64,000 nucleotides of DNA. Origin: Pelagerythrobacter marinus (lineage in GTDB: Bacteria > Pseudomonadota > Alphaproteobacteria > Sphingomonadales > Sphingomonadaceae). This document shows positions 1-64,000 of this stretch, one piece after another (positions within the stretch are counted from its first letter, which is position 1; each line of letters starts with the position of its first letter). The stretch covers positions 186,001 to 250,000 of the forward strand of contig NZ_WTYO01000003.1 of assembly GCF_009827515.1 (NCBI RefSeq), read 5' to 3'. A program made the position numbers and the translations under genes. Below the pieces are notes generated by a model. That model worked only from the letters and a program-made list of their open reading frames with translations, did not search any database and had not been told where the DNA came from.

Positions 1-1702
1 TGCGCACCAGCAGGAGCAGGTGCCCCTCGTCGGGCAGGACCTCTTGCGCGTCGTCGAAGTCGAACTCGTCCGAAAGCTTGGTCTTGCGGAAGACCCAGCC
101 CTTGGCCTGGCGTTCGTTGACGTCGGCGACGCCGAAGCCCGATTCGAACAGCGCGCGGCCGCGCAGCGACGCGGGGATCGCGTGCTTGTCCGCCTCGTCG
201 GCGGATTCGCCCAGCTGATAGACGGTGTCACGCCCGATCTCGTAAGCGAACTCGTTGCAGACGAGCGTGTTGTACGCCTCGTTATCGGTGGCCGCGACGA
301 GCACCTGGAACGGCGAGAGGTCGAGATTGTGCTCGGTCGCCTCGTTGAGGATCTCGCCGTGGTAATAGGGCAGCCCGGCCCGGCGCGCGGGGGCGAGGCG
401 CTGCCAGCTCGAATCGACGATCATCACCGGGGTCTTGAGCGACTGCATCTCCTGCGCCAGCGCGATCGTCCACGGCGTGCTGCCCACGATCAGCAGGCCC
501 GGGCGGCTGGTCCCCTTCACCCCCAGCAACCGCGCGGCGAGATTGACGGTGAAACCGTGCGCGACGATCGTCGCCACGACGACCGCGAAGCTGAGGCCGA
601 TCAGCACTTCCCCGTCGGCATAACCGAGATCGGACAGGCGCAGCGCGAACAGGCCCGAGATCGCCACGAGCACGATTCCGCGCGGCGCGATCCAGGCGAG
701 GAAGAGCCGCTCGTTCCACGGCACCGAGCTGAACAGCAGGCTGGTGAGGATCGTCAGCGGCCGGACGAGGAACAGCAGCGCGAGCAGGAACAGCCCGAAG
801 CGCCAGTTGAGATAGCTGAGTTCGCTGTAGTCGAGCGAGGCGGAGAGCAGGACGAAGATGCCCGAGACGAGCAGGACGGCGATGTTCTGCTTGAACGGGT
901 GGATCGAGCGGAGGCTGGAGACGTTCATGTTCGCCAGTGCCACGCCCATGACGGTCACGGCGACGAGCCCCGCCTCGTGCTCGATCTTGTTGCTGAGGAC
1001 GAAGACGCCGATCACCATCGTCAGCAGTACGGGCACCTTCAGGTATTCCGGGATCAGCCCGCGCGGGAACGACCAGGCGACGAAGCGCGCGGCGACATAG
1101 CCGATGCCCGCCGCCAGGATCGCGGCGATGATCATCGGCGGCACCACGTCCACCACCGTCGCATCGGGCGCCGCGGCGACCATGCGGAAATACTCGTAGG
1201 CGATGACCGCGCAGAGCGCGCCGATCGGGTCGTTGACGATCGCTTCCCACTTGAGCACCGCCGCCGGGCGCGGCTGGACGTTCGACTGGCGCAGCATTGG
1301 CAGGACGACGGTGGGCCCGGTGACGACCAGGATGCCGGCGAACAGGATCGCCACCGGCCAGACGAGGCCGGCGATGTAATAGCCGGCGAAGCTGCCCAGC
1401 AGCCACCCGATCGGCACGCCGAACAGCACCAGCCGCCAGACCGCGTCGCCGGCGTGGCGAAGCTCGCGCAAGTCGAGGCTCAGCCCGCCCTCGAACAGGA
1501 TCAGGGCGACCCCGATCGCGACCATCGGCTCCAGCAGTTCGCCGAAGGCGTGTTCGGGATCGAACAGGCCGAGCACCGGCCCGGCGAGGAAACCCGCGGC
1601 CAGCATCAGGACGATCGCCGGCCAGCCGGTGCGCCAGGCAACCCACTGGGCACCGATTCCCAGCACACCCACGAGGGCGATGACGAGTGCCTGTTCTTCC
1701 AT
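1..1702 (-). CDS. CPA1-type cation:proton antiporter with C-terminal nucleotide-binding-like domain (3' end outside window)
   Basis: Inner-membrane sodium or potassium/proton exchanger for pH and ion homeostasis. 567 codons are visible and the gene leaves the window before its stop. The first ~395 residues are about a dozen hydrophobic helices. They carry the family landmarks TGPTVV near residue 128 and NDPIGAL at 157-163, whose Asn-Asp pair is the expected ion-binding site. From about residue 415 a Rossmann-like segment (LLIVGSTPWTIALA, ending in VMIVDSS) resembles a TrkA-N/RCK regulatory domain, as in large YjcE/NhaP-like proteins. The ATG is followed at once by the first helix. It is the last gene of the minus-strand run and lies 77 bases past apt. 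Ion specificity cannot be read from the sequence. Confidence 0.9.
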   Translation of the reverse strand, partial: MEEQALVIALVGVLGIGAQWVAWRTGWPAIVLMLAAGFLAGPVLGLFDPEHAFGELLEPMVAIGVALILFEGGLSLDLRELRHAGDAVWRLVLFGVPIGWLLGSFAGYYIAGLVWPVAILFAGILVVTGPTVVLPMLRQSNVQPRPAAVLKWEAIVNDPIGALCAVIAYEYFRMVAAAPDATVVDVVPPMIIAAILAAGIGYVAARFVAWSFPRGLIPEYLKVPVLLTMVIGVFVLSNKIEHEAGLVAVTVMGVALANMNVSSLRSIHPFKQNIAVLLVSGIFVLLSASLDYSELSYLNWRFGLFLLALLFLVRPLTILTSLLFSSVPWNERLFLAWIAPRGIVLVAISGLFALRLSDLGYADGEVLIGLSFAVVVATIVAHGFTVNLAARLLGVKGTSRPGLLIVGSTPWTIALAQEMQSLKTPVMIVDSSWQRLAPARRAGLPYYHGEILNEATEHNLDLSPFQVLVAATDNEAYNTLVCNEFAYEIGRDTVYQLGESADEADKHAIPASLRGRALFESGFGVADVNERQAKGWVFRKTKLSDEFDFDDAQEVLPDEGHLLLLVR

Positions 1703-1779
1703 CGTTTCGGAGTGTTCCCCTCTGCCGCCCCGAACCAACGCGCCAGCCGCGTTTTCTATCCCGCCGGCCCGCCGATCCC

Positions 1780-2319
1780 TCAGTCGCCCTCGAACTGCAT
1801 CAGGGCCTCCACCGCGATCCCCTCGGCGCGCAGCCGGTCCGCGCCGCCGAGATCCGGCAGGTCGATCGCGAACAGCGCCGCCGGAACTTGCGCGCCGGCC
1901 TTCCGCAGCAGCGCGGCGGCCGCCAGCGCCGTGCCGCCGGTGGCGATCAGGTCGTCCACGATCGCCACTTTCTGCCCCGCGGCCACGGCGCCGGGATCGA
2001 TCTCCAGCCGGTCGGACCCGTATTCGAGCGCATAATCGGCGGAGATCGTCTCGACCGGCAGCTTGCCCGGCTTGCGCACCGGGACGAAGCCCACGCCGAG
2101 CGTGACGGCAACCGCGGCACCGAAGATGAAACCGCGCGCCTCCATCCCGGCGACCGCCTCCGCCCCGGCGGCACGCGCGCGGTCCGCAAGGTGCGCCACC
2201 GCGGCGGCGAAGCCTTCGCCGTGGCCGATCAGGGTCGTGATGTCGCGGAACCGGATGCCCGGCGCGGGGAAGTCCGGCACGGTGCGGACGATCGCCTTGA
2301 GTTCGTCGGGTGTCATCAT
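1780..2319 (-). CDS. apt: Adenine phosphoribosyltransferase
   Basis: Cytosolic purine salvage enzyme that joins adenine to PRPP to give AMP and pyrophosphate. The protein is 179 residues, the usual Apt length. It has the N-terminal PDFPAPGIRFRDIT region and the PRPP-binding signature VAIVDDLIATGGT near residues 118-130, with the two acidic residues and the GGT loop. The frame opens further upstream at a TTG, but two consecutive ATG codons follow (2319 and 2316) and the first is chosen here. It lies downstream of petC in the same direction, behind a GC-rich stem-loop, so it may be partly uncoupled from the bc1 operon. The family assignment is secure. Confidence 0.95.
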   Translation of the reverse strand: MMTPDELKAIVRTVPDFPAPGIRFRDITTLIGHGEGFAAAVAHLADRARAAGAEAVAGMEARGFIFGAAVAVTLGVGFVPVRKPGKLPVETISADYALEYGSDRLEIDPGAVAAGQKVAIVDDLIATGGTALAAAALLRKAGAQVPAALFAIDLPDLGGADRLRAEGIAVEALMQFEGD

Positions 2320-2331
2320 GCCCAATGCGAA

Positions 2332-2364
2332 GCCCCCCTCGCATCGCGGTGGATGGAGGGGGGC
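2332..2364 (-). terminator. GC-rich stem-loop between petC and apt
   Basis: A perfect 9-bp inverted repeat (gcccccctc / gaggggggc) with a 15-base loop lies between the petC stop and the apt start. There is no T-run after it, so it may act as a processing or attenuation structure that lowers apt expression rather than as a full intrinsic terminator. Confidence 0.4.
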
Positions 2365-2389
2365 ATCATGCTGCGCGCTGCAGGCCGCT

Positions 2390-3250
2390 TCAGTCGCGTT
2401 CGCGCCGGGGCGTCACGCTCGACCAGACCTGCTTCTTGGCGAGGAAGGCCAGGATCGTGGCGAAGATCAGGAAGCCGAGCACCGGCCAGCCGGTCTGGCG
2501 CCGCTCGACCAGCTTGGGTTCGGCGGTCCAGGTCAGGAAGGCGGCGACGTCGGCGCTCATCTGGCGGATCGTCGGTTCCGGGTTCCCCTCGGCATAAGTC
2601 ACCTGGCCATCGGCCGTGATCGGCGGCGCCATCGCCAGGTTGAGGTTGGGGAAGTACTGGTTGAAGTGCAGCCCCGGCGGGGTGTCGAAATCCGGGAATT
2701 CCGCCTTCAGCTCCTCGGGGATCGGGCCATAGCCGGTCAGCAGCGAATAGACGTACTCGGTGCCGTGGTGCCGCGCCTTGGTGATCAGCGAGAGATCGGG
2801 CGGAACGGCGTTGTTGTTGGCCGCGGCCGCCGCCACTGCATTGGGATAGGGCGACGGGAAGTAATCGGTCGGCAGGCCCGGGCGGAACGTGTCTTCGCCG
2901 GTGTCCGGGTTGATGCCCGGCACCTGGTAGCTCGCCGCCTCGGCCTTGATCTGGCCTTCGGTGTAACCCAGCCCGGCGAGGTCGCGGAACGCGACGTACT
3001 TGAGGCTGTGGCAGGCGGCGCAGACTTCCTTGTACACCTGGTACCCGCGCTGGAGCTGGGCCACGTCCCAGGTGCCCAGCGGGCCGTCGTGCTGGAACCC
3101 GCCCTCGGGCCCGTGGGGCGCGAGGTAGAACTCGTACTCGGCGGAAGGCTGGGTCTCTTCGGTCGCCCAGGTATAGGCGCCGGTGACGAAGGCCAGCAGC
3201 ACCACGATGCTGAAGCCGAGACCGACGAGGATTGCGATAGGCCGGATCAT
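2390..3250 (-). CDS. petC: Ubiquinol-cytochrome c reductase, cytochrome c1 subunit
   Basis: Periplasm-facing haem c subunit of the cytochrome bc1 complex. It takes electrons from the Rieske protein and passes them to soluble cytochrome c. The 286-residue protein begins with a membrane segment or uncleaved signal (residues 4-27). It carries the haem attachment motif CAACHS (Cys77, Cys80, His81), a likely axial Met207 in LNLAMAPPIT, and a C-terminal anchor at about 255-275 followed by a positive tail. These are the expected cytochrome c1 parts. It is the third gene of petA-petB-petC, 27 bases after petB, and the ATG is preceded by a GAGAAAGAGA purine stretch. Confidence 0.97.
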   Translation of the reverse strand: MIRPIAILVGLGFSIVVLLAFVTGAYTWATEETQPSAEYEFYLAPHGPEGGFQHDGPLGTWDVAQLQRGYQVYKEVCAACHSLKYVAFRDLAGLGYTEGQIKAEAASYQVPGINPDTGEDTFRPGLPTDYFPSPYPNAVAAAAANNNAVPPDLSLITKARHHGTEYVYSLLTGYGPIPEELKAEFPDFDTPPGLHFNQYFPNLNLAMAPPITADGQVTYAEGNPEPTIRQMSADVAAFLTWTAEPKLVERRQTGWPVLGFLIFATILAFLAKKQVWSSVTPRRERD

Positions 3251-3277
3251 TGTGCGTCTCTTTCTCTCGTCCTCAAC

Positions 3278-4570
3278 TCAGGTCGCGGGCTTGGTGTTTT
3301 CGCCGAGCACGGCCTTCTTGTCCGACCCCAGCACGGCCTCGGTGATCGAGTAGGGCAGCGGCTCGGGCTTCTCGAACGAGGAGACGAGCGGCAGGATCAC
3401 CAGGAAGTGCAGGAAGTAATATGCCGTCGCCAGCTGGCTGAGCATGACGTAGGGCTCTTCCGCCGGGGCCCCGCCGCACCAGAACAGCACGACCATCGCC
3501 GGGATCAGGCCGAACCAGAAGAACTTGCGGAACAGCGGGCGATAGTGGCCGCTGCGCACCGGCGAACGGTCGAGCCAGGGCAGGAAGAACCACAGCAGGA
3601 TCGCGGCGAACATCGCGATCACGCCCCACAGCTTCGCCGGCAGGATGAAGTCCATCGTGAAGGCGCGCAGGATCGCGTAGAACGGCCAGAAGTACCATTC
3701 GGGCACGATGTGCGCCGGGGTCGAGAGCGGGTTCGCCTCGATGTAGTTGTCCGGGTGACCCAGCGCGTTCGGCAGGAAGAACACCATGATCGCGAACAGG
3801 ATCAGGACCACGCCGAGGCCGAAGCCGTCCTTTGCCGTGTAATAGGGGTGGAACGGCACGGTGTCGCTCTCGCTCTTCACCTCGACACCCGTGGGGTTCG
3901 AAGACCCCGGGATGTGCAGCGCCCAGATGTGCAGGATCACGACGCCCGCGATCACGAAGGGCAGGAGGAAGTGAAGCGAGAAGAAGCGGTTGAGCGCCGC
4001 GTCATCGGGGGCGAACCCGCCCAGCAGCCAGACCTGCAGCGGCTCGCCCACCACGGGGATCGCGCCGAACAGGCCGGTGATCACTTTCGCGCCCCAGAAG
4101 CTCATCTGCCCCCAGGGAAGGACGTAGCCCATGAAGGCGGTCGCCATCATCAGCAGGAAGATCACCACGCCCAGCAGCCACACCATCTCGCGCGGCGCCT
4201 TGTACGAGGAGTAATAGAACCCGCGGAAGATGTGCATGTAGATGACGATGAAGAAGAAGCTTGCGCCGTTCGCGTGGGCATAGCGCATCAGCCAGCCCCA
4301 GTTCACGTCGCGCATGATGTGTTCGACCTTGCCGAAGGCGACGGTGGCGTCGGATGCGTAATGCATCGCCAGGACGATACCGGTCACGATCTGCAGGACG
4401 AGGAAGAACCCGGCGAAGACGCCGAAATTCCACATGTAGTTGAGATTGCGCGGCACCGGGTAGCCGGCGCCCACCGCGTTGTAGACGAGCCGCGGCAGGG
4501 GCAGCTTCTCGTCGAAGAATTTCATGACCGGGTTGGTCGGCGTATATTCCTTGGCCCAAGGGAAGCTCAT
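3278..4570 (-). CDS. petB: Ubiquinol-cytochrome c reductase, cytochrome b subunit
   Basis: Membrane core of the bc1 complex, holding two b-type haems and the quinol oxidation and reduction sites. The 430-residue full-length protein (not split as in b6f) has eight predicted helices. The likely haem ligands are His99 (in YAHANGAS), His113 (in YMHIFRG), His200 and His214. The Qo-site PEWY motif is at 290-293 and [13 protein letters not shown] is at 148-160. It lies between petA and petC with short spacers (17 and 27 bases), the normal fbcFBC order of alphaproteobacteria. Nothing essential is missing. Confidence 0.98.
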
Positions 4571-4587
4571 TTTCTGTCTCTCGCTCC

Positions 4588-5175
4588 TCAGCCGACGCGA
4601 ATCACGGTGTCGGACGTGAACTCGTATTCCGGCACTTCGAGATTGGTCGGCGCCGGGCCTTTGCGGATGCGCGCTGCCGTGTCGTAGTGCGAACCGTGGC
4701 AGGGGCAGAAATAGCCGCCGAATTCGCCCTTGTTCTCACCCTCGGCCGCACCCAGCGGCACGCAGCCGAGGTGGGTGCACACGCCCATCGTCACGAGCAC
4801 GTCCTCGTGGCCTTCCTTGGTCCGTTCCTGCAGCGTCTGCGGATCGCGCAGCGAGCTGGCATCGACCGCGTTCGCTTCGGCGATCTCGCGCTCGGTCAGG
4901 CGGCGCACGAACAGCGGCTGCTTGCGGAAGATCGCCTTGATCGACTGCCCCGGCTCGATCGCCGAAACGTCGACCTCGGTCGTGCTCTCGGCAAGAACGT
5001 CGGCCGAAGGCGCCATCTGGCTGATCAGCGGATAGAGAACCGCGACCCCGCCGAAACCCGCGGCGCTGACCGCCGCAATGTTGATGAAATCGCGCCGGTG
5101 CACCCCATCGCCATGCCCCGCATCGTGCGGATCGGCGACGGCTTCGGGTGTCGCGGCGCCAGTCGTATCAGCCAT
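4588..5175 (-). CDS. petA: Ubiquinol-cytochrome c reductase, Rieske iron-sulfur subunit
   Basis: Rieske 2Fe-2S protein that moves electrons from quinol to cytochrome c1. The 195-residue product has a twin-arginine motif (HRRDFINIA, Arg27-Arg28) before a hydrophobic anchor, so Tat export with a retained anchor is expected. Cluster ligands are present in CTHLGC (133-138) and CPCHGS (157-162). The frame is open a further 28 codons upstream, but that leader is not Rieske-like. The ATG chosen is preceded by AAGG and gives the normal length. It is the first gene of petABC. The 177-base region upstream holds a possible promoter. Confidence 0.96.
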
Positions 5176-5298
5176 CAGTTCTGCCTTAGTTCCGACGTGT
5201 CTTGCCCTGATCCGGCCCGCCGCCGGCGGGGAGGACCCCCACACGGCCGTCATCCGCACACATGCGGACGAGGCCCCCCGCGGAGCCGGTTTGGGCGG

Positions 5299-5327
5299 CC
5301 TGTAGACGCGAAAGTCACCGCTGCCAA
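5299..5327 (-). promoter_or_regulatory. Possible sigma-70 promoter of petABC
   Basis: On the minus strand a TTGGCA box is followed after 17 bases by TACAGG, about 125 bases upstream of the petA ATG. The -35 match is good and the -10 is weak. The presumed leader also contains a small TCCGCA/TGCGGA hairpin. The call rests on spacing and position only. Confidence 0.3.
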
Positions 5328-5352
5328 CCGCCTTTTTCGGATGATCGGGGGG

Positions 5353-6105
5353 CTAGGCAGGCATTCCGACGAGCGAAATCAGGCGCCCGTAATCGGGCTC
5401 CCCCCGGTGCGTCGCGCGGCGGAAGGAGTAGAACAGCTCCGGCTCCGCATAAGTGTCGCGCCCCAGGCTCTCGACCCGCGCCACGCCGGCCCGCTCCAGC
5501 CGCGCCGCGACATATCCCAGCAGGTCGAACTGCCAGTGCCCTGCCCGCCCCGGCGCGAAGAACGCGCCCTCGCCTTCGCCGAAGCGCGCGCGGAAGCCAT
5601 CGTCCACTTCGTAGCTGGCCTGCATGATGCAGGGGCCGATCGCCGCGGCGATCGCGGCGCGATCGGCGCCCAGCGCCACCATGGCATCGACGGTGTTTTC
5701 CAGCACCCCGTCATGTGCCCCGCGCCAGCCGGCATGGGCCGCCCCGACCACGCCGGCCGCGCGATCGGCGAGGAGGACGGGCGCGCAGTCGGCGGTCACG
5801 ACCGCGAGCAGCAGGCCCGCGCGGTCGGTCACCAGGGCATCGCCGCGCGGACGCGCTTCGTCTTCCCACGGCGCGGTCGCCACGATGACATCGGGGGAAT
5901 GGACCTGGTGCAGGCCGACCAGGCTCGCCCCCGGCAGCACGGCGCCGGCCGCCAGCTCGCGGTTGCGGCGCACCGCGGCCGGGTCGTCGCCGGCGCCGAA
6001 GCCGCATTGCAGCCCGCCCACCGCGCCTCGCGACACGCCGCCGCGGCGGGTCAGGAAGCCGTGCGGAACCCCGTCCAGCGCCGCTGCGCGCAATGCCTCA
6101 GCCAA
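5353..6105 (-). CDS. pgeF: Purine nucleoside phosphorylase of the YfiH/PgeF (laccase-domain) family
   Basis: Cytosolic enzyme of the multicopper-polyphenol-oxidase-like family, which is now known to phosphorolyse purine nucleosides. In some bacteria it also affects peptidoglycan precursor fidelity. Using the TTG start at 6105 the protein has 250 residues. The zinc/catalytic triad of the family is intact: His69 in HQVHS, Cys107 in TADCAPV and His124 in HAGWRG. RRGGVS and a C-terminal YSFRRATHRGEPDYGR segment are also typical. The frame stays open ~50 codons into pepN, but no ATG there fits the family. The TTG overlaps the pepN stop by 8 bases, giving translational coupling. A second in-frame TTG 12 bases later is an alternative. 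Confidence 0.88.
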   Translation of the reverse strand: MAEALRAAALDGVPHGFLTRRGGVSRGAVGGLQCGFGAGDDPAAVRRNRELAAGAVLPGASLVGLHQVHSPDVIVATAPWEDEARPRGDALVTDRAGLLLAVVTADCAPVLLADRAAGVVGAAHAGWRGAHDGVLENTVDAMVALGADRAAIAAAIGPCIMQASYEVDDGFRARFGEGEGAFFAPGRAGHWQFDLLGYVAARLERAGVARVESLGRDTYAEPELFYSFRRATHRGEPDYGRLISLVGMPA

Positions 6106-8752
6106 GCGAGCGCCCCACCTGCTCGCGCGTGTCGCGCGAAAGGCCGGGCGCGGCGGCAATACGTTCCAGCTCCGCCCGCATAAGCGCCGCGCGACCCGGC
6201 TCGATCCGGCGCCAGCGGCCGAGCGGGGCGACGAAGCGGGCCGCGGTCTGGGCATTGATCGGGTCGAGCTCGAGGATCAGGTCCGCGATCAGGCGGTAGC
6301 CCTCGCCGCTGGGCGCATGGAAGGCCTGGGGATTGCCGGCGAAGGCCATGTAGAGCGCCCGCACGCGGTTCGGGTTGCGCAGCGTGAAGTCCGCGTGCCC
6401 GCGCAGCGCCTTGACGTGTTCGATCGCGGCAGGGTGAAGCGACATCGCCTGCAGGCTGAACCACTTGTCGATCACCAGCGCATTGCCTTCGTAGCGGCGG
6501 TAGAAGTCGATCAGGCGATCGGTCCGGGCCGCGCTGTCCAGCCCGCACAGGACCATCAGCGCGCCCTGGCGGTCGGTCATGTTGTCGGCCGAATCGTATT
6601 GCCCCGCGGCGACATCGGCCGCGCCGGCCGGATCGCCGGCGGCGAGGTAAGTCAGCGCCAGGGTCTTGACCTTGCGCGCCCCGCGGGCCTCGCGCTCGAG
6701 GCCGTAGGGCACCTCGCTCGCCCGCTGGTGGAGACGCAGCAGGCGGTCGCCCAGCTCGCCGGCCAGCCACCGTTTCAGCCCCTCGCGCTCGCGATGGATC
6801 CGCCCGGGGTCGGCCACCAGCATCTGCTCGGCGAGATAGGTCTCGCCCGGCAGGACCATCAGCTCGCCGCGCATCAGGTCGTCGAGCCGCTCGTCGTCGA
6901 GCACCGCGGTCAGCGCCTCGGCAATCGCGGCCTGGCCCCGCTCGCGGTCTTTCGCGTCGAGCCCTTCGCCCGCCGCGGCCACGAGGTGGCCGACGACGAG
7001 TTCCTGCATCGCTTCCGCCCGGGCGAAGGCATCGTCGTCGCGCGCGGCGAGGAAGACGAGGTCTTCGCGCGGGACCTGTCGCTCGATCGAGACCGGCGCG
7101 GAGAACCCGCGGTTGATCGAGAGCACCGGCGGGGCGGAGAACCGGTCGAAGGCGATCGTCTTTTCCTCTTCGTCGAGGATCACCAGCTCTTCCCCGCGGT
7201 GGGTGCCCGCCTTGCGGTCGAACAGGGCCAGGCGCAACGGGATCGGCATCGGCTGCTTGGACGGCTGCCCCGGCGTGGGCGGGACGTATTGCCGCAGCGT
7301 CAGCGTCGCGCTGTCGCCCGCGTGGTCGAGATCGACCGAGACCTTGGGCGTTCCGGCCTGCGAGTACCACCGGCGGAACGCGCCCAGGTCCAGCCCGGCG
7401 CCGTCTTCCATCGCCCTGACGAAATCCTCGCAGGTCGCGGCCTCGCCATCGTGGCGGTCGAAATAGAGATCGGTCCCCGCGCGAAAGGCTTCGGGCCCGG
7501 CCATCGTGCGCATCATGCGGATGACCTCGGCCCCCTTGTTGTAGACCGTGGCGGTGTAGAAGTTCGAGATCTCGCGGAAGCTGTCGGGCCGGATCGGGTG
7601 CGCCAGCGGCCCCGAATCCTCGGGAAACTGGACCGAGCGCAGGACGCGCACGTCCTCGATCCGCTTGACCGCCTCGCCCTGCAGGTCCTGGCTGAAAAGC
7701 TGGTCGCGCAGGACGGTGAAGCCTTCCTTCAGCGACAGCTGGAACCAGTCGCGGCAGGTCACCCTGTTGCCCGACCAGTTGTGGAAGTACTCGTGCCCTA
7801 TCACGCCCTCGATCGCGTCGTAATCGCCGTCGGTGGCGGTTTCCGGGTCGGCCAGGACATACTTCGTGTTGAAGATGTTCAGGCCCTTGTTCTCCATCGC
7901 GCCCATGTTGAAATCGCCAACGGCCACGATGTTGAACTGGTCGAGGTCGTATTCGCGGCCGAAGGCCTCCTCGTCCCATTTCATCGCGCGCTTGAGCGAT
8001 TCCATCGCGTGCTCGGTGCGCGGCAGGTCGGCCTCGCGGACCCAGACGTTCAGCGCGACCTCGCGCCCGCCCATCGTGACGAACCGATCCGACCGCGCGA
8101 CGAGGTCGCCGGCGACGAGCGCGAAGAGATAGCTCGGCTTGGGCCAGGGATCGTGCCATTCGGCCCAGTGACGGCCGTCGCTCGCCTCGCCTTCGGCGAC
8201 CTTGTTGCCGTTCGACAGCAGGGCGGGGAACTGCGCGCGCGGCCCTTCCAGCCGGACGCGATAGGTGGACAGCACGTCGGGCCGGTCGGGGAAGAAGGTG
8301 ATCCGGCGGAAGCCCTCGGCCTCGCACTGGGTGCACAGCATCCCGCCCGAGGCATAGAGGCCCATGAGCTGCGAATTGGCGGACGGGTCGATGCGGGTCT
8401 CGATTGCGATCTCGTGCGCATCCCCCGCCAGCGGCAGGACGAGATCGCCTTCGTCCATCGCCCAGTCGTTCACCGGTTGGCCATCGACCGTGACCTGCCG
8501 CGGCGTTAGCCCGTCGCCGTCGAGGCGGATCGTCTCCGCCCGGTCGCCGCGCGCGTTGCGGGCGACGGTCAGCTTCGCCCTCACGACCGTGCATTCGAGG
8601 CCGAGATCGAAATCCAGCGCGATCTCGGGCACCAGCCAGGGGAATGGCCGGTAATCCTCGCGCCGGATCAGCGGCGGCTCTTTCGGCTCGGGCGCTGCAT
8701 CGGCCATCTCGGGGTTGCCATCGGGCGTGCTCGGATCGGGGCGAATGTCCAT
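6098..8752 (-). CDS. pepN: Aminopeptidase N (M1 zinc metallopeptidase)
   Basis: Broad-specificity cytosolic aminopeptidase that removes N-terminal residues during peptide turnover. The 884-residue length matches the PepN branch of M1 rather than the shorter eukaryotic-like branch. It has the substrate-binding GAMEN motif (284-288), the zinc site HEYFH (320-324) and the third ligand Glu343 in LKEG. The first 30 residues are proline-rich and poorly conserved; an alternative ATG at residue 16 would remove half of them. No signal peptide is seen. It heads the minus-strand run and its stop overlaps the pgeF start. Confidence 0.97.
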   Translation of the reverse strand: MDIRPDPSTPDGNPEMADAAPEPKEPPLIRREDYRPFPWLVPEIALDFDLGLECTVVRAKLTVARNARGDRAETIRLDGDGLTPRQVTVDGQPVNDWAMDEGDLVLPLAGDAHEIAIETRIDPSANSQLMGLYASGGMLCTQCEAEGFRRITFFPDRPDVLSTYRVRLEGPRAQFPALLSNGNKVAEGEASDGRHWAEWHDPWPKPSYLFALVAGDLVARSDRFVTMGGREVALNVWVREADLPRTEHAMESLKRAMKWDEEAFGREYDLDQFNIVAVGDFNMGAMENKGLNIFNTKYVLADPETATDGDYDAIEGVIGHEYFHNWSGNRVTCRDWFQLSLKEGFTVLRDQLFSQDLQGEAVKRIEDVRVLRSVQFPEDSGPLAHPIRPDSFREISNFYTATVYNKGAEVIRMMRTMAGPEAFRAGTDLYFDRHDGEAATCEDFVRAMEDGAGLDLGAFRRWYSQAGTPKVSVDLDHAGDSATLTLRQYVPPTPGQPSKQPMPIPLRLALFDRKAGTHRGEELVILDEEEKTIAFDRFSAPPVLSINRGFSAPVSIERQVPREDLVFLAARDDDAFARAEAMQELVVGHLVAAAGEGLDAKDRERGQAAIAEALTAVLDDERLDDLMRGELMVLPGETYLAEQMLVADPGRIHREREGLKRWLAGELGDRLLRLHQRASEVPYGLEREARGARKVKTLALTYLAAGDPAGAADVAAGQYDSADNMTDRQGALMVLCGLDSAARTDRLIDFYRRYEGNALVIDKWFSLQAMSLHPAAIEHVKALRGHADFTLRNPNRVRALYMAFAGNPQAFHAPSGEGYRLIADLILELDPINAQTAARFVAPLGRWRRIEPGRAALMRAELERIAAAPGLSRDTREQVGRSLG

Positions 8753-8806
8753 GATTCGAAGCTTCTAGGTCCTTTCTCTGGCGCGTCCATCGGATAGAAC
8801 GCGCAT

Positions 8807-9601
8807 ATGGGCACAATGTTCATCTTCGGCATCGGATATACGGCGAGCCGCATTGCCGCTGCGCTGGAGGCGCGCGGATGGTCGGTCGGCGGAACGGGCT
8901 CGGGCGGAAACGTCGCTTTCGACAACGCGGCCGCGGTGCGCGAGGCGCTCGACCGGGCCAGCCACGTGCTTTCCTCCGTGCCGCCGGACCGCGCCAGCGG
9001 CGCCGACCCGGTCCTGGCCGAATATGGCGAGTGGCTGGAAGGCGGCGGCCGGTGGATCGGATATCTCTCCTCCACCGGCGTCTACGGCGATACCGGCGGT
9101 GCCTGGGTGGACGAAAGCGCCCCCACCGGCACCGGCCGGCGCACTGCGCGCGCGGCGGCCGACCGGGAATGGCTCGCGCGCGGCGCGCGGGTCCTGCGCC
9201 TCCCCGGGATCTACGGGCCGGGGCGCAGCGCGCTCGACCGGGTTCGCGCCGGCAAGGCACACCGGATCGATCTCGGCCCCGGCGCGCCGCAGCAGGTCTT
9301 CAGCCGCGTCCACGTGGACGATATCGTGACCGGCGCGATCGCCGCGCTCGGCGCGCCGGCCGGGGCCTACAACCTCGCCGACGATTGCCCGGCCAGCCAG
9401 AACGCGGTGGTGGAGGAAGCCTGCCGCCTGCTCGGCCGCGCCCCGCCCCCGCTCCTGACGGTCGAGCAGGCCGGCCTTTCACCGATGGCGCGCGGATTCT
9501 ACGCGGAGAATCGCCGCATCGCGAACGGCAAGGCACGGCGCGTACTCGGCTGGGAGCCGCGCTATCCCACGTTCCGCGAAGGGCTGGCCGCGCTGGCCTG
9601 A
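8807..9601 (+). CDS. NAD(P)-binding epimerase/dehydrogenase-like protein (YeeZ-type extended SDR)
   Basis: 264-residue Rossmann-fold protein starting with FIFGIGYTASRIA, a Gly-x-Gly-type dinucleotide site at the extreme N-terminus. It has SSTGVYGDTGG at about 85-95 and FSRVHVDDI near 165, as in YeeZ-like atypical SDR proteins. These lack the usual YxxxK catalytic pair, so they may be degraded oxidoreductases or metabolite sensors. The substrate is unknown. It is divergent from pepN (54 bases apart) and converges on the EamA gene with a 10-base gap. An ATG three codons later is an alternative start that places the nucleotide-binding strand right at the terminus. Confidence 0.85.
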   Translation: MGTMFIFGIGYTASRIAAALEARGWSVGGTGSGGNVAFDNAAAVREALDRASHVLSSVPPDRASGADPVLAEYGEWLEGGGRWIGYLSSTGVYGDTGGAWVDESAPTGTGRRTARAAADREWLARGARVLRLPGIYGPGRSALDRVRAGKAHRIDLGPGAPQQVFSRVHVDDIVTGAIAALGAPAGAYNLADDCPASQNAVVEEACRLLGRAPPPLLTVEQAGLSPMARGFYAENRRIANGKARRVLGWEPRYPTFREGLAALA

Positions 9602-9611
9602 AAGGTGCGCG

Positions 9612-10532
9612 TCACACCTGGCGGGCGCGCAGCGCGATCAACATGCCGCCCAGCCCCAGGACGGCGCCTGCCACGGCCAGCAGCGACCAGGCATAACCTT
9701 CGGCCAGGGTCGAGATGACCATGGCGACCACGATCACCAGCACCCCGTTATAGGCCGCCCGGCCCGCCCCGATCTGGCGCACGATCGTGTAGTAGAGCGG
9801 GAAGGTCACGACCGACCCGGCGATGGCGAGCCAGGCGGTGCCGGCCCAGAACGCCGGCGCGGCGGGGATCGTCGGCGGGCCGGCAAGGGCCCAGGCGACG
9901 GCGATGTCGAAGCCCGTGCCGTAGAGCATCGACCAGGCGAGCAGGCTGGCCATCGGCAGCGCGCGGCCGGTCTCGTTGGCCTGGATGACATTGGCGATCG
10001 AGGCCGAGAGGATGCCCCCGATCGCCAGCGCCACGCCGAGCATGACGCTGCCGCCCAGCGGCGAGAGGCGCGCCTCGTGCAGCAGGAGGAGCGCGATGCC
10101 GCCGATCGCGATGGCGCTGCCCACCAGGAAACGCGGGGTGACCTTCTGGCCCAGGAGCCAGCGCCCGAACAGCGCATTGGGCACCATCAGCATGCCGAAC
10201 ATGACCGCGACCACGCCCGAGGTCAGGTGCAGTTCGGCGCGATAGACGAAGTTGAAATTGCCGCAGAACTGCGTCAGCCCGACCGCCAGCGCCAGCAAGT
10301 GGCCGGCCCTGCCGATCGCCAGCGAACGCCGCATCGCCAGCGCGACGGCGAACATTGCAGGCGTCGCGATCGCGAACCGGTAGGCGACCGACCAGCTGGG
10401 CGCGACCTCGTGGATCTGCCCGGTGATGACATACCAGGTCGACCCCCAGATCAGCGCCACGACCAGGAACGGCAAGGCGATCCGCAGCCGCAGCAGCGCG
10501 TGCGGCGGAGCGGCGGGGCCGGGCGCGGTCAC
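9612..10532 (-). CDS. EamA/DMT-family transporter
   Basis: Inner-membrane protein of the drug/metabolite transporter superfamily, probably an exporter of amino acids or other small metabolites. The 306-residue product has ten predicted helices arranged as two EamA repeats. It opens with a helix containing ALIWGSTWYVI, typical of repeat 1. The start is a GTG whose last two bases form the stop of the upstream aldolase-like gene (GTGA overlap), so the two are translationally coupled. A longer frame upstream runs antisense-like through that gene and is not used. The substrate cannot be deduced; coupling to a PLP enzyme of threonine/glycine metabolism hints at amino-acid export. Confidence 0.9.
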   Translation of the reverse strand: MTAPGPAAPPHALLRLRIALPFLVVALIWGSTWYVITGQIHEVAPSWSVAYRFAIATPAMFAVALAMRRSLAIGRAGHLLALAVGLTQFCGNFNFVYRAELHLTSGVVAVMFGMLMVPNALFGRWLLGQKVTPRFLVGSAIAIGGIALLLLHEARLSPLGGSVMLGVALAIGGILSASIANVIQANETGRALPMASLLAWSMLYGTGFDIAVAWALAGPPTIPAAPAFWAGTAWLAIAGSVVTFPLYYTIVRQIGAGRAAYNGVLVIVVAMVISTLAEGYAWSLLAVAGAVLGLGGMLIALRARQV

Positions 10533-11524
10533 AAGCCGGAAATCGCGCGCGCCAGGGCCGCGACGGCCGCGTCCGCGCTGTTCCACGCGGTGACGAAGCG
10601 CGCCGCGTCGCTTCCCCAGTCGTAGAAGCCGAAGCCTTGCCCGCGCAGCGCGGCGCGTTCTTCCGGCGAAAGGCGGACGAAGACCTCGTTCGCCTCGACC
10701 GGGTGGAGGAGACGGTCGCCGCAAGCCCCGGCGATTTCCGCGGCCGCGGCATTGGCCGCGCGCGCATTGGCCAGCCACAGGTCGCCCTCGATCATCGCGA
10801 GGACCTGCGCCGCGAGGAAGCGCCCCTTCGACTGCAGGTGCCCGGCCCGCTTGCGGCGATAGCGGGCGAGATCGGCGGCGGCAGGGTCGAAGAAGACGAC
10901 GGCCTCCGCGCTCATCGCGCCGTTCTTGATGCAGCCGAAGCTCAGGGCGTCGGCCGGGCCGGCCGCTTCGGCCGCGGGGCAATCGAGGAAGGCCACGGCA
11001 TTGGCGAACCGCGCGCCGTCCACGTGCAGCCCCAGCCCGCGTTCGCGCGCCAGGCGGCCGATCGCCGCCAGTTCGCCCGGCCGGTAGCACAGGCCGTATT
11101 CGCTCGCCTGGGTGACCGAGACGGCATGGGGCTGGACCTGGTGGACGTCGTCGCGGATCGGATCGATCGTCGCGGCGATGGCCGCGGGATCGAGCTTCGC
11201 CCCCGCCCCCTCGGCCAGCAGCAGCTTGGCCCCGTGCAGGTAGAACCCCGGCGCGCCGCCTTCGTCCATCTCGATATGGGCCTCGCGGTGGCAGACGACC
11301 GCGCCGTGCGGCTGGACCAGCGTCGCCAGCGCGAGGCAGTTCGCCGCGGTCCCGGTCGCGACCCAGATCGCCGCGCATTCGCGCCCGAACATCGCGGTGA
11401 AGGCCTCGTCCAGCCGGTTCGACAGGCCGTCGCCGTCGTAGGGGGCATCGGCGGCGTCGGCGGCGCGCATGGCCTCCCACACGCGGGGATGGACGGCGGC
11501 GGCGTTGTCGGAAAGGAACTGCAT
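10529..11524 (-). CDS. ltaE: Low-specificity threonine aldolase-like PLP enzyme
   Basis: PLP-dependent fold-type I enzyme of the beta-eliminating lyase/threonine aldolase family, predicted to cleave L-threonine or allo-threonine to glycine and acetaldehyde. The 331-residue protein has FLSDNAAAVHP at the N-terminus, the PLP-contacting HVDGARFANA (167-176, Asp169) and the internal aldimine Lys200 in FGCIKNGAM. The length is normal. It is divergent from the GNAT gene and overlaps the EamA transporter by four bases. Exact stereospecificity is unknown, and related beta-hydroxy-aspartate-type enzymes share the motifs. Confidence 0.88.
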   Translation of the reverse strand: MQFLSDNAAAVHPRVWEAMRAADAADAPYDGDGLSNRLDEAFTAMFGRECAAIWVATGTAANCLALATLVQPHGAVVCHREAHIEMDEGGAPGFYLHGAKLLLAEGAGAKLDPAAIAATIDPIRDDVHQVQPHAVSVTQASEYGLCYRPGELAAIGRLARERGLGLHVDGARFANAVAFLDCPAAEAAGPADALSFGCIKNGAMSAEAVVFFDPAAADLARYRRKRAGHLQSKGRFLAAQVLAMIEGDLWLANARAANAAAAEIAGACGDRLLHPVEANEVFVRLSPEERAALRGQGFGFYDWGSDAARFVTAWNSADAAVAALARAISGL

Positions 11525-11574
11525 CGCGGAACGCGTCTAGCTGCCGCAGCGTTGAGCGCAAGAAGGAGCGCAGC

Positions 11575-11895
11575 ATGACCATCGAAGGCCTGGAGATCAC
11601 GCGCCACCCCGGACCGGGGGAGGAGCCGGTGCACGGCGAGTACCGCGCGCACGTGCCCGGCAGCGACCATGTCGGGCGGCTGACCTGGAAAGCGCGCGGC
11701 AATGCGCGAATCGCCGATCATACGCTGGTGCCGCCAGAAATCGGCGGTCGCGGGGTCGCGGCCGCGCTGGTCGAGGCGCTGGTGGCCGACGCGCGCGAAC
11801 AGGGCTTCATGATCGTGCCGCAGTGTTCCTACGTCGATGCCCAGTTTCGCCGCCACCCGGAATGGAGCGAGCTGCTGGCCCCGACGCCTTCCTGA
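11575..11895 (+). CDS. GNAT-family N-acetyltransferase (small YjdJ/NATD1-type)
   Basis: 106-residue member of the small acetyltransferase group (PF14542-like). It contains the start of a GNAT core: a beta strand ending RIADHTLVPP, then the acetyl-CoA pyrophosphate loop GGRGVAAALVEALV at 57-70, then a terminal YVDAQFRRHPEW. Members are usually single-domain cytosolic proteins of unknown acceptor. The stop codon falls within the first unit of a 10-bp repeat array that fills the gap to the next, convergent gene. Confidence 0.85.
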   Translation: MTIEGLEITRHPGPGEEPVHGEYRAHVPGSDHVGRLTWKARGNARIADHTLVPPEIGGRGVAAALVEALVADAREQGFMIVPQCSYVDAQFRRHPEWSELLAPTPS

Positions 11896-11942
11896 TTCGG
11901 GCCTGATCCGGGGCTGACCCGGCTTGAACCGGCCTGAACCGG
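11891..11942. repeat. Five tandem degenerate 10-bp repeats
   Basis: Five consecutive units at 11891, 11902, 11913, 11923 and 11933 fit c(c/t)tga(a/c/t)(c/t)cgg; the first is cctgattcgg and the last cctgaaccgg. Unit 1 supplies the GNAT stop codon. Each unit carries a tga triplet, so the array puts repeated stops in successive frames between two convergent genes. No hairpin with a T-run is present. Confidence 0.7.
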
Positions 11943-11948
11943 GGTACG

Positions 11949-13502
11949 CTAGGCCAGGCGCGAGAAATCGCGCGCGCAGATGCTCTCGGCAATCGCGCCG
12001 CGCAGCGCCCAGGCCCGCCCGTGCGCGAGGCCGGGGATTTCCAGGCTTCCGCCGGCGAGGCCCAGGCGAAGCGTGGCATAGCCGCGCCGGCGGGCGATCG
12101 GGCCCGCGACCACTTCCACCGAGTGCAGCTTCACCCGGCTCGCCACGTCGGTCCGCGGGGCCAGCCAGCCACGGCGGGCGTAGAGCCAGCGGTCGTCGAT
12201 CGCGTGCCGTTCGAAACGCCACAGAAACCATTGCCAGGCCGCGAGGATCGCGCCCGCCGCCAGCGGCACGAGCGCGAACAAAGGGCTGGCCAGCCCGTTC
12301 AGCGACAAGGCGACGAAAACCGCCAGCGCGATCGCCCCGGCAAGCCCGCCGGCCAGCAGGGCGCTGTCGAGCCGGTAGCGGCCGCTGGCCCGGTGCCAGT
12401 CGAGATCTTCGGCCGGCATCGCGAAACCGGCCGCGCGGGCGATCGGCGCGAGTTCGCCCCAGCGGGCGAAGGGCGCGACGTCGTGGCTGGCCGCCCCGGC
12501 ATCCTGCGCGAGGCTGACGAACTTGAGCCCGTGCCAACCGAACCGGCGGCGGATCACGCCGGTGCGGAACGTCAGCGCCTGGACCCGGTGGGCCGGCATG
12601 ACGACGTCGGTCCGGGTCAGAAGGCCCCGGCGACGGCGGAAGCCCTTGTTGGTCCGCTCGAGCACAAAGCCCCAGTCGCGCAAGACGGTGCGGATCACGC
12701 CGGTCGCGACGCCGAGCGCGATGAAGGTGGCGACGGCCAGTGTCCCGCCCACGACTTGCGCGGTCTGGCCCAGGCCGGAAAGCCACGCGCCGGGCCCGGC
12801 CAGCCGTTCCTCCCACGCGTCGAAGTCCCACAGGTCGAACGGCAGGAGAAAATCGAACTGCTGCGCGAGGCCGGCGACGACCGCCACGACCGCGAGCGAG
12901 AATTCGAACAGTCCGAAGAGGACAATCCGCCGGGGCCCCATGGCGAAGATCGGCGGCCTGCCCTCGATCTCGCCCTCGGCCCTGCCCTCTGTCTCGCCCT
13001 CGGTCTCGCCTGCCGGGGCGCCGGGCCCGTCCTTCTGCGCGCGCACGACCTCGCGCAGGCGCTCCCCCTCCTCTTCGCGCAGGAAGGCAAGCTTCAGCTC
13101 GTCCTGCCCGCCCGCGCCGGTTTCGAACCGCACCTCGACCAGTCCGAAAAGCCGGGCCAGCAGCCCCTGCTCGAGGCTGACGTCCTGGATCCGTTCGTAG
13201 GGAACCGAGCGGGCGGCGCGGCTCAGCACGCCGCTTTCCACCCGTATGTCTTCCGCCCCCACGCGATAGGTCAGCCGCCGCCACTGGAGCCAGGCCAGGC
13301 CGAGCGTGAGCGACAGCAGCGCGAAAGCGAGCGGGATGAGCGCCAGCAGCCAGCGCCCCTCGTCGCGCAGGACGAAGCCCGCCGCGAGCAGCGCGGGCAC
13401 GACCTGGCGCAGCCCCGTTGCCGCGTGAACGGCCAGGCCGACCGGCTCGGTGCGCCGGGCCTGCCCCTGTTCCGCGCCAGATTCCGTCATCGCCGGCGTC
13501 AC
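11949..13502 (-). CDS. PH-domain membrane protein, YdbT-like (three bPH2 domains)
   Basis: 517-residue membrane protein of the bacterial PH (DUF304) family. The pattern is transmembrane pair, then PH-like domain, three times over: helices near 30-75, 210-290 and 385-430, each followed by a segment containing a V(x)R(x)E/DxxS-type strand such as RAARSVPYERIQDVSLEQG. An acidic Glu-Gly linker (GETEGETEGRAEGEIEG) separates domains one and two. E. coli YdbT has this architecture and is paired with YdbS, as here. The GTG start overlaps the stop of the upstream PH gene (GTGA); an ATG at 13490 is the alternative. Function is unknown; envelope stress or lipid sensing has been suggested for the family. 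Confidence 0.85.
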   Translation of the reverse strand: MTPAMTESGAEQGQARRTEPVGLAVHAATGLRQVVPALLAAGFVLRDEGRWLLALIPLAFALLSLTLGLAWLQWRRLTYRVGAEDIRVESGVLSRAARSVPYERIQDVSLEQGLLARLFGLVEVRFETGAGGQDELKLAFLREEEGERLREVVRAQKDGPGAPAGETEGETEGRAEGEIEGRPPIFAMGPRRIVLFGLFEFSLAVVAVVAGLAQQFDFLLPFDLWDFDAWEERLAGPGAWLSGLGQTAQVVGGTLAVATFIALGVATGVIRTVLRDWGFVLERTNKGFRRRRGLLTRTDVVMPAHRVQALTFRTGVIRRRFGWHGLKFVSLAQDAGAASHDVAPFARWGELAPIARAAGFAMPAEDLDWHRASGRYRLDSALLAGGLAGAIALAVFVALSLNGLASPLFALVPLAAGAILAAWQWFLWRFERHAIDDRWLYARRGWLAPRTDVASRVKLHSVEVVAGPIARRRGYATLRLGLAGGSLEIPGLAHGRAWALRGAIAESICARDFSRLA

Positions 13503-13966
13503 ATCGTGTCGCGCCGGATACGCGCGCGAATCGTCTCGCGCATCGCCCGCGCGTCCTCCTCCGCCAAGCCGGGCAGCGCGACCGAGGCATTGTGGTTGCC
13601 GGCCGTGTGGAGCGTGAGCGTGGCGAGGCCATAGGCGCGTTCCAGCGGGCCCTGGTCCACGTCGATATGCTGGACGCGGCCGAACGGCACGACGGTATCC
13701 GACCGGAAGAGAATGCCCCGCACGACCCGCAGCCTGTCTTCCCCCATGGCATAGCCGCGCGCGGCATGGCGGCGCAGCGGCACCCGCACGATCAGAAACC
13801 CGGCGACGAGCAGGACCGGGACGGCAAAGGCGCCCCGCGGCAGGAGATCGGCGACCTCGAGCACCAGCGAGCCTATCACGAAGGGCAGCGCGGTGAGCGC
13901 GGCGGCGATGCGCAGGACCTTGACGTGATTCGGGTGCAGCGCGGTCAGCTCTTCGCGGTCGTCCAT
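13499..13966 (-). CDS. PH-domain membrane protein, YdbS-like
   Basis: 155-residue protein with two transmembrane helices (about 20-40 and 45-65) followed by one bacterial PH domain (RGILFRSDTVVPFGRVQHIDVDQG at 85-108 is the core). It is the smaller partner of the YdbS/YdbT pair, with its stop inside the start of the larger partner. That arrangement argues for a hetero-oligomeric membrane complex. No enzymatic motif is present. Confidence 0.87.
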   Translation of the reverse strand: MDDREELTALHPNHVKVLRIAAALTALPFVIGSLVLEVADLLPRGAFAVPVLLVAGFLIVRVPLRRHAARGYAMGEDRLRVVRGILFRSDTVVPFGRVQHIDVDQGPLERAYGLATLTLHTAGNHNASVALPGLAEEDARAMRETIRARIRRDTM

Positions 13967-14044
13967 GGTGCCTTACATGGATAAGACGGTGACGAAGGGC
14001 AAGGCGCAAATTCGCCGGGCGTCGGGCCGGGTGCCCGGAAGGAA

Positions 14045-14119
14045 TGGTGCTGCTGGGGAGGATTGAACTCCCGACCTCACCCTTACCAAGGGTGCGCTCT
14101 ACCACTGAGCTACAGCAGC
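14045..14119 (-). tRNA. tRNA-Thr (anticodon GGT)
   Basis: A full cloverleaf can be drawn on the minus strand. The acceptor arms GCTGCTG/CAGCAGC pair perfectly, the D arm is GCTCAGTGGTAGAGC, and the anticodon stem CACCC/GGGTG encloses TTGGTAA with anticodon GGT. The T arm contains GTTCAATCC. Discriminator A and an encoded CCA tail are present. It reads ACC and ACT codons. Confidence 0.96.
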
Positions 14120-14137
14120 GCCTGACGAAGCGGGCGC

Positions 14138-14166
14138 GCTATTGTCGCGCACCGGTCGAAAGTCAA
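14138..14166 (-). promoter_or_regulatory. Sigma-70-like promoter of tRNA-Thr
   Basis: On the minus strand TTGACT, 17 bases, then AATAGC, ending about 20 bases before the mature tRNA 5' end. Spacing and distance suit a housekeeping tRNA promoter. Confidence 0.5.
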
Positions 14167-14210
14167 GCCAAGCTTGAGCCGCGCGCGCATTCGCGGCAAG
14201 ACGCAGCGCC

Positions 14211-14372
14211 ATGTCCCGGGACAACGACCCCCAGCCCACGCGCGAAGAACGCCTGGCCGCCAAGCTGCGCGAAAACCTGCGCCGACGCAAGGCGCAGTCG
14301 CGCCGGATCGCGGGCGCGGAAAGCCCCGAATCGGCAGACAGCGGGCTTTCCAACGCCGGCCCGAAAAGCTAA
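14211..14372 (+). CDS. Small basic hypothetical protein (53 aa)
   Basis: A short ATG-to-TAA frame encoding 53 residues, with a charged helical core REERLAAKLRENLRRRK at 11-27 and a Ser/Gly/Asn-rich tail. Short proteins with this LAAKLRENLRRRKAQ-like core are, as far as I recall, common in sphingomonads and other alphaproteobacteria. Codon use is normal for the genome and the frame ends 34 bases before gpmA, so it may be the first gene of that operon. No function is known. The Arg-rich amphipathic helix could bind RNA, DNA or a protein partner, but this is speculation. Confidence 0.6.
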   Translation: MSRDNDPQPTREERLAAKLRENLRRRKAQSRRIAGAESPESADSGLSNAGPKS

Positions 14373-14391
14373 CCGCACACGCCCGACCGAT

Positions 14392-14398
14392 AGAGGAG
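14392..14398 (+). promoter_or_regulatory. Shine-Dalgarno site fixing the TTG start of gpmA
   Basis: AGAGGAG lies 8 bases before TTG 14407. No ATG occurs in the reading frame between the upstream region and the conserved LILVRHGQ strand, so this site settles the start. Confidence 0.75.
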
Positions 14399-14406
14399 CC
14401 TTTCGT

Positions 14407-15093
14407 TTGCCCACGCTGATCCTAGTCCGTCACGGCCAGAGCCAGTGGAACCTGGAAAACCGTTTCACCGGCTGGTGGGACGTGGACCTGACCGAGAAGG
14501 GGGTGGCCGAAGCGGTCGCCGCGGGCGAACTGCTGGCGGCGAAGAACGTGCTGCCCACGCGGGCCTTCACCTCGCTGCAGACGCGCGCGATCAAGACGCT
14601 GCACCTGGCGCTGGAGGCTTGCGGGCGGCTGTGGATCCCCGAGACGAAGGACTGGCGCCTCAACGAACGCCACTACGGCGGGCTGACCGGCCTCGACAAG
14701 CAGGAAACCCGCGACCGCCACGGCGACGAGCAGGTCCATGTCTGGCGCCGCAGCTTCGACGTGCCGCCCCCGGTCATGGAGGACGGCAGCGACTACGACC
14801 TGGCGGCCGATGCGCGCTATGCCGGGATCGAGGTTCCGCGGACCGAGAGCCTGAAGCTGACCATCGAACGCGTCCTGCCCTACTGGGAAAACGAGATCCT
14901 GCCCGTGCTCGCCAGCGGGGAAACGGTGATCGTCTCGGCCCACGGCAATTCGCTGCGCGCGCTGGTCAAGCATCTTTCCGCCATCTCGGACGACGACATC
15001 ACCGGGCTGGAGATCCCGACCGGCGAGCCGATCGTCTATGAATTCGATGCCGACATGAAGTGCGGCGAACGCCAGTACCTGAAGGATCGCTGA
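14407..15093 (+). CDS. gpmA: 2,3-bisphosphoglycerate-dependent phosphoglycerate mutase
   Basis: Glycolytic/gluconeogenic enzyme interconverting 3- and 2-phosphoglycerate. From the TTG start the protein has 228 residues, exactly the dPGM length. The phosphorylated histidine lies in [10 protein letters not shown] (His9). ERHYGGLTG holds the catalytic Glu region, and VSAHGNSLR near 178-186 supplies the second histidine. The longer open frame upstream passes through the tRNA region and is not coding. purE follows after one base, so gpmA heads or joins a tight operon with purine and folate genes. Confidence 0.96.
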
Positions 15094-15094
15094 C

Positions 15095-15597
<503 letters not shown>

Positions 15598-15601
<4 letters not shown>

Positions 15602-16653
15602 TCGCACCGGGGGGAACGATCGGCATCCTGGGCGGCGGGCAACTGGGCCGGATGATGGCCATTGCCGCCGCGCAGCTCGGCTATCGCTGCCATGTCTACG
15701 AACCGGGGCGCGACAGCGTCGCGGCCGAAGTGAGCGCGCAGTTCACTTGCGCCCCCTGGCACGACGAGGCCGCGCTCGCGCGCTTCGCCGAGGGGTGCGA
15801 CGTCGTGACCTGGGAATTCGAGAACGTCCCGGTCGCCCCGCTGGCCCCGATCGAGGGGCTGCTCGCCCCCCATCCGCGCGCGCTCGAAACCGCGCAGGAC
15901 CGGCTGAAGGAAAAGCGCTTCGTCGAAGGGCTCGGCGGTGTGCCCGCGGCCTATGCCCCCGTGGACAGCGCGCACGACCTCGCCGCCGCGGTCGACCGGA
16001 TCGGCGCGCCCGGCATTCTCAAGACCCGCCGCGACGGATACGACGGGAAGGGCCAGTGGCGCATCCAGACCGCGCGCGACGCCAACGCCATCCGCGTGCC
16101 CGACGCGCCGGCGATCTACGAAGGGTTCGTGGAATTCGGGTGCGAATTCTCGGTCATCCTCGTGCGCGGCCGCGACGGGGAGGTCCGCTTCTGGGACAGC
16201 GCCGAGAACACCCATGTCGGCGGCATCCTGGCCACTTCGACCCTGCCCGCCAGCGCCATGGTCGCCGAACAGGTGCCCGCCGCGCGCGACCTGGCGGCGC
16301 AAGTGGCCGAGGCGCTCGGCTATGTCGGGGTGCTGACGCTGGAATTCTTCGCCACTGCCGAAGGGCCGGTGTTCAACGAAATGGCCCCCCGGGTGCACAA
16401 TTCGGGCCACTGGACGATCGAGGGCGCGGCCACCAGCCAGTTCGAGAACCACGTGCGCGCGATCTGCGGCCTGCCGCTGGGGGACACCGCGACCACGGCC
16501 GGCCAGGTAGTGATGACCAACATCATCGGGGAAGACGCGCAGGCCGCGCACGAATGCCTGGGCCAGCCCGGCGCGCACCTCCACCTCTACGGCAAGCGCC
16601 AGGCCCGCCCCGGGCGCAAGATGGGCCACGTCACGCGGATCGGCGCGGGATGA
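15598..16653 (+). CDS. purK: N5-carboxyaminoimidazole ribonucleotide synthase
   Basis: ATP-grasp enzyme that carboxylates AIR with bicarbonate at the expense of ATP to give N5-CAIR. The 351-residue protein starts with [17 protein letters not shown] (preATP-grasp domain). It has the ATP-grasp lysine/glycine loop in [13 protein letters not shown] near 140-152 and the late [16 protein letters not shown] motif typical of PurK at about 260-275. It overlaps purE by four bases and is followed after seven bases by folA. Confidence 0.97.
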
Positions 16654-16660
16654 GGCCCGC

Positions 16661-17155
16661 GTGACGCAGGAAATCTTCTGCATCTACGCCCGGGCCGCCA
16701 ACGGCGTGATCGGCGACCGGGGCCGGCTGCCCTGGCACATCCCGGCCGATCTCAGGCGGTTCAAGGCCCTGACGATGGGCAAGCCGATGATCATGGGCCG
16801 CAAGACGTTCGAGAGCCTGCCGGGCCTCCTGCCCGGTCGCCGGCACATCGTGCTGACCCGACGTGAAGGCTGGGGCAGCGAAGGCGCGAGCGTGGCGCGC
16901 TCTCCCGCAGAGGCGCTGTCCCTGGCCGGCGAAGCCTGCCCCGAAGTCGCCGTGATCGGCGGGGCGGCGATCTTCGACGTCTTCCTGCCGCGGTCCGACC
17001 GGATCGAGCTGACCGAGATTCACGCGCGCTACGAAGGCGATGTGCTGATGCCCCGGCTCGGCCCCGAATGGGCCGAGAAGCGGCGCGAGGAACACCCGGC
17101 GTCGGGCGAACTGCCGGCGTTCGATTTCGTCACCCTCGTCAGGGAAGCGGCGTGA
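16661..17155 (+). CDS. folA: Dihydrofolate reductase
   Basis: NADPH-dependent reduction of dihydrofolate to tetrahydrofolate. The 164-residue product begins at GTG and shows the Met20-loop-like NGVIGDRGRLPWHIP, the catalytic acid Asp30 in IPADLRRF, the cofactor site IMGRKTFESLPG, and VIGGAAIF near 105-112. It is the normal chromosomal type. Its last codon and stop overlap the GTG of the next gene. Confidence 0.96.
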   Translation: MTQEIFCIYARAANGVIGDRGRLPWHIPADLRRFKALTMGKPMIMGRKTFESLPGLLPGRRHIVLTRREGWGSEGASVARSPAEALSLAGEACPEVAVIGGAAIFDVFLPRSDRIELTEIHARYEGDVLMPRLGPEWAEKRREEHPASGELPAFDFVTLVREAA

Positions 17156-18336
17156 AGGCGCGGCTCCCCTGGGGCCTGCTGGCGGTCGTGGCGGTGGCCG
17201 CGGGCGCCTTCTTCACGCTCGGCCCGGCGCTGGTCGAACGCAGCATGAACCGGATCGACGGCCAGCCGCCGATCGCCGTGTCCGACGAAGCGCGCGCGCT
17301 CCACGAAACGCTGACCATCGTCGACCTGCATTCCGACACCCTGATGTGGGATCGCGACCTCCTCTCCCGCTCCAGGCGCGGGCACGAGGATCTGCCGCGG
17401 ATGGAGGAAGGCAACGTCGCGCTGCAGGTCTTCTCCAGCGTCACCAAGACGCCGAGCGGCCAGAACTACGACGCCAACGACGGCGATAGCGACAATATCA
17501 CCCCGCTGGTGATCGCTCAGTTGCAGCCGGTCCGCACCTGGACATCGCTGCTCGAGCGCTCGCTCTACCACGGCGAGAAGCTGGACAGGGCAGTGGCCGC
17601 CTCGGACGGCCGCCTCGCCCGGGTGACGACGCCGGGCGAGCTGGACGGCCTGCTCGCGCGCAGGGGCGAGGGCGGGAACACGCCGGTCGGCGCGATGCTC
17701 TCGGTCGAGGGGCTGCACAACCTCGAAGGGGACCTCGCCAATCTCGACCGGCTCCACGCCGCGGGCTTCCGCATGGCGGGGCTGACCCATTTCTTCGACA
17801 ACGACCTCGCCGGATCGATGCACGGGATCGCGAAAGGCGGCCTGACCGCAAAAGGGCGCGCGGCGATCCGGCGCATGGAAGACCTCGGCATGATCGTCGA
17901 CATCGCGCATTGCAGCCATGCCTGCGTCGCCGACATCCTCGCCATGGCGCGGCGCCCGGTCGTCTCCAGCCACGGCGGGGTCCAGGCCACCTGCAAGGTC
18001 AACCGAAACCTTTCCGACGAGGAGATCCGCGGCGTGGCGCGCACCGGCGGCATTATCGGCATCGGCTACTGGGACGCCGCGATCTGCGATACCTCTCCCC
18101 GCGCCGCGGCCCGGGCGATGAAGCACGTGCGCGACCTGGTGGGGATCGAGCACGTGGCGCTGGGCAGCGATTACGACGGGGCGACGACGGTGCGGTTCGA
18201 CACCAGCCAGCTGGTTCAGGTGACGCAGGCGCTGCTGGACGAAGGGTTTACCCACGAAGAGATCCGCGCCGCCATGGGGGGCAATGCCCTGCGCGTGCTG
18301 CGCGCCGGGATCGCGCCGATGGAGCCGGCCCGATGA
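17152..18336 (+). CDS. Membrane-anchored M19 dipeptidase (renal dipeptidase family)
   Basis: Zinc dipeptidase expected in the periplasm. Residues 5-25 are a hydrophobic signal or anchor. The metal ligands of the M19 family are all visible in order: DLHSDTL, SVEGLHNL, DIAHCSH, SSHGG and GSDYDG. The product is 394 residues from a GTG that overlaps the folA stop (GTGA). Members hydrolyse a range of dipeptides including D-amino-acid-containing ones. Its place between folA and ribF has no clear metabolic logic and probably reflects conserved synteny. ribF follows with an ATGA overlap. Confidence 0.92.
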   Translation: MKARLPWGLLAVVAVAAGAFFTLGPALVERSMNRIDGQPPIAVSDEARALHETLTIVDLHSDTLMWDRDLLSRSRRGHEDLPRMEEGNVALQVFSSVTKTPSGQNYDANDGDSDNITPLVIAQLQPVRTWTSLLERSLYHGEKLDRAVAASDGRLARVTTPGELDGLLARRGEGGNTPVGAMLSVEGLHNLEGDLANLDRLHAAGFRMAGLTHFFDNDLAGSMHGIAKGGLTAKGRAAIRRMEDLGMIVDIAHCSHACVADILAMARRPVVSSHGGVQATCKVNRNLSDEEIRGVARTGGIIGIGYWDAAICDTSPRAAARAMKHVRDLVGIEHVALGSDYDGATTVRFDTSQLVQVTQALLDEGFTHEEIRAAMGGNALRVLRAGIAPMEPAR

Positions 18337-19259
18337 GGTGGCTCGACCATCGCCAGCCGCTGCCCGACAGCCTGCGCGGCGCGATCATCGCGCTGGGCAA
18401 TTTCGACGGCTTCCACCTCGGCCACCAGGCGGTCGCGCGCGAGGCGATCGAATGGGCCCGCGCCGAAGGGCGCCCGGCGATCATCGCCACGTTCGATCCG
18501 CACCCGGTGCGCTTCTTCAAACCCGACGCGGCTCCGTTCCGCCTGACCACGCTGGAACAGCGGCAGGAACTCTACCTCGCGGCCGGGGCGACGGCGATGC
18601 TGGTGTTCCATTTCGACGCCGCGCTGGCCGGGACGAGCGCGGAAGACTTCGTCCGCGTCCTGCTGCACGAACGCCTGGGCGTTGCCGGGGTGGTCACCGG
18701 GGAAGACTTCACTTTCGGCAAGGGCCGGGCCGGCGATCGCGCGGTGCTGGCGCGCCTGGGCGGCGAGGCCGGCATTGCCACGCGCGCGGTCGCCCCCGTG
18801 ATGGACGGCGGTGCCCCCGTATCCTCCAGCCGCGTACGCGAAGCGCTCCGTGCCGGCGATCCGGAGGAAGCCGCCCGCCTCCTTACCCGCCCCTTCGCCA
18901 TTCGCGGCGTCGTCGAACATGGCGACAAGCGCGGGCGCGAAATCGGCTATCCCACCGCAAACCTCGCGATCGAGAGCTACTTGCGCCCGCGTTTCGGCAT
19001 CTATGCCGTGACCGGCCGCGTCCTTGCCACCGGGCAGGTGCTGACCGGCGCGGCGAATATCGGCGTGCGCCCCCAGTTCGCCCCCCCGCGCGAACTGCTC
19101 GAACCGCATTTCTTCGACTTTTCGGGCGATCTCTACGGGCAGGAAATCGAAGTTGCCTTCCGCCATTTCCTGCGGCCGGAGGCGAAGTTCGACACGATCG
19201 AGGGGCTGATCGCGCAGATGGAGCGGGATTGTGCGCGCGCGCGGGAGCTGCTCGGCTGA
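18333..19259 (+). CDS. ribF: Bifunctional riboflavin kinase/FAD synthetase
   Basis: Converts riboflavin to FMN and FMN to FAD in the cytosol. The 308-residue protein has the nucleotidyltransferase HxGH motif in GNFDGFHLGHQ (residues ~22-32), the later SSSRVREAL motif of the same domain, and the kinase-domain signature GYPTANL near 207-213. Both activities therefore look intact. The start overlaps the M19 stop and its stop shares a base with the next ATG. No FMN riboswitch was seen upstream, as expected for an internal operon gene. Confidence 0.96.
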   Translation: MRWLDHRQPLPDSLRGAIIALGNFDGFHLGHQAVAREAIEWARAEGRPAIIATFDPHPVRFFKPDAAPFRLTTLEQRQELYLAAGATAMLVFHFDAALAGTSAEDFVRVLLHERLGVAGVVTGEDFTFGKGRAGDRAVLARLGGEAGIATRAVAPVMDGGAPVSSSRVREALRAGDPEEAARLLTRPFAIRGVVEHGDKRGREIGYPTANLAIESYLRPRFGIYAVTGRVLATGQVLTGAANIGVRPQFAPPRELLEPHFFDFSGDLYGQEIEVAFRHFLRPEAKFDTIEGLIAQMERDCARARELLG

Positions 19260-20299
19260 TGCCCTGGCTGCGCTATCTCGCCTTTGCCCTCGCGCTGGGG
19301 TTCCTCGCGCTTACCGTGGTCAACGCCAGCTGGCTCGCGCCCGAGCCGAAAGGGGCGGTCAAGCTGATCGCCGATGGCGGCCTGCGCCAGTTGCCGGCGC
19401 CGGATGACAACGACGACGTGCCCTGCCCCGGCACGCGGATCGAGCAGCCGGCGCACGATTACATCGCGAACACCGCGCGTTCGATCGCGCGCGCGGCCAA
19501 GCTGGGCGCCCACGTGATCGCGGTGGACGTGACCCCGACCGCCGACGGGCAGATCGCGCTGTTCGCCGACGAGACGCTCGATTGCCGGACCGACGGCACC
19601 GGGCCGGTTCGCGGGCAGTCGATGGCCGCGCTCAAGGCGCTCGACCCTGGCCATGGCTTCCGCGCCGAGGGCGGGACCTACCCGCTGCGCGATGGCGAAA
19701 CCGGCGCGATCGCGACTCTGGCGGAGGGCATTCGCGCCGCCGGCCGCGCGCGCCTGCTCTATCGCTTTACCGCCGACGACGCGGCCGAGGCGGACCTGCT
19801 CGCCGCGGCATTGCGCGCGGCGGGCCGCGATCCGGTGGCCGCCGGCGACGGTTTCCACGGCCCGCCCGCGCCGATCGCGCGAATCGCGCAGATCCATCCC
19901 GATGCCTGGGCATTCTCGCCCGAAAGCGCCCGGAAATGCACGAGCGCCTACAGGTGGCAGGGCTGGTTCGGGATCGTGCCCGCCGCCTGCCGGGGCGGCA
20001 CGCTGATCGTGCCGCTCGACCGCCAGTGGGCCTTTGCCGGCTGGCCCAACCGCCTGGTCGCGCGGATGGAAGAAGCCGGCGCGCACGTCGTCGTCGCCGC
20101 GCCGGGCGGCGGCGACCGCCTGGCCGGGCTGACTTTCCCCGAGCAGCTGGGCGAGATCCCGGCCAGCTTCAACGGCTATGCCCTGGTGGACGACGGGTTC
20201 ACCGTCATCCCCGCGCTGATCAACCGGTTCGACGACCGTTCGCAGGCGGAAATCGACGCCGCGCAGGCCGCGCTCGAACGGCGGCGGGCCGCCCGGTGA
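19259..20299 (+). CDS. GDPD-like membrane-anchored protein with replaced catalytic residues
   Basis: 346-residue protein of the glycerophosphodiester phosphodiesterase family form found in sphingomonads. It has an N-terminal helix (5-22), an NASWLAP linker, and the retained family segment TLDCRTDGTG. The catalytic features of GDPD have changed: the usual HRG is ADGG, the metal-binding ELD is AVD (Glu to Ala), and the general-acid HD is AD. All three key His/Glu positions are lost while the surrounding fold motifs remain. The gene is open over its full length and coupled to ribF by a TGATG overlap, so it looks maintained. It may be a pseudoenzyme, for example a binding or scaffolding protein. 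Confidence 0.8.
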   Translation: MPWLRYLAFALALGFLALTVVNASWLAPEPKGAVKLIADGGLRQLPAPDDNDDVPCPGTRIEQPAHDYIANTARSIARAAKLGAHVIAVDVTPTADGQIALFADETLDCRTDGTGPVRGQSMAALKALDPGHGFRAEGGTYPLRDGETGAIATLAEGIRAAGRARLLYRFTADDAAEADLLAAALRAAGRDPVAAGDGFHGPPAPIARIAQIHPDAWAFSPESARKCTSAYRWQGWFGIVPAACRGGTLIVPLDRQWAFAGWPNRLVARMEEAGAHVVVAAPGGGDRLAGLTFPEQLGEIPASFNGYALVDDGFTVIPALINRFDDRSQAEIDAAQAALERRRAAR

Positions 20300-20348
20300 C
20301 GCGAACCGGCTTTATCGCGCGCGGCAATTGCCCTAACGGCCCATCCGC

Positions 20349-23300
20349 ATGACTGAACAGCGCGACTACAAGGACACGGTCTTCCTGCCCAGGACCGATT
20401 TTCCCATGAAGGCCGGCCTTCCGCAGAAGGAGCCGGGCATTCTCGCGCGCTGGGAGGAACAGGGCCTCTACCGCAAGCTGCGCGAGGAGCGCGCGGGGCG
20501 CGAGACGTTCGTCCTCCACGACGGCCCGCCCTATGCCAATGGCGACATGCATATCGGCCACGCGCTCAACCACGTGCTGAAGGACATGGTGGTGCGCACG
20601 CAGACCCTGCTCGGCAAGGATGCGCCCTACGTGCCCGGCTGGGACTGCCACGGGTTGCCGATCGAATGGAAGGTGGAGGAACAGTACCGCAAGAAGAAGC
20701 GGAACAAGGACGAGGTGCCCCCGGCGGAATTCCGCGCCGAATGCCGCGCCTATGCGCAGCACTGGGTCGATACGCAGCGCGAACAGCTCAAAAGGCTGGG
20801 CATCAACGGCGACTGGGACAATCCCTACCTGACGATGGATTTCGAGGCCGAGGCGACGATCGTCGCCGAGCTGATGAAATTCGCCGAGGCGGGCAATCTC
20901 TACCGCGGCGCCAAGCCGGTGATGTGGAGCCCGGTGGAAAAGACCGCGCTGGCCGAAGCCGAAGTCGAGTACGAGGATATCACCTCGACCCAGATCGACG
21001 TCGCGTTCGAGATCGTCGAAAGCCCGATCCCCGAACTGGTCGGCGCCCACGCGGTGATCTGGACGACCACGCCATGGACGATCCCGGTCAACCAGGCCTT
21101 GGCCTATGGGCCGGAGATTGAGTACGGAATCTATAGAGTTGTCGACCAGCCTAGAGCGGTGTGGACTGGGCCAAGTGAGGACAGCATTGTCGATCAGAAG
21201 TTAGATGGTCTTCGCGAGGCCACGAAGGACGATCCAGCGATTGGGCGTCGGATTCTGATTGCGGCCAATTTAGTCGACGCCTTTAAGCAACGGCTCTCTG
21301 AGACCCGTCCGTATGACGTTCTCCTGCAGTTGGAACAGGAGATAACTAGCTCCGACCTCGAAGGCACCGTCGCCCGCCACCCGATGCACCACCTCGGCGG
21401 GTTCTTCGCCGAGCCTCGCCCGCTGCTTGCCGGCGATTTCGTCACGACCGACAGCGGTACGGGCCTCGTCCATATGGCGCCCGATCACGGCGAGGACGAC
21501 TTCGCCTTGTGCAAGGCCAACGGCCTGACGCCCAGGTTCGTGGTCGAGGCCGATGGCCGCTATCGCGACGACTGGCTGTGGCTCGGCGGCGACGACGAAC
21601 GGCGCATGTCGGTCATCAACCCGAAGTTCAACGCGCCCGACGGCCCGATCTGCTCGGACTTGCGCGAAGCGGGCGCGCTGCTTTCGGCCAGCGCCGACTA
21701 CAGGCATTCCTACCCCCACTCGTGGCGGTCCAAGGCCAAGGTCATCTATCGCTGCACCCCGCAGTGGTTCGTGCCGATGGGCAAGCCGCTGGCCCCCTCC
21801 GACCCTCACTCCGCTCGGGCCACCTCCCCCAGCGGGGGAGGATCGGGTTACGACAATCCTCCCCCCTTGGGGGAGGTGGCAGCCGCGCCAGCGGCTGACG
21901 GAGGGGGTGCGACCCTGCGCAGCACCGCCCTCGCCGAAATCGAGCGCGTGCGTTTCGTGCCCGAAAAGGGCCGCAACCGCATCGGCGCGATGGTGGAGGG
22001 GCGGCCCGACTGGGTCCTTTCGCGCCAGCGCGCCTGGGGCGTGCCGATCACGCTGTTCGTCGACCGCAAGACCGGCGAATACCTTGCCGACCCGGCGGTC
22101 AACGCGCGGATCGTGGAGGCCGTGCGCGCGAAAGGCGTCGATGCCTGGACGGAAGAAGCCGCCGCCGACCTGCTCGGCCCCGATTACGATCCGGCGGATT
22201 ACGAACGGGTGACCGATATCCTCGACGTGTGGTTCGATTCGGGCTGCACCCACGCCTTCGTGCTCGAAAGCGGGCGCTGGCCCGAGCTGCGCTGGCCGGC
22301 GGACCTCTACCTCGAAGGGTCGGACCAGCATCGCGGCTGGTTCCAGTCCTCGCTGCTCGAAGCCTGCGCCACGCGCGGGCGCGCGCCTTACGATGCCGTG
22401 CTCACCCACGGGTTCACGATGGCCAGCGACGGCAAGAAGATGTCGAAATCGCTCGGCAACACGGTCGATCCGAACAAGGTCATGCAGCAGTACGGGGCCG
22501 ACATCATCCGCCTCTGGGCGCTATCGGTGGACTTTACCGAGGATCACCGGATCGGCGACGAGATCCTGAAGGGCGTCGCGGACCAGTATCGCAAGCTGCG
22601 CAACACGTTCCGCTACATGCTCGGCGCGCTCCAGGGGTTCGATAGCGAGACGGAAGGGGTGGACCCGGCGGAAATGCCGGAGCTGGAGCGCTACGTCCTG
22701 GGCGAACTCCATGCGCTCGACGCCACGCTGCGCCGCGCGATCGCCGATTTCGACTTCAACGAGTATACCCGCGCGCTGGTCGATTTCGCGAACGAGGACC
22801 TTTCGGCCTTCTTCTTCGATATCCGCAAGGACAGCCTCTATTGCGACGGCGAGGGCGACTTGCGCCGCCGCGCCTATCGCACCACGCTGGACATCCTGTT
22901 CCACGCGCTCGTGCGCTATGCCGCGCCGGTGCTGGTGTTCACCGCGGAAGAAGTGTGGACGACGCGTTTCCCCGATCGCGGCAGCGTGCACCTGCTCGAA
23001 CTGTCGCCGATGCCCGAAAGCTGGGTCGATCCGGCCCTCGCCGAACGCTTCGGCAAGCTGCGCGACTTGCGCGAACAGGTGATGGAAGCGATCGAGCCGC
23101 TGCGGCGGGAGAAAGTCATCCGATCGGGCCTGGAAGCCGCGGTGACGGTGCCCGCAGCCGCCGTGCCCGAGGGTTTCGGCGACGCCGACCTGGCCGAGCT
23201 GTTCATCACTGCGTCAGTCGCGCGCGGGCAGGGCGAAGGCGTGACCGTGACGCGCACCGACGACAACAAGTGCGGCCGCTGCTGGCGGCTCCTGCCCGAA

Positions 23301-23369
23301 GTGAGCGAGGACGGCGCCCTGTGCGGCCGCTGCGCCGGCGTGATCGCGCAACTGGATGATGCGGCATGA
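20349..23369 (+). CDS. ileS: Isoleucyl-tRNA synthetase with two atypical inserted segments
   Basis: Charges tRNA-Ile and edits misactivated valine. The 1006-residue protein has the class I motifs HIGH (68-71) and KMSKS (697-701), a CP1 editing domain, the anticodon-binding region and C-terminal zinc-type cysteines (CGRC at 975-978 and again near the end). Two parts are odd. Residues ~257-337 in the editing domain come from DNA with much lower GC and rare codons. Residues ~483-521 are encoded by a palindromic repeat element. Neither breaks the frame. lspA starts inside its last codons (ATGA). As the only ileS in view it is presumably functional. Confidence 0.95.
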   Translation: MTEQRDYKDTVFLPRTDFPMKAGLPQKEPGILARWEEQGLYRKLREERAGRETFVLHDGPPYANGDMHIGHALNHVLKDMVVRTQTLLGKDAPYVPGWDCHGLPIEWKVEEQYRKKKRNKDEVPPAEFRAECRAYAQHWVDTQREQLKRLGINGDWDNPYLTMDFEAEATIVAELMKFAEAGNLYRGAKPVMWSPVEKTALAEAEVEYEDITSTQIDVAFEIVESPIPELVGAHAVIWTTTPWTIPVNQALAYGPEIEYGIYRVVDQPRAVWTGPSEDSIVDQKLDGLREATKDDPAIGRRILIAANLVDAFKQRLSETRPYDVLLQLEQEITSSDLEGTVARHPMHHLGGFFAEPRPLLAGDFVTTDSGTGLVHMAPDHGEDDFALCKANGLTPRFVVEADGRYRDDWLWLGGDDERRMSVINPKFNAPDGPICSDLREAGALLSASADYRHSYPHSWRSKAKVIYRCTPQWFVPMGKPLAPSDPHSARATSPSGGGSGYDNPPPLGEVAAAPAADGGGATLRSTALAEIERVRFVPEKGRNRIGAMVEGRPDWVLSRQRAWGVPITLFVDRKTGEYLADPAVNARIVEAVRAKGVDAWTEEAAADLLGPDYDPADYERVTDILDVWFDSGCTHAFVLESGRWPELRWPADLYLEGSDQHRGWFQSSLLEACATRGRAPYDAVLTHGFTMASDGKKMSKSLGNTVDPNKVMQQYGADIIRLWALSVDFTEDHRIGDEILKGVADQYRKLRNTFRYMLGALQGFDSETEGVDPAEMPELERYVLGELHALDATLRRAIADFDFNEYTRALVDFANEDLSAFFFDIRKDSLYCDGEGDLRRRAYRTTLDILFHALVRYAAPVLVFTAEEVWTTRFPDRGSVHLLELSPMPESWVDPALAERFGKLRDLREQVMEAIEPLRREKVIRSGLEAAVTVPAAAVPEGFGDADLAELFITASVARGQGEGVTVTRTDDNKCGRCWRLLPEVSEDGALCGRCAGVIAQLDDAA
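21117..21360 (+). other. Low-GC mosaic segment inside the ileS editing domain
   Basis: Counting by hand, 130 of the 240 bases from 21121 to 21360 are G or C (54%), against 39 of 60 in the line just before and similar or higher values after. The stretch uses aga twice, tta twice and ata once in frame, codons otherwise almost absent nearby. It encodes editing-domain sequence with an extra stretch around DSIVDQKLDGLREATKDD that I do not recognise from standard IleRS. This is consistent with recombination from another lineage. Confidence 0.65.
21796..21911. repeat. In-frame palindromic repeat element within ileS
   Basis: A compact element built of nested inverted repeats. The outer ends are ccctccg and cggaggg, an inner pair is gccacctccccc and gggggaggtggc, and two hairpins (cctccccc-agc-gggggagg and cctcccc-cctt-ggggagg) lie inside. 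It adds about 39 Pro/Gly/Ala/Ser-rich residues between the conserved GKPL and TLRSTAL parts without a stop. Its sequence style resembles dispersed intergenic repeats I associate with Sphingomonadales; that comparison is from memory. Confidence 0.75.
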
Positions 23370-23896
23370 GCAAGGTCATGAAATACCGGCTGGCCGGCTT
23401 CGCGGTGGCGATCGCGCTGTTCCTGGCCGACCAGGCGATGAAGCACTACGTCACGCAGACGCTGGCGATGCAGCGCGGCGACGTGGTGGAGCTGCTGCCG
23501 TTCTTCGATTTCCGGCTGACCTACAATTTCGGCATCTCGCTCGGCATGTTCCAGGCGGATTCGATGGAAATGCGCTGGCTGCTGGTCGGCGTGACCAGCC
23601 TGATCGCCCTGGTGGTGACGATCTGGATGCTGCGCGAGCGGCTGCTGGGCGAGATCCTGGGCCTTGCCCTGATCCTCGGCGGCGCATTGGGCAATATCCG
23701 CGATCGATACGAGCTGGGCTATGTCGTCGACTATGCCGACCTGCACTTCGGCGAGTTTCGCCCCTTCCTGATCTTCAACATCGCCGATGCCGCGATCACC
23801 ATCGGCGTCCTCATTATCCTTGCCCGCGCGTTTTTCCTGCGCGACAAGGAGGAAACATCCGAAACCGAGACGGCGCCCGGCGCCGCGGAGAGCTGA
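23366..23896 (+). CDS. lspA: Lipoprotein signal peptidase II
   Basis: Inner-membrane aspartyl protease that removes signal peptides from prolipoproteins. The 176-residue protein has four helices. The catalytic aspartates are Asp113 in GNIRDR and Asp141 in NIADAA, with the preceding YNFGISLGM region. It overlaps ileS by four bases, the widespread ileS-lspA arrangement, and is followed after two bases by a lipoprotein that is a likely substrate. Confidence 0.97.
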   Translation: MSKVMKYRLAGFAVAIALFLADQAMKHYVTQTLAMQRGDVVELLPFFDFRLTYNFGISLGMFQADSMEMRWLLVGVTSLIALVVTIWMLRERLLGEILGLALILGGALGNIRDRYELGYVVDYADLHFGEFRPFLIFNIADAAITIGVLIILARAFFLRDKEETSETETAPGAAES

Positions 23897-23898
23897 CA

Positions 23899-24327
23899 AT
23901 GAGCCAATTTTCCAGGCGCAAAGCGACCACCCTCGCCCTTCTGACCGGCGCCAGCGCCATGCTCGCCGCCTGCGGCAGCAACGGCGGGATCCTCGCGCGC
24001 GAACGGCCCGACGAGTTCGCGGTCCAGCGGCAGGCGCCGCTGGTCGTGCCGCCCGATTTCAACCTCGTGCCCCCGGCCCCCGGCGCGCCGCGCCCGGCGG
24101 AAGGCACGGCGGGCGAACAGGCGCTGGAGGCGCTGTTCGGCGGCCCGGCCCCGCGCAGCGCGGTCGAAACCAGCGTTCTCGACCGTGCGGGGGCGGCCGA
24201 CCCGGGCATCCGTTCGACCGTCGGCGATCCGCAGACGCACACCGTCGCGAAAGGCAGCGTGACACGCGACATCGTCGCCGCGCCCGAAGGCGACGGCCAG
24301 TATGCCCAGGCCGTGATCCCGGGCTGA
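23899..24327 (+). CDS. DUF3035 lipoprotein (BamF-like)
   Basis: 142-residue predicted outer-membrane lipoprotein. A basic n-region (FSRRK) and hydrophobic stretch end in a LAAC lipobox with Cys25 as the lipidated residue. The remainder is Pro/Ala-rich and lacks enzymatic motifs. PPDFNLVPPAPGAPRP is typical of DUF3035, whose Caulobacter member BamF belongs to the outer-membrane beta-barrel assembly complex. Its position directly after lspA is conserved in alphaproteobacteria. Assignment to BamF itself is by family only. Confidence 0.8.
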   Translation: MSQFSRRKATTLALLTGASAMLAACGSNGGILARERPDEFAVQRQAPLVVPPDFNLVPPAPGAPRPAEGTAGEQALEALFGGPAPRSAVETSVLDRAGAADPGIRSTVGDPQTHTVAKGSVTRDIVAAPEGDGQYAQAVIPG

Positions 24328-24337
24328 CGCGCCCCGC

Positions 24338-24366
24338 CCTGCCGGTGCCGACCCGGGCCCGGCAGG
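24338..24366. terminator. Possible bidirectional stem-loop
   Basis: An 8-bp inverted repeat cctgccgg/ccggcagg with a 13-base GC-rich loop between the convergent DUF3035 and CorC genes. No T-run follows on either strand. Confidence 0.3.
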
Positions 24367-24417
24367 CAATGGCGAAACCATCGATGCGAAGCGGCGCTGG
24401 CGGCGCGCGGCCGGGCT

Positions 24418-25710
24418 TTACTCGGGCGCGACCAGTATCTTGTCGATCTTGCGCCCGTCCATATCCACGACTTCGAAGCGCCAGCCCTGGTCGGCGAAGC
24501 TCTCGCCTTCCTGCGGCAGGTTCTTGAGCACCGAGAGCACGTAACCGGCGACGGTCGCGAACTCGCGATCCTCGCCGTACTCGATTCCCAGCCGGTCGGC
24601 GAGGTCGTCCGCCGGCAGGGCCCCGGACACGAGCAGCGAACCATCGCTGCGCTCGACAATGCCCGGCTGGTCGCCCTGGTCCTGATCGCTGGCGAACTGG
24701 CCGGCGATCGCGGTCAGCAGGTCGGACGGGGTGACGATCCCGTCGAGATGGCCGTATTCGTCGTGCACCATGGCCATGGCCACTTCCGATTGCTGCAGGA
24801 CGCGCAGCGCGTCCATCGCGTCGAGCTGGTCGGGCACGACTTCGGCCTGGCGCATGATCGCGCGTGGCGAAACCGGCTCGTTCGCGACCATCCGGGCCAG
24901 GACCTCGCGCACCTTGACCACCCCGACGATGCGATCGGGCGAACCTTCCGCCACGGGCAGCAGCGAGTGCGGGCTCTTCTCGATCGCGGCGCGCATCTCC
25001 GCCTCGTCGGCATCGGCATCGACCCAGTCGAGCTCGGTCCGCGGCGTCATCACGTCGCGGACCGGCTTTTCCGCCAGCCGCACGACGCCGGCGAGGATCT
25101 GGTGCTGGTCCACCTCGATCACGCCCGACCGGGTCGCCTCGGCGAAGATCATGTGCAGTTCTTCCGCGGTCACGCTCGACTGCCCGCCGGGCCGCACGCC
25201 CAGCAGGCGGATCAGCAGGCCGGACGAGGTGTCGAGCAGCCAGACCAGCGGCGCGGCGATCCGGGCGAGAAGCGCCATCGGGCGCGCCATGACCAGCGCG
25301 ATGGGCACCGCGGCGCGCAATGCGACCTGCTTGGGCACGAGCTCGCCCACGACCAGGCTGCCGTAAGTCGTCAGCGCGATGACGACGGCAAAGCCCGCCT
25401 CGTCGGCATAGGTGGACGGGAGGCCGAGCGCCTCCAGCCGCTCGCCGACCGGGCCGCCGAGGCTGGCGCCCGAATAGGCGCCGGCGACGATCCCGACCAG
25501 CGTGATGCCGATCTGCACGGTCGAGAGGAACTTGCCCGGGTCCGCCGCCAGCGCGATCGCCGTGGTCGCGGCGGAGCTGCCCTTGTCGGCGGCCGCCTTG
25601 AGGCGCGCGGTGCGGGCGGAAACGATCGCCAGTTCGGACATCGCGAACACGCCGTTCAGCAGGATGAGCCCGGCGATGATGAGCAGGTCTGACCAGGGAA
25701 AGGGTGTCAC
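24418..25710 (-). CDS. CorC/HlyC family membrane protein (DUF21, CBS pair, CorC_HlyC domains)
   Basis: 430-residue integral membrane protein of the CNNM/CorC group, which are magnesium or other divalent-cation transport proteins. An N-terminal DUF21 domain with three to four helices (residues 5-190) is followed by a CBS pair (about 205-330, with DVMTPRTELDWV and VVKVREVLARM) and a C-terminal FAD-like CorC_HlyC domain. The GTG at 25710 is chosen because it directly precedes the first helix; the open frame beyond it encodes no membrane-like leader. It is divergent from the OmpA-family gene. The transported ion is not certain. Confidence 0.9.
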   Translation of the reverse strand: MTPFPWSDLLIIAGLILLNGVFAMSELAIVSARTARLKAAADKGSSAATTAIALAADPGKFLSTVQIGITLVGIVAGAYSGASLGGPVGERLEALGLPSTYADEAGFAVVIALTTYGSLVVGELVPKQVALRAAVPIALVMARPMALLARIAAPLVWLLDTSSGLLIRLLGVRPGGQSSVTAEELHMIFAEATRSGVIEVDQHQILAGVVRLAEKPVRDVMTPRTELDWVDADADEAEMRAAIEKSPHSLLPVAEGSPDRIVGVVKVREVLARMVANEPVSPRAIMRQAEVVPDQLDAMDALRVLQQSEVAMAMVHDEYGHLDGIVTPSDLLTAIAGQFASDQDQGDQPGIVERSDGSLLVSGALPADDLADRLGIEYGEDREFATVAGYVLSVLKNLPQEGESFADQGWRFEVVDMDGRKIDKILVAPE

Positions 25711-25778
25711 GCCGGCAGCGCTAGCACAAATGCCGCGCCGCGCCAGCCTCCCGCGTGCGGGATCGTTGACGGGATCGG

Positions 25779-25804
25779 GGAACGGGCGCACCTTACGATA
25801 GTTT
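25779..25804 (+). promoter_or_regulatory. EcfG-type general-stress promoter of the OmpA-family lipoprotein gene
   Basis: GGAAC, 17 bases, then GTTT, 73 bases before the ATG. This fits the GGAAC-N16/17-cGTT consensus of the alphaproteobacterial general-stress sigma factor EcfG, except that the base before GTT is a rather than c. OmpA-family lipoproteins with glycine zippers are often stress-induced. Confidence 0.5.
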
Positions 25805-25877
25805 CGCAAGGGCGAGACGCAGACGGGGGCCGTGCCCTCCAACGACTCAATGCGTGTGCAGCAGAGGGGAAATACCC

Positions 25878-26567
25878 ATGAAGAAGTCGAAAATGATCGT
25901 TGCCAGCCTTGCCGCGATGTCGCTGGTGAGCGTGTCGGCCTGTGTTACCGATCCGAACACCGGCGAACGCAAGATTTCGCGCACGGCGATCGGCGGCGTC
26001 GGGGGCGCGGCGGCCGGTGCACTGCTCGGCGGGCTGATCGGGGGCAAGACCGGGCGCATCATCGGCGCCGTCGGCGGCGGCGCGATCGGTGGCGTCGTGG
26101 GCTACAGGATGGACCAGCAGATCAAGGAACTGCGCGAATCGACCGCCGGCTCGGGCATCGACGTGACCGAGGTGGACAATGGCGAGGCGATCCTGGTCAA
26201 TCTGCCCGACGGCGTGACGTTCGATGTCGGCAGCGCGACGCTCAAGCCCGCGTTCCGCTCCACGCTCGACGACGTGGCCGCCAACCTGACGCAATATCCG
26301 AACAGCCTGATCGACGTTTACGGGCATACCGATTCGACCGGTTCGGAATCGTTCAACCAGGGCCTGTCCGAACGGCGTGCACAGACGGTGGCGAACTACC
26401 TCACCAGCCGCGGCGTCAACTCGGCGCGCATTCGCTGGCAGGGCTTCGGCGAAACGATGCCGGTGGCCGACAACTCGACCGATTACGGCCGGCAGCGCAA
26501 TCGCCGGGTGGAAATCAAGATCATCCCGCTGACGCAGGCAGAGATCGACGCGGCCCAGAACCGCTGA
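25878..26567 (+). CDS. OmpA-family outer-membrane lipoprotein with glycine zipper (YiaD-like)
   Basis: 229-residue envelope protein. The signal peptide ends in SVSAC with Cys22 as the lipidation site. Residues ~40-85 are a Gly/Ala-rich zipper of two membrane-interacting segments (GGVGGAAAGALLGGLIGGKTG). Residues ~115-222 are an OmpA peptidoglycan-binding domain with VYGHTDSTGSESFNQGLSERRA and a terminal RRVEI strand. It is expected to tie the outer membrane to peptidoglycan. An ATG eight codons upstream is rejected because GAGGGGAAA lies just before this start and the signal peptide begins here with MKK. Confidence 0.93.
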   Translation: MKKSKMIVASLAAMSLVSVSACVTDPNTGERKISRTAIGGVGGAAAGALLGGLIGGKTGRIIGAVGGGAIGGVVGYRMDQQIKELRESTAGSGIDVTEVDNGEAILVNLPDGVTFDVGSATLKPAFRSTLDDVAANLTQYPNSLIDVYGHTDSTGSESFNQGLSERRAQTVANYLTSRGVNSARIRWQGFGETMPVADNSTDYGRQRNRRVEIKIIPLTQAEIDAAQNR

Positions 26568-26598
26568 TCCCGCCTGCCCGCGGGGCAGCAAAGGCGAA

Positions 26599-26650
26599 GG
26601 GGCCGGCCCGGATGGATCGGCTCCTTTTCCATGCCCGGGCCACCGGCCCC
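26599..26650. terminator. Interrupted inverted repeat between convergent genes
   Basis: Outer arms ggggccgg/ccggcccc enclose a second imperfect pair (gcccggatgga / tccatgcccgggc) around ctcctttt. It can fold as a long stem and may end transcription from both the OmpA-family gene and cysQ. A shorter ctgccc/gggcag hairpin lies just before it. Confidence 0.45.
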
Positions 26651-26662
26651 GCCGGAGGCTGT

Positions 26663-27451
26663 TCAGCGCCGGGGCCGCGCCAGGGCGTGCGCCCGGCCGG
26701 CCAGCCGATCGACCGCGGCGGAATGGATCGCCGGGGCGCTGATCAGCAGGCCGAAGGCGCGCGGATCGCGCTTGTTGTAGTTGAGCGGATCGCCGAAAGC
26801 GTCGGTCACGGCAGCGCCCGCCTCGCGCGCGATCAGCGCCGCGGCGGCGATATCCCATTCGTAACCCCAGCGCAGCGTCGCCAGCAGGTCCGCCTCGTCC
26901 GCCGCGACCATCGCCGCGCGCAGGGCGATCGAATTGGGCTTGTTCACGGTCGCCAGGTCGCGGTCTTCGCGGCGCAGCGAATCGGCCGGCACCCGCGCCC
27001 CGGGAAAAACCTCCCGCCGCGACGCGCGCAGCGGCTCGCCATTGCGCCACGAGCCCTGGCCCGAGATGCCGATCCATTCTTCCCCGCGCGCCGGGGCCGC
27101 CAGCATTCCGATCAGGGGCCGGCGCTCGCTGATCAGCGCGACCGACACGGCCCAGCCGGTGCGCCCGCGGATGAAATCGCGCGTGCCGTCGATCGGATCG
27201 ACCAGCCAGATCAGCCCGCGATCGAGCCGCGCGGGATCGTCCGCCGTCTCCTCCGAAAGCCACCCGGCCGCGGGCAGCAGCCGGCCGAGCTCGCGCCGCA
27301 GGAAGGCATCGACTGCCAGATCGGCCGCGCATACCGGGTTCCCCGGGGTCTTCTCCCAGCTTTCCAGCGCATGGCCCGCGCCGGGCCACGACCCGAACGC
27401 AATCCGCCCGGCTTCGCGGACGATGTCTTCCAGGCGGGCGCGATCGATCAT
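26663..27451 (-). CDS. cysQ: 3'(2'),5'-bisphosphate nucleotidase (inositol monophosphatase superfamily)
   Basis: Magnesium-dependent phosphatase that removes the 3'-phosphate from PAP, a by-product of sulfate assimilation and sulfotransfer. The 262-residue protein carries the superfamily metal motifs: SEET near 66-69, [12 protein letters not shown] near 83-94 and WDIAAA near 199-204. The TRDFI form and length favour CysQ over SuhB-type inositol phosphatase, but that split is not absolute from sequence alone. It is divergent from sucC, about 100 bases away. Confidence 0.88.
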
Positions 27452-27554
27452 CGTGCTTCGCTGTTGGGAGCGGACGCCGGACTTTTCAAGCGGGGCAATC
27501 CGTGCTTATGCCCCGCCGCATCCTTCCCATCCGCAACAACGGGGCCCGCCTTCC

Positions 27555-28754
27555 ATGAATATCCACGAATACCAGGCCAAGGAACTGCTCGCGAAGTATG
27601 GCATCGGCATCCCGGCCGGCCATGCCGCCACGACCGTGGAGGAAGCGGTCGAGGGCGCGAAGAAGCTTCCCGGGCCGCTCTACGTGGTCAAGGCCCAGAT
27701 CCACGCCGGCGGCCGGGGCAAGGGCACGTTCAAGGAACTCGGCCCCGATGCCAAGGGCGGCGTGCGCCTGGCGAAGTCGGTCGAGGACGTCGAATCGAAC
27801 GCGCGCGACATGCTGGGCAATACGCTGGTGACCGTGCAGACGGGCGAAGCGGGCAAGCAGGTCAATCGCCTCTACGTCACCGACGGGGTCGACATCGCGC
27901 GTGAATACTACCTCTCGATGCTGGTCGATCGCGCCACCGGGCGCGTGGCGATGATCGTTTCGACCGAAGGCGGTATGGATATCGAGCAGGTCGCGCACGA
28001 CACGCCGGAGAAGATCACCACCATCACGATCGACCCGGCCCAGGGCTTCATGCCGCATCACGGCCGCGCGGTCGCCTTCGCGCTGAAGCTGACCGGCGAT
28101 CTCAACAAGCAGGCCCAGAAGCTGGCGAAGCAGCTCTATACCGCCTTCATGGATCTCGACTGCGCGATGCTGGAGATCAATCCGCTGGTCGAGACGGAGG
28201 ACGGCAAGCTCCTCGTCCTCGACACCAAGATGAGCTTCGATTCGAACGCGCTCTACCGCCACCCCGACGTGGAGGCGATGCGCGACGAGACGGAAGAAGA
28301 CCCGGCCGAAGTCGAGGCGAGCGAATACGACCTCGCCTACATCAAGCTCGACGGCAACATCGGCTGCATGGTCAATGGCGCGGGCCTGGCCATGGCCACG
28401 ATGGACATCATCAAGCTCAACGGCGCCTTCCCGGCCAACTTCCTCGACGTGGGCGGCGGCGCCAATCGCGAGAAAGTGACCGCCGCGTTCAAGATCATCC
28501 TCAAGGACCCCGCGGTCGAGGGCATTCTCGTCAACATCTTCGGCGGAATCATGAAGTGCGACGTGATCGCCGACGGCATCGTCGCGGCGGCCAAGGACGT
28601 GAACCTCTCGGTCCCGCTGGTGGTTCGCCTCGAAGGCACCAATGTCGAACAGGGCAAGGACATCCTGAACAACTCGGGCCTGCCGATCGTCAGCGCCGAC
28701 GACCTGGGCGACGCCGCGCGCAAGATCGTGGCCGAGGTCAAGCAGGCCGCCTGA
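27555..28754 (+). CDS. sucC: Succinyl-CoA synthetase beta subunit
   Basis: Nucleotide-binding subunit of the TCA-cycle enzyme that interconverts succinyl-CoA and succinate with ATP or GTP formation. From [12 protein letters not shown] the product is 399 residues, the family norm. It has an ATP-grasp domain ([12 protein letters not shown] near 46-57; LEINPLVE near 205-212) and a C-terminal domain with [11 protein letters not shown] near 322-332. The alpha subunit gene is not adjacent; the next gene is on the other strand. A split of sucC from sucD seems usual in sphingomonads, so this is not taken as a sign of damage. Confidence 0.97.
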
Positions 28755-28775
28755 CCTGGCACGGCGGGGCGCGCG

Positions 28776-29315
28776 CTAGGGCGTGGGCTCCGCCGCCGCT
28801 GTCTTCTCCCGGCGGGCGAACCGGAACACCTGCTCGGTAAAGGTCTCGCCTTCCCCCTGCATCCGCACGGCGACGATCAGGCCGCCCTCGCCGTCGCAGC
28901 GATAGGTCAGCGCGCTGAAGCGCAGCAGGCACGGTTCGGCCGCGATCAGGCGGAACCGGACCATCTCGTCCTTCTCCTCCCACCCGGTCAGGTCGGGGTT
29001 GAAGTGCTTGAGCCTGAGGACGAGGCTGCCTTCCTCCTCGGCGATCTGCATGTGTTCGGTGAACATCAGGCCGCCCTGGTGCTGCTGCTGCACGAACACG
29101 CCGACCATCGTGCCCCCGGCCGGGGGCAGCCAGCTTTCCGCCGCCGGCGCGCCGGCGATCCCGGCCCCGGCCCAGTCGCCGACCAGCCACGCCGCATCGG
29201 CGATCGTCGCCGGTGGCGGAACGTGCCCTTCGGCTGCGACCTGCGTTTCCTGTGCCGCCGCCGGCAGGGCGAGCATCGCCGCCAGCGTCATCATGGCCCC
29301 GCGCATCATAGGCAT
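28776..29315 (-). CDS. Exported DUF6265-family protein
   Basis: 179-residue protein with a signal peptide (cleavage probably after LPAAA near residue 21). The DUF6265 pattern includes [26 protein letters not shown] and [13 protein letters not shown]. These proteins are small beta-rich lipocalin-like folds found in the periplasm or outer membrane of many bacteria, without an assigned function. It converges with sucC across a 21-base gap. The ATG at residue 4 or 8 could also be used. No catalytic residues can be named. Confidence 0.75.
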
Positions 29316-29445
29316 TCCCCTCTATTGCCCCGGGGCGAGGCTATCCCGGATCGGCCGGGCGGTAAAGCGATCGAGGCTTGACCGCGCCGACCCGGAACGC
29401 GAGGACAGCCGGCAGGTTCAATCAGAGCGGGCGGGTCCTCGCGAC

Positions 29446-29474
29446 TTGACGCTTACGTAAACGCTAGCTAGGCG
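29446..29474 (+). promoter_or_regulatory. Possible etfBA promoter with internal dyad
   Basis: TTGACG, 17 bases, then TAGGCG, about 35 bases before the etfB ATG. A near-perfect palindrome cgcttacgtaaacg (29450-29463) sits within the spacer. That is a normal place for a repressor of fatty-acid or branched-chain catabolism genes, but no regulator is identified. Confidence 0.35.
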
Positions 29475-29507
29475 AACCCTCGTGTAATTCGAGAGGAAGG
29501 ACAACCG

Positions 29508-30254
29508 ATGAAAATCCTCGTGCCCGTCAAGCGGGTGATCGACTACAACGTGAAGCCGCGCGTCAAGGCGGACGGTACGGGCGTCGACCTGGCCAACGTC
29601 AAGATGAGCATGAACCCGTTCGACGAGATCGCGGTGGAAGAAGCGATCCGGATCAAGGAAGCGGGCAAGGCGGACGAGATCGTGGCCGTTTCGATCGGCC
29701 CGGCCAAGGCGCAGGAAACGCTGCGTACCGCGCTCGCCATGGGCGCGGACCGGGCGATCCTGGTCCAGACCGACGACGAAATCGAACCGCTCGCGGTCGC
29801 CAAGATCCTCAAGGCCATCTACGAGGCGGAGGAGCCGGGCCTGGTGATCCTGGGCAAGCAGGCGATCGACGACGATTCGAACCAGACGGGCCAGATGCTC
29901 GCCGCGCTGACCGGCCGGCCGCAGGGCACGTTCGCCAACACGGTCGAGATCGACGGCGACAGCGTCACGGTGAAGCGCGAGATCGACGGCGGCCTGGAAA
30001 CGGTGAAGCTGACCCTGCCGGCGATCGTGACGACCGACCTGCGCCTGAACGAGCCGCGCTATGCCTCGCTGCCGAACATCATGAAGGCCAAGTCCAAGCC
30101 GCTCGATACCAAGAGCCCGGCCGATTACGGCGTCGATACCGCGCCCCGGCTGACCACGACCAATGTATCCGAGCCGCCGGTGCGCCAGGCCGGGATCAAG
30201 GTCGCCGACGTCGACGAGCTGGTCGCCAAGATCAAGGCGCTCGGCATCGCGTGA
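29508..30254 (+). CDS. etfB: Electron transfer flavoprotein beta subunit
   Basis: AMP-binding subunit of the heterodimeric ETF, which collects electrons from acyl-CoA and other dehydrogenases and passes them to ETF-ubiquinone oxidoreductase. The 248-residue protein has [13 protein letters not shown] at the N-terminus, the nucleotide-binding [18 protein letters not shown] (about 117-134) and a C-terminal arm that wraps the alpha subunit. GAGAGGAAGGA precedes the ATG. It is the first gene of etfBA. Confidence 0.97.
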
Positions 30255-30285
30255 GGATTATCCCCCGCCTCGCCCGGCGCGAGCC

Positions 30286-30345
30286 CCCGGCCGCCAGCGC
30301 AGCCGCCGGGAGCGCAAGGCCCGGGCCGGCACCGGCGAACCGGGC
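30286..30345 (+). promoter_or_regulatory. Two GC-rich hairpins in the etfB-etfA spacer
   Basis: The 121-base gap between etfB and etfA is long for subunits made in equal amounts. It contains two 6-bp stems, cccggc/gccggg (30286-30310) and gcccgg/ccgggc (30319-30345). They could stabilise or process the mRNA. No internal promoter is evident. Confidence 0.25.
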
Positions 30346-30375
30346 CGAGCGGGGCAGATTTGAAGGGAAGTTGAG

Positions 30376-31305
30376 ATGAAGACTCTCGTTCTGGTCGAAC
30401 ACGACAACGCTTCGGTGAAGGACGCGACCCTCGCCACCGTCACCGCCGCGGCCAAGCTGGGCGACGTCAACCTGCTCGTGGCCGGCAGCGGCTGCGCCGC
30501 GGTGGCCGATGCCGCGGCGAAGATCGCAGGCGCGGGCACGGTCTACCTGGCCGACGATACAGCCTACGAACACCAGCTGGCCGAGAACGTCGCCCCGCTT
30601 GCGACCGACCTGATGAAGGACCACGACGCCTTCCTCGCGCCCGCGACCACGACCGGCAAGAACATCGCCCCGCGCGTGGCGGCTCTGCTCGACGTGATGC
30701 AGATTTCCGACATCCTCTCGGTCGAAGGCGAGAAGGCCTTCACCCGCCCGATCTACGCCGGCAACGCGATCGCGACCGTCGAATCGAGCGACGCCAAGCT
30801 GGTCATCACCGTGCGCGGGACGGCCTTCGACAAGGCGGACGCCGAAGGCGGTTCGGGTTCGGTCGAGACGGTGTCCGGCCCCGGCGACGCCGGCATTTCC
30901 AGCTTCGTCGGCCAGGAACTGGCGGAAAGCGAACGCCCCGAACTGACCAGCGCCAAGGTGATCGTTTCGGGCGGCCGCGCGCTCAAGGATGCCGAGACGT
31001 TCGAACAGTACATCATGCCGCTGGCCGACAAGCTCGGCGCGGGCGTCGGCGCCAGCCGCGCCGCGGTGGATGCCGGCTATGTCCCGAACGATTACCAGGT
31101 CGGGCAGACGGGCAAGATCGTCGCCCCGGAAGTCTATTTCGCGATCGGCATTTCCGGCGCGATCCAGCACCTCGCCGGGATGAAGGATTCCAAGACGATC
31201 ATCGCGATCAACAAGGACGAGGACGCCCCGATCTTCCAGGTCGCCGACATCGGCCTGGTGGCGGACCTGTTCAAGGCCGTTCCGGAACTGACCGACAAGC
31301 TTTGA
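30376..31305 (+). CDS. etfA: Electron transfer flavoprotein alpha subunit
   Basis: FAD-binding subunit of ETF. The 309-residue protein has the N-terminal domain, an [10 protein letters not shown] strand near 196-205, and the FAD site [10 protein letters not shown] ... [20 protein letters not shown] at about 225-260, ending in [10 protein letters not shown]. This is the group I (housekeeping) form without ferredoxin insertions. It is followed by a strong hairpin terminator. Confidence 0.97.
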
Positions 31306-31318
31306 TGCTTGCATGACA

Positions 31319-31353
31319 ACGGGCGGTGCCGTCTTCCGGTCGGCGCCGCCCGT
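31319..31353 (+). terminator. Terminator of etfBA
   Basis: A 13-bp stem with one internal mismatch (acgggcggtgccg / cggcgccgcccgt) begins 13 bases after the etfA stop and is followed by gttata. The stem is strong and the T-tract poor. Confidence 0.6.
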
Positions 31354-31399
31354 GTTATAAGTGCGCCTCCATCGCCGTGCCGATCGGGGGGAGCGCACG

Positions 31400-32296
31400 A
31401 TGAAAACACTATCGGTCCCGGCCGCCGGCGCCGCCGCCCTGGCGGCCGTTTTCGCAGGCCAACCGGCATCGGCCGGCGAACCGGTCCACCTGGCCCCGTC
31501 CTCACCGTGGCAGCTTCGCTACGACAAGGAAGCCTGCCGCCTTTCGCGCTCGTTCGGCGAAGGTGAGCAGGAAGTCGTGCTCACGCTGGCGAAATACGCC
31601 CCGGGCATCGCGATGGAGTTCGTCGTGGCGGGAACGCCGCTGCGCCCCGATGGCGATCGTTTCGCCTATCGGTTCGACCCGGTCCGCGAACCGGACGAGG
31701 AGCGCCATGCCCTGTTCGGCACGGCCGACGACGGGCAGACCATCTGGCAGTTCACCGGCGAACTGATCCCGCGCGCGATGCTCGCCCATGTCGGCGGTGG
31801 CAGCGAGCCGGGCGGGTTGAAGGCGGTCGAGACCCGGATTGCCGAACAGACCGAAGCCTTCACGATCGTCTCCGGCGTCAGGCAGCCGGTCTCGCTCCGC
31901 ACCGGCAGCCTGGCCAAGGCAATGGCGGCGCTCGACACCTGCCTGGTCGACCTGGTTCGCAGCTGGGGCTACGATCCGGAACAGCTCAGCGCGCTGAGCG
32001 CCTGGCCGCACCCGCGGTCCCACCCCCGCCTGTGGATCCGGGGGACCGACTATCCGGACACCGCGCTGCGCGACAACCTGGCCGGCGCGGTGCGGTTCCG
32101 CCTGGCCGTGGACGCGGAGGGCAACGTGTCCGACTGCGTGGTCCAGGCGGCCTACTCCGATCACGCTTTTCGCGAAGCCACCTGCAAGGCGCTGCGCCAC
32201 CGCGCGCGGTTCACCCCGGCGCGCGACGCCGAAGGACGACCGGTGGCGGCTTACTGGGTCAGTTCCAGCTTGTTCGCCATCGCCCGGTATCGCTGA
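31400..32296 (+). CDS. Exported TonB-C-terminal-domain protein, copy 1
   Basis: 298-residue secreted protein: signal peptide (residues 1-25, QPASAG), an N-terminal region of unknown fold containing [13 protein letters not shown] near 48-60, and a TonB-like C-terminal domain ([13 protein letters not shown] onward, about 230-296). Unlike classical TonB it has no stable N-terminal anchor with a proline-rich arm, so it is unlikely to energise receptors. Cysteines in the C-terminal domain (DCVVQ, ATCKAL) are shared with the next gene and could form disulfides. A GGGGGGAG stretch precedes the ATG. One base separates it from its paralogue. Confidence 0.8.
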
Positions 32297-32297
32297 C

Positions 32298-33215
32298 ATG
32301 ACGGCGGCAAGGCAGATCGGAATCGCATGCGCGCTCCTCTCCGCGCTGGGTGGCTTTGCCGCGCAGGCCGCGGCGAAGGAGCCGCTCGTCCTCCGGCCCG
32401 CATCGCAGTGGGTCCTCGACTATGCCGACGACAGCTGCCGCATGGCGCGCACGTTCGGCGAAGGGGAGGAGAAGACGATCTTCATTCTCGAGCGGTACGA
32501 ACCCGGCGACCGGTTCTCCCTCATCGTCGGCGGCGATCCGCTGAAGGCCCAGCTCTACACCGACACTGCCTTCCGCTTCGGGCCGGACGGGTACGAGGAG
32601 GAGGGCGCGTTCCGGACCGGCGAGATGGGGGAATACTCGCCCATCGTGCTGGGCAGCGGCCTCTTCCTCGCCGCTCCGCCCAACCTCGGCGAGCGCGGGG
32701 GCGCCGAGGCTCGCGATGCCGACGCCGGCACGATCAGCGTATTCGACCAGGCGATCGCTTTCGAACAGGAGGCGGCGATTACCTGGCTGGAGATCCAGCG
32801 CGGAAAGCGGCGCCCCGTGCGGCTCGCGCTCGGTTCGATGGGGCCGCCGATGGCCGCCATGCGCAAATGCACCGAAGAGCTGCTCACCCATTGGGGTATC
32901 GACCTGGAAAGCCACCGCGCCCTGACGCGCGAGGTCCGGCCCAAGGGCAATCCCGGCCACTGGGTCGTGAGCAGAGACTATCCGGGCGACCTCGCCAGCA
33001 AGGGTGTCGAAGGGCTCGTCCATTTCAGGCTCAGCGTCAGTGCCGAAGGCGTGCCGACCGATTGCCACATTCAACGTTCTATCCGTCCGCGGGATTTCGA
33101 CGAGGCCGTGTGCAACGCGCTGATGCGCCGCGCCCGGTTCGAGCCGGCGCTCGATTCGCAAGGCCGCCCGGTCGCTTCCTACTGGCGCAGCACGGTCAAC
33201 TTCCTGGTGCCCTAG
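32298..33215 (+). CDS. Exported TonB-C-terminal-domain protein, copy 2
   Basis: 305-residue paralogue of the preceding gene with the same layout: signal peptide to about residue 25, then CRMARTFGEGEEK (compare [13 protein letters not shown]), then a TonB-C-like domain with GLVHFRLSVSAEG, DCHIQ and AVCNALMRRARFEPA. The order of motifs shows a tandem duplication followed by marked divergence in the middle region. Function is unknown. The two genes are almost certainly co-transcribed. The downstream gene converges. Confidence 0.8.
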   Translation: MTAARQIGIACALLSALGGFAAQAAAKEPLVLRPASQWVLDYADDSCRMARTFGEGEEKTIFILERYEPGDRFSLIVGGDPLKAQLYTDTAFRFGPDGYEEEGAFRTGEMGEYSPIVLGSGLFLAAPPNLGERGGAEARDADAGTISVFDQAIAFEQEAAITWLEIQRGKRRPVRLALGSMGPPMAAMRKCTEELLTHWGIDLESHRALTREVRPKGNPGHWVVSRDYPGDLASKGVEGLVHFRLSVSAEGVPTDCHIQRSIRPRDFDEAVCNALMRRARFEPALDSQGRPVASYWRSTVNFLVP

Positions 33216-33231
33216 GCCCTTCGCGGCCCGG

Positions 33232-34524
33232 TCACGGCAGGATGGCCGTGACCGCGTGGATGGTCACGCCGACCAGCCCGCCCACCAGCGTGCCGTTGAT
33301 GCGAATGAACTGAAGATCCCGCCCGACGGCGTTCTCCAGCCGGTCGGTAATCGTGCGCGCATCCCAGCGGCGCACGGTTTCGGACACCAGCTGGACGATC
33401 TGCCCGCCATAGCGGGTGGCCACGCCGACCGCGGTGCGTCGGGCGAACCGGTTGACCTGCATCTGCAACCGCACGTCCTGGCGCAGCGCGGCGCCGATTT
33501 CGCCCAGCGTCGAACCGAGCCAGCCGTCGAGCGCCGAATCGGGATCGCGCGCCATGGCCACCAGCCGGGTCCGCAGCCGTTCCCATACCCCCTGCCACCA
33601 TTCCGCGACCGCCGGGTTGTCGAGCAGCTCGCGCTTCATCCGTTCGACCTTCTCCCGCGTGGCGGGATCGTGAACGAGATCGTGCGCCGTCTGCTCCAGC
33701 CCTTCCTCGATCTTGCGCCGCAGCGGATGCTCCGGATCGACGAGAACCTCGGCCAGCAGGCGATAGAGCCCGTCGAGCACCGAGTTCGCGAGCCGCTCGT
33801 CGAGGCCGGTCCAGCGCAGCAAGGCATTCGCCCGCTCGTGAATCATGGCGCGGACCATGTCCTCGTTGTCCTCCAGCGTCAGGCCCGCCCATCGGATGAT
33901 GCTGTCGATCAACGGCAGGTGCCGCTTGTCGGCAATCGCGGCCTCCAGCATCTGGCCGAGCAGCGGGGCGACCTCGAACCGTTCCAGCTGGTGCTTCAGG
34001 CCGCTGCGCACCTGGCCGCCGAGACGATCGGGGTCGAGCGATTCGAGCACTTCGGCAAAGAGCTCCGCCGCGCCCGCCCCGATTCGCGACTGCGCGCCGC
34101 CCGGGGCGCGAACGAGGAAGTCGCCCATCGCGCGCGCCATGTTCATCGCGTGCATTCGCCGCGCGACCACCGCGGGGGTAAGGAAGTTGTCGCGCAGGAA
34201 CTGCGCCATCGTGTCGGCGATCCGGTCCTTGTTCTCGGGGATGATCGCCGTATGCGGAATCGGCAGGCCGAGGGGGTGGCGGAACAGCGCGGTGACCGCG
34301 AACCAGTCGGCCAGGCCGCCGACCATCGCCGCTTCGGCGAAGGCGTGGACGTAGCCCCAGGCCGGGTGGAGATCGAGCAGGCGATGGGTGGCGAGGAAGA
34401 TCGCCGCCATCAGGACCAGCATCGCCGTGGCCGTCAGGCGCATCCGGCGGGCACGATCTGGCGGGAGCGAAGCACGCCTCATCCTGCTGGAACGCACCGG
34501 CAGCGGCTCGGTTTCCCCGGTCAC
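33232..34524 (-). CDS. DUF445 family membrane protein (YjiN-like)
   Basis: 430-residue protein with a helix near 25-45 (LTATAMLVLMAAIFLATH), the DUF445 signature EAAMVGGLADWFAVTALFRHPLG near 65-87, and a long helical middle with many charged residues. A C-terminal helix (LVGGLVGVTIHAVTAI) closes it. It is probably an inner-membrane protein with a large periplasmic or cytosolic coil; the family function is unknown. The GTG start overlaps the RND permease stop (GTGA), so it is translated with the efflux system although no role in efflux is known. Confidence 0.85.
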   Translation of the reverse strand: MTGETEPLPVRSSRMRRASLPPDRARRMRLTATAMLVLMAAIFLATHRLLDLHPAWGYVHAFAEAAMVGGLADWFAVTALFRHPLGLPIPHTAIIPENKDRIADTMAQFLRDNFLTPAVVARRMHAMNMARAMGDFLVRAPGGAQSRIGAGAAELFAEVLESLDPDRLGGQVRSGLKHQLERFEVAPLLGQMLEAAIADKRHLPLIDSIIRWAGLTLEDNEDMVRAMIHERANALLRWTGLDERLANSVLDGLYRLLAEVLVDPEHPLRRKIEEGLEQTAHDLVHDPATREKVERMKRELLDNPAVAEWWQGVWERLRTRLVAMARDPDSALDGWLGSTLGEIGAALRQDVRLQMQVNRFARRTAVGVATRYGGQIVQLVSETVRRWDARTITDRLENAVGRDLQFIRINGTLVGGLVGVTIHAVTAILP

Positions 34525-37500
34525 TCGGCCGGCTGCGGCCCCGCCCGGGTGGCGGGCACCGGCCCGTCGCCATCGTCGTCAGGCCCCGGCCGCGGCGCTT
34601 CCTCCCCCGGGCGATAGGTGAGCAGGCGATTGCGCAGCCACGGGCCCAGCCGCTTCTCCAGCCCGTCGGCCAGGCTGAAACCGGCCGGCACGATCAGAAG
34701 GGTCAAGAGGGTGGACATGATCAGGCCGCCGATGACCACGGTGCCCATCGGCGCGCGCCAGGCCCCGTCGCCCGAAAGCGAGAGCGAGACGGGGACCATG
34801 CCCGCCGTCATCGCCACGGTCGTCATCACGATCGGCTGCGCGCGCTTGTGACCGGCATCGAGGATCGCGTCGAGCTTGCGCGTGCCCTTGTCCATCTCTT
34901 CCAGCGCGAAGTCGATCAGCAGGATCGAGTTCTTCGACACGATGCCCAGCAGCAGCAGGATGCCGATATAGACCGGCATCGATTGCGGCTGCCCGACCAG
35001 CCAGACGAGCAGGATGCCGCCAAGCGGCGCCAGCGCGAGCGAGGTCATGTTGACCAGCGGGCTCATCAGCCGCTTGTAGAGCAGGACCAGCACCGCGAAG
35101 ACCAGCAGGATGCCCGAAAGGATCGCAATCCTAAGGCTACCGAGCATTTCCTGCTGCCACTCGTCCTCGCCCACCAGGTCGCGGATCACGCCTCGCGGCA
35201 GGTCCTGCAGGATCGGCAGCTGGCTGATCTGGGCATCGGCCTCCCCCTTCACCACGCCCTGCGCCAGGTCCGCCCCCACAAGGACGCGGCGGTTCTGGTT
35301 GTAGCGCTGGATCGCGGTCGGGCCGGAACCGAAGCTGATGTCGGCCACGCGCGACAGCGGCACCGTGCCGCCGTTGCGGGTCGGCACCGGCAGGTTCTCG
35401 ATCGTGGTCATGTCCTCGCGCGATTGCTCCGGCAGCTTGACCCTGATCGGGATCTGCCGGTCCGACAGCGAGAACTTGGCCGCGTTCTGCTCGATCTCGC
35501 CCAGCGTGGCGATGCGGATCGTCTGGCTCAGCGCCGCGGTCGTCACCCCCAGCTCGGCTGCGAGGTCCGCGCGCGGCTCGACGATGATCTCGGGCCGGTT
35601 GATGTCGGCGCTGATGCGCGGCGCGACGAGGGTGTCGAGCCCCTTCATCTGCTCGACCAGGGTGGCCGCGGTTTCCTCCAGCAGGTCGGGGTCGGACCCG
35701 GCGAGCATCACGGTCAGGTCGCGGCCGCTGCCGAAACCGCCGGACTGCGACTGGAACCGTACCCGCGCATCGGGGATCTGCGCCAGGCGCGGCGCCAGCG
35801 CGCGCTCGAACTCGATCGATGTGCGTTCGCGGTCGGGCCGCAGGGTGATGTAGATCGTCGCATTGCCGACCCGCACCCGTTCGAGCGCCCGGAGGACTTC
35901 CGGTTCGGCGTAGAGGATTTCCGCGACCTGGTCGGCCACCCGCTCGGTCGTCTCCAGCGTCGTCCCCGGGACCATCTCGATCTCGACCCGGCTGTTGTCG
36001 CTGTTGATCTGCGGCTGGAACTGCGGGGGCACGTTCATGAACAGCAGGACGGTGAGGATCAGCGCGAAATAGCCGGTCATCATCATCCACACGCGGTGAT
36101 CGTAGAAACGCGCCTCCAGCCAGCGCCAGCTGTCGCCCAGCCGGCCGGTCCAGGGCAGCCCCAGCAGCTTGAGCACGCCCCACCCCGCGCCGAAGCCGAT
36201 CGCCACCGCGATCGCCAGTTCGACGATCTCGAGCGGTTTCAGGACCAGCCAGTGCAGGAAGCCGCCGCCGCTGTCCGACGCCAGGGGGCCGGCGATCGTC
36301 TCCGGCACGGCGAGCCCCTGGAGGAAATCGTAGGAGAGGAAGACCGCAACGAGCGGCGTCGCGATCAGCACGAGGACAACGGCCAGGAAGGCCAGGCCAT
36401 AGAGGAACCGGCTGCGCGGCGGCTCCAGCCCGGCGCGGCGGGAGTGCATCTTGCCCCGGTTGAGCGACCACGACAGCACGCGCATGTAACGGTCCATCAT
36501 CGGCCCTTCGCCATGCGCGGCGTGCCCCTTGGCCTTGAGGAAATAGGCCGCGAGCATCGGCGTGATCATCCGCGCCACGGCGAGCGACATCAGCACCGCG
36601 ATCACCACGGTAATGCCGAAGTTCTTGAAGAACTGGCCCGAGATGCCGGGCATCAGCCCGACCGGCAGGAAGACCGCGACGATGCAGAAACTGGTCGCCA
36701 CGACCGGCAGGCCGATCTCGTCCGCGGCGTCGATCGAGGCCTGGTAGGCGGATTTGCCCATGCGCATGTGGCGCACGATATTCTCGATCTCGACGATCGC
36801 GTCGTCGACCAGCACGCCCGCCACCAGGCCGAGCGCGAGGAGCGAGAGCGAGTTCAGGTTGAACCCCATCAGGTCCATGAACCAGAAGGTCGGGATGGCC
36901 GAGAGCGGGATGGCAATCGCCGAGATCACCGTCGCGCGCCAGTCGCGCAGGAAGAAGAACACCACGACGACCGCGAGGACCGCGCCCTCGATCATCGCCG
37001 CCATCGAGCTTTCGTACTGTTCTTCGGTGTACTGGACCGTGTTGAACAGCGGGATGAAGCGCACGCCCGGGTTTTCCGCCTCGATCGCGGCGATTTCCTC
37101 GGCCGCGGCCTCGAACACGGTGACGTCGGACGCGCCCTTCGCGCGCGAGATGCCGAAGTTCACCACTTCCTTGTCGCGCACCTTGCTGATCGAGGTCCGC
37201 TCGCTGTAGCCGTCGCGCACGGTGGCGACATCGGCCAGCTTGACCGTGCGCCCGTCGCCCAGCTGGATCTGGCGCTGCGACAGCTCGTAAGCGGTTTCGG
37301 TGCTGCCCAGGACCCGGACCGACTGGCGCGTGCCCCCCACCTCGGTATTGCCGCCGGCCGCGTCGATATTGGTCTGGCGCAGGACGTTGTTGATCTGGCT
37401 GGCGGTGACACCGAAAGCCTGCATCCGCTCGAGGTCGATGATCACCTCGATCTCGCGATCGACACCGGCGAAGCGGTTCACCTCGGCCATGCCCTCGATC

Positions 37501-38009
37501 GAGAGCAGGCGCTTGGCGACCGTATCGTCGATGAACCAGCTGAGCTGTTCGATCGTCATGTCGTCGGCTTCGACGGCGAAAATGCCCAGGAAGCCGCCGG
37601 CGATCTCCTCCTTGGTGATGCGCGGCTCGATGATTCCGTCGGGCAGGCTGCCGCGGATCTGGTCGATCGCGTTCTTCACCTCGGACACGGCATCGTTGGG
37701 ATCGATCCCGATCTCGAACTCGACGAAAGTGTTCGAATTGCCTTCGCTGGCGGTCGAGTTGAGCGACTTGACCCCGTTGATCGAGCGGACGGCCGATTCC
37801 ACCCGCTGCGTGATCTGGTTCTCGATCTCGGTCGGCGCGGCCCCGGGCTGCGAGATCGAGATGTTGACCGCCGGAAACTCGATATCCGGGTTGTTGACCA
37901 CGTCCATCTGCCGGAACGACAGCAGCCCGGCCAGCAGCAGCGCCGTGAAGAACACGAGCGGGATGACCGGGTTGCGGATCGACCAGGCGGAGATGTTGCG
38001 GAAATTCAT
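34521..38009 (-). CDS. RND efflux transporter permease (HAE1/AcrB type) with enlarged central region
   Basis: Proton-driven inner-membrane pump of a tripartite efflux system. It is 1162 residues, about 110 longer than AcrB-type proteins. The N-terminal helix and porter domain are normal. The proton-relay Asp pair of TM4 is present in LVAGVLVDDAIVEIEN near 397-412. The extra length lies mid-protein between TM6 and TM7, where two further hydrophobic segments (FLYGLAFLAVVLVLIATPLV and IVELAIAVAIGFGAGWGVL) occur. The C-terminal repeat ends in a charged proline-rich tail. It follows its adaptor after three bases. No outer-membrane factor gene is nearby. Substrates are unknown. Confidence 0.93.
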   Translation of the reverse strand: MNFRNISAWSIRNPVIPLVFFTALLLAGLLSFRQMDVVNNPDIEFPAVNISISQPGAAPTEIENQITQRVESAVRSINGVKSLNSTASEGNSNTFVEFEIGIDPNDAVSEVKNAIDQIRGSLPDGIIEPRITKEEIAGGFLGIFAVEADDMTIEQLSWFIDDTVAKRLLSIEGMAEVNRFAGVDREIEVIIDLERMQAFGVTASQINNVLRQTNIDAAGGNTEVGGTRQSVRVLGSTETAYELSQRQIQLGDGRTVKLADVATVRDGYSERTSISKVRDKEVVNFGISRAKGASDVTVFEAAAEEIAAIEAENPGVRFIPLFNTVQYTEEQYESSMAAMIEGAVLAVVVVFFFLRDWRATVISAIAIPLSAIPTFWFMDLMGFNLNSLSLLALGLVAGVLVDDAIVEIENIVRHMRMGKSAYQASIDAADEIGLPVVATSFCIVAVFLPVGLMPGISGQFFKNFGITVVIAVLMSLAVARMITPMLAAYFLKAKGHAAHGEGPMMDRYMRVLSWSLNRGKMHSRRAGLEPPRSRFLYGLAFLAVVLVLIATPLVAVFLSYDFLQGLAVPETIAGPLASDSGGGFLHWLVLKPLEIVELAIAVAIGFGAGWGVLKLLGLPWTGRLGDSWRWLEARFYDHRVWMMMTGYFALILTVLLFMNVPPQFQPQINSDNSRVEIEMVPGTTLETTERVADQVAEILYAEPEVLRALERVRVGNATIYITLRPDRERTSIEFERALAPRLAQIPDARVRFQSQSGGFGSGRDLTVMLAGSDPDLLEETAATLVEQMKGLDTLVAPRISADINRPEIIVEPRADLAAELGVTTAALSQTIRIATLGEIEQNAAKFSLSDRQIPIRVKLPEQSREDMTTIENLPVPTRNGGTVPLSRVADISFGSGPTAIQRYNQNRRVLVGADLAQGVVKGEADAQISQLPILQDLPRGVIRDLVGEDEWQQEMLGSLRIAILSGILLVFAVLVLLYKRLMSPLVNMTSLALAPLGGILLVWLVGQPQSMPVYIGILLLLGIVSKNSILLIDFALEEMDKGTRKLDAILDAGHKRAQPIVMTTVAMTAGMVPVSLSLSGDGAWRAPMGTVVIGGLIMSTLLTLLIVPAGFSLADGLEKRLGPWLRNRLLTYRPGEEAPRPGPDDDGDGPVPATRAGPQPAE

Positions 38010-38012
38010 GCG

Positions 38013-39212
38013 TCAGTTCCCGTCGGCATCGACCTTGCGCGGTTCGACGGTTTCCCCTTCGGTGAGGAAGCCGCCGGCGCGCAGGACGACCCGTTCGGTG
38101 CCCGACAGCCCTTCGGCGATGGCAATGCCGCGATCGGTCACCATGCCCAGCCGGATCGCGCGCCGCTGCGCCTTGTTCTCATCGTCGACGACATAGACGT
38201 AGCTGCCCTGATTGTCGGAAAGCACCGCCGATTCGGGCAGCATCGGGGCCACGATCGTGCCGCTGCTGATCGTGGCGCTGGCAAAGCCGCCGGGGCGCAG
38301 GCCGGGGGCATAGGACAGCGCGATCCGCGCCGTGCCCTGGCGATTGTCCGCCTCGATCGTGGGGGAAAGCTGCCACACCTGGCCGGTGAAGGTCTCGTCC
38401 GTGCCGATCGGCTGCACGGTGGCCTGGGTCCCGACCGAGAGGCTGGCGAGGTCGGTCTCGCTGACCTTGGCCAGCATTTCCATTTCCCCGCCGCGCGCGA
38501 TCGTGAACAGGGCGCCGCTGCCGGCCCCCACCGTCTGGCCCGGTTCGACATTGCGGTCGAGCACGAGGCCGGAAGCCGGGGCATAGATGTTCAGCCGGGC
38601 CGTGCGCTCCTGCAGCTCGCCCAGCTGCGCCCGCGCCACCTGCACGCGGGCCCGGGCGGCGTCGCGGGTCGCGGTCAGGCGATCGACGTCGGCCTTGGAG
38701 ATGAAGCCGCGATCGACGAGCTGGAGCGCGCGATCGAGATTGGCCTGCGCGAGATCCGCATCGGCCTGCGCCACCTGGACATTGGCCCGGGCGCTGGCGA
38801 TCTGCTGGACCTGGACCGCGCGATCGATCACCGCGAGCACCTGGCCCTGTTCGACCCAGTCGCCGGCATCGACGGGCACGGACAGGACGCGGCCGCCCTC
38901 CCCGACCGAGCCGACCGGCAGGGGCCGCCGCGCCGCGAGCGTACCCGAGGCTTCGATCTGGCCCTCGATCGTCGCCCGGCCCGGGGTGATCACCGAGATG
39001 ACCGGCGCCTGCGACTGGTCGTCGCCCGCACCGGCCGCACCGCCTTCGCCGCCCCGGGCGACGAAGAAGGCGATCGCCCCCAGCACGACCAGCGCAAAAA
39101 CGCCGATGATGATCCAGCGCCGCCGCCGCTGCGCGCGCGCCTCCGCCTCGTCGACGAGGTCGGCAGGATAGGCCTCGGCCCTTTCCGCGGTCACGGGACT
39201 CTCGTAATTCAT
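38013..39212 (-). CDS. RND efflux periplasmic adaptor (membrane fusion protein)
   Basis: 399-residue MFP linking the pump to an outer-membrane channel. It has a short cytosolic N-terminus, one helix (residues 35-53), then the adaptor order: half lipoyl/barrel strand (GRATIEGQIEASGTLAARR), a coiled-coil hairpin (residues ~125-180), the second lipoyl half (IYAPASGLVLDRNVEPGQTV near 205), a beta-barrel and a membrane-proximal domain. It is anchored by a helix rather than lipid, since no lipobox is seen. It is the first gene of a three-gene operon controlled by the palindrome upstream. Confidence 0.93.
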   Translation of the reverse strand: MNYESPVTAERAEAYPADLVDEAEARAQRRRRWIIIGVFALVVLGAIAFFVARGGEGGAAGAGDDQSQAPVISVITPGRATIEGQIEASGTLAARRPLPVGSVGEGGRVLSVPVDAGDWVEQGQVLAVIDRAVQVQQIASARANVQVAQADADLAQANLDRALQLVDRGFISKADVDRLTATRDAARARVQVARAQLGELQERTARLNIYAPASGLVLDRNVEPGQTVGAGSGALFTIARGGEMEMLAKVSETDLASLSVGTQATVQPIGTDETFTGQVWQLSPTIEADNRQGTARIALSYAPGLRPGGFASATISSGTIVAPMLPESAVLSDNQGSYVYVVDDENKAQRRAIRLGMVTDRGIAIAEGLSGTERVVLRAGGFLTEGETVEPRKVDADGN

Positions 39213-39236
39213 CGCGCTCTCGGTCTTGTGGATTGC

Positions 39237-39264
39237 GGAGTGTGTTATATTGATAACTCACTCC
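39237..39264 (-). promoter_or_regulatory. 28-bp operator-like palindrome at the RND promoter
   Basis: Two 12-base arms, ggagtgtgttat and ataactcactcc, are inverted copies with one mismatch around a 4-base centre, beginning 25 bases before the adaptor ATG. A TTGCCA box (39265-39270) abuts it and a TATAAC box (39244-39249) lies inside it, 15 bases apart, so a bound protein would block RNA polymerase. Size and symmetry suit a TetR-family repressor. No regulator gene is in the window. Confidence 0.65.
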
Positions 39265-39382
39265 TGGCAATAGTGGGCCTCGTCTTACGCGCGCGCCGCC
39301 CCTGCGGCAACGCGGCGTTCGACGGGGGGCATATCTGGCCGACGAATGGCCATGCCCGATGCCCCTGCCGAAAGCGCGCATG

Positions 39383-39416
39383 AAAAGGGCGGGCCCGGCC
39401 TTCGCCGCGCCCGCCC
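39383..39416 (-). terminator. Intrinsic terminator of glsB
   Basis: On the minus strand an 8-bp GC stem (GGGCGGGC/GCCCGCCC) with a 14-base loop is followed directly by TTTT. It begins about 27 bases after the glsB stop. Confidence 0.7.
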
Positions 39417-39442
39417 CGGTATTTCCTGCGATCTTGCGGGGT

Positions 39443-39706
39443 TTAGCGCACCCGCCCGCGCTGGATCAGGTTGACGATCGCCAGCAACACGACAGCGCCG
39501 ATGAAGGCGATGATGAGGCCGGTCAGCGAGAATTCCTGTATGGAGCCAGCCCAGCCGAACTGGTTGGCGATGAGGTTGCCGATCACCGAGCCGACGATGC
39601 CGACCACCACGTTCCAGAAGATGCCCATCGAGGCGTCGCGGTTCATTACGAGACTCGCGAGCCAGCCGGCGATGCCGCCCACGATGATTGCAATAATCCA
39701 GCCCAT
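39443..39706 (-). CDS. GlsB/YeaQ/YmgE family stress-response membrane protein
   Basis: 87-residue, very hydrophobic protein with three helices and glycine-zipper motifs (GGIAGWLASLVM and GIVGSVIGNLIAN), the transglycosylase-associated-protein family. Homologues are induced by acid, osmotic or general stress; their biochemical role is unknown. The ATG has a perfect AGGAGGA seven bases upstream, and a TTG two codons earlier is rejected. It is a single-gene unit with its own EcfG-type promoter and a terminator. Confidence 0.9.
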   Translation of the reverse strand: MGWIIAIIVGGIAGWLASLVMNRDASMGIFWNVVVGIVGSVIGNLIANQFGWAGSIQEFSLTGLIIAFIGAVVLLAIVNLIQRGRVR

Positions 39707-39742
39707 TACCAATTCCTCCTGTTTTCAAGCGCTGCCCGGCTC

Positions 39743-39769
39743 AAACGACGGGCAAGGCAATGCGGTTCC
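39743..39769 (-). promoter_or_regulatory. EcfG-type general-stress promoter of glsB
   Basis: On the minus strand GGAAC, 17 bases, then CGTTT, ending 36 bases before the ATG. This fits the EcfG consensus GGAAC-N16/17-CGTT exactly, and the gene it drives is a stress-family protein. Confidence 0.65.
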
Positions 39770-39865
39770 CCGGCATTCTTGGCGTGCCGTGGGGCGAGGA
39801 TACGCTAAACGGGATTGTTCGGCTAGGCTTGGCTGCAGCGCAGGTGAACGCGCGGCACCGTGCGC

Positions 39866-40165
39866 TCAGTACTTGAGCTGCCGCTCGTAAAGGTCGCGGT
39901 AGTGCTGGATGCGGGTGACGCGCAGGCCCTGCATGCCCGAACGGTCGACCGCGCGCTGCCAGGACGCGAACTCCTCCAGCGTCAGGCTATAGCGTTCCAG
40001 GACCTCGTCGATCGTCAGCAGCCCGCCACTGACCGCGGCGACGACCTCTGCCTTGCGGCGCACGACCCACCGCTTGGTATCGCGCGGGGGCAGGTCGTCG
40101 AGCGTCAGCGGCTCCCCGAGGGGGCCGATCACCTGGTCTGGACGGATCTTCTGGTTCTCGATCAT
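39866..40165 (-). CDS. sciP: SciP-type CtrA inhibitor (DUF1153)
   Basis: 99-residue helix-turn-helix protein of the DUF1153 family. Caulobacter SciP binds the cell-cycle regulator CtrA and blocks transcription of CtrA-dependent genes after replication has begun. The protein shows the highly conserved core DLPPRDTKRWVVRRKAEVVA (25-44), the helix pair LTIDEVLERYSLTLEEFASW and a terminal RVTRIQHYRD. It starts with an ATG overlapping the stop of the small upstream gene. I did not find a TTAA-N7-TTAA CtrA box upstream. The role here is inferred from Caulobacter. Confidence 0.9.
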   Translation of the reverse strand: MIENQKIRPDQVIGPLGEPLTLDDLPPRDTKRWVVRRKAEVVAAVSGGLLTIDEVLERYSLTLEEFASWQRAVDRSGMQGLRVTRIQHYRDLYERQLKY

Positions 40166-40467
40166 TGCATCTCTCGGTCGCCGGCGCGGGCATCGTTCTC
40201 GTCGCAGGGAACAATGCCGCCGCCGCCTTTGCCACGAGCTAAATCATCAGGGTTAACGATCGGTTCGCGCGCGGCCGGTGCAGATTCGCCAAGCGCCCCG
40301 AATCGCTCGAAATTGCCCGTGTGCCGGCCGTGAATCGGGGCCGCCAGCCGGCGCATCTCGTCGGCGACGGCCAGTCGGGTGACCAGCTCCGCCCACTCGG
40401 GGACCCGCAGCGAACCGCCATCGGCCGTCGAATCGACCACGGCGGGAACGATCTTGCCTTCGTACAT
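40162..40467 (-). CDS. Hypothetical protein co-translated with sciP
   Basis: 101-residue acidic/basic mixed protein with no membrane segment or signal. An N-terminal domain ([11 protein letters not shown] ... [18 protein letters not shown]) is followed by a flexible Gly/Pro-rich tail holding [17 protein letters not shown]. The stop and the sciP start share an ATGA overlap, and the coding frame shows normal high-GC codon use. I do not recognise a named family. Co-translation with a cell-cycle regulator suggests, but does not show, a linked function. Confidence 0.6.
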
Positions 40468-40563
40468 GCCCGAGGGTGTAGGGGCGACATCTCAAGATCG
40501 GGTAAAGCGCGGGTTCGCGCCCCTCCCTTTATGGATAACGCGCCAGCGTGTATGGGCGCGCGC

Positions 40564-41754
40564 ATGAACGCTCCCGTCCGCATCCCCGGCGCCACCGATC
40601 CCGCCGCCCTGTTCGACCTGCCGCGCCCGGCGGCGCAGTGCCGGATCGTGGTCGCCATGTCGGGCGGCGTCGACAGTTCGGTCGTCGCCGCGCTCGCCGC
40701 GCGGACCGGCGCGGAAACGATCGGCGTGACGCTGCAGCTTTACGATTACGGTGCAGCGACCGGCCGCAAGGGCGCCTGCTGCGCGGGCGACGACATTGCG
40801 GACGCACGCGCCGTCGCCGACCGGCTCGGCATCGCCCACTACGTCTTCGACCATGAAAGCGCCTTCCGCGAGGAAGTGGTGGAGACGTTCGCCGACGATT
40901 ACCTCGCCGGGCGCACGCCGGTGCCCTGCATCCGCTGCAACATGGGGCCCAAGTTCACCGACCTGCTGCGCATGGCCCGCGAACTGGGGGCCGACTGCCT
41001 CGCCACCGGGCACTACGTGCGCCGGGTCGCCGGGCCTGCCGGGCCCGAATTGCACCGCGCGCTCGATCCGGCGCGCGACCAGTCCTACTTCCTCTACGCG
41101 ACGACCGAGAGCCAGCTCGATTTCCTCCGCTTCCCGCTCGGCGGCCTGCCGAAGAGCGAAGTGCGGCAGCTGGCCGAGACGGCCGGACTGCGCAACGCGG
41201 CCAAGCCCGACAGCCAGGACATCTGCTTCGTGCCCGACGGCGACTACGCCGCGATCGTGCGCAGGATGCGCCCGGAAGGGGGGCGGCCAGGCCCGATCGT
41301 GCACGCCGGATCGGGCGAAGTCCTGGGACGCCACAAGGGAATCGTCCACTACACGGTCGGCCAGCGCAAGGGGCTGGAGATCGGGGGGCAGCCCGAACCG
41401 CTCTACGTCGTCGGGATCGACGCTGCGAACCACGCCGTGCGCGTCGGCCCGCGCCGGATGCTCGCGGTCGATGCCGCCCGGATCGTCGAGAGCAACCGGA
41501 TCGGCCCCCTTCCCGATGCGCCGCTGACCGCCAAGGTCCGCAGCCTGGCCCGGCCCGTGCCGATAACGCTCGAAGGCCCTCTGGGCGACGGGGCCGCGGC
41601 GACCCTGCGCTTCGCCCAGCCCGAATACGGCGTCGCCCCCGGCCAGGCCGCCGTCATCTACGCCGGCGAGCGCGTCGTCGGCGGCGGCTGGATCGAATCG
41701 ACGGCCCAGAGTGATGACGGCTCGGCACTAGCCTTGAGTCAGAAAAGTTTATGA
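40564..41754 (+). CDS. mnmA: tRNA-specific 2-thiouridylase
   Basis: Installs the 2-thio group on wobble uridine 34 of tRNAs for Lys, Glu and Gln, using ATP and a sulfur relay. The 396-residue protein has the PP-loop SGGVDSS (33-39). The catalytic cysteine pair is Cys125 in CIRCN and Cys221 in SQDICF, and the [15 protein letters not shown] segment near 258 is typical. Two upstream in-frame ATGs (40531, 40552) are possible; the third is chosen because homology begins just after it. It is the last high-GC gene before the glycan island. Confidence 0.95.
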
Positions 41755-41839
41755 CCCCGACAAGTCGTCTGCTAGGTGCCGGCACAGTATCCAGACTGCC
41801 CGGCAGTTCCAGACAAACAATCGACAGGTCGAATCGTCA

Positions 41840-43813
41840 GTGAGCGAACAGGTTCAATCGCCCCGTCTTGGCCCCGCTGGCAGCATCGCGTGGCGTCAGT
41901 TGCGCGAGCGCACGCTACGCTTCATTCTGGGTCGGCCGCGGCTTCATCGACAACTTCTGGCCATTCTGTTCGACGCTGCCCTCTGCTTTGCGGCGGTGCT
42001 GATCGCGTTTTCACTGCGCCTCGGGGTGTGGGACCTTGTCTCGCGGCCGATCATGACCTTCGCCGCCATAGCGATTGCCACATGGTATCCCATTGCCTGG
42101 AGAACCGGCGTTTACCGCGCCCTCACGCGCTTTTCAGGCGCCCGAACGATCGCCAATCTCGCAGTGGCTACCGGCCTGATGGCGATTCCGCTGATCGTGG
42201 TTTGCGTGATCTTCCGGTTGCCCGACGTGCCGCGCACGTTGAGCGTCCTTCATCCGATCATATTCTTCCTCCTCCTGGCCTCGAGCCGCATCGCCATTCG
42301 ATTCACGATGCTGGATCTGCTGAAAGCAGTGGATGTGAACGGGAAGCGCGTGCTGGTTTACGGCGCCGGTCGGGCCGGCCAGCAGCTCGCCTTGTCGTTG
42401 AGGCATGAGCCACAGATTCACCTCGTCGGGTTCCTCGATGACGATCTTCGGCTCCACGGACAGAGGCTGGATGGAGCGCCCGTCTTCGGATCCGATCGCC
42501 TTCGCGAAGTCGTTGCCGAGCGGGAGGTGGACGAGGTGCTGCTCGCCATACCCAGCGCGTCGCGTACGCGACGCCGAGCCATAATCGAGACGCTCCAGAA
42601 GGAAGAAGTCTACGTTCGCTCCCTACCGAATCTGACGAACGTGATCGAAGGCAAAGTGACCGTCAGCGATTTGCGCGAGATCCAGATCGAAGAGCTGCTC
42701 GGTCGCGAAGCAGTCGCGCCCAATGAACTTCTGATGGGAAAGACGATCATCGGCCGCACCGTTCTTGTTTCCGGCGCGGGCGGGTCGATCGGCAGCGAGC
42801 TGTGTCGCCAGATCGTGCAATTCCGGCCCTCGCGGCTTGTCCTGCTCGAGCAGTCGGAATACGGCCTCTACGCGATCGAGCAGGAACTCCGCGAATTCTG
42901 CGCAGACGCGGGCGCCAGCGTGCAGATTATACCCGAGCTGGCCAACGCAGCCGAGCGTTCGTCCATGCGACGTGTTTACGCGCGTTACCGGCCCGACACA
43001 GTGTTTCACGCGGCCGCGTACAAGCACGTGCCCCTGGTAGAAGCGAATCCGATAGCGGGTCTTCGCAACAACATCATGGGCACGCTCCATAGCGTCGAAG
43101 CTGCCGAGGAAGTCGGCACCACCCATTTCACCCTCATCAGCACCGACAAGGCGGTACGCCCGACCAACATCATGGGCGCATCGAAAAGGATTTGCGAACT
43201 CATCCTGCAAGCCAAGGCGGCGGAAGAAAGGCGGGGGCCGGTTTTCAGCATGGTGCGGTTCGGCAATGTCCTGGGTTCGAGCGGGTCGGTCGTGCCGCGG
43301 TTCAAGGAGCAGATCGCGCAAGGGGGGCCGATAACCCTGACTCATCGGGACATCACCCGGTACTTCATGACCATCCCCGAAGCGTCACAGCTCGTGATCC
43401 AGGCGAGTGCCATGGCGAAAGGCGGCGAAGTATTCGTGCTGGACATGGGTGAGCCGATCAAGATCGCCGAGCTCGCTTACTCGATGGTGCGGCTGTCCGG
43501 CCTCAGCGTGCGGGACGCGGACAATCCGGACGGCGACATAGAAGTGGTTGAAACCGGCTTGCGGCCAGGCGAAAAGCTGTATGAAGAGCTCCTGATCGGC
43601 AACAACCCGGAACCCACCAATCACCCCCGGATCATGCGCGCGCGAGAAAACCTGCTGCCGTGGAACGATCTGCACGATGCACTGGATGAGCTGAATTCCG
43701 CCCTCCGAGAAACGGGCAGTTCAACGACGGCAGTCCAGATCGTAAGCAAGCTCGTACCCGAATTTGTTCCCAGCAAGGAGTGGTCGAAGCGGTGTGCGGC
43801 ACAAACGCCGTAA
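41840..43813 (+). CDS. pglF: UDP-N-acetylglucosamine 4,6-dehydratase, membrane form (PglF/WbpM/CapD family)
   Basis: Predicted to convert UDP-GlcNAc to the 4-keto-6-deoxy sugar, the entry step to di-N-acetylbacillosamine. The 657-residue protein has four N-terminal helices (about 35-150), a CoA-binding-like Rossmann domain (LVYGAGRAGQQLA near 168) and a second SDR domain (VLVSGAGGSIGSEL near 307). The WbpM-type active-site segment STDKAVRPTNIMGASKR is intact. It begins at GTG. It is the only plus-strand gene of the island and faces the operon tail-to-tail across a 61-base gap. Close relatives also feed QuiNAc/FucNAc pathways, so the role rests on the neighbouring PglE, PglD and Neu genes. Confidence 0.88.
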   Translation: MSEQVQSPRLGPAGSIAWRQLRERTLRFILGRPRLHRQLLAILFDAALCFAAVLIAFSLRLGVWDLVSRPIMTFAAIAIATWYPIAWRTGVYRALTRFSGARTIANLAVATGLMAIPLIVVCVIFRLPDVPRTLSVLHPIIFFLLLASSRIAIRFTMLDLLKAVDVNGKRVLVYGAGRAGQQLALSLRHEPQIHLVGFLDDDLRLHGQRLDGAPVFGSDRLREVVAEREVDEVLLAIPSASRTRRRAIIETLQKEEVYVRSLPNLTNVIEGKVTVSDLREIQIEELLGREAVAPNELLMGKTIIGRTVLVSGAGGSIGSELCRQIVQFRPSRLVLLEQSEYGLYAIEQELREFCADAGASVQIIPELANAAERSSMRRVYARYRPDTVFHAAAYKHVPLVEANPIAGLRNNIMGTLHSVEAAEEVGTTHFTLISTDKAVRPTNIMGASKRICELILQAKAAEERRGPVFSMVRFGNVLGSSGSVVPRFKEQIAQGGPITLTHRDITRYFMTIPEASQLVIQASAMAKGGEVFVLDMGEPIKIAELAYSMVRLSGLSVRDADNPDGDIEVVETGLRPGEKLYEELLIGNNPEPTNHPRIMRARENLLPWNDLHDALDELNSALRETGSSTTAVQIVSKLVPEFVPSKEWSKRCAAQTP

Positions 43814-43829
43814 ACCGGGGACCGGGCCC

Positions 43830-43858
43830 AGCGCCTTCATATCGTGTCCAGAGGCGCT
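43830..43858. terminator. Possible bidirectional stem-loop
   Basis: agcgcct/aggcgct stem with a 15-base loop between the convergent dehydratase and sugar transferase genes. No T-run is present. Confidence 0.35.
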
Positions 43859-43874
43859 AGCCGCATGAATTCCG

Positions 43875-44498
43875 TCAAAAGCTGGATCGTCGAAAGACCT
43901 TGCCAATCGTGGCCACCAGAAATCGCACGTAGGCGCCCAGAGCGGGATGCGATAGCCATCGCCGCTCCAGCGTGACGCGTTCTTCCAGCCCTCCTTCGTT
44001 CGCGTAAACCTGGGCAGGCCCTGTAATCCCCGGCCGCAAAGCATGCCGCTCTTCCCAGTACCCGTCCTGGTAATCGACCTCTTGGGCAGGGGTGTCGGGC
44101 CGAACGCCCACCAGGGACATGTCGCCACGCAGGACATTCAGCAACTGCGGCAGTTCGTCCAGATGCGTCGAACGCAGGAAACGCCCTACCCGGGTAATCC
44201 GCGAATCTCCGGGGACGGTCGTCCTGAACGCCGCCCGCGCGGCTTTTTTCTCCGCGAGCGACCCGGCGGTGCCGCCCTGGGGGGCAGCCGCGGGATCCCA
44301 CTTCATGGTCCTGAACTTCAGTATCGTGAAATGCCTCAGCCCTCTGCCGACGCGAACCTGGCGAAAGAATATCGGGCTGCCGTCGTCGGCCCTTATGGCA
44401 ACAGCGATAAGGAGCATAAGGGGCGACAGGACTACACATGCCAAGGATGCGGCCCCGACGTCCAACAGGCGCCTCATGAAGTCGTCAACGTATTTCAA
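43875..44498 (-). CDS. Initiating phosphoglycosyl transferase (PglC/WcaJ-type sugar transferase)
   Basis: Transfers a sugar-1-phosphate from a UDP-sugar to undecaprenyl phosphate, the first membrane step of glycan assembly. The 207-residue size and single N-terminal re-entrant helix (VGAASLACVVLSPLMLLIAV) match the small monotopic PglC type. The catalytic Asp-Glu pair lies in STHLDELPQLLNVLRGDMSL near 112-131, and VGVRPDTP follows. It starts at a TTG overlapping the polymerase stop (TTGA), with AGGAG eight bases before. With PglF, PglE and PglD present, UDP-di-N-acetylbacillosamine is a reasonable donor. This is the last gene of the operon. Confidence 0.9.
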   Translation of the reverse strand: MKYVDDFMRRLLDVGAASLACVVLSPLMLLIAVAIRADDGSPIFFRQVRVGRGLRHFTILKFRTMKWDPAAAPQGGTAGSLAEKKAARAAFRTTVPGDSRITRVGRFLRSTHLDELPQLLNVLRGDMSLVGVRPDTPAQEVDYQDGYWEERHALRPGITGPAQVYANEGGLEERVTLERRWLSHPALGAYVRFLVATIGKVFRRSSF

Positions 44499-45691
44499 TA
44501 CGCTTGCTCCTGATCGGACGCTGCGACACTCATGGGGCGCAAGTCGCTGATGTAGAGTGACACCGCGTATACAAATGCTACCTGGACTGCCCTGTCCGCC
44601 CCGAACAGCATTGCCTCGGTGAAGCCGCTGCCGATCAGGGCCGCATGCACGGCGACGAGATATGCCTTGCACTCGACCGGAAGCTGTCGCGCAAAGCCGC
44701 GGTGGATCATTTTCAAGCTGCCTATGAACCACAGCGCGGTAAGGAAAATTCCCAGAACACCCAGTTCGACCAGAAACTGGATATAGGTGGAGTGAAAGTG
44801 CGGGAAACCCTGGTCAGTCAGAAGTATCCTGGGAACGATTTCCGAAGACGACCCCCATCCCCATCCGAACCAGGGCCTCTGTTCCCAAAGAGCGATGCCG
44901 CCCTCGTACAACGCGAAGCGCTCTTCGTACGAGTAATTCCTGTTTCGCTCCCATACGTCTTCAAGGAGCGCGAAGTTCACGACCAGGCCCGACACTGCCG
45001 CGGCAACCAGCCCCAACCTCCACCACAAGCTGCGCCACAGGAAAAACAACATAACGCAGATGCTCGAAATGCTCAGAAGTATGTTGATCCGGCTTGTAGC
45101 CTCGATCTGGGCGATGAAGAGAATGCCGATGAAAACCAGGTACCTTGGCTTTCGCGTCTGGATAAAAAGAAAGACGCTGGGGACCACGCCCATTATGACC
45201 AGGAACGTGGAAGCCTCGTTCGCACCTCTTGCGAGGAATATGGCCGGTGCTTCCGTCATTCCCGCCGCGGCAAGCAACAAGCCCAATAGTGCGACAGCCA
45301 CTGCTCCGGCGGCGGAAGCCGCCATCAAACGGTCCATCTGACCGGGCTGATATACGGCAGCGCGAAGCAGAAAGAACATCCCGACATACACAGCAAGCTG
45401 GAGCAGCTCGCTCAGGACTCTCCATCCGGCGTCGGACAACATCGTGGCAAGCACGATGGCGAGGAACACCATGCACACCATGATGAACACCCTGTCGCGA
45501 CGTGGCCCATCCCCTCGCAAGTTCAGGTCGGAAACCAGGAACACGCCGAGCGCGACCAGGGCCAGGTGAATCTGGCCGGCGCCTAGCGCGAAGAAGACCA
45601 TGAAAGGCCGGACGAACCTGAAGGATTGCAGTCGAACAACCGCCAGGAGAAGCGCAAGAGCGGAAATTCCGATGCTTATGATTACATCCAT
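44495..45691 (-). CDS. O-antigen polymerase/ligase family protein (Wzy or WaaL-like)
   Basis: 398-residue membrane protein with about eleven helices and a periplasmic loop containing FGWGWGSSSEI and FHSTYIQFLVELG near 290-320, the PF04932 pattern. It either polymerises lipid-linked repeat units or transfers the glycan to an acceptor. With a flippase and priming transferase in the same operon, Wzy is favoured, but a ligase role cannot be excluded. It starts three bases after the neuC stop, and its own stop overlaps the sugar transferase start. Confidence 0.8.
   Translation of the reverse strand: MDVIISIGISALALLLAVVRLQSFRFVRPFMVFFALGAGQIHLALVALGVFLVSDLNLRGDGPRRDRVFIMVCMVFLAIVLATMLSDAGWRVLSELLQLAVYVGMFFLLRAAVYQPGQMDRLMAASAAGAVAVALLGLLLAAAGMTEAPAIFLARGANEASTFLVIMGVVPSVFLFIQTRKPRYLVFIGILFIAQIEATSRINILLSISSICVMLFFLWRSLWWRLGLVAAAVSGLVVNFALLEDVWERNRNYSYEERFALYEGGIALWEQRPWFGWGWGSSSEIVPRILLTDQGFPHFHSTYIQFLVELGVLGIFLTALWFIGSLKMIHRGFARQLPVECKAYLVAVHAALIGSGFTEAMLFGADRAVQVAFVYAVSLYISDLRPMSVAASDQEQAY
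44507..44511 (-). promoter_or_regulatory. Shine-Dalgarno site fixing the TTG start of the sugar transferase
   Basis: AGGAG on the minus strand, 8 bases before the TTG. It supports the TTG over the ATG seven codons downstream. It lies within the final codons of the polymerase gene. Confidence 0.65.
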
Positions 45692-45694
45692 GTC

Positions 45695-46825
45695 TTAGAA
45701 AGCATTCCGCTTGACTAGAAGTCTGGGGCTCCACTCGATCTGATCAATAGCGGACAGTAGTTCTTCATCCGAACGACCGTCTCCATAGAAATTTTGAAAT
45801 GGCCCTTTTAGAGCCAGCGCCTGGCTCACTGCATTCTGAACCTCCTGCTCGCGAATCTCAGGGCAATCGATCGTATTGTCGTTGCGAAGCCGATCATTCT
45901 GGCGCGAGCCGAGATTGACGCACGGGGTTCCCAAGCTTGCACTTTCTATGATCCCCGACGACGAATTGCCCACGAGCACATCGGCTGCGGCCAGCAGGGA
46001 AAGATAATGCCTTCGCTCGAGGTGCGTCAGCACCACGATGTCGGGATGCTCCCCGACGGCGTCGAGGCTCTGGTCGATGGCCTTGCCTCCTGCATCGGAG
46101 TTGGGGCGCAGAACCACCAGCTGATGACCCAGGCTTTGCAGGGACCGGATCACCGTGCGGATCTGCCCGCCTCCGTCTCCCGCCTCCTGCACCACCGGAT
46201 GGAAGACAACAAGCGATAGCGGCCTGTCCACGCTCAGCCCGTACTCCGACAGTATAGCGCGCCGATCGATGCAGGCGGCTCGCGACCGGCAAAGATCGAC
46301 CAGTCCTGGCGCCCCGATCACCCGTATAGTCTCTGGAAGCTCGCCCATTCGCTTCAGTCGCTGGGCTGCGTCCTCGGTGGCAGGAAAATGAACATGCGCC
46401 AGCTTGCTGATCGCGTGCCGAAGACTTTCATCCAGTGTTCCCGAACGTTCGCCGCCATGGATATGGGCCGTGAAGATGCCGAGATGCACCGCGGCCAGCG
46501 TTGCGGCCAGCATTTCGCCTCGATCACCGAGCACCAGCACCAGATCGGGTCGGTCACGCTCCCATAGATCGATCATGCCGTCCATCTCGACCGTGAAGGC
46601 GCGGGCCATTTCCCCCCCGCTCTCGCCCGTCAGACGCGCGGGTATCTGGGCAGCCAGGCTTAGACCGGCCGCGCGTATATCGTTCACGCTGCTGCCGTAC
46701 TTCTCGAGAAGATGCTGCCCGGTTGCCACGACCGAGAGTTCATGCCGGCTGCCGGCGAGATGCTGCAGACAGCCTCGCATGAGGCCAAAATCGGCGCGAC
46801 TGCCGGACACGTAGTGAATCTTCAT
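45695..46825 (-). CDS. neuC: Hydrolysing UDP-GlcNAc/UDP-diNAcBac 2-epimerase (NeuC/LegG family)
   Basis: Releases UDP while inverting C2, giving ManNAc or, in the legionaminate route, 2,4-diacetamido-2,4,6-trideoxymannose. The 376-residue protein has SGSRADFGLM (7-16), LVLGDRGEML near 97-106, HIHGGERSGTLDE near 119-131 and the UDP-phosphate-binding GNSSSGIIESASLGTPCVN near 291-309, all hallmarks of NeuC/LegG. Sequence alone does not separate the two substrates; the PglF/PglE/PglD genes in the locus favour LegG. It overlaps neuA by four bases. Confidence 0.9.
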   Translation of the reverse strand: MKIHYVSGSRADFGLMRGCLQHLAGSRHELSVVATGQHLLEKYGSSVNDIRAAGLSLAAQIPARLTGESGGEMARAFTVEMDGMIDLWERDRPDLVLVLGDRGEMLAATLAAVHLGIFTAHIHGGERSGTLDESLRHAISKLAHVHFPATEDAAQRLKRMGELPETIRVIGAPGLVDLCRSRAACIDRRAILSEYGLSVDRPLSLVVFHPVVQEAGDGGGQIRTVIRSLQSLGHQLVVLRPNSDAGGKAIDQSLDAVGEHPDIVVLTHLERRHYLSLLAAADVLVGNSSSGIIESASLGTPCVNLGSRQNDRLRNDNTIDCPEIREQEVQNAVSQALALKGPFQNFYGDGRSDEELLSAIDQIEWSPRLLVKRNAF

Positions 46826-47511
46826 GAATCTATGACCCGTAAGCGTGCGTCGACGATCGCTCGCGCCAGAGCGAGATCTTCTTCCTCGTCGATATCGAGA
46901 CTGTCGATGTGGCCCATCACGTAGCCCGCAACGCCATCGGGGAAGAGTGTACCCTGGTCACGAAAAGTCTTCACGTCGCAGAGATAGAGCGCACCGTTCG
47001 GCGCCAGCAAAGGCTCTGCATCCTGACGCCGGGAAACGGAGGGAACGGCCCTTGCGAGCGGCTGTAGCCGGCCAGTTTCATCGGTTGTGAACTGCCAAGC
47101 CGCCGGCTTGCCTTTGCCGACCGAAACCACCGCCGGCGAAGGCGTCCCGTCGTATATCCGCACGGCCTGCCGAATATGTTCTGCCGACCGGAATGGCGAT
47201 GTAGGTTGCAGCAGGGCAAAAGCCCCTGTGGTTTTCGTGGCGGAGAGCGCATGGAGAACCACATCGCTGGATCGCGCCGCCGACGTTGCGAGTTCCGCGG
47301 GTCGCACGAACGGAACCTCGGCGCCAGCCGCCCTTGCGGCCGACATGATCGCTGGACCATCCGTGCTGACGATTACACGCCGGAAGCACCGCGATGCCAT
47401 GGCGGCGCGCACGGTCCATGCGATAAGGGGCACACCGCCGAGCTCGGCGACGTTCTTGCCCGGCAGGCCGACCGAGCCAGCCCTTGCAGTTATGATGGCA
47501 AGATCCAGCAT
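46822..47511 (-). CDS. neuA: CMP-nonulosonic acid synthetase (NeuA/LegF family)
   Basis: Activates the nine-carbon acid with CTP for transfer. The 229-residue product starts LAIITARAGSVGLPGKNV, the mononucleotide-binding signature of acylneuraminate cytidylyltransferases. It has LLQPTSPFRS near 102-111 and the late metal-binding DIDEEEDLALA near 210-220. The ATG chosen shares a base with the asnB stop (TGATG). The longer open frame upstream is the shadow of that gene. No hydrolase domain is fused. The product is CMP-Leg5Ac7Ac by context, or CMP-Neu5Ac otherwise. Confidence 0.9.
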   Translation of the reverse strand: MLDLAIITARAGSVGLPGKNVAELGGVPLIAWTVRAAMASRCFRRVIVSTDGPAIMSAARAAGAEVPFVRPAELATSAARSSDVVLHALSATKTTGAFALLQPTSPFRSAEHIRQAVRIYDGTPSPAVVSVGKGKPAAWQFTTDETGRLQPLARAVPSVSRRQDAEPLLAPNGALYLCDVKTFRDQGTLFPDGVAGYVMGHIDSLDIDEEEDLALARAIVDARLRVIDS

Positions 47512-49415
47512 CAAGGGGCAAGATCCTGCGCCGACCCCACGTCTTGGTGGCTCAGACCATTGCGATCGAGCCAGGCCTGGAGTGCAAGCAACGACCAAAT
47601 GCGGATGGAATGCTCGGCACGGCCCGAAATATGGGCTGCGAGGAGCTGCTCCAAGTCCGTCCGACGCATCATCCCCGCCACGGGCTGTCCCGGATCAAGC
47701 AGGCGACCACGGATGGAAGAAGCCAGTTTGGTGCGGAACCAGTCAGTCAGAGGCACACGGAAACCGTGTTTGGGCCGTTTCGTCACCTCATCCGGCAGGT
47801 ATCGCGACAACAGGGATCTGAGCGGTGCCTTCCCGAGTCCCCCGGCTCGCTTCTCGGCACCCGAGATGGACTGGGCAAACGCAACCATCTCGAGGTCCAG
47901 AAACGGCACGCGGCATTCAAGGCTCGCGTACATGCTAACATGGTCGGTCTTCGGTAGCATCTGCCCCGACAGCTGTCCTCGCATATCGGCCTCGAACATT
48001 GCCGTATCAGACGTCGGCAAGGCCATCATCCAGTCCGGCATATCGGGGTTGACGGTGAGAAGGCGTTCATTGGGCCCGGAAAACGGCCCCGGAATGTACT
48101 CCGGATCGTCCAGAAGCCCAAAACCAACACGGATTCTTCGCAGGTTCTCCGCGAGGCCAGTCGACGGAGAGGTCGGCAGCCGCTGCACGATGCTCCTCGC
48201 CGCGTCGCGCAACTGAGGCGGGAGCCCGTGCCAGCGCCTCTTCCAAGGGGTCAGTGCATGCCGAGGATACCCCTGGAACAGCTCGTCGCCGCCATCTCCC
48301 GACAGGCAGACCTTCACATGGTCTCGCGCAAATCTCGACATCACGAGGAGCGGGAGGCACGCCGGGTCGGCGATGGGCTGATCCATCGCTGCGAGTCCGG
48401 CATCCAGTTCCTCAAGCAAGATGTCCGCATTTACCCGAAGTTCGTGATGCTCGGCATTGCAATGAGCAGCGACGAGCGCAGCCACGTCGGCTTCGTTCGC
48501 CGCAGCGATCCCATGGCCCTCCCCTTCAAATCGGACGGTAAAGGTTCGAGGCGCAAGGCCCATCTGATGAGCAACGGAAACCAGCAGCGACGAATCGATC
48601 CCGCCGGAAAGAAAAAAGCCGACCGGTACGTCTGCGATGACTTGCCGCCGTACCGACGCGAACAATACCTCTTCGAGGTTCCCAGCCCGTGCGGCGGGAA
48701 GAGTGCGCGGCGGCAGATCCTTTGTCTGCCCGTTGGACAGATCGATCTCCATTCTCGCCCCCGGCGTCAGCTTTCGCACCCCTTGAACCAGCGATCCCGG
48801 TTGGGGCACCCAGCCCTGGGCCAGGAACTGGGCGAGCGCGCGCCGATCGATAGCGACGGGAAATTCGAGCGCGCGCAGGGCCGCCAGGATTCCCCGCAGC
48901 TCCGAGGCGAAAAGCACCGCATCGGGGCCTTCCCAAACGTATAGCGGCTTCACGCCTACGGGATCGATACCCAGTTGCAGGCGCCCTCCGCCCGATCCCC
49001 CGTGAAGACCTGCCTCGTCGAGAACCGCATAGGCGTACATCCCGTTGAGCATGTCGTCGAAACGGGGGCCGTCCTGGATATAACCGGCCAGAAGGACCTC
49101 GGTATCGGAACGGGTCCGGAACTGCCAGCCGCGGCGCTTCTGATCCTCCATCAACTGCGCGAAGTTATAGATCTCTCCGTTGAAGCTTAGCGCCACGTTC
49201 CCGTCTGGGGACGACATCGGCTGGGGCGCACCTTCGACGTCGATAATGGCAAGTCGCAAGTGGCCGAGGGCATGACGCTCGGCGACATGACGCCCCTGCC
49301 CATCAGGACCCCGGTGCCCCATTGCATCGAGCATGGCCGTGATCGCCAGGTTCGACCTTGGCGATACGTCGCCCCGGACCGAGGGTCGCCACACCAGACC
49401 GCAAATTCCGCACAT
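47511..49415 (-). CDS. asnB: Asparagine synthetase-like amidotransferase, copy 1
   Basis: 634-residue glutamine-dependent amidotransferase with both halves intact. The N-terminal nucleophile hydrolase domain has Cys2 in MCGICGLV, RLAIIDVEG and SFNGEIYN. The synthetase domain has the PP-loop FFLSGGIDSS near 258-267 and CLSGDGGDELFQGY near 367. In surface-polysaccharide loci AsnB paralogues are thought to amidate uronic acids or attach amino acids, rather than make free asparagine. The ATG overlaps the flippase stop (TAATG), and its stop overlaps neuA. It differs clearly in sequence from copy 2, so the two are not a recent duplication. Confidence 0.88.
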   Translation of the reverse strand: MCGICGLVWRPSVRGDVSPRSNLAITAMLDAMGHRGPDGQGRHVAERHALGHLRLAIIDVEGAPQPMSSPDGNVALSFNGEIYNFAQLMEDQKRRGWQFRTRSDTEVLLAGYIQDGPRFDDMLNGMYAYAVLDEAGLHGGSGGGRLQLGIDPVGVKPLYVWEGPDAVLFASELRGILAALRALEFPVAIDRRALAQFLAQGWVPQPGSLVQGVRKLTPGARMEIDLSNGQTKDLPPRTLPAARAGNLEEVLFASVRRQVIADVPVGFFLSGGIDSSLLVSVAHQMGLAPRTFTVRFEGEGHGIAAANEADVAALVAAHCNAEHHELRVNADILLEELDAGLAAMDQPIADPACLPLLVMSRFARDHVKVCLSGDGGDELFQGYPRHALTPWKRRWHGLPPQLRDAARSIVQRLPTSPSTGLAENLRRIRVGFGLLDDPEYIPGPFSGPNERLLTVNPDMPDWMMALPTSDTAMFEADMRGQLSGQMLPKTDHVSMYASLECRVPFLDLEMVAFAQSISGAEKRAGGLGKAPLRSLLSRYLPDEVTKRPKHGFRVPLTDWFRTKLASSIRGRLLDPGQPVAGMMRRTDLEQLLAAHISGRAEHSIRIWSLLALQAWLDRNGLSHQDVGSAQDLAP

Positions 49416-50980
49416 TAGTTTCGGGAAATCCCCAAGTTAAAGAACGTCGAACGACCGAAGCCGCCCAGAAGCCCGAACGCAAGCACGGCCGCTGCAACCC
49501 CGCCCCCGGCAATTATCAGCCCGAGAATGCCGCCGCCAATCTGGGTATCGACTACATAAGCAACGGAAGATGCCAAGCCAAAACCGCACAACAACCTCGC
49601 GACGTCGGCGATGGGAAACGCCACGGTCCTGAGATGCAGTGCGATCACGACGAGGTTGCCGAAAGACTGAAGGACCGTCGCCACGACGGTAGCGGCCGCC
49701 AGCCCGAGAACACCGTACTCCCCCACCAATGAAGCGCTCATGAAAATTTTCGCCGGCAACACGATGGCGCTTATAATGAAGATCCAGCGGTGTCGATGCA
49801 TAAGCACCACAACCCGTGTACTGATCAAGTTGACTGCAAGAGCAACCGAACCAAACGCAAATATCATCGTAAGGGCATTGATAGTTTTGCGATCCCCTAC
49901 AGAAAATGAGCCGCTGTTATATACTATCCTCGTTATTTCTTCTGGATAGGAATATAATAGAACCATTGGAATGGCCATGCAGCCCAATAGCGCAACGATA
50001 TCCGGGCCGATTATAGAGCGCCAGGCCGCTTGTCCTCGATCTGCCAATGCATGAGCCCAGCGAGGCTCGGTGATGACCAAGGCGGAACCGACGACGAGCA
50101 TGTTGGCCAACGCCGCCAGGCGGCTGGCAAAACCCAAAAGGCTTACCGAACCGGCCGAAAGTTTAGATGCGAAATAGAAATCGACATATACGTAAAGCTC
50201 GTTCAGCAAGGCGACCAGGGCGAGCGCCAGAACCCCATGCCAGTAGCCATGCGGAGCGCGAAGACCGAGCGCGTTCCCGGCGCTCTTCCTGATACCGCTC
50301 ACCATCCGCGTCTTGGGCGCCCGCGGAATAACCCAGAATTGCAGGATGCAGACGACGTAGGCTCCTATCGCCATGCCTGCCATCATCCAGAACGCGCCTG
50401 CTGCGGCGCCGCCGTGGTAGAAGCCTATCAGAAGCCCCGCAATGGCGGCGAGATTGGTCACGATCTGCGGAACGGAATACCAGACCGCATTATTCAGCAG
50501 CCGGTTCACCAATCCCAGGAAATGGGCGAGCGCGAGCCCGACGGGGGTCGCTGCGCTCGCCAGGAGCAAAGTGGAAAAGAGCTCGATCCCATATTCGTCA
50601 AAGCCTGGAGCGATCAGGACGGCCAGACTTTCCGAAAAAACTATCGCAAGCGCCGAAGCCCCCGAGGCGACCAGCGTACAGATCAAGGCGGCGTGCAGCC
50701 AGAAACGGATGGCGGCATCTCCGCCTTCGGCCGCGTCAACCTGGTATACTCGCGACACCAGGACGGGCATGACCGCGCTGGAAATGAAGACCGTTTCCAG
50801 CAGCCACACGAGCTGCATGGCGACCAGAACAGCATCGGAATAAATGCTGACACCCAAGGTCGAAGCAATCTGCTGGAGGCGGACAAACCCCAAAAGCTTG
50901 CCGGCCATCGAAGCGGCAAATGTCAGAAGGACCTGAGAACTCAGCTTGCGCTCGTCTCGCTCTAGCCAGCGGTCGGACAC
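49415..50980 (-). CDS. MurJ/MviN-like MOP-superfamily glycolipid flippase
   Basis: 521-residue membrane protein with about fourteen helices. The first helix region LLTFAASMAGKLLGFVRLQQIA and the early SDAVLVAMQLVWLLE segment resemble MurJ/MviN more than classical Wzx. In a glycan operon it most likely flips undecaprenyl-linked repeat units. A second lipid II flippase cannot be excluded. GC is lowest here of the whole window. The GTG start overlaps the glycosyltransferase stop (TAGTG). Confidence 0.83.
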   Translation of the reverse strand: MSDRWLERDERKLSSQVLLTFAASMAGKLLGFVRLQQIASTLGVSIYSDAVLVAMQLVWLLETVFISSAVMPVLVSRVYQVDAAEGGDAAIRFWLHAALICTLVASGASALAIVFSESLAVLIAPGFDEYGIELFSTLLLASAATPVGLALAHFLGLVNRLLNNAVWYSVPQIVTNLAAIAGLLIGFYHGGAAAGAFWMMAGMAIGAYVVCILQFWVIPRAPKTRMVSGIRKSAGNALGLRAPHGYWHGVLALALVALLNELYVYVDFYFASKLSAGSVSLLGFASRLAALANMLVVGSALVITEPRWAHALADRGQAAWRSIIGPDIVALLGCMAIPMVLLYSYPEEITRIVYNSGSFSVGDRKTINALTMIFAFGSVALAVNLISTRVVVLMHRHRWIFIISAIVLPAKIFMSASLVGEYGVLGLAAATVVATVLQSFGNLVVIALHLRTVAFPIADVARLLCGFGLASSVAYVVDTQIGGGILGLIIAGGGVAAAVLAFGLLGGFGRSTFFNLGISRN

Positions 50981-52146
50981 TAGATGACCTGCTGGCGTGG
51001 CAATCCCGTGTCCACGGCCGCTCCCGCCGCGCGATAGGCGCCCAAGATACGATCAACCACCTTTTCGATCGTGAGCTCTGCCTGGACGTGCTTCCTGGCT
51101 GCGCGGCCGCGAGACGCACGAAGCTCTGCATCGCCTGCGAGCCGGTCAAGATTGGCCGCCAGCGCGTCCACGTCCCCGGGCGGCGAAACCCAGCCTGCGG
51201 AATCACCTGCGGTCAGCTCTTTCAAGCCGGCGATGTCGCTCCCGATCCATGGCTTGCCCATCGCCATCGCCTCGATAATCGCATTCGGAAAGAATTCGCC
51301 GAAAATTGAGGGCTGGCAGTAGATGTCCATGGCGCTCAACATCTCCGGGATGTCGAATCGGCGGCCAGCAAATATTACCCGCCCTTCCATGCCGGTTTCG
51401 CGCACCACCTCTTCCACGCATGGGCGGGCAGGACCGTCGCCCACCAGCAGCACCGATAGTTCGGGATGCCGATCCCTCAAGGCAGCCACTGCCTTCACCA
51501 GGTTATGCTGCCCCTTGGTAGGGCCATTGACCTCGGAATGGGGAACCATGGCTCCAGTGGTTCCCACCACGATGCGCCCCTCCAACCCGAGTTCGCGACG
51601 ATTTCGTTCGGACGATACCCGACCCGGATCGAAACGCGCCAGGTCAACGCCATTGTAGGTCACGCAGGTCTTCGTTGCAGGGACGCCGAAACCGATAAGC
51701 CGCTCTCGTGTGCGCTCACAAACGCCCATCAAGATTCCGGGCAAGTGCTTCCAGATCCGGTTTCGCCACTGGTGGGTATCGCGTTCCTCGACCCCGCGTA
51801 CACTTGTCACACACGGAATTTTCTCGCCGCCGAGACGGGCGGCGATGTGAGCGCACATCGTCGCCGCCGCATTATGGCCGTGAATCACGTCAGGCCGGGC
51901 TTGCCGAATTATGGCGGTGAGGCGCCGGATGGCGATCGCGATACTCCACGGCTGATGCCTGTTCGGGGCCAGCTGGGGCACGATGTGAACCGTAAAACCC
52001 GCGTCGCGCACCGCCTGAACATAGACCCCGCCGGAGGTGACGAACGTCACGTGATGTCCTCGCTCGCGCATCTGCCGGGCGATCACCAGGGGCTGTGTCC
52101 CAGGACCCGACTCGGTCAAGATGGAGCGAACCATGAGTATGTGCAT
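50980..52146 (-). CDS. GT4-family glycosyltransferase
   Basis: 388-residue retaining GT-B glycosyltransferase. The N-terminal acceptor domain begins HILMVRSILTESGPGTQPL. The C-terminal donor domain has LLVGDGPARP near 237-246 and the GT4 E-x7-E motif in GEFFPNAIIEAMAMGKPW near 296-313. Donor and linkage cannot be predicted. It is the only clear non-priming glycosyltransferase in the operon. The first ATG followed by the Rossmann strand is chosen; a TTG 20 codons upstream would add a non-homologous leader. Confidence 0.9.
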   Translation of the reverse strand: MHILMVRSILTESGPGTQPLVIARQMRERGHHVTFVTSGGVYVQAVRDAGFTVHIVPQLAPNRHQPWSIAIAIRRLTAIIRQARPDVIHGHNAAATMCAHIAARLGGEKIPCVTSVRGVEERDTHQWRNRIWKHLPGILMGVCERTRERLIGFGVPATKTCVTYNGVDLARFDPGRVSSERNRRELGLEGRIVVGTTGAMVPHSEVNGPTKGQHNLVKAVAALRDRHPELSVLLVGDGPARPCVEEVVRETGMEGRVIFAGRRFDIPEMLSAMDIYCQPSIFGEFFPNAIIEAMAMGKPWIGSDIAGLKELTAGDSAGWVSPPGDVDALAANLDRLAGDAELRASRGRAARKHVQAELTIEKVVDRILGAYRAAGAAVDTGLPRQQVI

Positions 52147-52225
52147 AGGGGCGATCTCTTCGTATCTGGTATGCAATTGCCAGGGCCAAGACCTGCTTGT
52201 GATCAATCCCCCGGCTCAGAACTCT

Positions 52226-53440
52226 TCAACTTTTCCCAGGATCGTGAGCTGTTATTATATCCGTCACATAACCGATCACGCTGTCCGTAGCCGTTCCCAA
52301 AGGCGGAATGCCCGCCCCTTCCGACGGCAGTGACGTGAACTGGTCGATCCTGTCGATTGCTTCGTCGAGGTCGTCGACCACGTGAGCCAAACCATATCGC
52401 GGATATACGGCATAGTCGGCAAACCCCAGGCATACCACCGGCCGCCCCATCAGCGCGGCCTGCAAGCCCACGGTGCTGCATTCGACAAAGACGAGATCGG
52501 CCGCGAGGATGGCATCCTCCACGCTCATCACGGAGCTGTCCGGATTGTGGCCGCTCTTGCATTCGGAAGGCATCTCAAATGGAGCGTTCGGGTGCGCGCG
52601 CATCATGTATGTCAGCTCCGGGCGCCGCCTGCACAGGGCTTCCATTTTCCTGGCGAAGGTGGCCGGCGAGAGAAATGCCTGCCCGTTCTTGGCGTGACTG
52701 CTGCTGGATGCAGGGCATAGCACCAAACGCTTCTGCCCGATGCCGAGCGCCGCCCTCAGTTCCCTGCGGCGGGGTTCATCTTGCGCGACAATCGCAAGCC
52801 GATCGAACGCCGGATTGCCGGTGGCCCTTATCTGCCCTGCGAAGCCGTCGGCCTCCATCGACCGGCGCACCGGTTCCGACAGGACGGCCAGTTGGCGAGC
52901 ATAGCCCGGCTGCAAGATCCATTGCCGTTCGTGTTCCAGGAACAAGTCTCCCACCGCCAGGCCGGGAATGCCTTCGGCATGAGCGCCAAGCTGGGCAGCG
53001 AGTTCGAATCTCGGGCTGGTGGTGCTGATGACGAGATCGGGCGTTGTGCGGCGAAAGTACCGTCGGAATGCGTCGACCGGACAAAAGGCCATGCGCCCCT
53101 GGTCCTCGACCCGCTCGATCGCGGCCTCCTCCCCCATCTCCAGCGCCAGGTCGCGAAGACCCAGCGCGAAATAGGCACGGGTCTGGCTCTCGGTGATGTC
53201 CGGATGAGCCGATTCGCCCAGGAACCGTTCAGCCAGCGACAGCCAGCGGCGGTCTTGCTCGGGCACCACCAGGGCCTCGACCGACTTCGCCGCCACCCCT
53301 TGCCGTCGCAAGAGCGCGTAGGCCGTGGTCAGACCGATCGTGTCGGTTTCGAATCCGGCCGATTGCAGCGCCGGCACCAGAGCGGCGATGATCTGGGCAT
53401 GCCCACCCCCGTAGCTGGTCAGAAAGACGCGACCGTTCAT
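52226..53440 (-). CDS. GT-B-like protein of unknown specificity
   Basis: 404-residue protein starting RVFLTSYGGGHAQIIAALVP, a glycine loop like that at the acceptor side of GT-B enzymes. A second domain contains VLCPASSSSHAKNG near 240-253 and, near 310-345, VFVECSTVGLQAALMGRPVV, which resembles the UDP-phosphate-binding GNSSSG region of 2-epimerases and of capsule GT-B transferases. It may be the nonulosonic acid transferase or another epimerase-like enzyme; I cannot place it in a named family. It overlaps the acetyltransferase stop by four bases and precedes the GT4 gene by 79 bases from its chosen ATG. Confidence 0.7.
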   Translation of the reverse strand: MNGRVFLTSYGGGHAQIIAALVPALQSAGFETDTIGLTTAYALLRRQGVAAKSVEALVVPEQDRRWLSLAERFLGESAHPDITESQTRAYFALGLRDLALEMGEEAAIERVEDQGRMAFCPVDAFRRYFRRTTPDLVISTTSPRFELAAQLGAHAEGIPGLAVGDLFLEHERQWILQPGYARQLAVLSEPVRRSMEADGFAGQIRATGNPAFDRLAIVAQDEPRRRELRAALGIGQKRLVLCPASSSSHAKNGQAFLSPATFARKMEALCRRRPELTYMMRAHPNAPFEMPSECKSGHNPDSSVMSVEDAILAADLVFVECSTVGLQAALMGRPVVCLGFADYAVYPRYGLAHVVDDLDEAIDRIDQFTSLPSEGAGIPPLGTATDSVIGYVTDIITAHDPGKS

Positions 53441-54066
53441 CGGTTGACGCGTTGCTGTGGCCGCGCCGGAACGCCCGTCCAGGTTCCGCCGTGCGAGATA
53501 TCTCGCGCAACCAGGGCGCCGCCGCCGACGATTGCTCCTGAAGCCACCCGCACGCCCGGGAGGACGACGGCGCCAGCGCCGATCAGGACGCCGTCACCCA
53601 CCACGGCGCCCCCTCCTATCACGGCGCCCGGCGCCACGTGCGAGAAGCTCCCCACGCTACAATCGTGCTCGACGACCGCGTTGGTATTGATAATGGTTCC
53701 CGCACCAATCCTGGCCTCCACGTTTACCACGGCGCCAGCCAGAATTTGCGTACCCTCGGCGATATGATCGGTGTAGACCCGGCCCGGTTCGATGATGACC
53801 GCGGAAGCGATGCGTTCGGCAAGTCGTTCATGCAACTGCCGGCGTCGCTCGTTGTCGCCCAACGTGACAACCACGCGCAGATCGGATCCTGCGGCCAGGA
53901 TGTCCTGGACCGATGCGAATGGGACCGGGTACCCGCAAACGCTCTGCCCCTGCAACGCGTGATCGCAGAAGACAATCGAGCGCACTCCTGCTTGAGTAAG
54001 CTGCGACGCCACGACCCTTCCGTGGCCGCCGGCACCGAACAGGCACACGGCGGGGTCAGGCGACAT
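53437..54066 (-). CDS. pglD: Sugar O/N-acetyltransferase of the PglD/NeuD family
   Basis: 209-residue left-handed beta-helix acetyltransferase with the PglD-type N-terminal Rossmann-like domain (CLFGAGGHGRVVASQL, 8-23). Hexapeptide repeats run from about 100 to 195 and include the catalytic-type histidine in NTNAVVEHDCSVG. In the bacillosamine route PglD acetylates the 4-amino group made by PglE; NeuD homologues instead O-acetylate sialic acid. Context supports the former. The ATG lies 11 bases inside the end of neuB. Confidence 0.85.
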   Translation of the reverse strand: MSPDPAVCLFGAGGHGRVVASQLTQAGVRSIVFCDHALQGQSVCGYPVPFASVQDILAAGSDLRVVVTLGDNERRRQLHERLAERIASAVIIEPGRVYTDHIAEGTQILAGAVVNVEARIGAGTIINTNAVVEHDCSVGSFSHVAPGAVIGGGAVVGDGVLIGAGAVVLPGVRVASGAIVGGGALVARDISHGGTWTGVPARPQQRVNR

Positions 54067-55102
54067 CGGCGTCGCTCACCATCTGATCCTTGCTCACAGA
54101 AGTCGCCAACCGCTGGCCAACGAAGCGGTCGTAACACTCCGGCGCCACCCCTCCGCCGGGTCTCTTCGCGGTGAGATCGCCGGGCCCAAGGACGTGCCCC
54201 TCGGCAAGCGCGCGCCGATAGACCAGGCTCTTGCGAGCGACCGCTCGCACGTCCATTTCGACTTCCCGGGGGCGCTTGACGCCGTCGCCGAGGCCCGCCT
54301 CCACCTGGCGCAGCAGCGTCACCAGGTTCTGGAAGGCATCCGGCTCGAGCGACGCGGAGTGGTCCGGCCCCGGCATACCAGCGTCCAGGGTGAAGTGCTT
54401 TTCCAACACGGCCATCCCCAAAGCCCGGGCGACAAGGGCCGCATGCGGCCCCGCCGTATGGTCGGAAAATCCGACCGGACATTGAAAATGCTGCTGCAGC
54501 ACGGGCAGAACCCGGAGATTCTGATCCTCGATCGCGGCCGGATAATTCGACACGCACTGCAGTATCACAACCGGGACATCGTGGCCGAGCCAGCTACGCG
54601 CCGCAACGATCTCTTCGAAGGTGCTCATGCCGGTCGACAGGATAATCGGCAGCCCCGAACGCCCCGCCAGGTCGAGCAGTGGCTTGTTGGTCATTTCGCC
54701 CGACGCCCATTTTAGACAGACCGGATCAAGCGATACGACAAATTCCAGGCTCGGGGCATCGAAAGCCGTCGAAATGAAATCGATCCCGATCCTGTCGCAG
54801 TGAGCTTTCAGCTCGACAAAGGCAGAAAAAGGAAGCTCGTATTCCTTCAGCATGTCGAACTGCGAGCCGTCGCCCACGTTCCGCGACTGATATTCTGCCT
54901 TGCGGGCCTGCGGCAGTATGAGCTCTTCCGTTACGTAAGTCTGGAACTTTACTGCGTCAGCGCCAGAAGATGCGGCGAGATCGATGAGCTTGTGCGCCAG
55001 CTCGAGGTTGCCGTTATGATTTACGCCTATCTCGGCAATCACGTAGGCAGGATGATCGCCGCCGATCGGGCGCTCGCCGAAATAAAGCAGCGGGGCGTTC
55101 AA
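54056..55102 (-). CDS. neuB: Nonulosonic acid synthase (NeuB/LegI family)
   Basis: Condenses phosphoenolpyruvate with a 2-acetamido hexose to form a nine-carbon acid. The 348-residue protein has the TIM-barrel landmarks AEIGVNHNGNLELA (24-37), DAVKFQTY near 51-58, LKWASGEMTN near 138-147, and a C-terminal antifreeze-like SAF domain (AVARKSLVYRRALAEG near 288). The barrel sequence FISTAFD and SNYPA are typical of the legionaminate/sialate synthases. The TTG start overlaps the aldolase stop (TTGA) and has GGGAG seven bases upstream. Confidence 0.93.
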   Translation of the reverse strand: MNAPLLYFGERPIGGDHPAYVIAEIGVNHNGNLELAHKLIDLAASSGADAVKFQTYVTEELILPQARKAEYQSRNVGDGSQFDMLKEYELPFSAFVELKAHCDRIGIDFISTAFDAPSLEFVVSLDPVCLKWASGEMTNKPLLDLAGRSGLPIILSTGMSTFEEIVAARSWLGHDVPVVILQCVSNYPAAIEDQNLRVLPVLQQHFQCPVGFSDHTAGPHAALVARALGMAVLEKHFTLDAGMPGPDHSASLEPDAFQNLVTLLRQVEAGLGDGVKRPREVEMDVRAVARKSLVYRRALAEGHVLGPGDLTAKRPGGGVAPECYDRFVGQRLATSVSKDQMVSDADVA

Positions 55103-55935
55103 GACTCATCTCCCTTTCGCGCGCGAATAAGCTGCGCCACATCGAATACCCGATCACGGGTCGCCACACGATTGTGCTCCAGCCCCTCCGCATCCATGGC
55201 AAGAAACCGTAGATAGATGGCCCGCAATCGCGCCATCTCATCGGGGAAATCAATGCTTTTCTTCAGCTCGGCGAGATTTTCCGGATTGCGGTGAAATGTC
55301 TGACTGAGGATCGCGGCCGTCGAACCCAACCGGACATGCTCGCCCAACAGGAACTCGGGGCTCACGATGCCTTCACGGGCGCGCGCCAGTCCTCCAATTC
55401 CGAACCGGACGCCCGCATTCCTCAAGGCAGCGCAAGGCTCCTCGAGATAGCCGTTCGCCAAGGGTTCGAACAAGAAGACATCCCCCAGGTCGAGGTGCAA
55501 GTCGTTCAGGCCGATGTGCAACCTTCGCAGTCCAAGCTGTTCCACCATATCCGGCAGGGCCGCGACCGACCGCGCCGTTTCGAAGAGTGGGACCGGCTCA
55601 GCCCGGTCGCCGAGCAGATCGAGGAACCGCGCAAGGGTGTCGATATCGTGGAACATGGGGAGCATGACAGCGTCGGCTCCCCTGGCGATCACTTCGTCGA
55701 GCTGAGCCTTCGTACCGTCATGGAGCGGATCGATCCGCACGAGCAGTTCGGCATCGCCTACGACGCCACGGATCCGGCTCACGTCCTCGATGTCTTGCTG
55801 GCTTTTCCAGGTACCCAGGTGTCCCTGGCGTTCGGCCTTCCCCAGTCTTTCGAGATCCACCATAGGCGTGACGCCCTTGTCCCGGCATATGTACCGGGCG
55901 ATCTCCGGATCACTCAGGATCATCAAGAACTGCAC
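55099..55935 (-). CDS. HpcH/HpaI aldolase/citrate lyase-like protein
   Basis: 278-residue predicted TIM-barrel enzyme. RIDPLHDG, ARGADAVMLPMF, the metal-ligand Glu in LFETARSV and the Asp in GLNDLHLDLG follow the order of the HpcH/HpaI class II pyruvate-aldolase family. The Arg, Glu and Asp positions used for metal and pyruvate/oxaloacetate binding seem preserved. The family is not part of known legionaminate or bacillosamine pathways. Between asnB2 and neuB it might form or cleave a keto-acid intermediate or decoration, or supply a pyruvate-derived unit. It starts at GTG with AGGAG five bases before. The function is unknown. Confidence 0.75.
   Translation of the reverse strand: MQFLMILSDPEIARYICRDKGVTPMVDLERLGKAERQGHLGTWKSQQDIEDVSRIRGVVGDAELLVRIDPLHDGTKAQLDEVIARGADAVMLPMFHDIDTLARFLDLLGDRAEPVPLFETARSVAALPDMVEQLGLRRLHIGLNDLHLDLGDVFLFEPLANGYLEEPCAALRNAGVRFGIGGLARAREGIVSPEFLLGEHVRLGSTAAILSQTFHRNPENLAELKKSIDFPDEMARLRAIYLRFLAMDAEGLEHNRVATRDRVFDVAQLIRARKGDES
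55110..55114 (-). promoter_or_regulatory. Shine-Dalgarno site for the TTG start of neuB
   Basis: GGGAG on the minus strand, 7 bases before TTG 55102, inside the end of the aldolase gene. Confidence 0.55.
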
Positions 55936-55940
55936 AAAGT

Positions 55941-55945
55941 CTCCT
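55941..55945 (-). promoter_or_regulatory. Shine-Dalgarno site for the GTG start of the aldolase gene
   Basis: AGGAG on the minus strand, 5 bases before GTG 55935. An ATG four codons later would be too far away, so the GTG is preferred. Confidence 0.6.
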
Positions 55946-56006
55946 GATTTTTACGCGTGTGCCAGCAGCAGCGGTCGGACAGCAGCGCATCGTGTCGATG
56001 GCGAGA

Positions 56007-57842
56007 TTACCCAAACGGGCGATAGGGGGCGGCAGCTTTCTCCAGCCAGACAGGGTCCTGGTCGATGAACAAGCGAAACCATATCTCGAGGGAGATCAAG
56101 GCCCGTATCTGCCGGGTATAGTTGTGAGTCCCGTGTATGTGGGCCTCCAGCATCTCCGAAAGCTTCCGGCTTTCGACCAGCCCCCGGCTTTCCAAGCGCC
56201 CGTCCAGCAGCAGCTCCCTGCAATAGCCCGCCAACGACTGGCGGAACCATTCGCCGATCGGCACGGTAAACATCTGCTTCTTTCGCCATGTCAGGGCGTC
56301 ACCGAGAAGATCGCGTACGGCCAGCTTGTAGATCGCCTTGGTTTCCTGACCTTGCAGTTTCATGGCACCGGGCACGGAAAACGCGAACTCTGCCATACGG
56401 TAGTCTAGAAAGGGCGAACGGACCTCCAGCGAGTTGGCCATTGCCATCCTGTCCGGCTTTACGAGATTGTTGCCCGGAAGGAGGATCGCGGTTTCCGCAT
56501 GGAGAACCTGGTTGATGGGGTCTCCGCCGGGAGCGCGCTGCATCTCCTTCAACAGCGCGCGATACGGGTCCGTCTCGCGAAATGCCGCAGCCAGCTCGCC
56601 GCTCAGCAACTGTTCGGGTTCGTCGTCCAGCAACAGGCCCGACTGCCTCGCAAAGTCATCCTGCCAACCTTCCGGAAGGTCTTCGGTCCCGCTGGCAAAA
56701 AAGCGTGCGTACTTCTCATAGCCTGCAAACAGCTCGTCGCCGCCGTCGCCGGTGAGTACCATCTTAACATCGCGGGCAGCGAGCGCCGAAACCTGATACA
56801 TTGGGATGAAGGACACATCGCCGTGCGGCTGGTCGACGTGCCAGATGAATTTCGGCCACAGCTCGGCAGCTTCGTATTCCGTGACGCGCCGCTCGTGCAA
56901 GGTTCCGAAACGCCTGGCCGCGGCCCGGGCATGGTCGCTCTCGTCAAACCGTGGATCGTCGAACCCGATCGAGAAGGTGCGAACGGGGTCCGTCTGGTAC
57001 ATGCTCATGAACCCGACCACGGACGAACTGTCGAGCCCACCCGAAAGGAACGCGCCGAAAGGCGCATCGGCCCGCATCCTTATGCGAGTTGCATCGTCGA
57101 GAAGAGCCAGAAGACCCGATTTCGCCTCGGCTTCGCTCATGTCCCGCTCGACCGCCACGGCGCTCAGGTCCCAGTAGCGAGTCAGACGAATGCCAGCCGG
57201 CGTTATCTCCGCCCAATGCGCTGGCGGCAGGTGTCGAATACCCTCGAAGGCGGTTTGATCGGGCGGTATATAGTTGAGCGCAAGATACTGTGCGATTGCA
57301 TCCAGGTCCGGTGACCGCTCGATCCCTGTCGCCAGCAACGCCTTGATTTCAGATCCGAACCAGAGCCGGCCTGATTCCGGATCGCCCGACAGATAGAGCG
57401 GCTTGACGCCCAGCCGATCACGATACAGCCGAAGAGTTCCGCCCTCGTCGCGACCATCGTAGACGGCTATCGCGAACATCCCGTTGAGACGCGTTACGAA
57501 ACCCGGGCCCCACGTCTCGTAGGCTCGCAGCAAGACCTCGGTGTCACCGCTGGTTGAAAAGCGCGCGCCCTCTCTCAGCAGCGATTCCCGCAGTTCCAGA
57601 AAGTTGTATATCTCTCCGTTCTGGACCAGCACGATCTGGCCGTCTTCGGAGAAAAGGGGCTGATCGCTCCTTTCGCTGAGATCGATGATCGAAAGACGAC
57701 AGTTCCCGACCGCCGCACGCTCGTTGTTCCAGACGCCGCGGGCATCGGGCCCGCGGTGCCAAATGGACCCGGCCATTTCTTCCAATACTGCTGAATCGAA
57801 ATCTTGCGCGCGAAACGAATAACCGCCGAAAATGCCACACAT
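56007..57842 (-). CDS. asnB: Asparagine synthetase-like amidotransferase, copy 2
   Basis: 611-residue glutamine-hydrolysing amidotransferase. The catalytic Cys2 is in MCGIFGGYSF, RLSIIDLSERSDQPL and NGEIYNFLELR follow, and the synthetase PP-loop is AFLSGGLDSSS near 262-272 with VLTGDGGDELFAGY near 370. It is of the type common in capsule and O-antigen loci. The ATG shares one base with the aminotransferase stop (TGATG). Seventy-one bases separate it from the aldolase, the largest gap inside the operon. Confidence 0.88.
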   Translation of the reverse strand: MCGIFGGYSFRAQDFDSAVLEEMAGSIWHRGPDARGVWNNERAAVGNCRLSIIDLSERSDQPLFSEDGQIVLVQNGEIYNFLELRESLLREGARFSTSGDTEVLLRAYETWGPGFVTRLNGMFAIAVYDGRDEGGTLRLYRDRLGVKPLYLSGDPESGRLWFGSEIKALLATGIERSPDLDAIAQYLALNYIPPDQTAFEGIRHLPPAHWAEITPAGIRLTRYWDLSAVAVERDMSEAEAKSGLLALLDDATRIRMRADAPFGAFLSGGLDSSSVVGFMSMYQTDPVRTFSIGFDDPRFDESDHARAAARRFGTLHERRVTEYEAAELWPKFIWHVDQPHGDVSFIPMYQVSALAARDVKMVLTGDGGDELFAGYEKYARFFASGTEDLPEGWQDDFARQSGLLLDDEPEQLLSGELAAAFRETDPYRALLKEMQRAPGGDPINQVLHAETAILLPGNNLVKPDRMAMANSLEVRSPFLDYRMAEFAFSVPGAMKLQGQETKAIYKLAVRDLLGDALTWRKKQMFTVPIGEWFRQSLAGYCRELLLDGRLESRGLVESRKLSEMLEAHIHGTHNYTRQIRALISLEIWFRLFIDQDPVWLEKAAAPYRPFG

Positions 57843-59335
57843 CAGACCAGGTTCTCCGTCAGGATGGACCGCACCGCGGCAATAATTCTGTCCTGCTCCG
57901 CCACGGTCAGGTTGGACCCGGTGGGAAGGCACAAGGCTCGCTGGAAGTGCGCAGCCGACACCGTGACCTTCTCGGAATGGGGAGCGAATGCAAAACCATG
58001 GCACAAGGGCTGCATGTGCAGGGGCTTCCATCCCGGGCGCGTCTCGATGCCGCCCTGTCGAAGCTTTCGCATGATCTGATAGGGATGGATCGCCAGGCGG
58101 TTGGGGTCGAATTCAATCGATGTCAGCCACCGGTTCCCGAGTGAGCGCGGACTATCTTCCTGAAAGGCAATGCCTGGAAGATCGCTCAACCCCGCCTTGT
58201 AACGCTCGAATATCGCGCGACGTGCCGCCACTCTGTCGGACAAGACGTCGAGCTGGCCCAGCCCCACCCCGGCCAGGATGTTCGACATGCGATAGTTGTA
58301 TGCGATCGTGCCGTGCTGGTAATGCTCTACCGGATCGCGCCCCTGCGTCGCGAGATAACGCGCGCGCTCTGCGATCTTCGGATCGTCGGTGACCAGGGCT
58401 CCCCCGCTCGAGGTGGTTATGATCTTGTTGCCGTTGAACGAATAGACACTGATCACGCCATGCGCCCCGCTCGGGCGATTGTCATAGACCGCACCCAAGC
58501 TCTCGGCGGCGTCCTCGACCAGGGGCAGGCCATGTTCTTCCGCGATCGTCAGGATTTCCCCCACATTCGCGGACTGTCCATAGAGATGAACCAGGAGGAT
58601 CGCCGCGCCTTTCCGATCACTCGCGGCATCGGCTTCAATCTGCCGACGCAGTGCCCCGGGCGACATGTTCCAAGTACCAGGTTCGGCGTCGATGAGGACC
58701 GGTTCGAGACGTTCGTACAACAGCGGCTGTACGCTCCCGACAAAAGTCAGGTCCGAAACGTATACCCGCGCACCGCGCGGCAAGTTGAGCGCCCGCATGG
58801 CAAGGTGCAGGCCGGCGGTCCCGGATGAAACGGCAACGGCATGCTCCCTTGTGCTGAGAACCGCCAGACGTTTCTCAAACGCGTCCAGGTTGGGGCCCGC
58901 AGGCGCGACCCAGTTGTCGTCGAACGCCTGCTGTACGTGTGCCGCCTCGCCACCTCCCATATGGGGTGGGGACAAAAGGATCGCCCCGCTGAGCATTCCG
59001 CGATCGACCAGATCGACCGGCTCCCCCGCCGCATCCGTCACAACAAGTGCATTGACGCCATGCCGGTCCATTTCCTGAAGCAACTGAGCAGGCGCGGTCT
59101 TCTCCGGCACCGTAACGGCCCGCTGGGGAGGAAGGCATGAAATGGCATCGTCCAGCAAGGCGCCGCCCAGCAAGGCCCGGCGAATGTCGCCGTCTGTCAC
59201 GGTCCGAAGAAGACGTCCCCCTTCGTCCAGCACCAAGCCAAGCTTGATCCTGTTGCGATCGAGACGGGCCATCACGGTGCGGATGCTGGCGTCAGATCGC
59301 ACGATAGCGCGCTGCAAGGTGTCGTTATCGGTCAT
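57842..59335 (-). CDS. pglE: CBS-pair/PglE-type sugar aminotransferase fusion
   Basis: 497-residue two-part protein. Residues ~5-118 are a CBS pair (IRTVMARLDRNRIKLGLVLD, TDGDIRRALL, MDRHGVNALVVTDAAG) like the one on nucleotidyltransferases of nonulosonate loci. Residues ~130-495 are a DegT/DnrJ/EryC1 aminotransferase. It opens LLSPPHMGGGEAAHVQQAFD, which closely resembles PglE, and has a PLP lysine in SFNGNKIITTSSGG. It should make UDP-4-amino sugar from the PglF product. The fusion suggests nucleotide control of the first committed step. It is the first gene of the thirteen-gene operon. An in-frame GTG 16 codons upstream is less likely as start. Confidence 0.87.
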   Translation of the reverse strand: MTDNDTLQRAIVRSDASIRTVMARLDRNRIKLGLVLDEGGRLLRTVTDGDIRRALLGGALLDDAISCLPPQRAVTVPEKTAPAQLLQEMDRHGVNALVVTDAAGEPVDLVDRGMLSGAILLSPPHMGGGEAAHVQQAFDDNWVAPAGPNLDAFEKRLAVLSTREHAVAVSSGTAGLHLAMRALNLPRGARVYVSDLTFVGSVQPLLYERLEPVLIDAEPGTWNMSPGALRRQIEADAASDRKGAAILLVHLYGQSANVGEILTIAEEHGLPLVEDAAESLGAVYDNRPSGAHGVISVYSFNGNKIITTSSGGALVTDDPKIAERARYLATQGRDPVEHYQHGTIAYNYRMSNILAGVGLGQLDVLSDRVAARRAIFERYKAGLSDLPGIAFQEDSPRSLGNRWLTSIEFDPNRLAIHPYQIMRKLRQGGIETRPGWKPLHMQPLCHGFAFAPHSEKVTVSAAHFQRALCLPTGSNLTVAEQDRIIAAVRSILTENLV

Positions 59336-59423
59336 GCAAATCCACAAAGATAAACCCGGAGAAGAAGTCCGGCCCTCGGGCACGAAAAGGTCAGTATCGT
59401 TTCGTCAGCAACTTACAAGGCAT

Positions 59424-59786
59424 CTAACCCTCCCACGGCTCCATCACGCAGCCGTATCCGTCGCGCAGGGTGGCGGTTTCGGCGGCGAGGAAGGGGAAGC
59501 GGGCGGTGACGCTGCGGTTCTCGACGTCTTCGGTCAAGGTGACGAGTTCCATCCCGGCCAGCTTGTCCTTCTCGCAATCGTCGAGACTGCGCCCCGCGAC
59601 GAAGCGGCACGAACAGGCCACGCGCGCCGAATAGGCCGCGGCAATGCCCGAGTAACCGGCGATCGGCGCGCGGAAATGCCAGGCCAGGCCGGCCAGGACC
59701 GCGGCCGCCAGCGCGAGCCACAGGGGCCAGCGCCTGCGCCGGGCGCGCCGGGTGCCATGCCGTGTTCCGCGGGATCTGTTTGCCAT
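59424..59786 (-). CDS. Small membrane-anchored hypothetical protein
   Basis: 120-residue protein with an Arg-rich N-terminus, one helix (WPLWLALAAAVLAGLAW near 20-36) and a periplasmic region with four cysteines (ACSCRFVAGRSLDDCEKD and GYGCVMEPWEG). From memory, the pattern CSxxFVSGR ... GCxL is the N-terminal module of certain sphingomonad serine hydrolases; here it stands alone beside such a hydrolase. The ATG at 59786 is used rather than a TTG two codons upstream. Its GC is high, so it lies outside the glycan island. No enzymatic role is evident. Confidence 0.65.
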   Translation of the reverse strand: MANRSRGTRHGTRRARRRRWPLWLALAAAVLAGLAWHFRAPIAGYSGIAAAYSARVACSCRFVAGRSLDDCEKDKLAGMELVTLTEDVENRSVTARFPFLAAETATLRDGYGCVMEPWEG

Positions 59787-59821
59787 TGCCAAGCCCGGTT
59801 TGCTGCGCGAGGGAAAGCCGC

Positions 59822-60949
59822 ATGTTCCCGCGGCCCGCCTCCCTTATCGCCTGCCTCGCCCTGCTGCCAGCCCTGCTTGCCTGCAGCGGTGCCGAGCCGC
59901 CGCCTCCGCCGCTGAGCGAAGAAGCGCTGGCCGCCGTGTCGGACGATCCCGGCGCCCCGGCGCAGCAGCTGGCGCGCCAGGTGGACGACCTGTTCGCCGG
60001 CGACGCCGCGGGCGAGACCCGCGCGCTGATCGTGATGCACGGGGGCGAGATCGCCGCCGAGCGCTACGCCCCCGGATATGGCCGCGAAACCCGCTTCGCC
60101 AGCTGGTCGATGGCCAAGACGGTGACCGCGGTGATGATCGGGATGCTCGTGGCCGACGGGCGTCTGGCGCTCGACGAATCGCCCCCCGTCCCGCGCTGGC
60201 AGCGGCCCGGCGACCCGCGCGGCGAGATCACCTTGCGCCAGCTGCTCCAGATGCGCAGCGGCCTGCGCCATACTGAAGCCGGCGACCCGCCCTACGAGTC
60301 GTCAGAGGTACGGATGCTGTTCCTCGACGGGCGCGACGACATGGCCGACTGGGCCGAGAGCCAGCCGCTGGAGGCGGAGCCGGGCAGCACGTTCGAGTAT
60401 TCCTCCGCCACCAGCGTTATCCTGGCCGACATCGCCGCGCGCGTCCTGTCGCGGCGCGACGAGCCGGAGGCGCGGCGCGAGGCGGTCGCCGGCTATCTCC
60501 ACACCCGCCTGTTCGGGCCGCTGGCGATGGAATCGATGGTGCCCGAATTCGACGCCAGCGGCACGCTGATCGGCGGCAGCCTGATCCACGGCACGGCGCG
60601 CGACTGGGCCCGGTTCGGCGACTTCCTGCGCCACAAGGGGTCATATCGCGGGAGCCAGCTTGTGCCGCGCAAGTGGGTCGAGGCGATGACCCGGCCCAGC
60701 CCGCGTCGCGAGAACTACGGGTTCCAGACCTGGCTCAACCGCCCGGTCCCGGGCGAAAGCGACAACCCGCTGTTCCCCGGCCGCGCGCCGCGTTCGATGT
60801 TCGCGGCGATCGGGCACATGGGCCAGTACATCTTGGTATCCCCCGAACAGAAGCTGACCGTCGTGCGACTGGGCCATTCGGACGCGGAGGAACGCGCGGT
60901 CCTGTTGCAGGAGCTGGCCGATATCGTCGAGCTCTACCCCGCGACCTGA
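59822..60949 (+). CDS. Serine hydrolase lipoprotein (class C beta-lactamase fold)
   Basis: 375-residue protein with a signal peptide ending in LLAC (lipobox, Cys20), a Pro-rich linker and a beta-lactamase-related domain. The catalytic SxxK is in SWSMAKT near 96-102, and Tyr in FEYSSATS near 192-199 takes the YxN-like place. The family includes esterases, carboxypeptidases and 6-aminohexanoate-dimer hydrolases, so the substrate is open. Start and signal peptide agree; an ATG 20 codons upstream lacks a sensible leader. Only 35 bases separate it from the divergent small protein. Its 3' end overlaps the convergent PhzF gene by 16 bases. Confidence 0.88.
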   Translation: MFPRPASLIACLALLPALLACSGAEPPPPPLSEEALAAVSDDPGAPAQQLARQVDDLFAGDAAGETRALIVMHGGEIAAERYAPGYGRETRFASWSMAKTVTAVMIGMLVADGRLALDESPPVPRWQRPGDPRGEITLRQLLQMRSGLRHTEAGDPPYESSEVRMLFLDGRDDMADWAESQPLEAEPGSTFEYSSATSVILADIAARVLSRRDEPEARREAVAGYLHTRLFGPLAMESMVPEFDASGTLIGGSLIHGTARDWARFGDFLRHKGSYRGSQLVPRKWVEAMTRPSPRRENYGFQTWLNRPVPGESDNPLFPGRAPRSMFAAIGHMGQYILVSPEQKLTVVRLGHSDAEERAVLLQELADIVELYPAT

Positions 60950-61761
60950 CCGCCGCCGCCATCGGCCCCGTCGGGCAGGCGGAACGTTCCCTCCACCACC
61001 GTCACGCAGGCGCCGCCCAGCCAGGCCCGATCGCCTTCCAGCCGGCAGGCGAGATCGCCGCCGCGGCGCGAGGCCTGGTGCGCGGTGAAGCTGTCGCGCC
61101 CCAGCCGCGCGGCCCAGAAGGGGGTGAGCGCGGCGTGGGCCGAGCCGGTCACGCTGTCCTCGTCCACTCCGCCGCCGGGCACGAAGACCCGGCTGACCAC
61201 GTCGCTCGCGCGTCCCGGCGCGGTGCAGATGAACTGGTCGTCGCCCAGCGCGCCGAGCCCGCGCAAGTCCGGGTCGAGCGCGCGGACCGCGCCCTCGTTC
61301 GCGTAGAGGTAGATGCCGTAGCCGTCGGGGTTGCGCCACACCTCCTCGGGCTCCGCGCCCAGCAGGGCCACGGCCTCGGGCCAGTCCGAACGCGCGGTCG
61401 GGATGGCGGGCAGCGCCAGCTCGTATCCGGCGGCGCTGCGCCGCACCTCGAGCACGCCGGCCTTGCGCGTGCGGAAGCGGACGCGATCGCCCCCGTCGCG
61501 GCCCAGCAGGACGTGCCCCGCCGCAAGCGTCGCGTGGCCGCAAAGACGGATCTCGCACGCCGGGGTGAACCAGCGCAGCTGCCAGTCGGCATCGCCGCCC
61601 GCGTCCTTCACCACGAAGGCGGTTTCGGCGAAGTTGTTCTCCTCCCCGATCGCCTGGAGCACCTCGTCGGGCAGCCAGTCGTCGAGCGGCATGACGGCCG
61701 CCTGGTTCCCGGCAAAGGGCCGGTCGGCGAAGGCATCGACGTGCCAGTAGGGCAGTTTCAT
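60934..61761 (-). CDS. PhzF-family isomerase-like protein
   Basis: 275-residue protein of the PhzF/diaminopimelate-epimerase-fold family. It has HVDAFADRPFAGNQAAV at the N-terminus, the catalytic Glu region ENNFAETAFV near 41-50, and CGHATLAAGHVL with a GSAHAAL partner in the second half. Most members are isomerases of unknown substrate; nothing suggests phenazine synthesis here. The start overlaps the CDF gene stop by four bases. The last 16 bases overlap the serine hydrolase end. Confidence 0.88.
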   Translation of the reverse strand: MKLPYWHVDAFADRPFAGNQAAVMPLDDWLPDEVLQAIGEENNFAETAFVVKDAGGDADWQLRWFTPACEIRLCGHATLAAGHVLLGRDGGDRVRFRTRKAGVLEVRRSAAGYELALPAIPTARSDWPEAVALLGAEPEEVWRNPDGYGIYLYANEGAVRALDPDLRGLGALGDDQFICTAPGRASDVVSRVFVPGGGVDEDSVTGSAHAALTPFWAARLGRDSFTAHQASRRGGDLACRLEGDRAWLGGACVTVVEGTFRLPDGADGGGGQVAG

Positions 61762-62708
61762 CCGGCGTCCTTTCCCAGTTTCTCGAACTCGTCGGCCTCC
61801 ACCAGCGGGTTGCCCGGGTCGTCCACGTGGCCCCGCGGGTCGATGTGGATCAGCAGCTCCATCTCGGGGAAGTGGCGGCACAGGTCGGCCTCGACCCGCT
61901 CGATGATCGCGTGTGCCGCGGCGACCGTGGTCGTGCCGGGCAGGTCGACGTGGAACTGCACGAAGTCGCGCGTCCCGCTCGACCGGGTTCGCAAATCGTG
62001 CAGGTTGGACAGTTCCGGGTGGCGCGCGGCCAGTTCGACGAAGCGCTGGCGCTTCTCCTCCGGCCATTCGCGGTCCATGATCTGGTCCACCGCCTCGCTG
62101 CCCGCGCGCCAGGCGCCCCACAGCAGCCAGCCGGCAATCGCCAGCCCGAACAGCGGGTCGGCGCGCGAAAGGCCCAGGTACTGGTCGAGCACCAGCGCCG
62201 CGATCACCGCGAGGTTGAGCAGCAGGTCGGACTGGTAATGGACGCTGTCGGTCCTGATTGCGAGGCTGCCGGTGCGGCGGATCACGTGGCGCTGCCACGC
62301 GATCAGGGCGAAAGTCGCCGCGATCGCGACCAGCGAGACGGCGATCCCTTCCCCGGCGGCGGCGGTCTGCGTCCCTTCCACCAGGTGCGCGATCGCGCGA
62401 AAGGCGATGCCCGCGGCGGAGAGCGCGATCAGCATGACCTGGAAGATCGCCGCCAGCGCTTCCGCCTTGCCATGGCCGAAGCGGTGATCCTCGTCCGCCG
62501 GCATGGCCGCGATCCACACCCCGGCGAGCGTCGCCAGGCTGGCCACGAGGTCGAGCGCGGTATCGACCAGGCTGCCCAGCATGGCGGTCGAGCCGGTCCG
62601 CCAGGTCGCCCACCCCTTGATCGCGGCGAGGAACAGCGCGACCGCGATCGAGGCCCAGGCCGCGCTGCGGGTAAGCGCGGCCCGGCGCGCTGCCCCGTCC
62701 GCGGTCAT
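61758..62708 (-). CDS. Cation diffusion facilitator exporter (FieF-like)
   Basis: 316-residue zinc/iron exporter. Six helices carry the metal-site residues in [10 protein letters not shown] (TM2) and HYQSDLLLN (TM5), with HRFGHGKAE in the loop between. A cytosolic C-terminal domain ([10 protein letters not shown] near 240, [16 protein letters not shown]) binds regulatory metal. Substrate could be Zn, Fe, Cd or Co. The ATG overlaps the pdxH stop (ATGA). Confidence 0.93.
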
Positions 62709-63343
62709 GGATAGAGCAGGGTGCTGTCCCACCCTTCCCCCGTGCGGGTGAACAGGCGCCGGTCGTGCAGGCGATTGGGCCGGTCGAGCCAGAACTCGAT
62801 CCGCTCGGGCGCCAGGGTGAAGCCCGTCCAGTGCGGCGGGCGCGGCACCTGGCCCGCGGCGCGGCACGCCTCGCCCAGCGCCTCGACCCGGGCGACGTAG
62901 TCGGCCCGGTCGGCCAGCGGGCGCGACTGGTCGCTGGCCGCCGATCCGACCTGGCTGACGAAGGCGCGCGAATGGAAGTAGGCGTCGGCCGCGGCGGGGG
63001 AGACTTCGGCAAGCGGCCCCTCGATCCGCACCTGGCGGCGCAGGCTCTTCCAGTGGAACAGCAGCGCGGCGTGGGGGTTGGCGGCGATCTCCTCCCCCTT
63101 GCGGCTGCGGGCATTGGTGAAGAAGGTGAAACCGTCCGCCCCGTGCCCTTTCAGCAGGACCATCCGCACCGAGGGGCGCCCGTCGCGCGTCGCGGTGGCC
63201 AGCGCCATCGCGTCGGGATCGTTCGGCTCGGCCTCGCGCGCCTCGGCCAGCCAGGCGTCGAACAGCGCCAGCGGGTCCGATCCGGGCAGTTCGGAACGCG
63301 CGCCCTTCACCGCCTGCCCCCCGGACATGGGCCGCCCAGACAT
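62705..63343 (-). CDS. pdxH: Pyridoxamine 5'-phosphate oxidase
   Basis: FMN-dependent oxidase that makes pyridoxal phosphate from PNP or PMP. The 212-residue protein has [20 protein letters not shown] near 47-66, [14 protein letters not shown] near 95-108 and the C-terminal [17 protein letters not shown] ... RLHDR signature. It supplies PLP for several enzymes in this window but is not linked to them. It is first of a three-gene unit with the CDF exporter and the PhzF protein. ATG codons at residues 1 and 6 are both possible starts. Confidence 0.95.
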
Positions 63344-63421
63344 GGACCGCCTGTTACACTGTCCTGGGACAAGAAAACCGGGCCCGCGCGCCAGTCGGCG
63401 ACAGGCGCGCGGCCGAGCGCC

Positions 63422-63466
63422 GAACGGGGGGGCGCAGAACGGGGGGGCGCGGAACGGGGGGGCGGG
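63422..63466. repeat. 15-bp tandem repeat with G-runs
   Basis: Three units of gaacgggggggcgc(a/g), the last diverging to gaacgggggggcggg. They give G7 runs at 63426, 63441 and 63456 and a G4 run at 63464. Four G-tracts so close together could fold as a G-quadruplex on the plus strand. It lies in the 215-base gene-free stretch between pdxH and the DnaJ gene, which otherwise shows no clear promoter to my eye. Confidence 0.75.
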
Positions 63467-63558
63467 GCGATCATGCCTGCCGCCCTAACGCGCCCGCGGC
63501 ATGTAGGAAAGCCTGGCGCGCCTTGCGCCCGCAGACTGTTGCACCTAGCTAACACGCC

Positions 63559-64000
63559 ATGGCCGATCCTTACGCAACGCTGGGCATATCGCGCAACGCG
63601 ACCGAGAAGGAGATCAAGAGCGCCTATCGCAAGCTGGCGAAGGAGCTTCACCCCGATCGCAACAAGGACAACCCGAAGGCGGCCGAGCGGTTCAGCAAGG
63701 TGACGCAGGCCTACGACCTCCTGGCCGACAAGGACAAGCGCGCCCGCTTCGACCGGGGGGAGATCGATGCCGAGGGCAACCCGGCCAATCCCTTCGCCGG
63801 CATGGGCGGCGGAATGGGCGGTGCGGGCATGGGCGGCGGGCCCGGCGGCTTCGGCGGCGGCGGACAGCGCGGCTTCCGGGCGGAGGATTTCCAGGGCTTC
63901 CAGCAGGAAGGCGTGGACCTGGGCGACATTTTCGAAGGGCTCTTCGGCGGCGGGCAAGGCGGCTTCTCGCGCGGTGGCGCGCGCGGGCCGGGCGGTTTCG
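63559..64000 (+). CDS. DnaJ-family co-chaperone (5' part; gene continues past the window)
   Basis: 147 codons are visible. Residues 3-68 form a J domain with the HPD motif that stimulates DnaK ATPase (KELHPDRNK near 29-37). A Gly/Met/Phe-rich linker follows (GMGGGMGGAGMGGG and similar). No zinc-finger region is reached, so it could be DnaJ or a CbpA/DnaJ-C type; the long G/F region straight after the J domain and the absence of a dnaK gene in view favour a CbpA-like protein. The reading frame is open to the edge. Confidence 0.88.
   Translation, partial: MADPYATLGISRNATEKEIKSAYRKLAKELHPDRNKDNPKAAERFSKVTQAYDLLADKDKRARFDRGEIDAEGNPANPFAGMGGGMGGAGMGGGPGGFGGGGQRGFRAEDFQGFQQEGVDLGDIFEGLFGGGQGGFSRGGARGPGGF

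Follow-up and report, generated by a model that had tools for sequence, protein, structure and literature searches.

A probable UDP-linked route to a CMP-legionaminic-type acid in an apparently acquired surface-polysaccharide island of Pelagerythrobacter marinus

Gene content and borders of the island

The window, i.e., the whole stretch of 64,000 nucleotides of P. marinus DNA that was analysed, contains an island of 14 genes (41705..59423) inserted at the 3' end of mnmA. The first gene, located on the + strand, encodes a PglF-type UDP-GlcNAc 4,6-dehydratase (41840..43813; PF02719, 384 bits; best PDB match PglF 5bju, 296 bits). The other 13 genes lie on the - strand and encode an initiating sugar-phosphate transferase of uncertain start (43875..44519; Bac_transf PF02397, 181 bits), a Wzy/O-antigen-ligase-type membrane protein (44495..45691; PF04932, 55 bits), a NeuC-type hydrolysing 2-epimerase (45695..46825; TIGR03568, 355 bits, cut-off 235.9), a NeuA-type CMP-nonulosonate synthetase (46822..47511; CTP_transf_3, 76 bits; PDB 1eyr, 132 bits), a first AsnB-type amidotransferase (47511..49415; PF00733, 270 bits; N-terminal Cys and SGGIDSS), a MurJ-family flippase that is probably a Wzx (49415..50980; PF03023, 67 bits), a GT4 glycosyltransferase (50980..52149; PF00534, 101 bits), a GT-B-fold protein that may be a glycosyltransferase and matches no Pfam family over its cut-off (GTx; 52226..53440), a PglD/NeuD-type acetyltransferase (53437..54066; TIGR03570, 177.4 bits, cut-off 160.8; VEHDC motif), a NeuB-type nonulosonate synthase (54056..55102; PF03102, 266 bits, and tree placement), a divergent HpcH/HpaI/CitE-like barrel protein (Ald; 55099..55935), a second AsnB-type amidotransferase (AsnB2; 56007..57842; PF00733, 311 bits; N-terminal Cys and SGGLDSS), and a fusion of a CBS pair with a PglE/LegC-type aminotransferase (57842..59335; PF00571, 42 bits; PF01041, 297 bits). 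The original prediction had described a single operon, which is inexact given that pglF lies opposite to the other 13 genes; a flippase and a Wzy/ligase-type protein are present for the flippase and the polymerase that it announced. The CBS module, the ald gene, the two asnB genes, and the insertion borders had been overlooked in it.

By blastn, the island is a 17,719-bp insertion at the junction between mnmA and a serine hydrolase gene, which adjoin in all six other genomes of the genus examined. In one relative of the genus the matching site has 16 bp instead of the island, the alignment being continuous up to window position 41704 and resuming at 59424. The G+C content of the island is 0.613, and its two sides have 0.678 and 0.719. 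No direct repeats of at least 20 bp were found at the borders, the sole repeat pair of at least this length being internal and formed by the two asnB genes, and no integrase or recombinase gene was found among the 14 island genes. The mnmA side was considered as a possible hot spot for polysaccharide genes; within the family, an initiating transferase gene occurs within 20 kb in only two of the 20 mnmA-side stretches (L171 and L174). The island appears to be a horizontally acquired surface-polysaccharide cluster. A further genome of the family (G180) and two loci of the class sample likewise have their clusters adjoining mnmA.

The pathway genes point to a UDP-linked route

Family matches confirm that the six enzyme types of the UDP-linked CMP-legionaminate pathway (PglF, PglE/LegC, PglD/NeuD, NeuC, NeuB, and NeuA types) are all present between 41840 and 59335, as originally predicted; of the GDP route, no full-length PtmE and no close LegB were found in the genome. 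The dehydratase carries the motif STDKAVRPTNIM at the place where the PseB reference has STDKASSPVNLY; we take the Met/Tyr difference at this motif to separate PglF from PseB and, judged by sequence, the motif is of the PglF rather than the PseB kind. The best PDB matches of the aminotransferase are 1o61 (257 bits) and the PglE structure 4ztc (255 bits).

A Campylobacter-like GDP-linked route (PtmE plus LegB), with the missing genes elsewhere in the genome, would agree with the aminotransferase scoring highest in NCBIfam against TIGR04181 (LegC), at 318.6 bits and below the cut-off of 420. This route is, however, highly improbable, because a PglF-type dehydratase lies inside the island, NeuC falls on the opposite side of its tree, and the genome of the strain has neither a full-length PtmE (best match 30% over residues 131-235 of 359) nor a close LegB (best match 30%, compared with 57-66% identity to the same reference for the LegB proteins of GDP-type loci). 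The lack of these two genes supports the predicted UDP-type route to a CMP-nonulosonate. The cluster does not belong to the pseudaminate pathway either, as judged from its scores for PseB (152 bits, cut-off 408), PseC (226 bits, cut-off 424), and PseI (240 bits, cut-off 340), and no PseG-type protein was found among the 14 island genes. Nevertheless, curated NCBIfam cut-offs are also missed by NeuB (TIGR03569, 377.8 bits, cut-off 399.65) and NeuA (TIGR03584, PseF, 126.6 bits, cut-off 205.7) and, together with that of the aminotransferase, these misses count against the UDP-linked legionaminate reading that we favor. In addition, a PglF-like gene is found in only about half of the loci with the CBS fusion, and also in two LegC loci.

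Two NeuC clades follow two cluster types

The trees were quick searches with SH-aLRT support only. The loci L054 and L068, which are copies of a plasmid cluster, were dropped, as were NeuB/PseI rows of at most 250 aa and NeuC rows of at most 250 aa or at most 31% identity. In the NeuB tree, the label of a CBS-aminotransferase in locus L047 came from an aminotransferase cut at the locus edge, and this row was counted as Pse.

In the NeuC tree, the nine rows from LegB/LegC loci all fall on one side, and the NeuC of the window falls on the other with all 18 rows from loci having the CBS-aminotransferase (16) or Ald alone (2); the split has SH-aLRT 99. Among NeuC rows added later, the six of known cluster type were all on the expected side, and two more had no known type. 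Thus, the two NeuC clades follow the two cluster types, an association that looks new at the sequence level. Four columns that separate the clades were considered as readers of the nucleotide and rejected: E. coli K1 NeuC, whose substrate is UDP-GlcNAc, has the GDP-side letter at two of them, and therefore the columns are taken as clade markers only.

The NeuB of the window lies outside the Pse clade and has Gly at a residue that is Phe in all 13 Pse rows. The NeuB proteins of CBS-fusion loci do not form one clade (six changes on the tree). The NeuB of the Acinetobacter locus L063 was rejected as an anchor for Leg, its E. coli relatives being annotated as pseI. The NeuB and NeuC of E. coli K1 are placed with the LegB/LegC rows in their trees, and human GNE falls on the side of the window.

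As to a grouping with sialate enzymes, which would contradict the original prediction, NeuB does not lie with Pse enzymes and NeuC joins clusters with the same aminotransferase; on the other hand, both sialate references of each tree have long branches, and the trees alone therefore do not separate Leg from Neu5Ac. For this reason the NeuB tree was rejected as a proof of Leg against Neu5Ac. It is the gene content that disfavors Neu5Ac, which we consider an unlikely product.

The CBS module and the initiating transferase

The CBS part of the aminotransferase shares 35% identity with the CBS of a PtmE. Among 35 aminotransferase rows, 24 (22 of them distinct) have a CBS pair, and these are the ones with a link to nonulosonate or Ald/AsnB2 genes. 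All eight PtmE rows have a CBS pair as well, but none of 11 LegC rows does, nor does any of the remaining 11 aminotransferases in the class sample. These last are found beside an initiating transferase (8/11) and an acetyltransferase (8/11), with no NeuA, NeuB, NeuC, or Ald gene near them in the stretch read. The other class-sample genomes that have the CBS fusion contain both NeuB and NeuC (3/3). In the genome G301, an 8.2-kb contig carries the fusion and AsnB2 without an Ald. What looks new is where the CBS pair sits in the loci read, the aminotransferase carrying it in clusters of the UDP type and PtmE in those of the GDP type.

We propose a nucleotide-sensing role for the CBS pair at the step where UDP-4-keto-GlcNAc is first committed to the nonulosonate; the CBS of PtmE could play the same role in the GDP route. 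If this reading were true, it would give a direct handle on how bacteria throttle nonulosonate synthesis and on the enzyme to which a sensor domain becomes attached once a pathway switches its nucleotide. Together with the NeuC clade, the CBS position would also allow UDP-type and GDP-type legionaminate clusters to be told apart by sequence.

The initiating transferase had been called a PglC-like primer. A Bac_transf protein is indeed there, but the label is loose because in PDB it matches WbaP (95 bits) better than PglC (83 bits), and by sequence it is not closest to PglC among the known initiating transferases. It belongs to a clade of transferases from loci with Ald (SH-aLRT 98), and a separate clade (SH-aLRT 96) holds seven of the eight transferases from bacillosamine-only clusters. 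This separation weakens the predicted dual use of UDP-bacillosamine as the lipid-linked first sugar and as the nonulosonate precursor. The presence of both kinds of genes in one island favors such a dual use, and PglC is a real, although weaker, match of the transferase. Against it, and besides WbaP scoring higher and the clades being apart, relatives of the transferase occur beside LegB/LegC (L070 and L078) or PseB/PseC (L074); this counterevidence is limited in that L070, a LegB/LegC locus with a transferase of the same clade as that of the window, also has a PglF-like gene (37%) and the L074 transferase is outside the tree. On balance, we regard the dual use as improbable.

The same observations bear on the possibility that the island has two outputs, where PglF, the aminotransferase, PglD, and the initiating transferase would make a bacillosamine-primed glycan and NeuC, NeuB, and NeuA would make Neu5Ac from UDP-GlcNAc. 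In favor of it, the NeuC protein exceeds the NeuC_NnaA cut-off, the NeuB and NeuC of E. coli K1 do not separate cleanly from the Leg-type rows, and NeuD-type proteins can also O-acetylate. A conflict over neuD is recounted in PMC3766260, in the passages cited here. Nevertheless, we consider two outputs unlikely, given that the aminotransferases of bacillosamine-only clusters in the class sample have no CBS (0/11), the initiating transferases of such clusters form another clade, the CBS-fused aminotransferase goes with NeuB and NeuC, and NeuC splits by cluster type.

Ald recurs with AsnB2 in nonulosonate loci

Ald scores 16 bits against PF03328, below the gathering cut-off of 25, and is thus outside this family; it had no match in Pfam at 0.001 and no sequence match in PDB at E 0.01. 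Its predicted model (pLDDT 91.6) has the HpcH/HpaI-CitE barrel fold, and residues R67, E119, and D145, which by their role we take to be the active-site triad of the superfamily, are invariant in 24/24 rows. By its predicted fold and these residues, Ald belongs to the HpcH/HpaI-CitE superfamily (PEP/pyruvate barrel with an R/E/D site). In 19 of 23 loci, Ald is accompanied by a neighboring AsnB2 homologue (47-69% identity). The GTx model (pLDDT 91.0) has its best Foldseek matches in UDP-GlcNAc 2-epimerases and then in GT-B enzymes.

Ald recurs with AsnB, the GT-B protein, and an initiating transferase, whether the neighboring genes are of the Leg or of the Pse kind, and this set is found in Alphaproteobacteria, Betaproteobacteria, and one Armatimonadota bin, in a genome survey of Ald plus nonulosonate genes that left out the genomes of L068, L079, L081, and L086. 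No Ald was found in 58 other relatives searched; G180, of the same family but outside those 58, has one at 41%. The recurring association of Ald with nonulosonate loci looks new from gene neighborhoods. The set points to a step or a residue of nonulosonate glycans that is so far undescribed, and we suggest that Ald and AsnB2 might make or modify part of the nonulosonate-bearing glycan, in a role downstream of, and independent of, nonulosonate synthesis.

Alternatively, the product may be a variant of Leg5Ac7Ac, such as its 4-epimer, its 8-epimer, or an amidated or N-acyl derivative, and Ald and the two AsnB proteins could modify it. Variants of Leg5Ac7Ac are known, and Roseobacter relatives have an N-acetyl sugar amidotransferase, HisF, and HisH beside the same genes. 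This trio was not seen in the island, however, and the closest solved aminotransferase, PglE, makes the D-gluco isomer. A variant product is a serious possibility, if somewhat short of an even chance. It overlaps with our preferred reading, which names the type of sugar and leaves its isomer unspecified.

Proposed pathway

We conclude that the island is probably a surface-polysaccharide cluster gained by horizontal transfer, in which a CMP-legionaminic-type acid would be made through UDP-linked intermediates as in Legionella and Bacillus, including the CBS sensor and the Ald/AsnB2 roles proposed above. UDP-GlcNAc would be dehydrated by the PglF-type enzyme and the product aminated by the CBS-aminotransferase; PglD-type acetylation would then yield UDP-diNAc-bacillosamine or its 4-epimer, from which NeuC would take off UDP while inverting C2. 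NeuB would add PEP and NeuA would then add CMP. The nonulosonate would be placed on an undecaprenyl-linked unit begun by the non-PglC initiating transferase, and the MurJ-type Wzx and the Wzy would flip and join these units, respectively.

More tentatively, and with the odds rather against it, Ald may represent a new pyruvate-barrel family acting with AsnB2 on a building block of nonulosonate glycans (Leg via UDP or GDP, or Pse), and the CBS pair a portable end-product feedback sensor that moved between PtmE and the aminotransferase, each time on the committing enzyme. No paper joining CBS placement, NeuC clades, and the Ald set was found in the open-access literature searched.

Comparison with known systems

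The UDP route had been presented as a departure from what is known, but it is not new, having been described before in both L. pneumophila and B. subtilis (PMC6137143, PMC7439481, PMC3766260; in the passages cited here). Since the pathway itself is known, the value of the island lies in its variant: the CBS fusion, the NeuC clades, and the Ald set. The L. pneumophila legionaminate cluster, as described in passages of PMC3766260 and PMC6137143, comprises the aminotransferase, neuD, neuC, neuB, and neuA with the dehydratase elsewhere and, by this description, shares with the island all six enzyme types and the use of UDP-linked precursors. The island differs by having the dehydratase inside, a CBS-fused aminotransferase, and the added Ald and AsnB2.

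In B. subtilis, the sps genes were assigned to a UDP-linked route to CMP-Leg by mutants and pglF complementation; they serve the spore surface (crust), and the passages of the article cited here describe no comparable module (PMC7439481). SpsE (1vli) is, by a small margin, the top PDB match of the window NeuB; at the C2 site, the residue is Gly in the window NeuB and Tyr in SpsE. As for Ald, the HpcH/HpaI aldolase and CitE superfamily has the fold and the R/E/D triad in common with it, but Ald differs in its Pfam score under the cut-off, in lacking a PDB sequence match, and in sitting with nonulosonate genes.

The GDP-type Leg clusters on plasmids of Azospirillum, Sulfitobacter, and Aestuarium share NeuC, NeuB, NeuA, the acetyltransferase, and a homologous CBS pair within the pathway, but their CBS is on PtmE, LegB replaces PglF, and their NeuC belongs to the other clade. 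The clusters of Pseudohalocynthiibacter pRR4-35_2 and of a Roseovarius pelagicus plasmid add the amidotransferase/HisF/HisH trio and export genes and, unlike the island, show no PglF-like gene in the 40 kb read; they have the same order aminotransferase(CBS)-AsnB-Ald-NeuB as the island, with identities of 58, 69, 55, and 61%, respectively.

Gene content and predicted pathway

The stretch at 41840-59335 contains 14 genes, a pglF-type gene on the plus strand and 13 genes on the minus strand. The complete pathway gene set proposed by the original prediction was confirmed, since all six proteins were named by Pfam and NCBIfam searches and the PDB sequence matches agree. The dehydratase matched PglF (5bju, 296 bits), the aminotransferase matched PglE (255-257 bits), and NeuC matched an Acinetobacter 'GDP/UDP-diNAc-bacillosamine 2-epimerase' (170 bits) better than human GNE (153 bits). 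NeuB gave a near tie (SpsE, 167; PseI, 164; SiaC, 161-162 bits), and the matches of NeuA were CMP-NeuAc synthetases; NeuB, NeuA, and the aminotransferase scored below the curated cut-offs of their best-fitting NCBIfam models. The dehydratase carries the motif STDK...NIM, whereas the PseB reference carries STDK...NLY. A CMP-legionaminic-type pathway is likely here, but it is of a known kind.

The genome encodes a single NeuB. Its clade has seven members (SH-aLRT 100), and every other member belongs to a locus with a CBS-aminotransferase, a CBS module fused to a PglE/LegC-type enzyme (57842..59335 in the window, minus strand); in genome G180, the fusion lies on a neighbouring stretch. The 13 pseudaminate (Pse) rows are on their own side of the tree (SH-aLRT 100). 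One NeuB site has been described as Gly in Neu and Leg enzymes and Phe in Pse enzymes (PMC7371886); at this site, numbered here as in that paper plus 1, the window NeuB has Gly and 13/13 Pse rows have Phe. Two other loci encode a second, divergent NeuB in long open frames of 749 aa (L037, 13000-15246) and 774 aa (L039, at 13.1 kb), the former with a weak CBS-like match at its N-terminal end (E 5e-4).

The NeuC tree has two sides (SH-aLRT 99), one with 9/9 LegB/LegC rows and the other with 18/18 rows from CBS-aminotransferase (16) or Ald-only (2) loci, these types being assigned from gene content alone. The window and G180 proteins are on the latter side. In a second tree, with eight rows added and two sialate references removed, the added rows of known type took the expected side (4/4 CBS-type; 2/2 LegB/LegC), and two Acidovorax rows without known type joined the CBS side (SH-aLRT 100). 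A simple reading of these clades is weakened because the sialate references, E. coli K1 and human, have long branches and fall one on each side of the split, and because the clade-specific columns in K1 NeuC do not track the nucleotide.

An acquired island at the mnmA site

The genes mnmA and serine hydrolase adjoin in 6/6 other genomes of the genus examined: five have a gap of about 350-364 bp between them and the sixth a gap of 1371 bp, compared with 18.0 kb in the window. Identity to the site of G201, a relative within the genus, extends up to 41704 and resumes at 59424, so that 17,719 bp replace 16 bp. The G+C content is 0.613, against 0.678 and 0.719 in the flanks, and no border repeats were found at the island ends. 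The stretch is an acquired island. In G180, G420, and G306 (loci L033, L104, and L105), as in the window (40411-41754), mnmA is found no more than about 20 kb away from the Ald/CBS-aminotransferase genes, which may reflect a shared hot spot or an old neighbourhood.

The CBS fusion

The N-terminal part of the aminotransferase, residues 1 to ~110, is a CBS module homologous to the one carried by PtmE (35%, E 3e-7). Among the loci read, CBS is present in 24/35 aminotransferase rows (22 distinct), 8/8 PtmE, and 0/11 LegC. PtmE was seen at 9 of the 11 LegC loci and LegB at 10, and the stretches read around the fused loci showed no PtmE and no LegB at 45% or above. This distribution indicates that there is one CBS module per pathway, placed on PtmE in the GDP route or on the aminotransferase in the UDP route. 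Both steps would be committing, and CBS may bind the end product. Among the matches listed, a literature search gave no paper pairing 'CBS domain' with 'legionaminic' or with 'nonulosonic'.

In a class sample of 289 genomes, drawn regardless of nonulosonates, a close aminotransferase occurs in 15 and its CBS part in four of these, the own genome among them. All 11 CBS-less aminotransferases come from this sample; eight have an initiating transferase nearby, eight an acetyltransferase, and NeuA/B/C or Ald were not seen in the stretches read. The three other fused loci have AsnB2 alongside (3/3) and Ald too in two, and their genomes encode NeuB and NeuC elsewhere (3/3).

In the alphaproteobacterial loci L106-L116, a CBS-less PglE-type aminotransferase occurs with an initiating transferase and a PglD-type acetyltransferase but with no nonulosonate genes; these loci probably make bacillosamine-primed glycans. 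At locus L103 (G301), the AsnB2 homologue adjoining the fusion (4329-6215) starts with MSGIFG instead of MCGIFG, so its glutaminase Cys seems to be replaced.

The Ald set

The aldolase-like protein Ald (55099..55935, minus strand) scored 16 bits against PF03328 (cut-off 25) and had no match among PDB sequences at E 0.01. Its predicted structure (pLDDT 91.6) is a pyruvate barrel near HpcH/HpaI, CitE, and pyruvate kinase, and R67, E119, and D145 are unchanged across 24 rows. Scanning 84,980 species genomes for Ald identified 23 loci. Homologues of the amidotransferase AsnB2 (56007..57842, minus strand) lie nearby in 21 (in 19 of them at 45% or above), and the CBS-aminotransferase occurs in 13; GTx or a homologue accompanies Ald at 20 loci, and an initiating transferase does so at 19. 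A nonulosonate gene is present at 20/23; of the remaining three, two are contigs only 4 and 6 kb long, and the third has NeuC ~5 kb past the stretch. NeuC exceeded the family cut-off in 18/19 Ald-bearing genomes asked and in 2/14 control genomes. The exception among the 19 is Acidovorax delafieldii, where PseB and PseC adjoin Ald, and at loci L070 and L078 LegB/LegC adjoin it. Since Ald stands beside UDP-type, LegB/LegC, and Pse genes, the set goes with nonulosonates and not with one route.

We tentatively propose, with low confidence, that Ald would most likely form a small hydroxy-oxo acid, or act on the pyruvate-derived end that every nonulosonate has, and that AsnB2 would then amidate. The T. 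forsythia cluster described in PMC6120980 offers a precedent for AsnB within such a cluster; its authors link this AsnB putatively to the acetamidino group, and the glycan also includes a uronamide.

A second AsnB of the window (47511-49415) shares 34.6% identity with AsnB2 and 57% with a relative at the Brevundimonas locus L070. Loci L053 and L054, on Roseobacter-group plasmids of different genera, are near-identical whole-cluster copies, and both also have export genes and, alongside, an NRPS-like set.

Glycan assembly proteins

The 'PglC-like' primer of the original prediction is indeed an initiating transferase, but its PDB sequence matches place it nearer WbaP than PglC. It clades with five others from Ald loci (SH-aLRT 98), and a separate clade (96) holds 7/8 bacillosamine-set transferases, a separation at the level of these clades and not of the deeper branching. 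GTx (52226..53440, minus strand) has no Pfam family; its modelled GT-B fold makes it a candidate glycosyltransferase, no more.

Comparison with known routes

The window's own genome was searched for GDP-route genes; PtmE was not found at full length, and LegB had no close match. The UDP route had been regarded as a departure from known systems, a claim that earlier publications take away. PMC6137143 describes two known bacterial routes, of which that of L. pneumophila is UDP-linked and that of C. jejuni GDP-linked. For L. pneumophila, PMC3766260 reports an aminotransferase, neuD, neuC, neuB, and neuA with a dehydratase outside, the first three steps being termed 'likely', and in B. subtilis the precursors were shown to be UDP-linked and an spsM mutant was restored by pglF (PMC7439481). 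What looks new here is the CBS module on the aminotransferase, the division of NeuC into clades, and the Ald set, which together make a variant of a known pathway that is worth testing.
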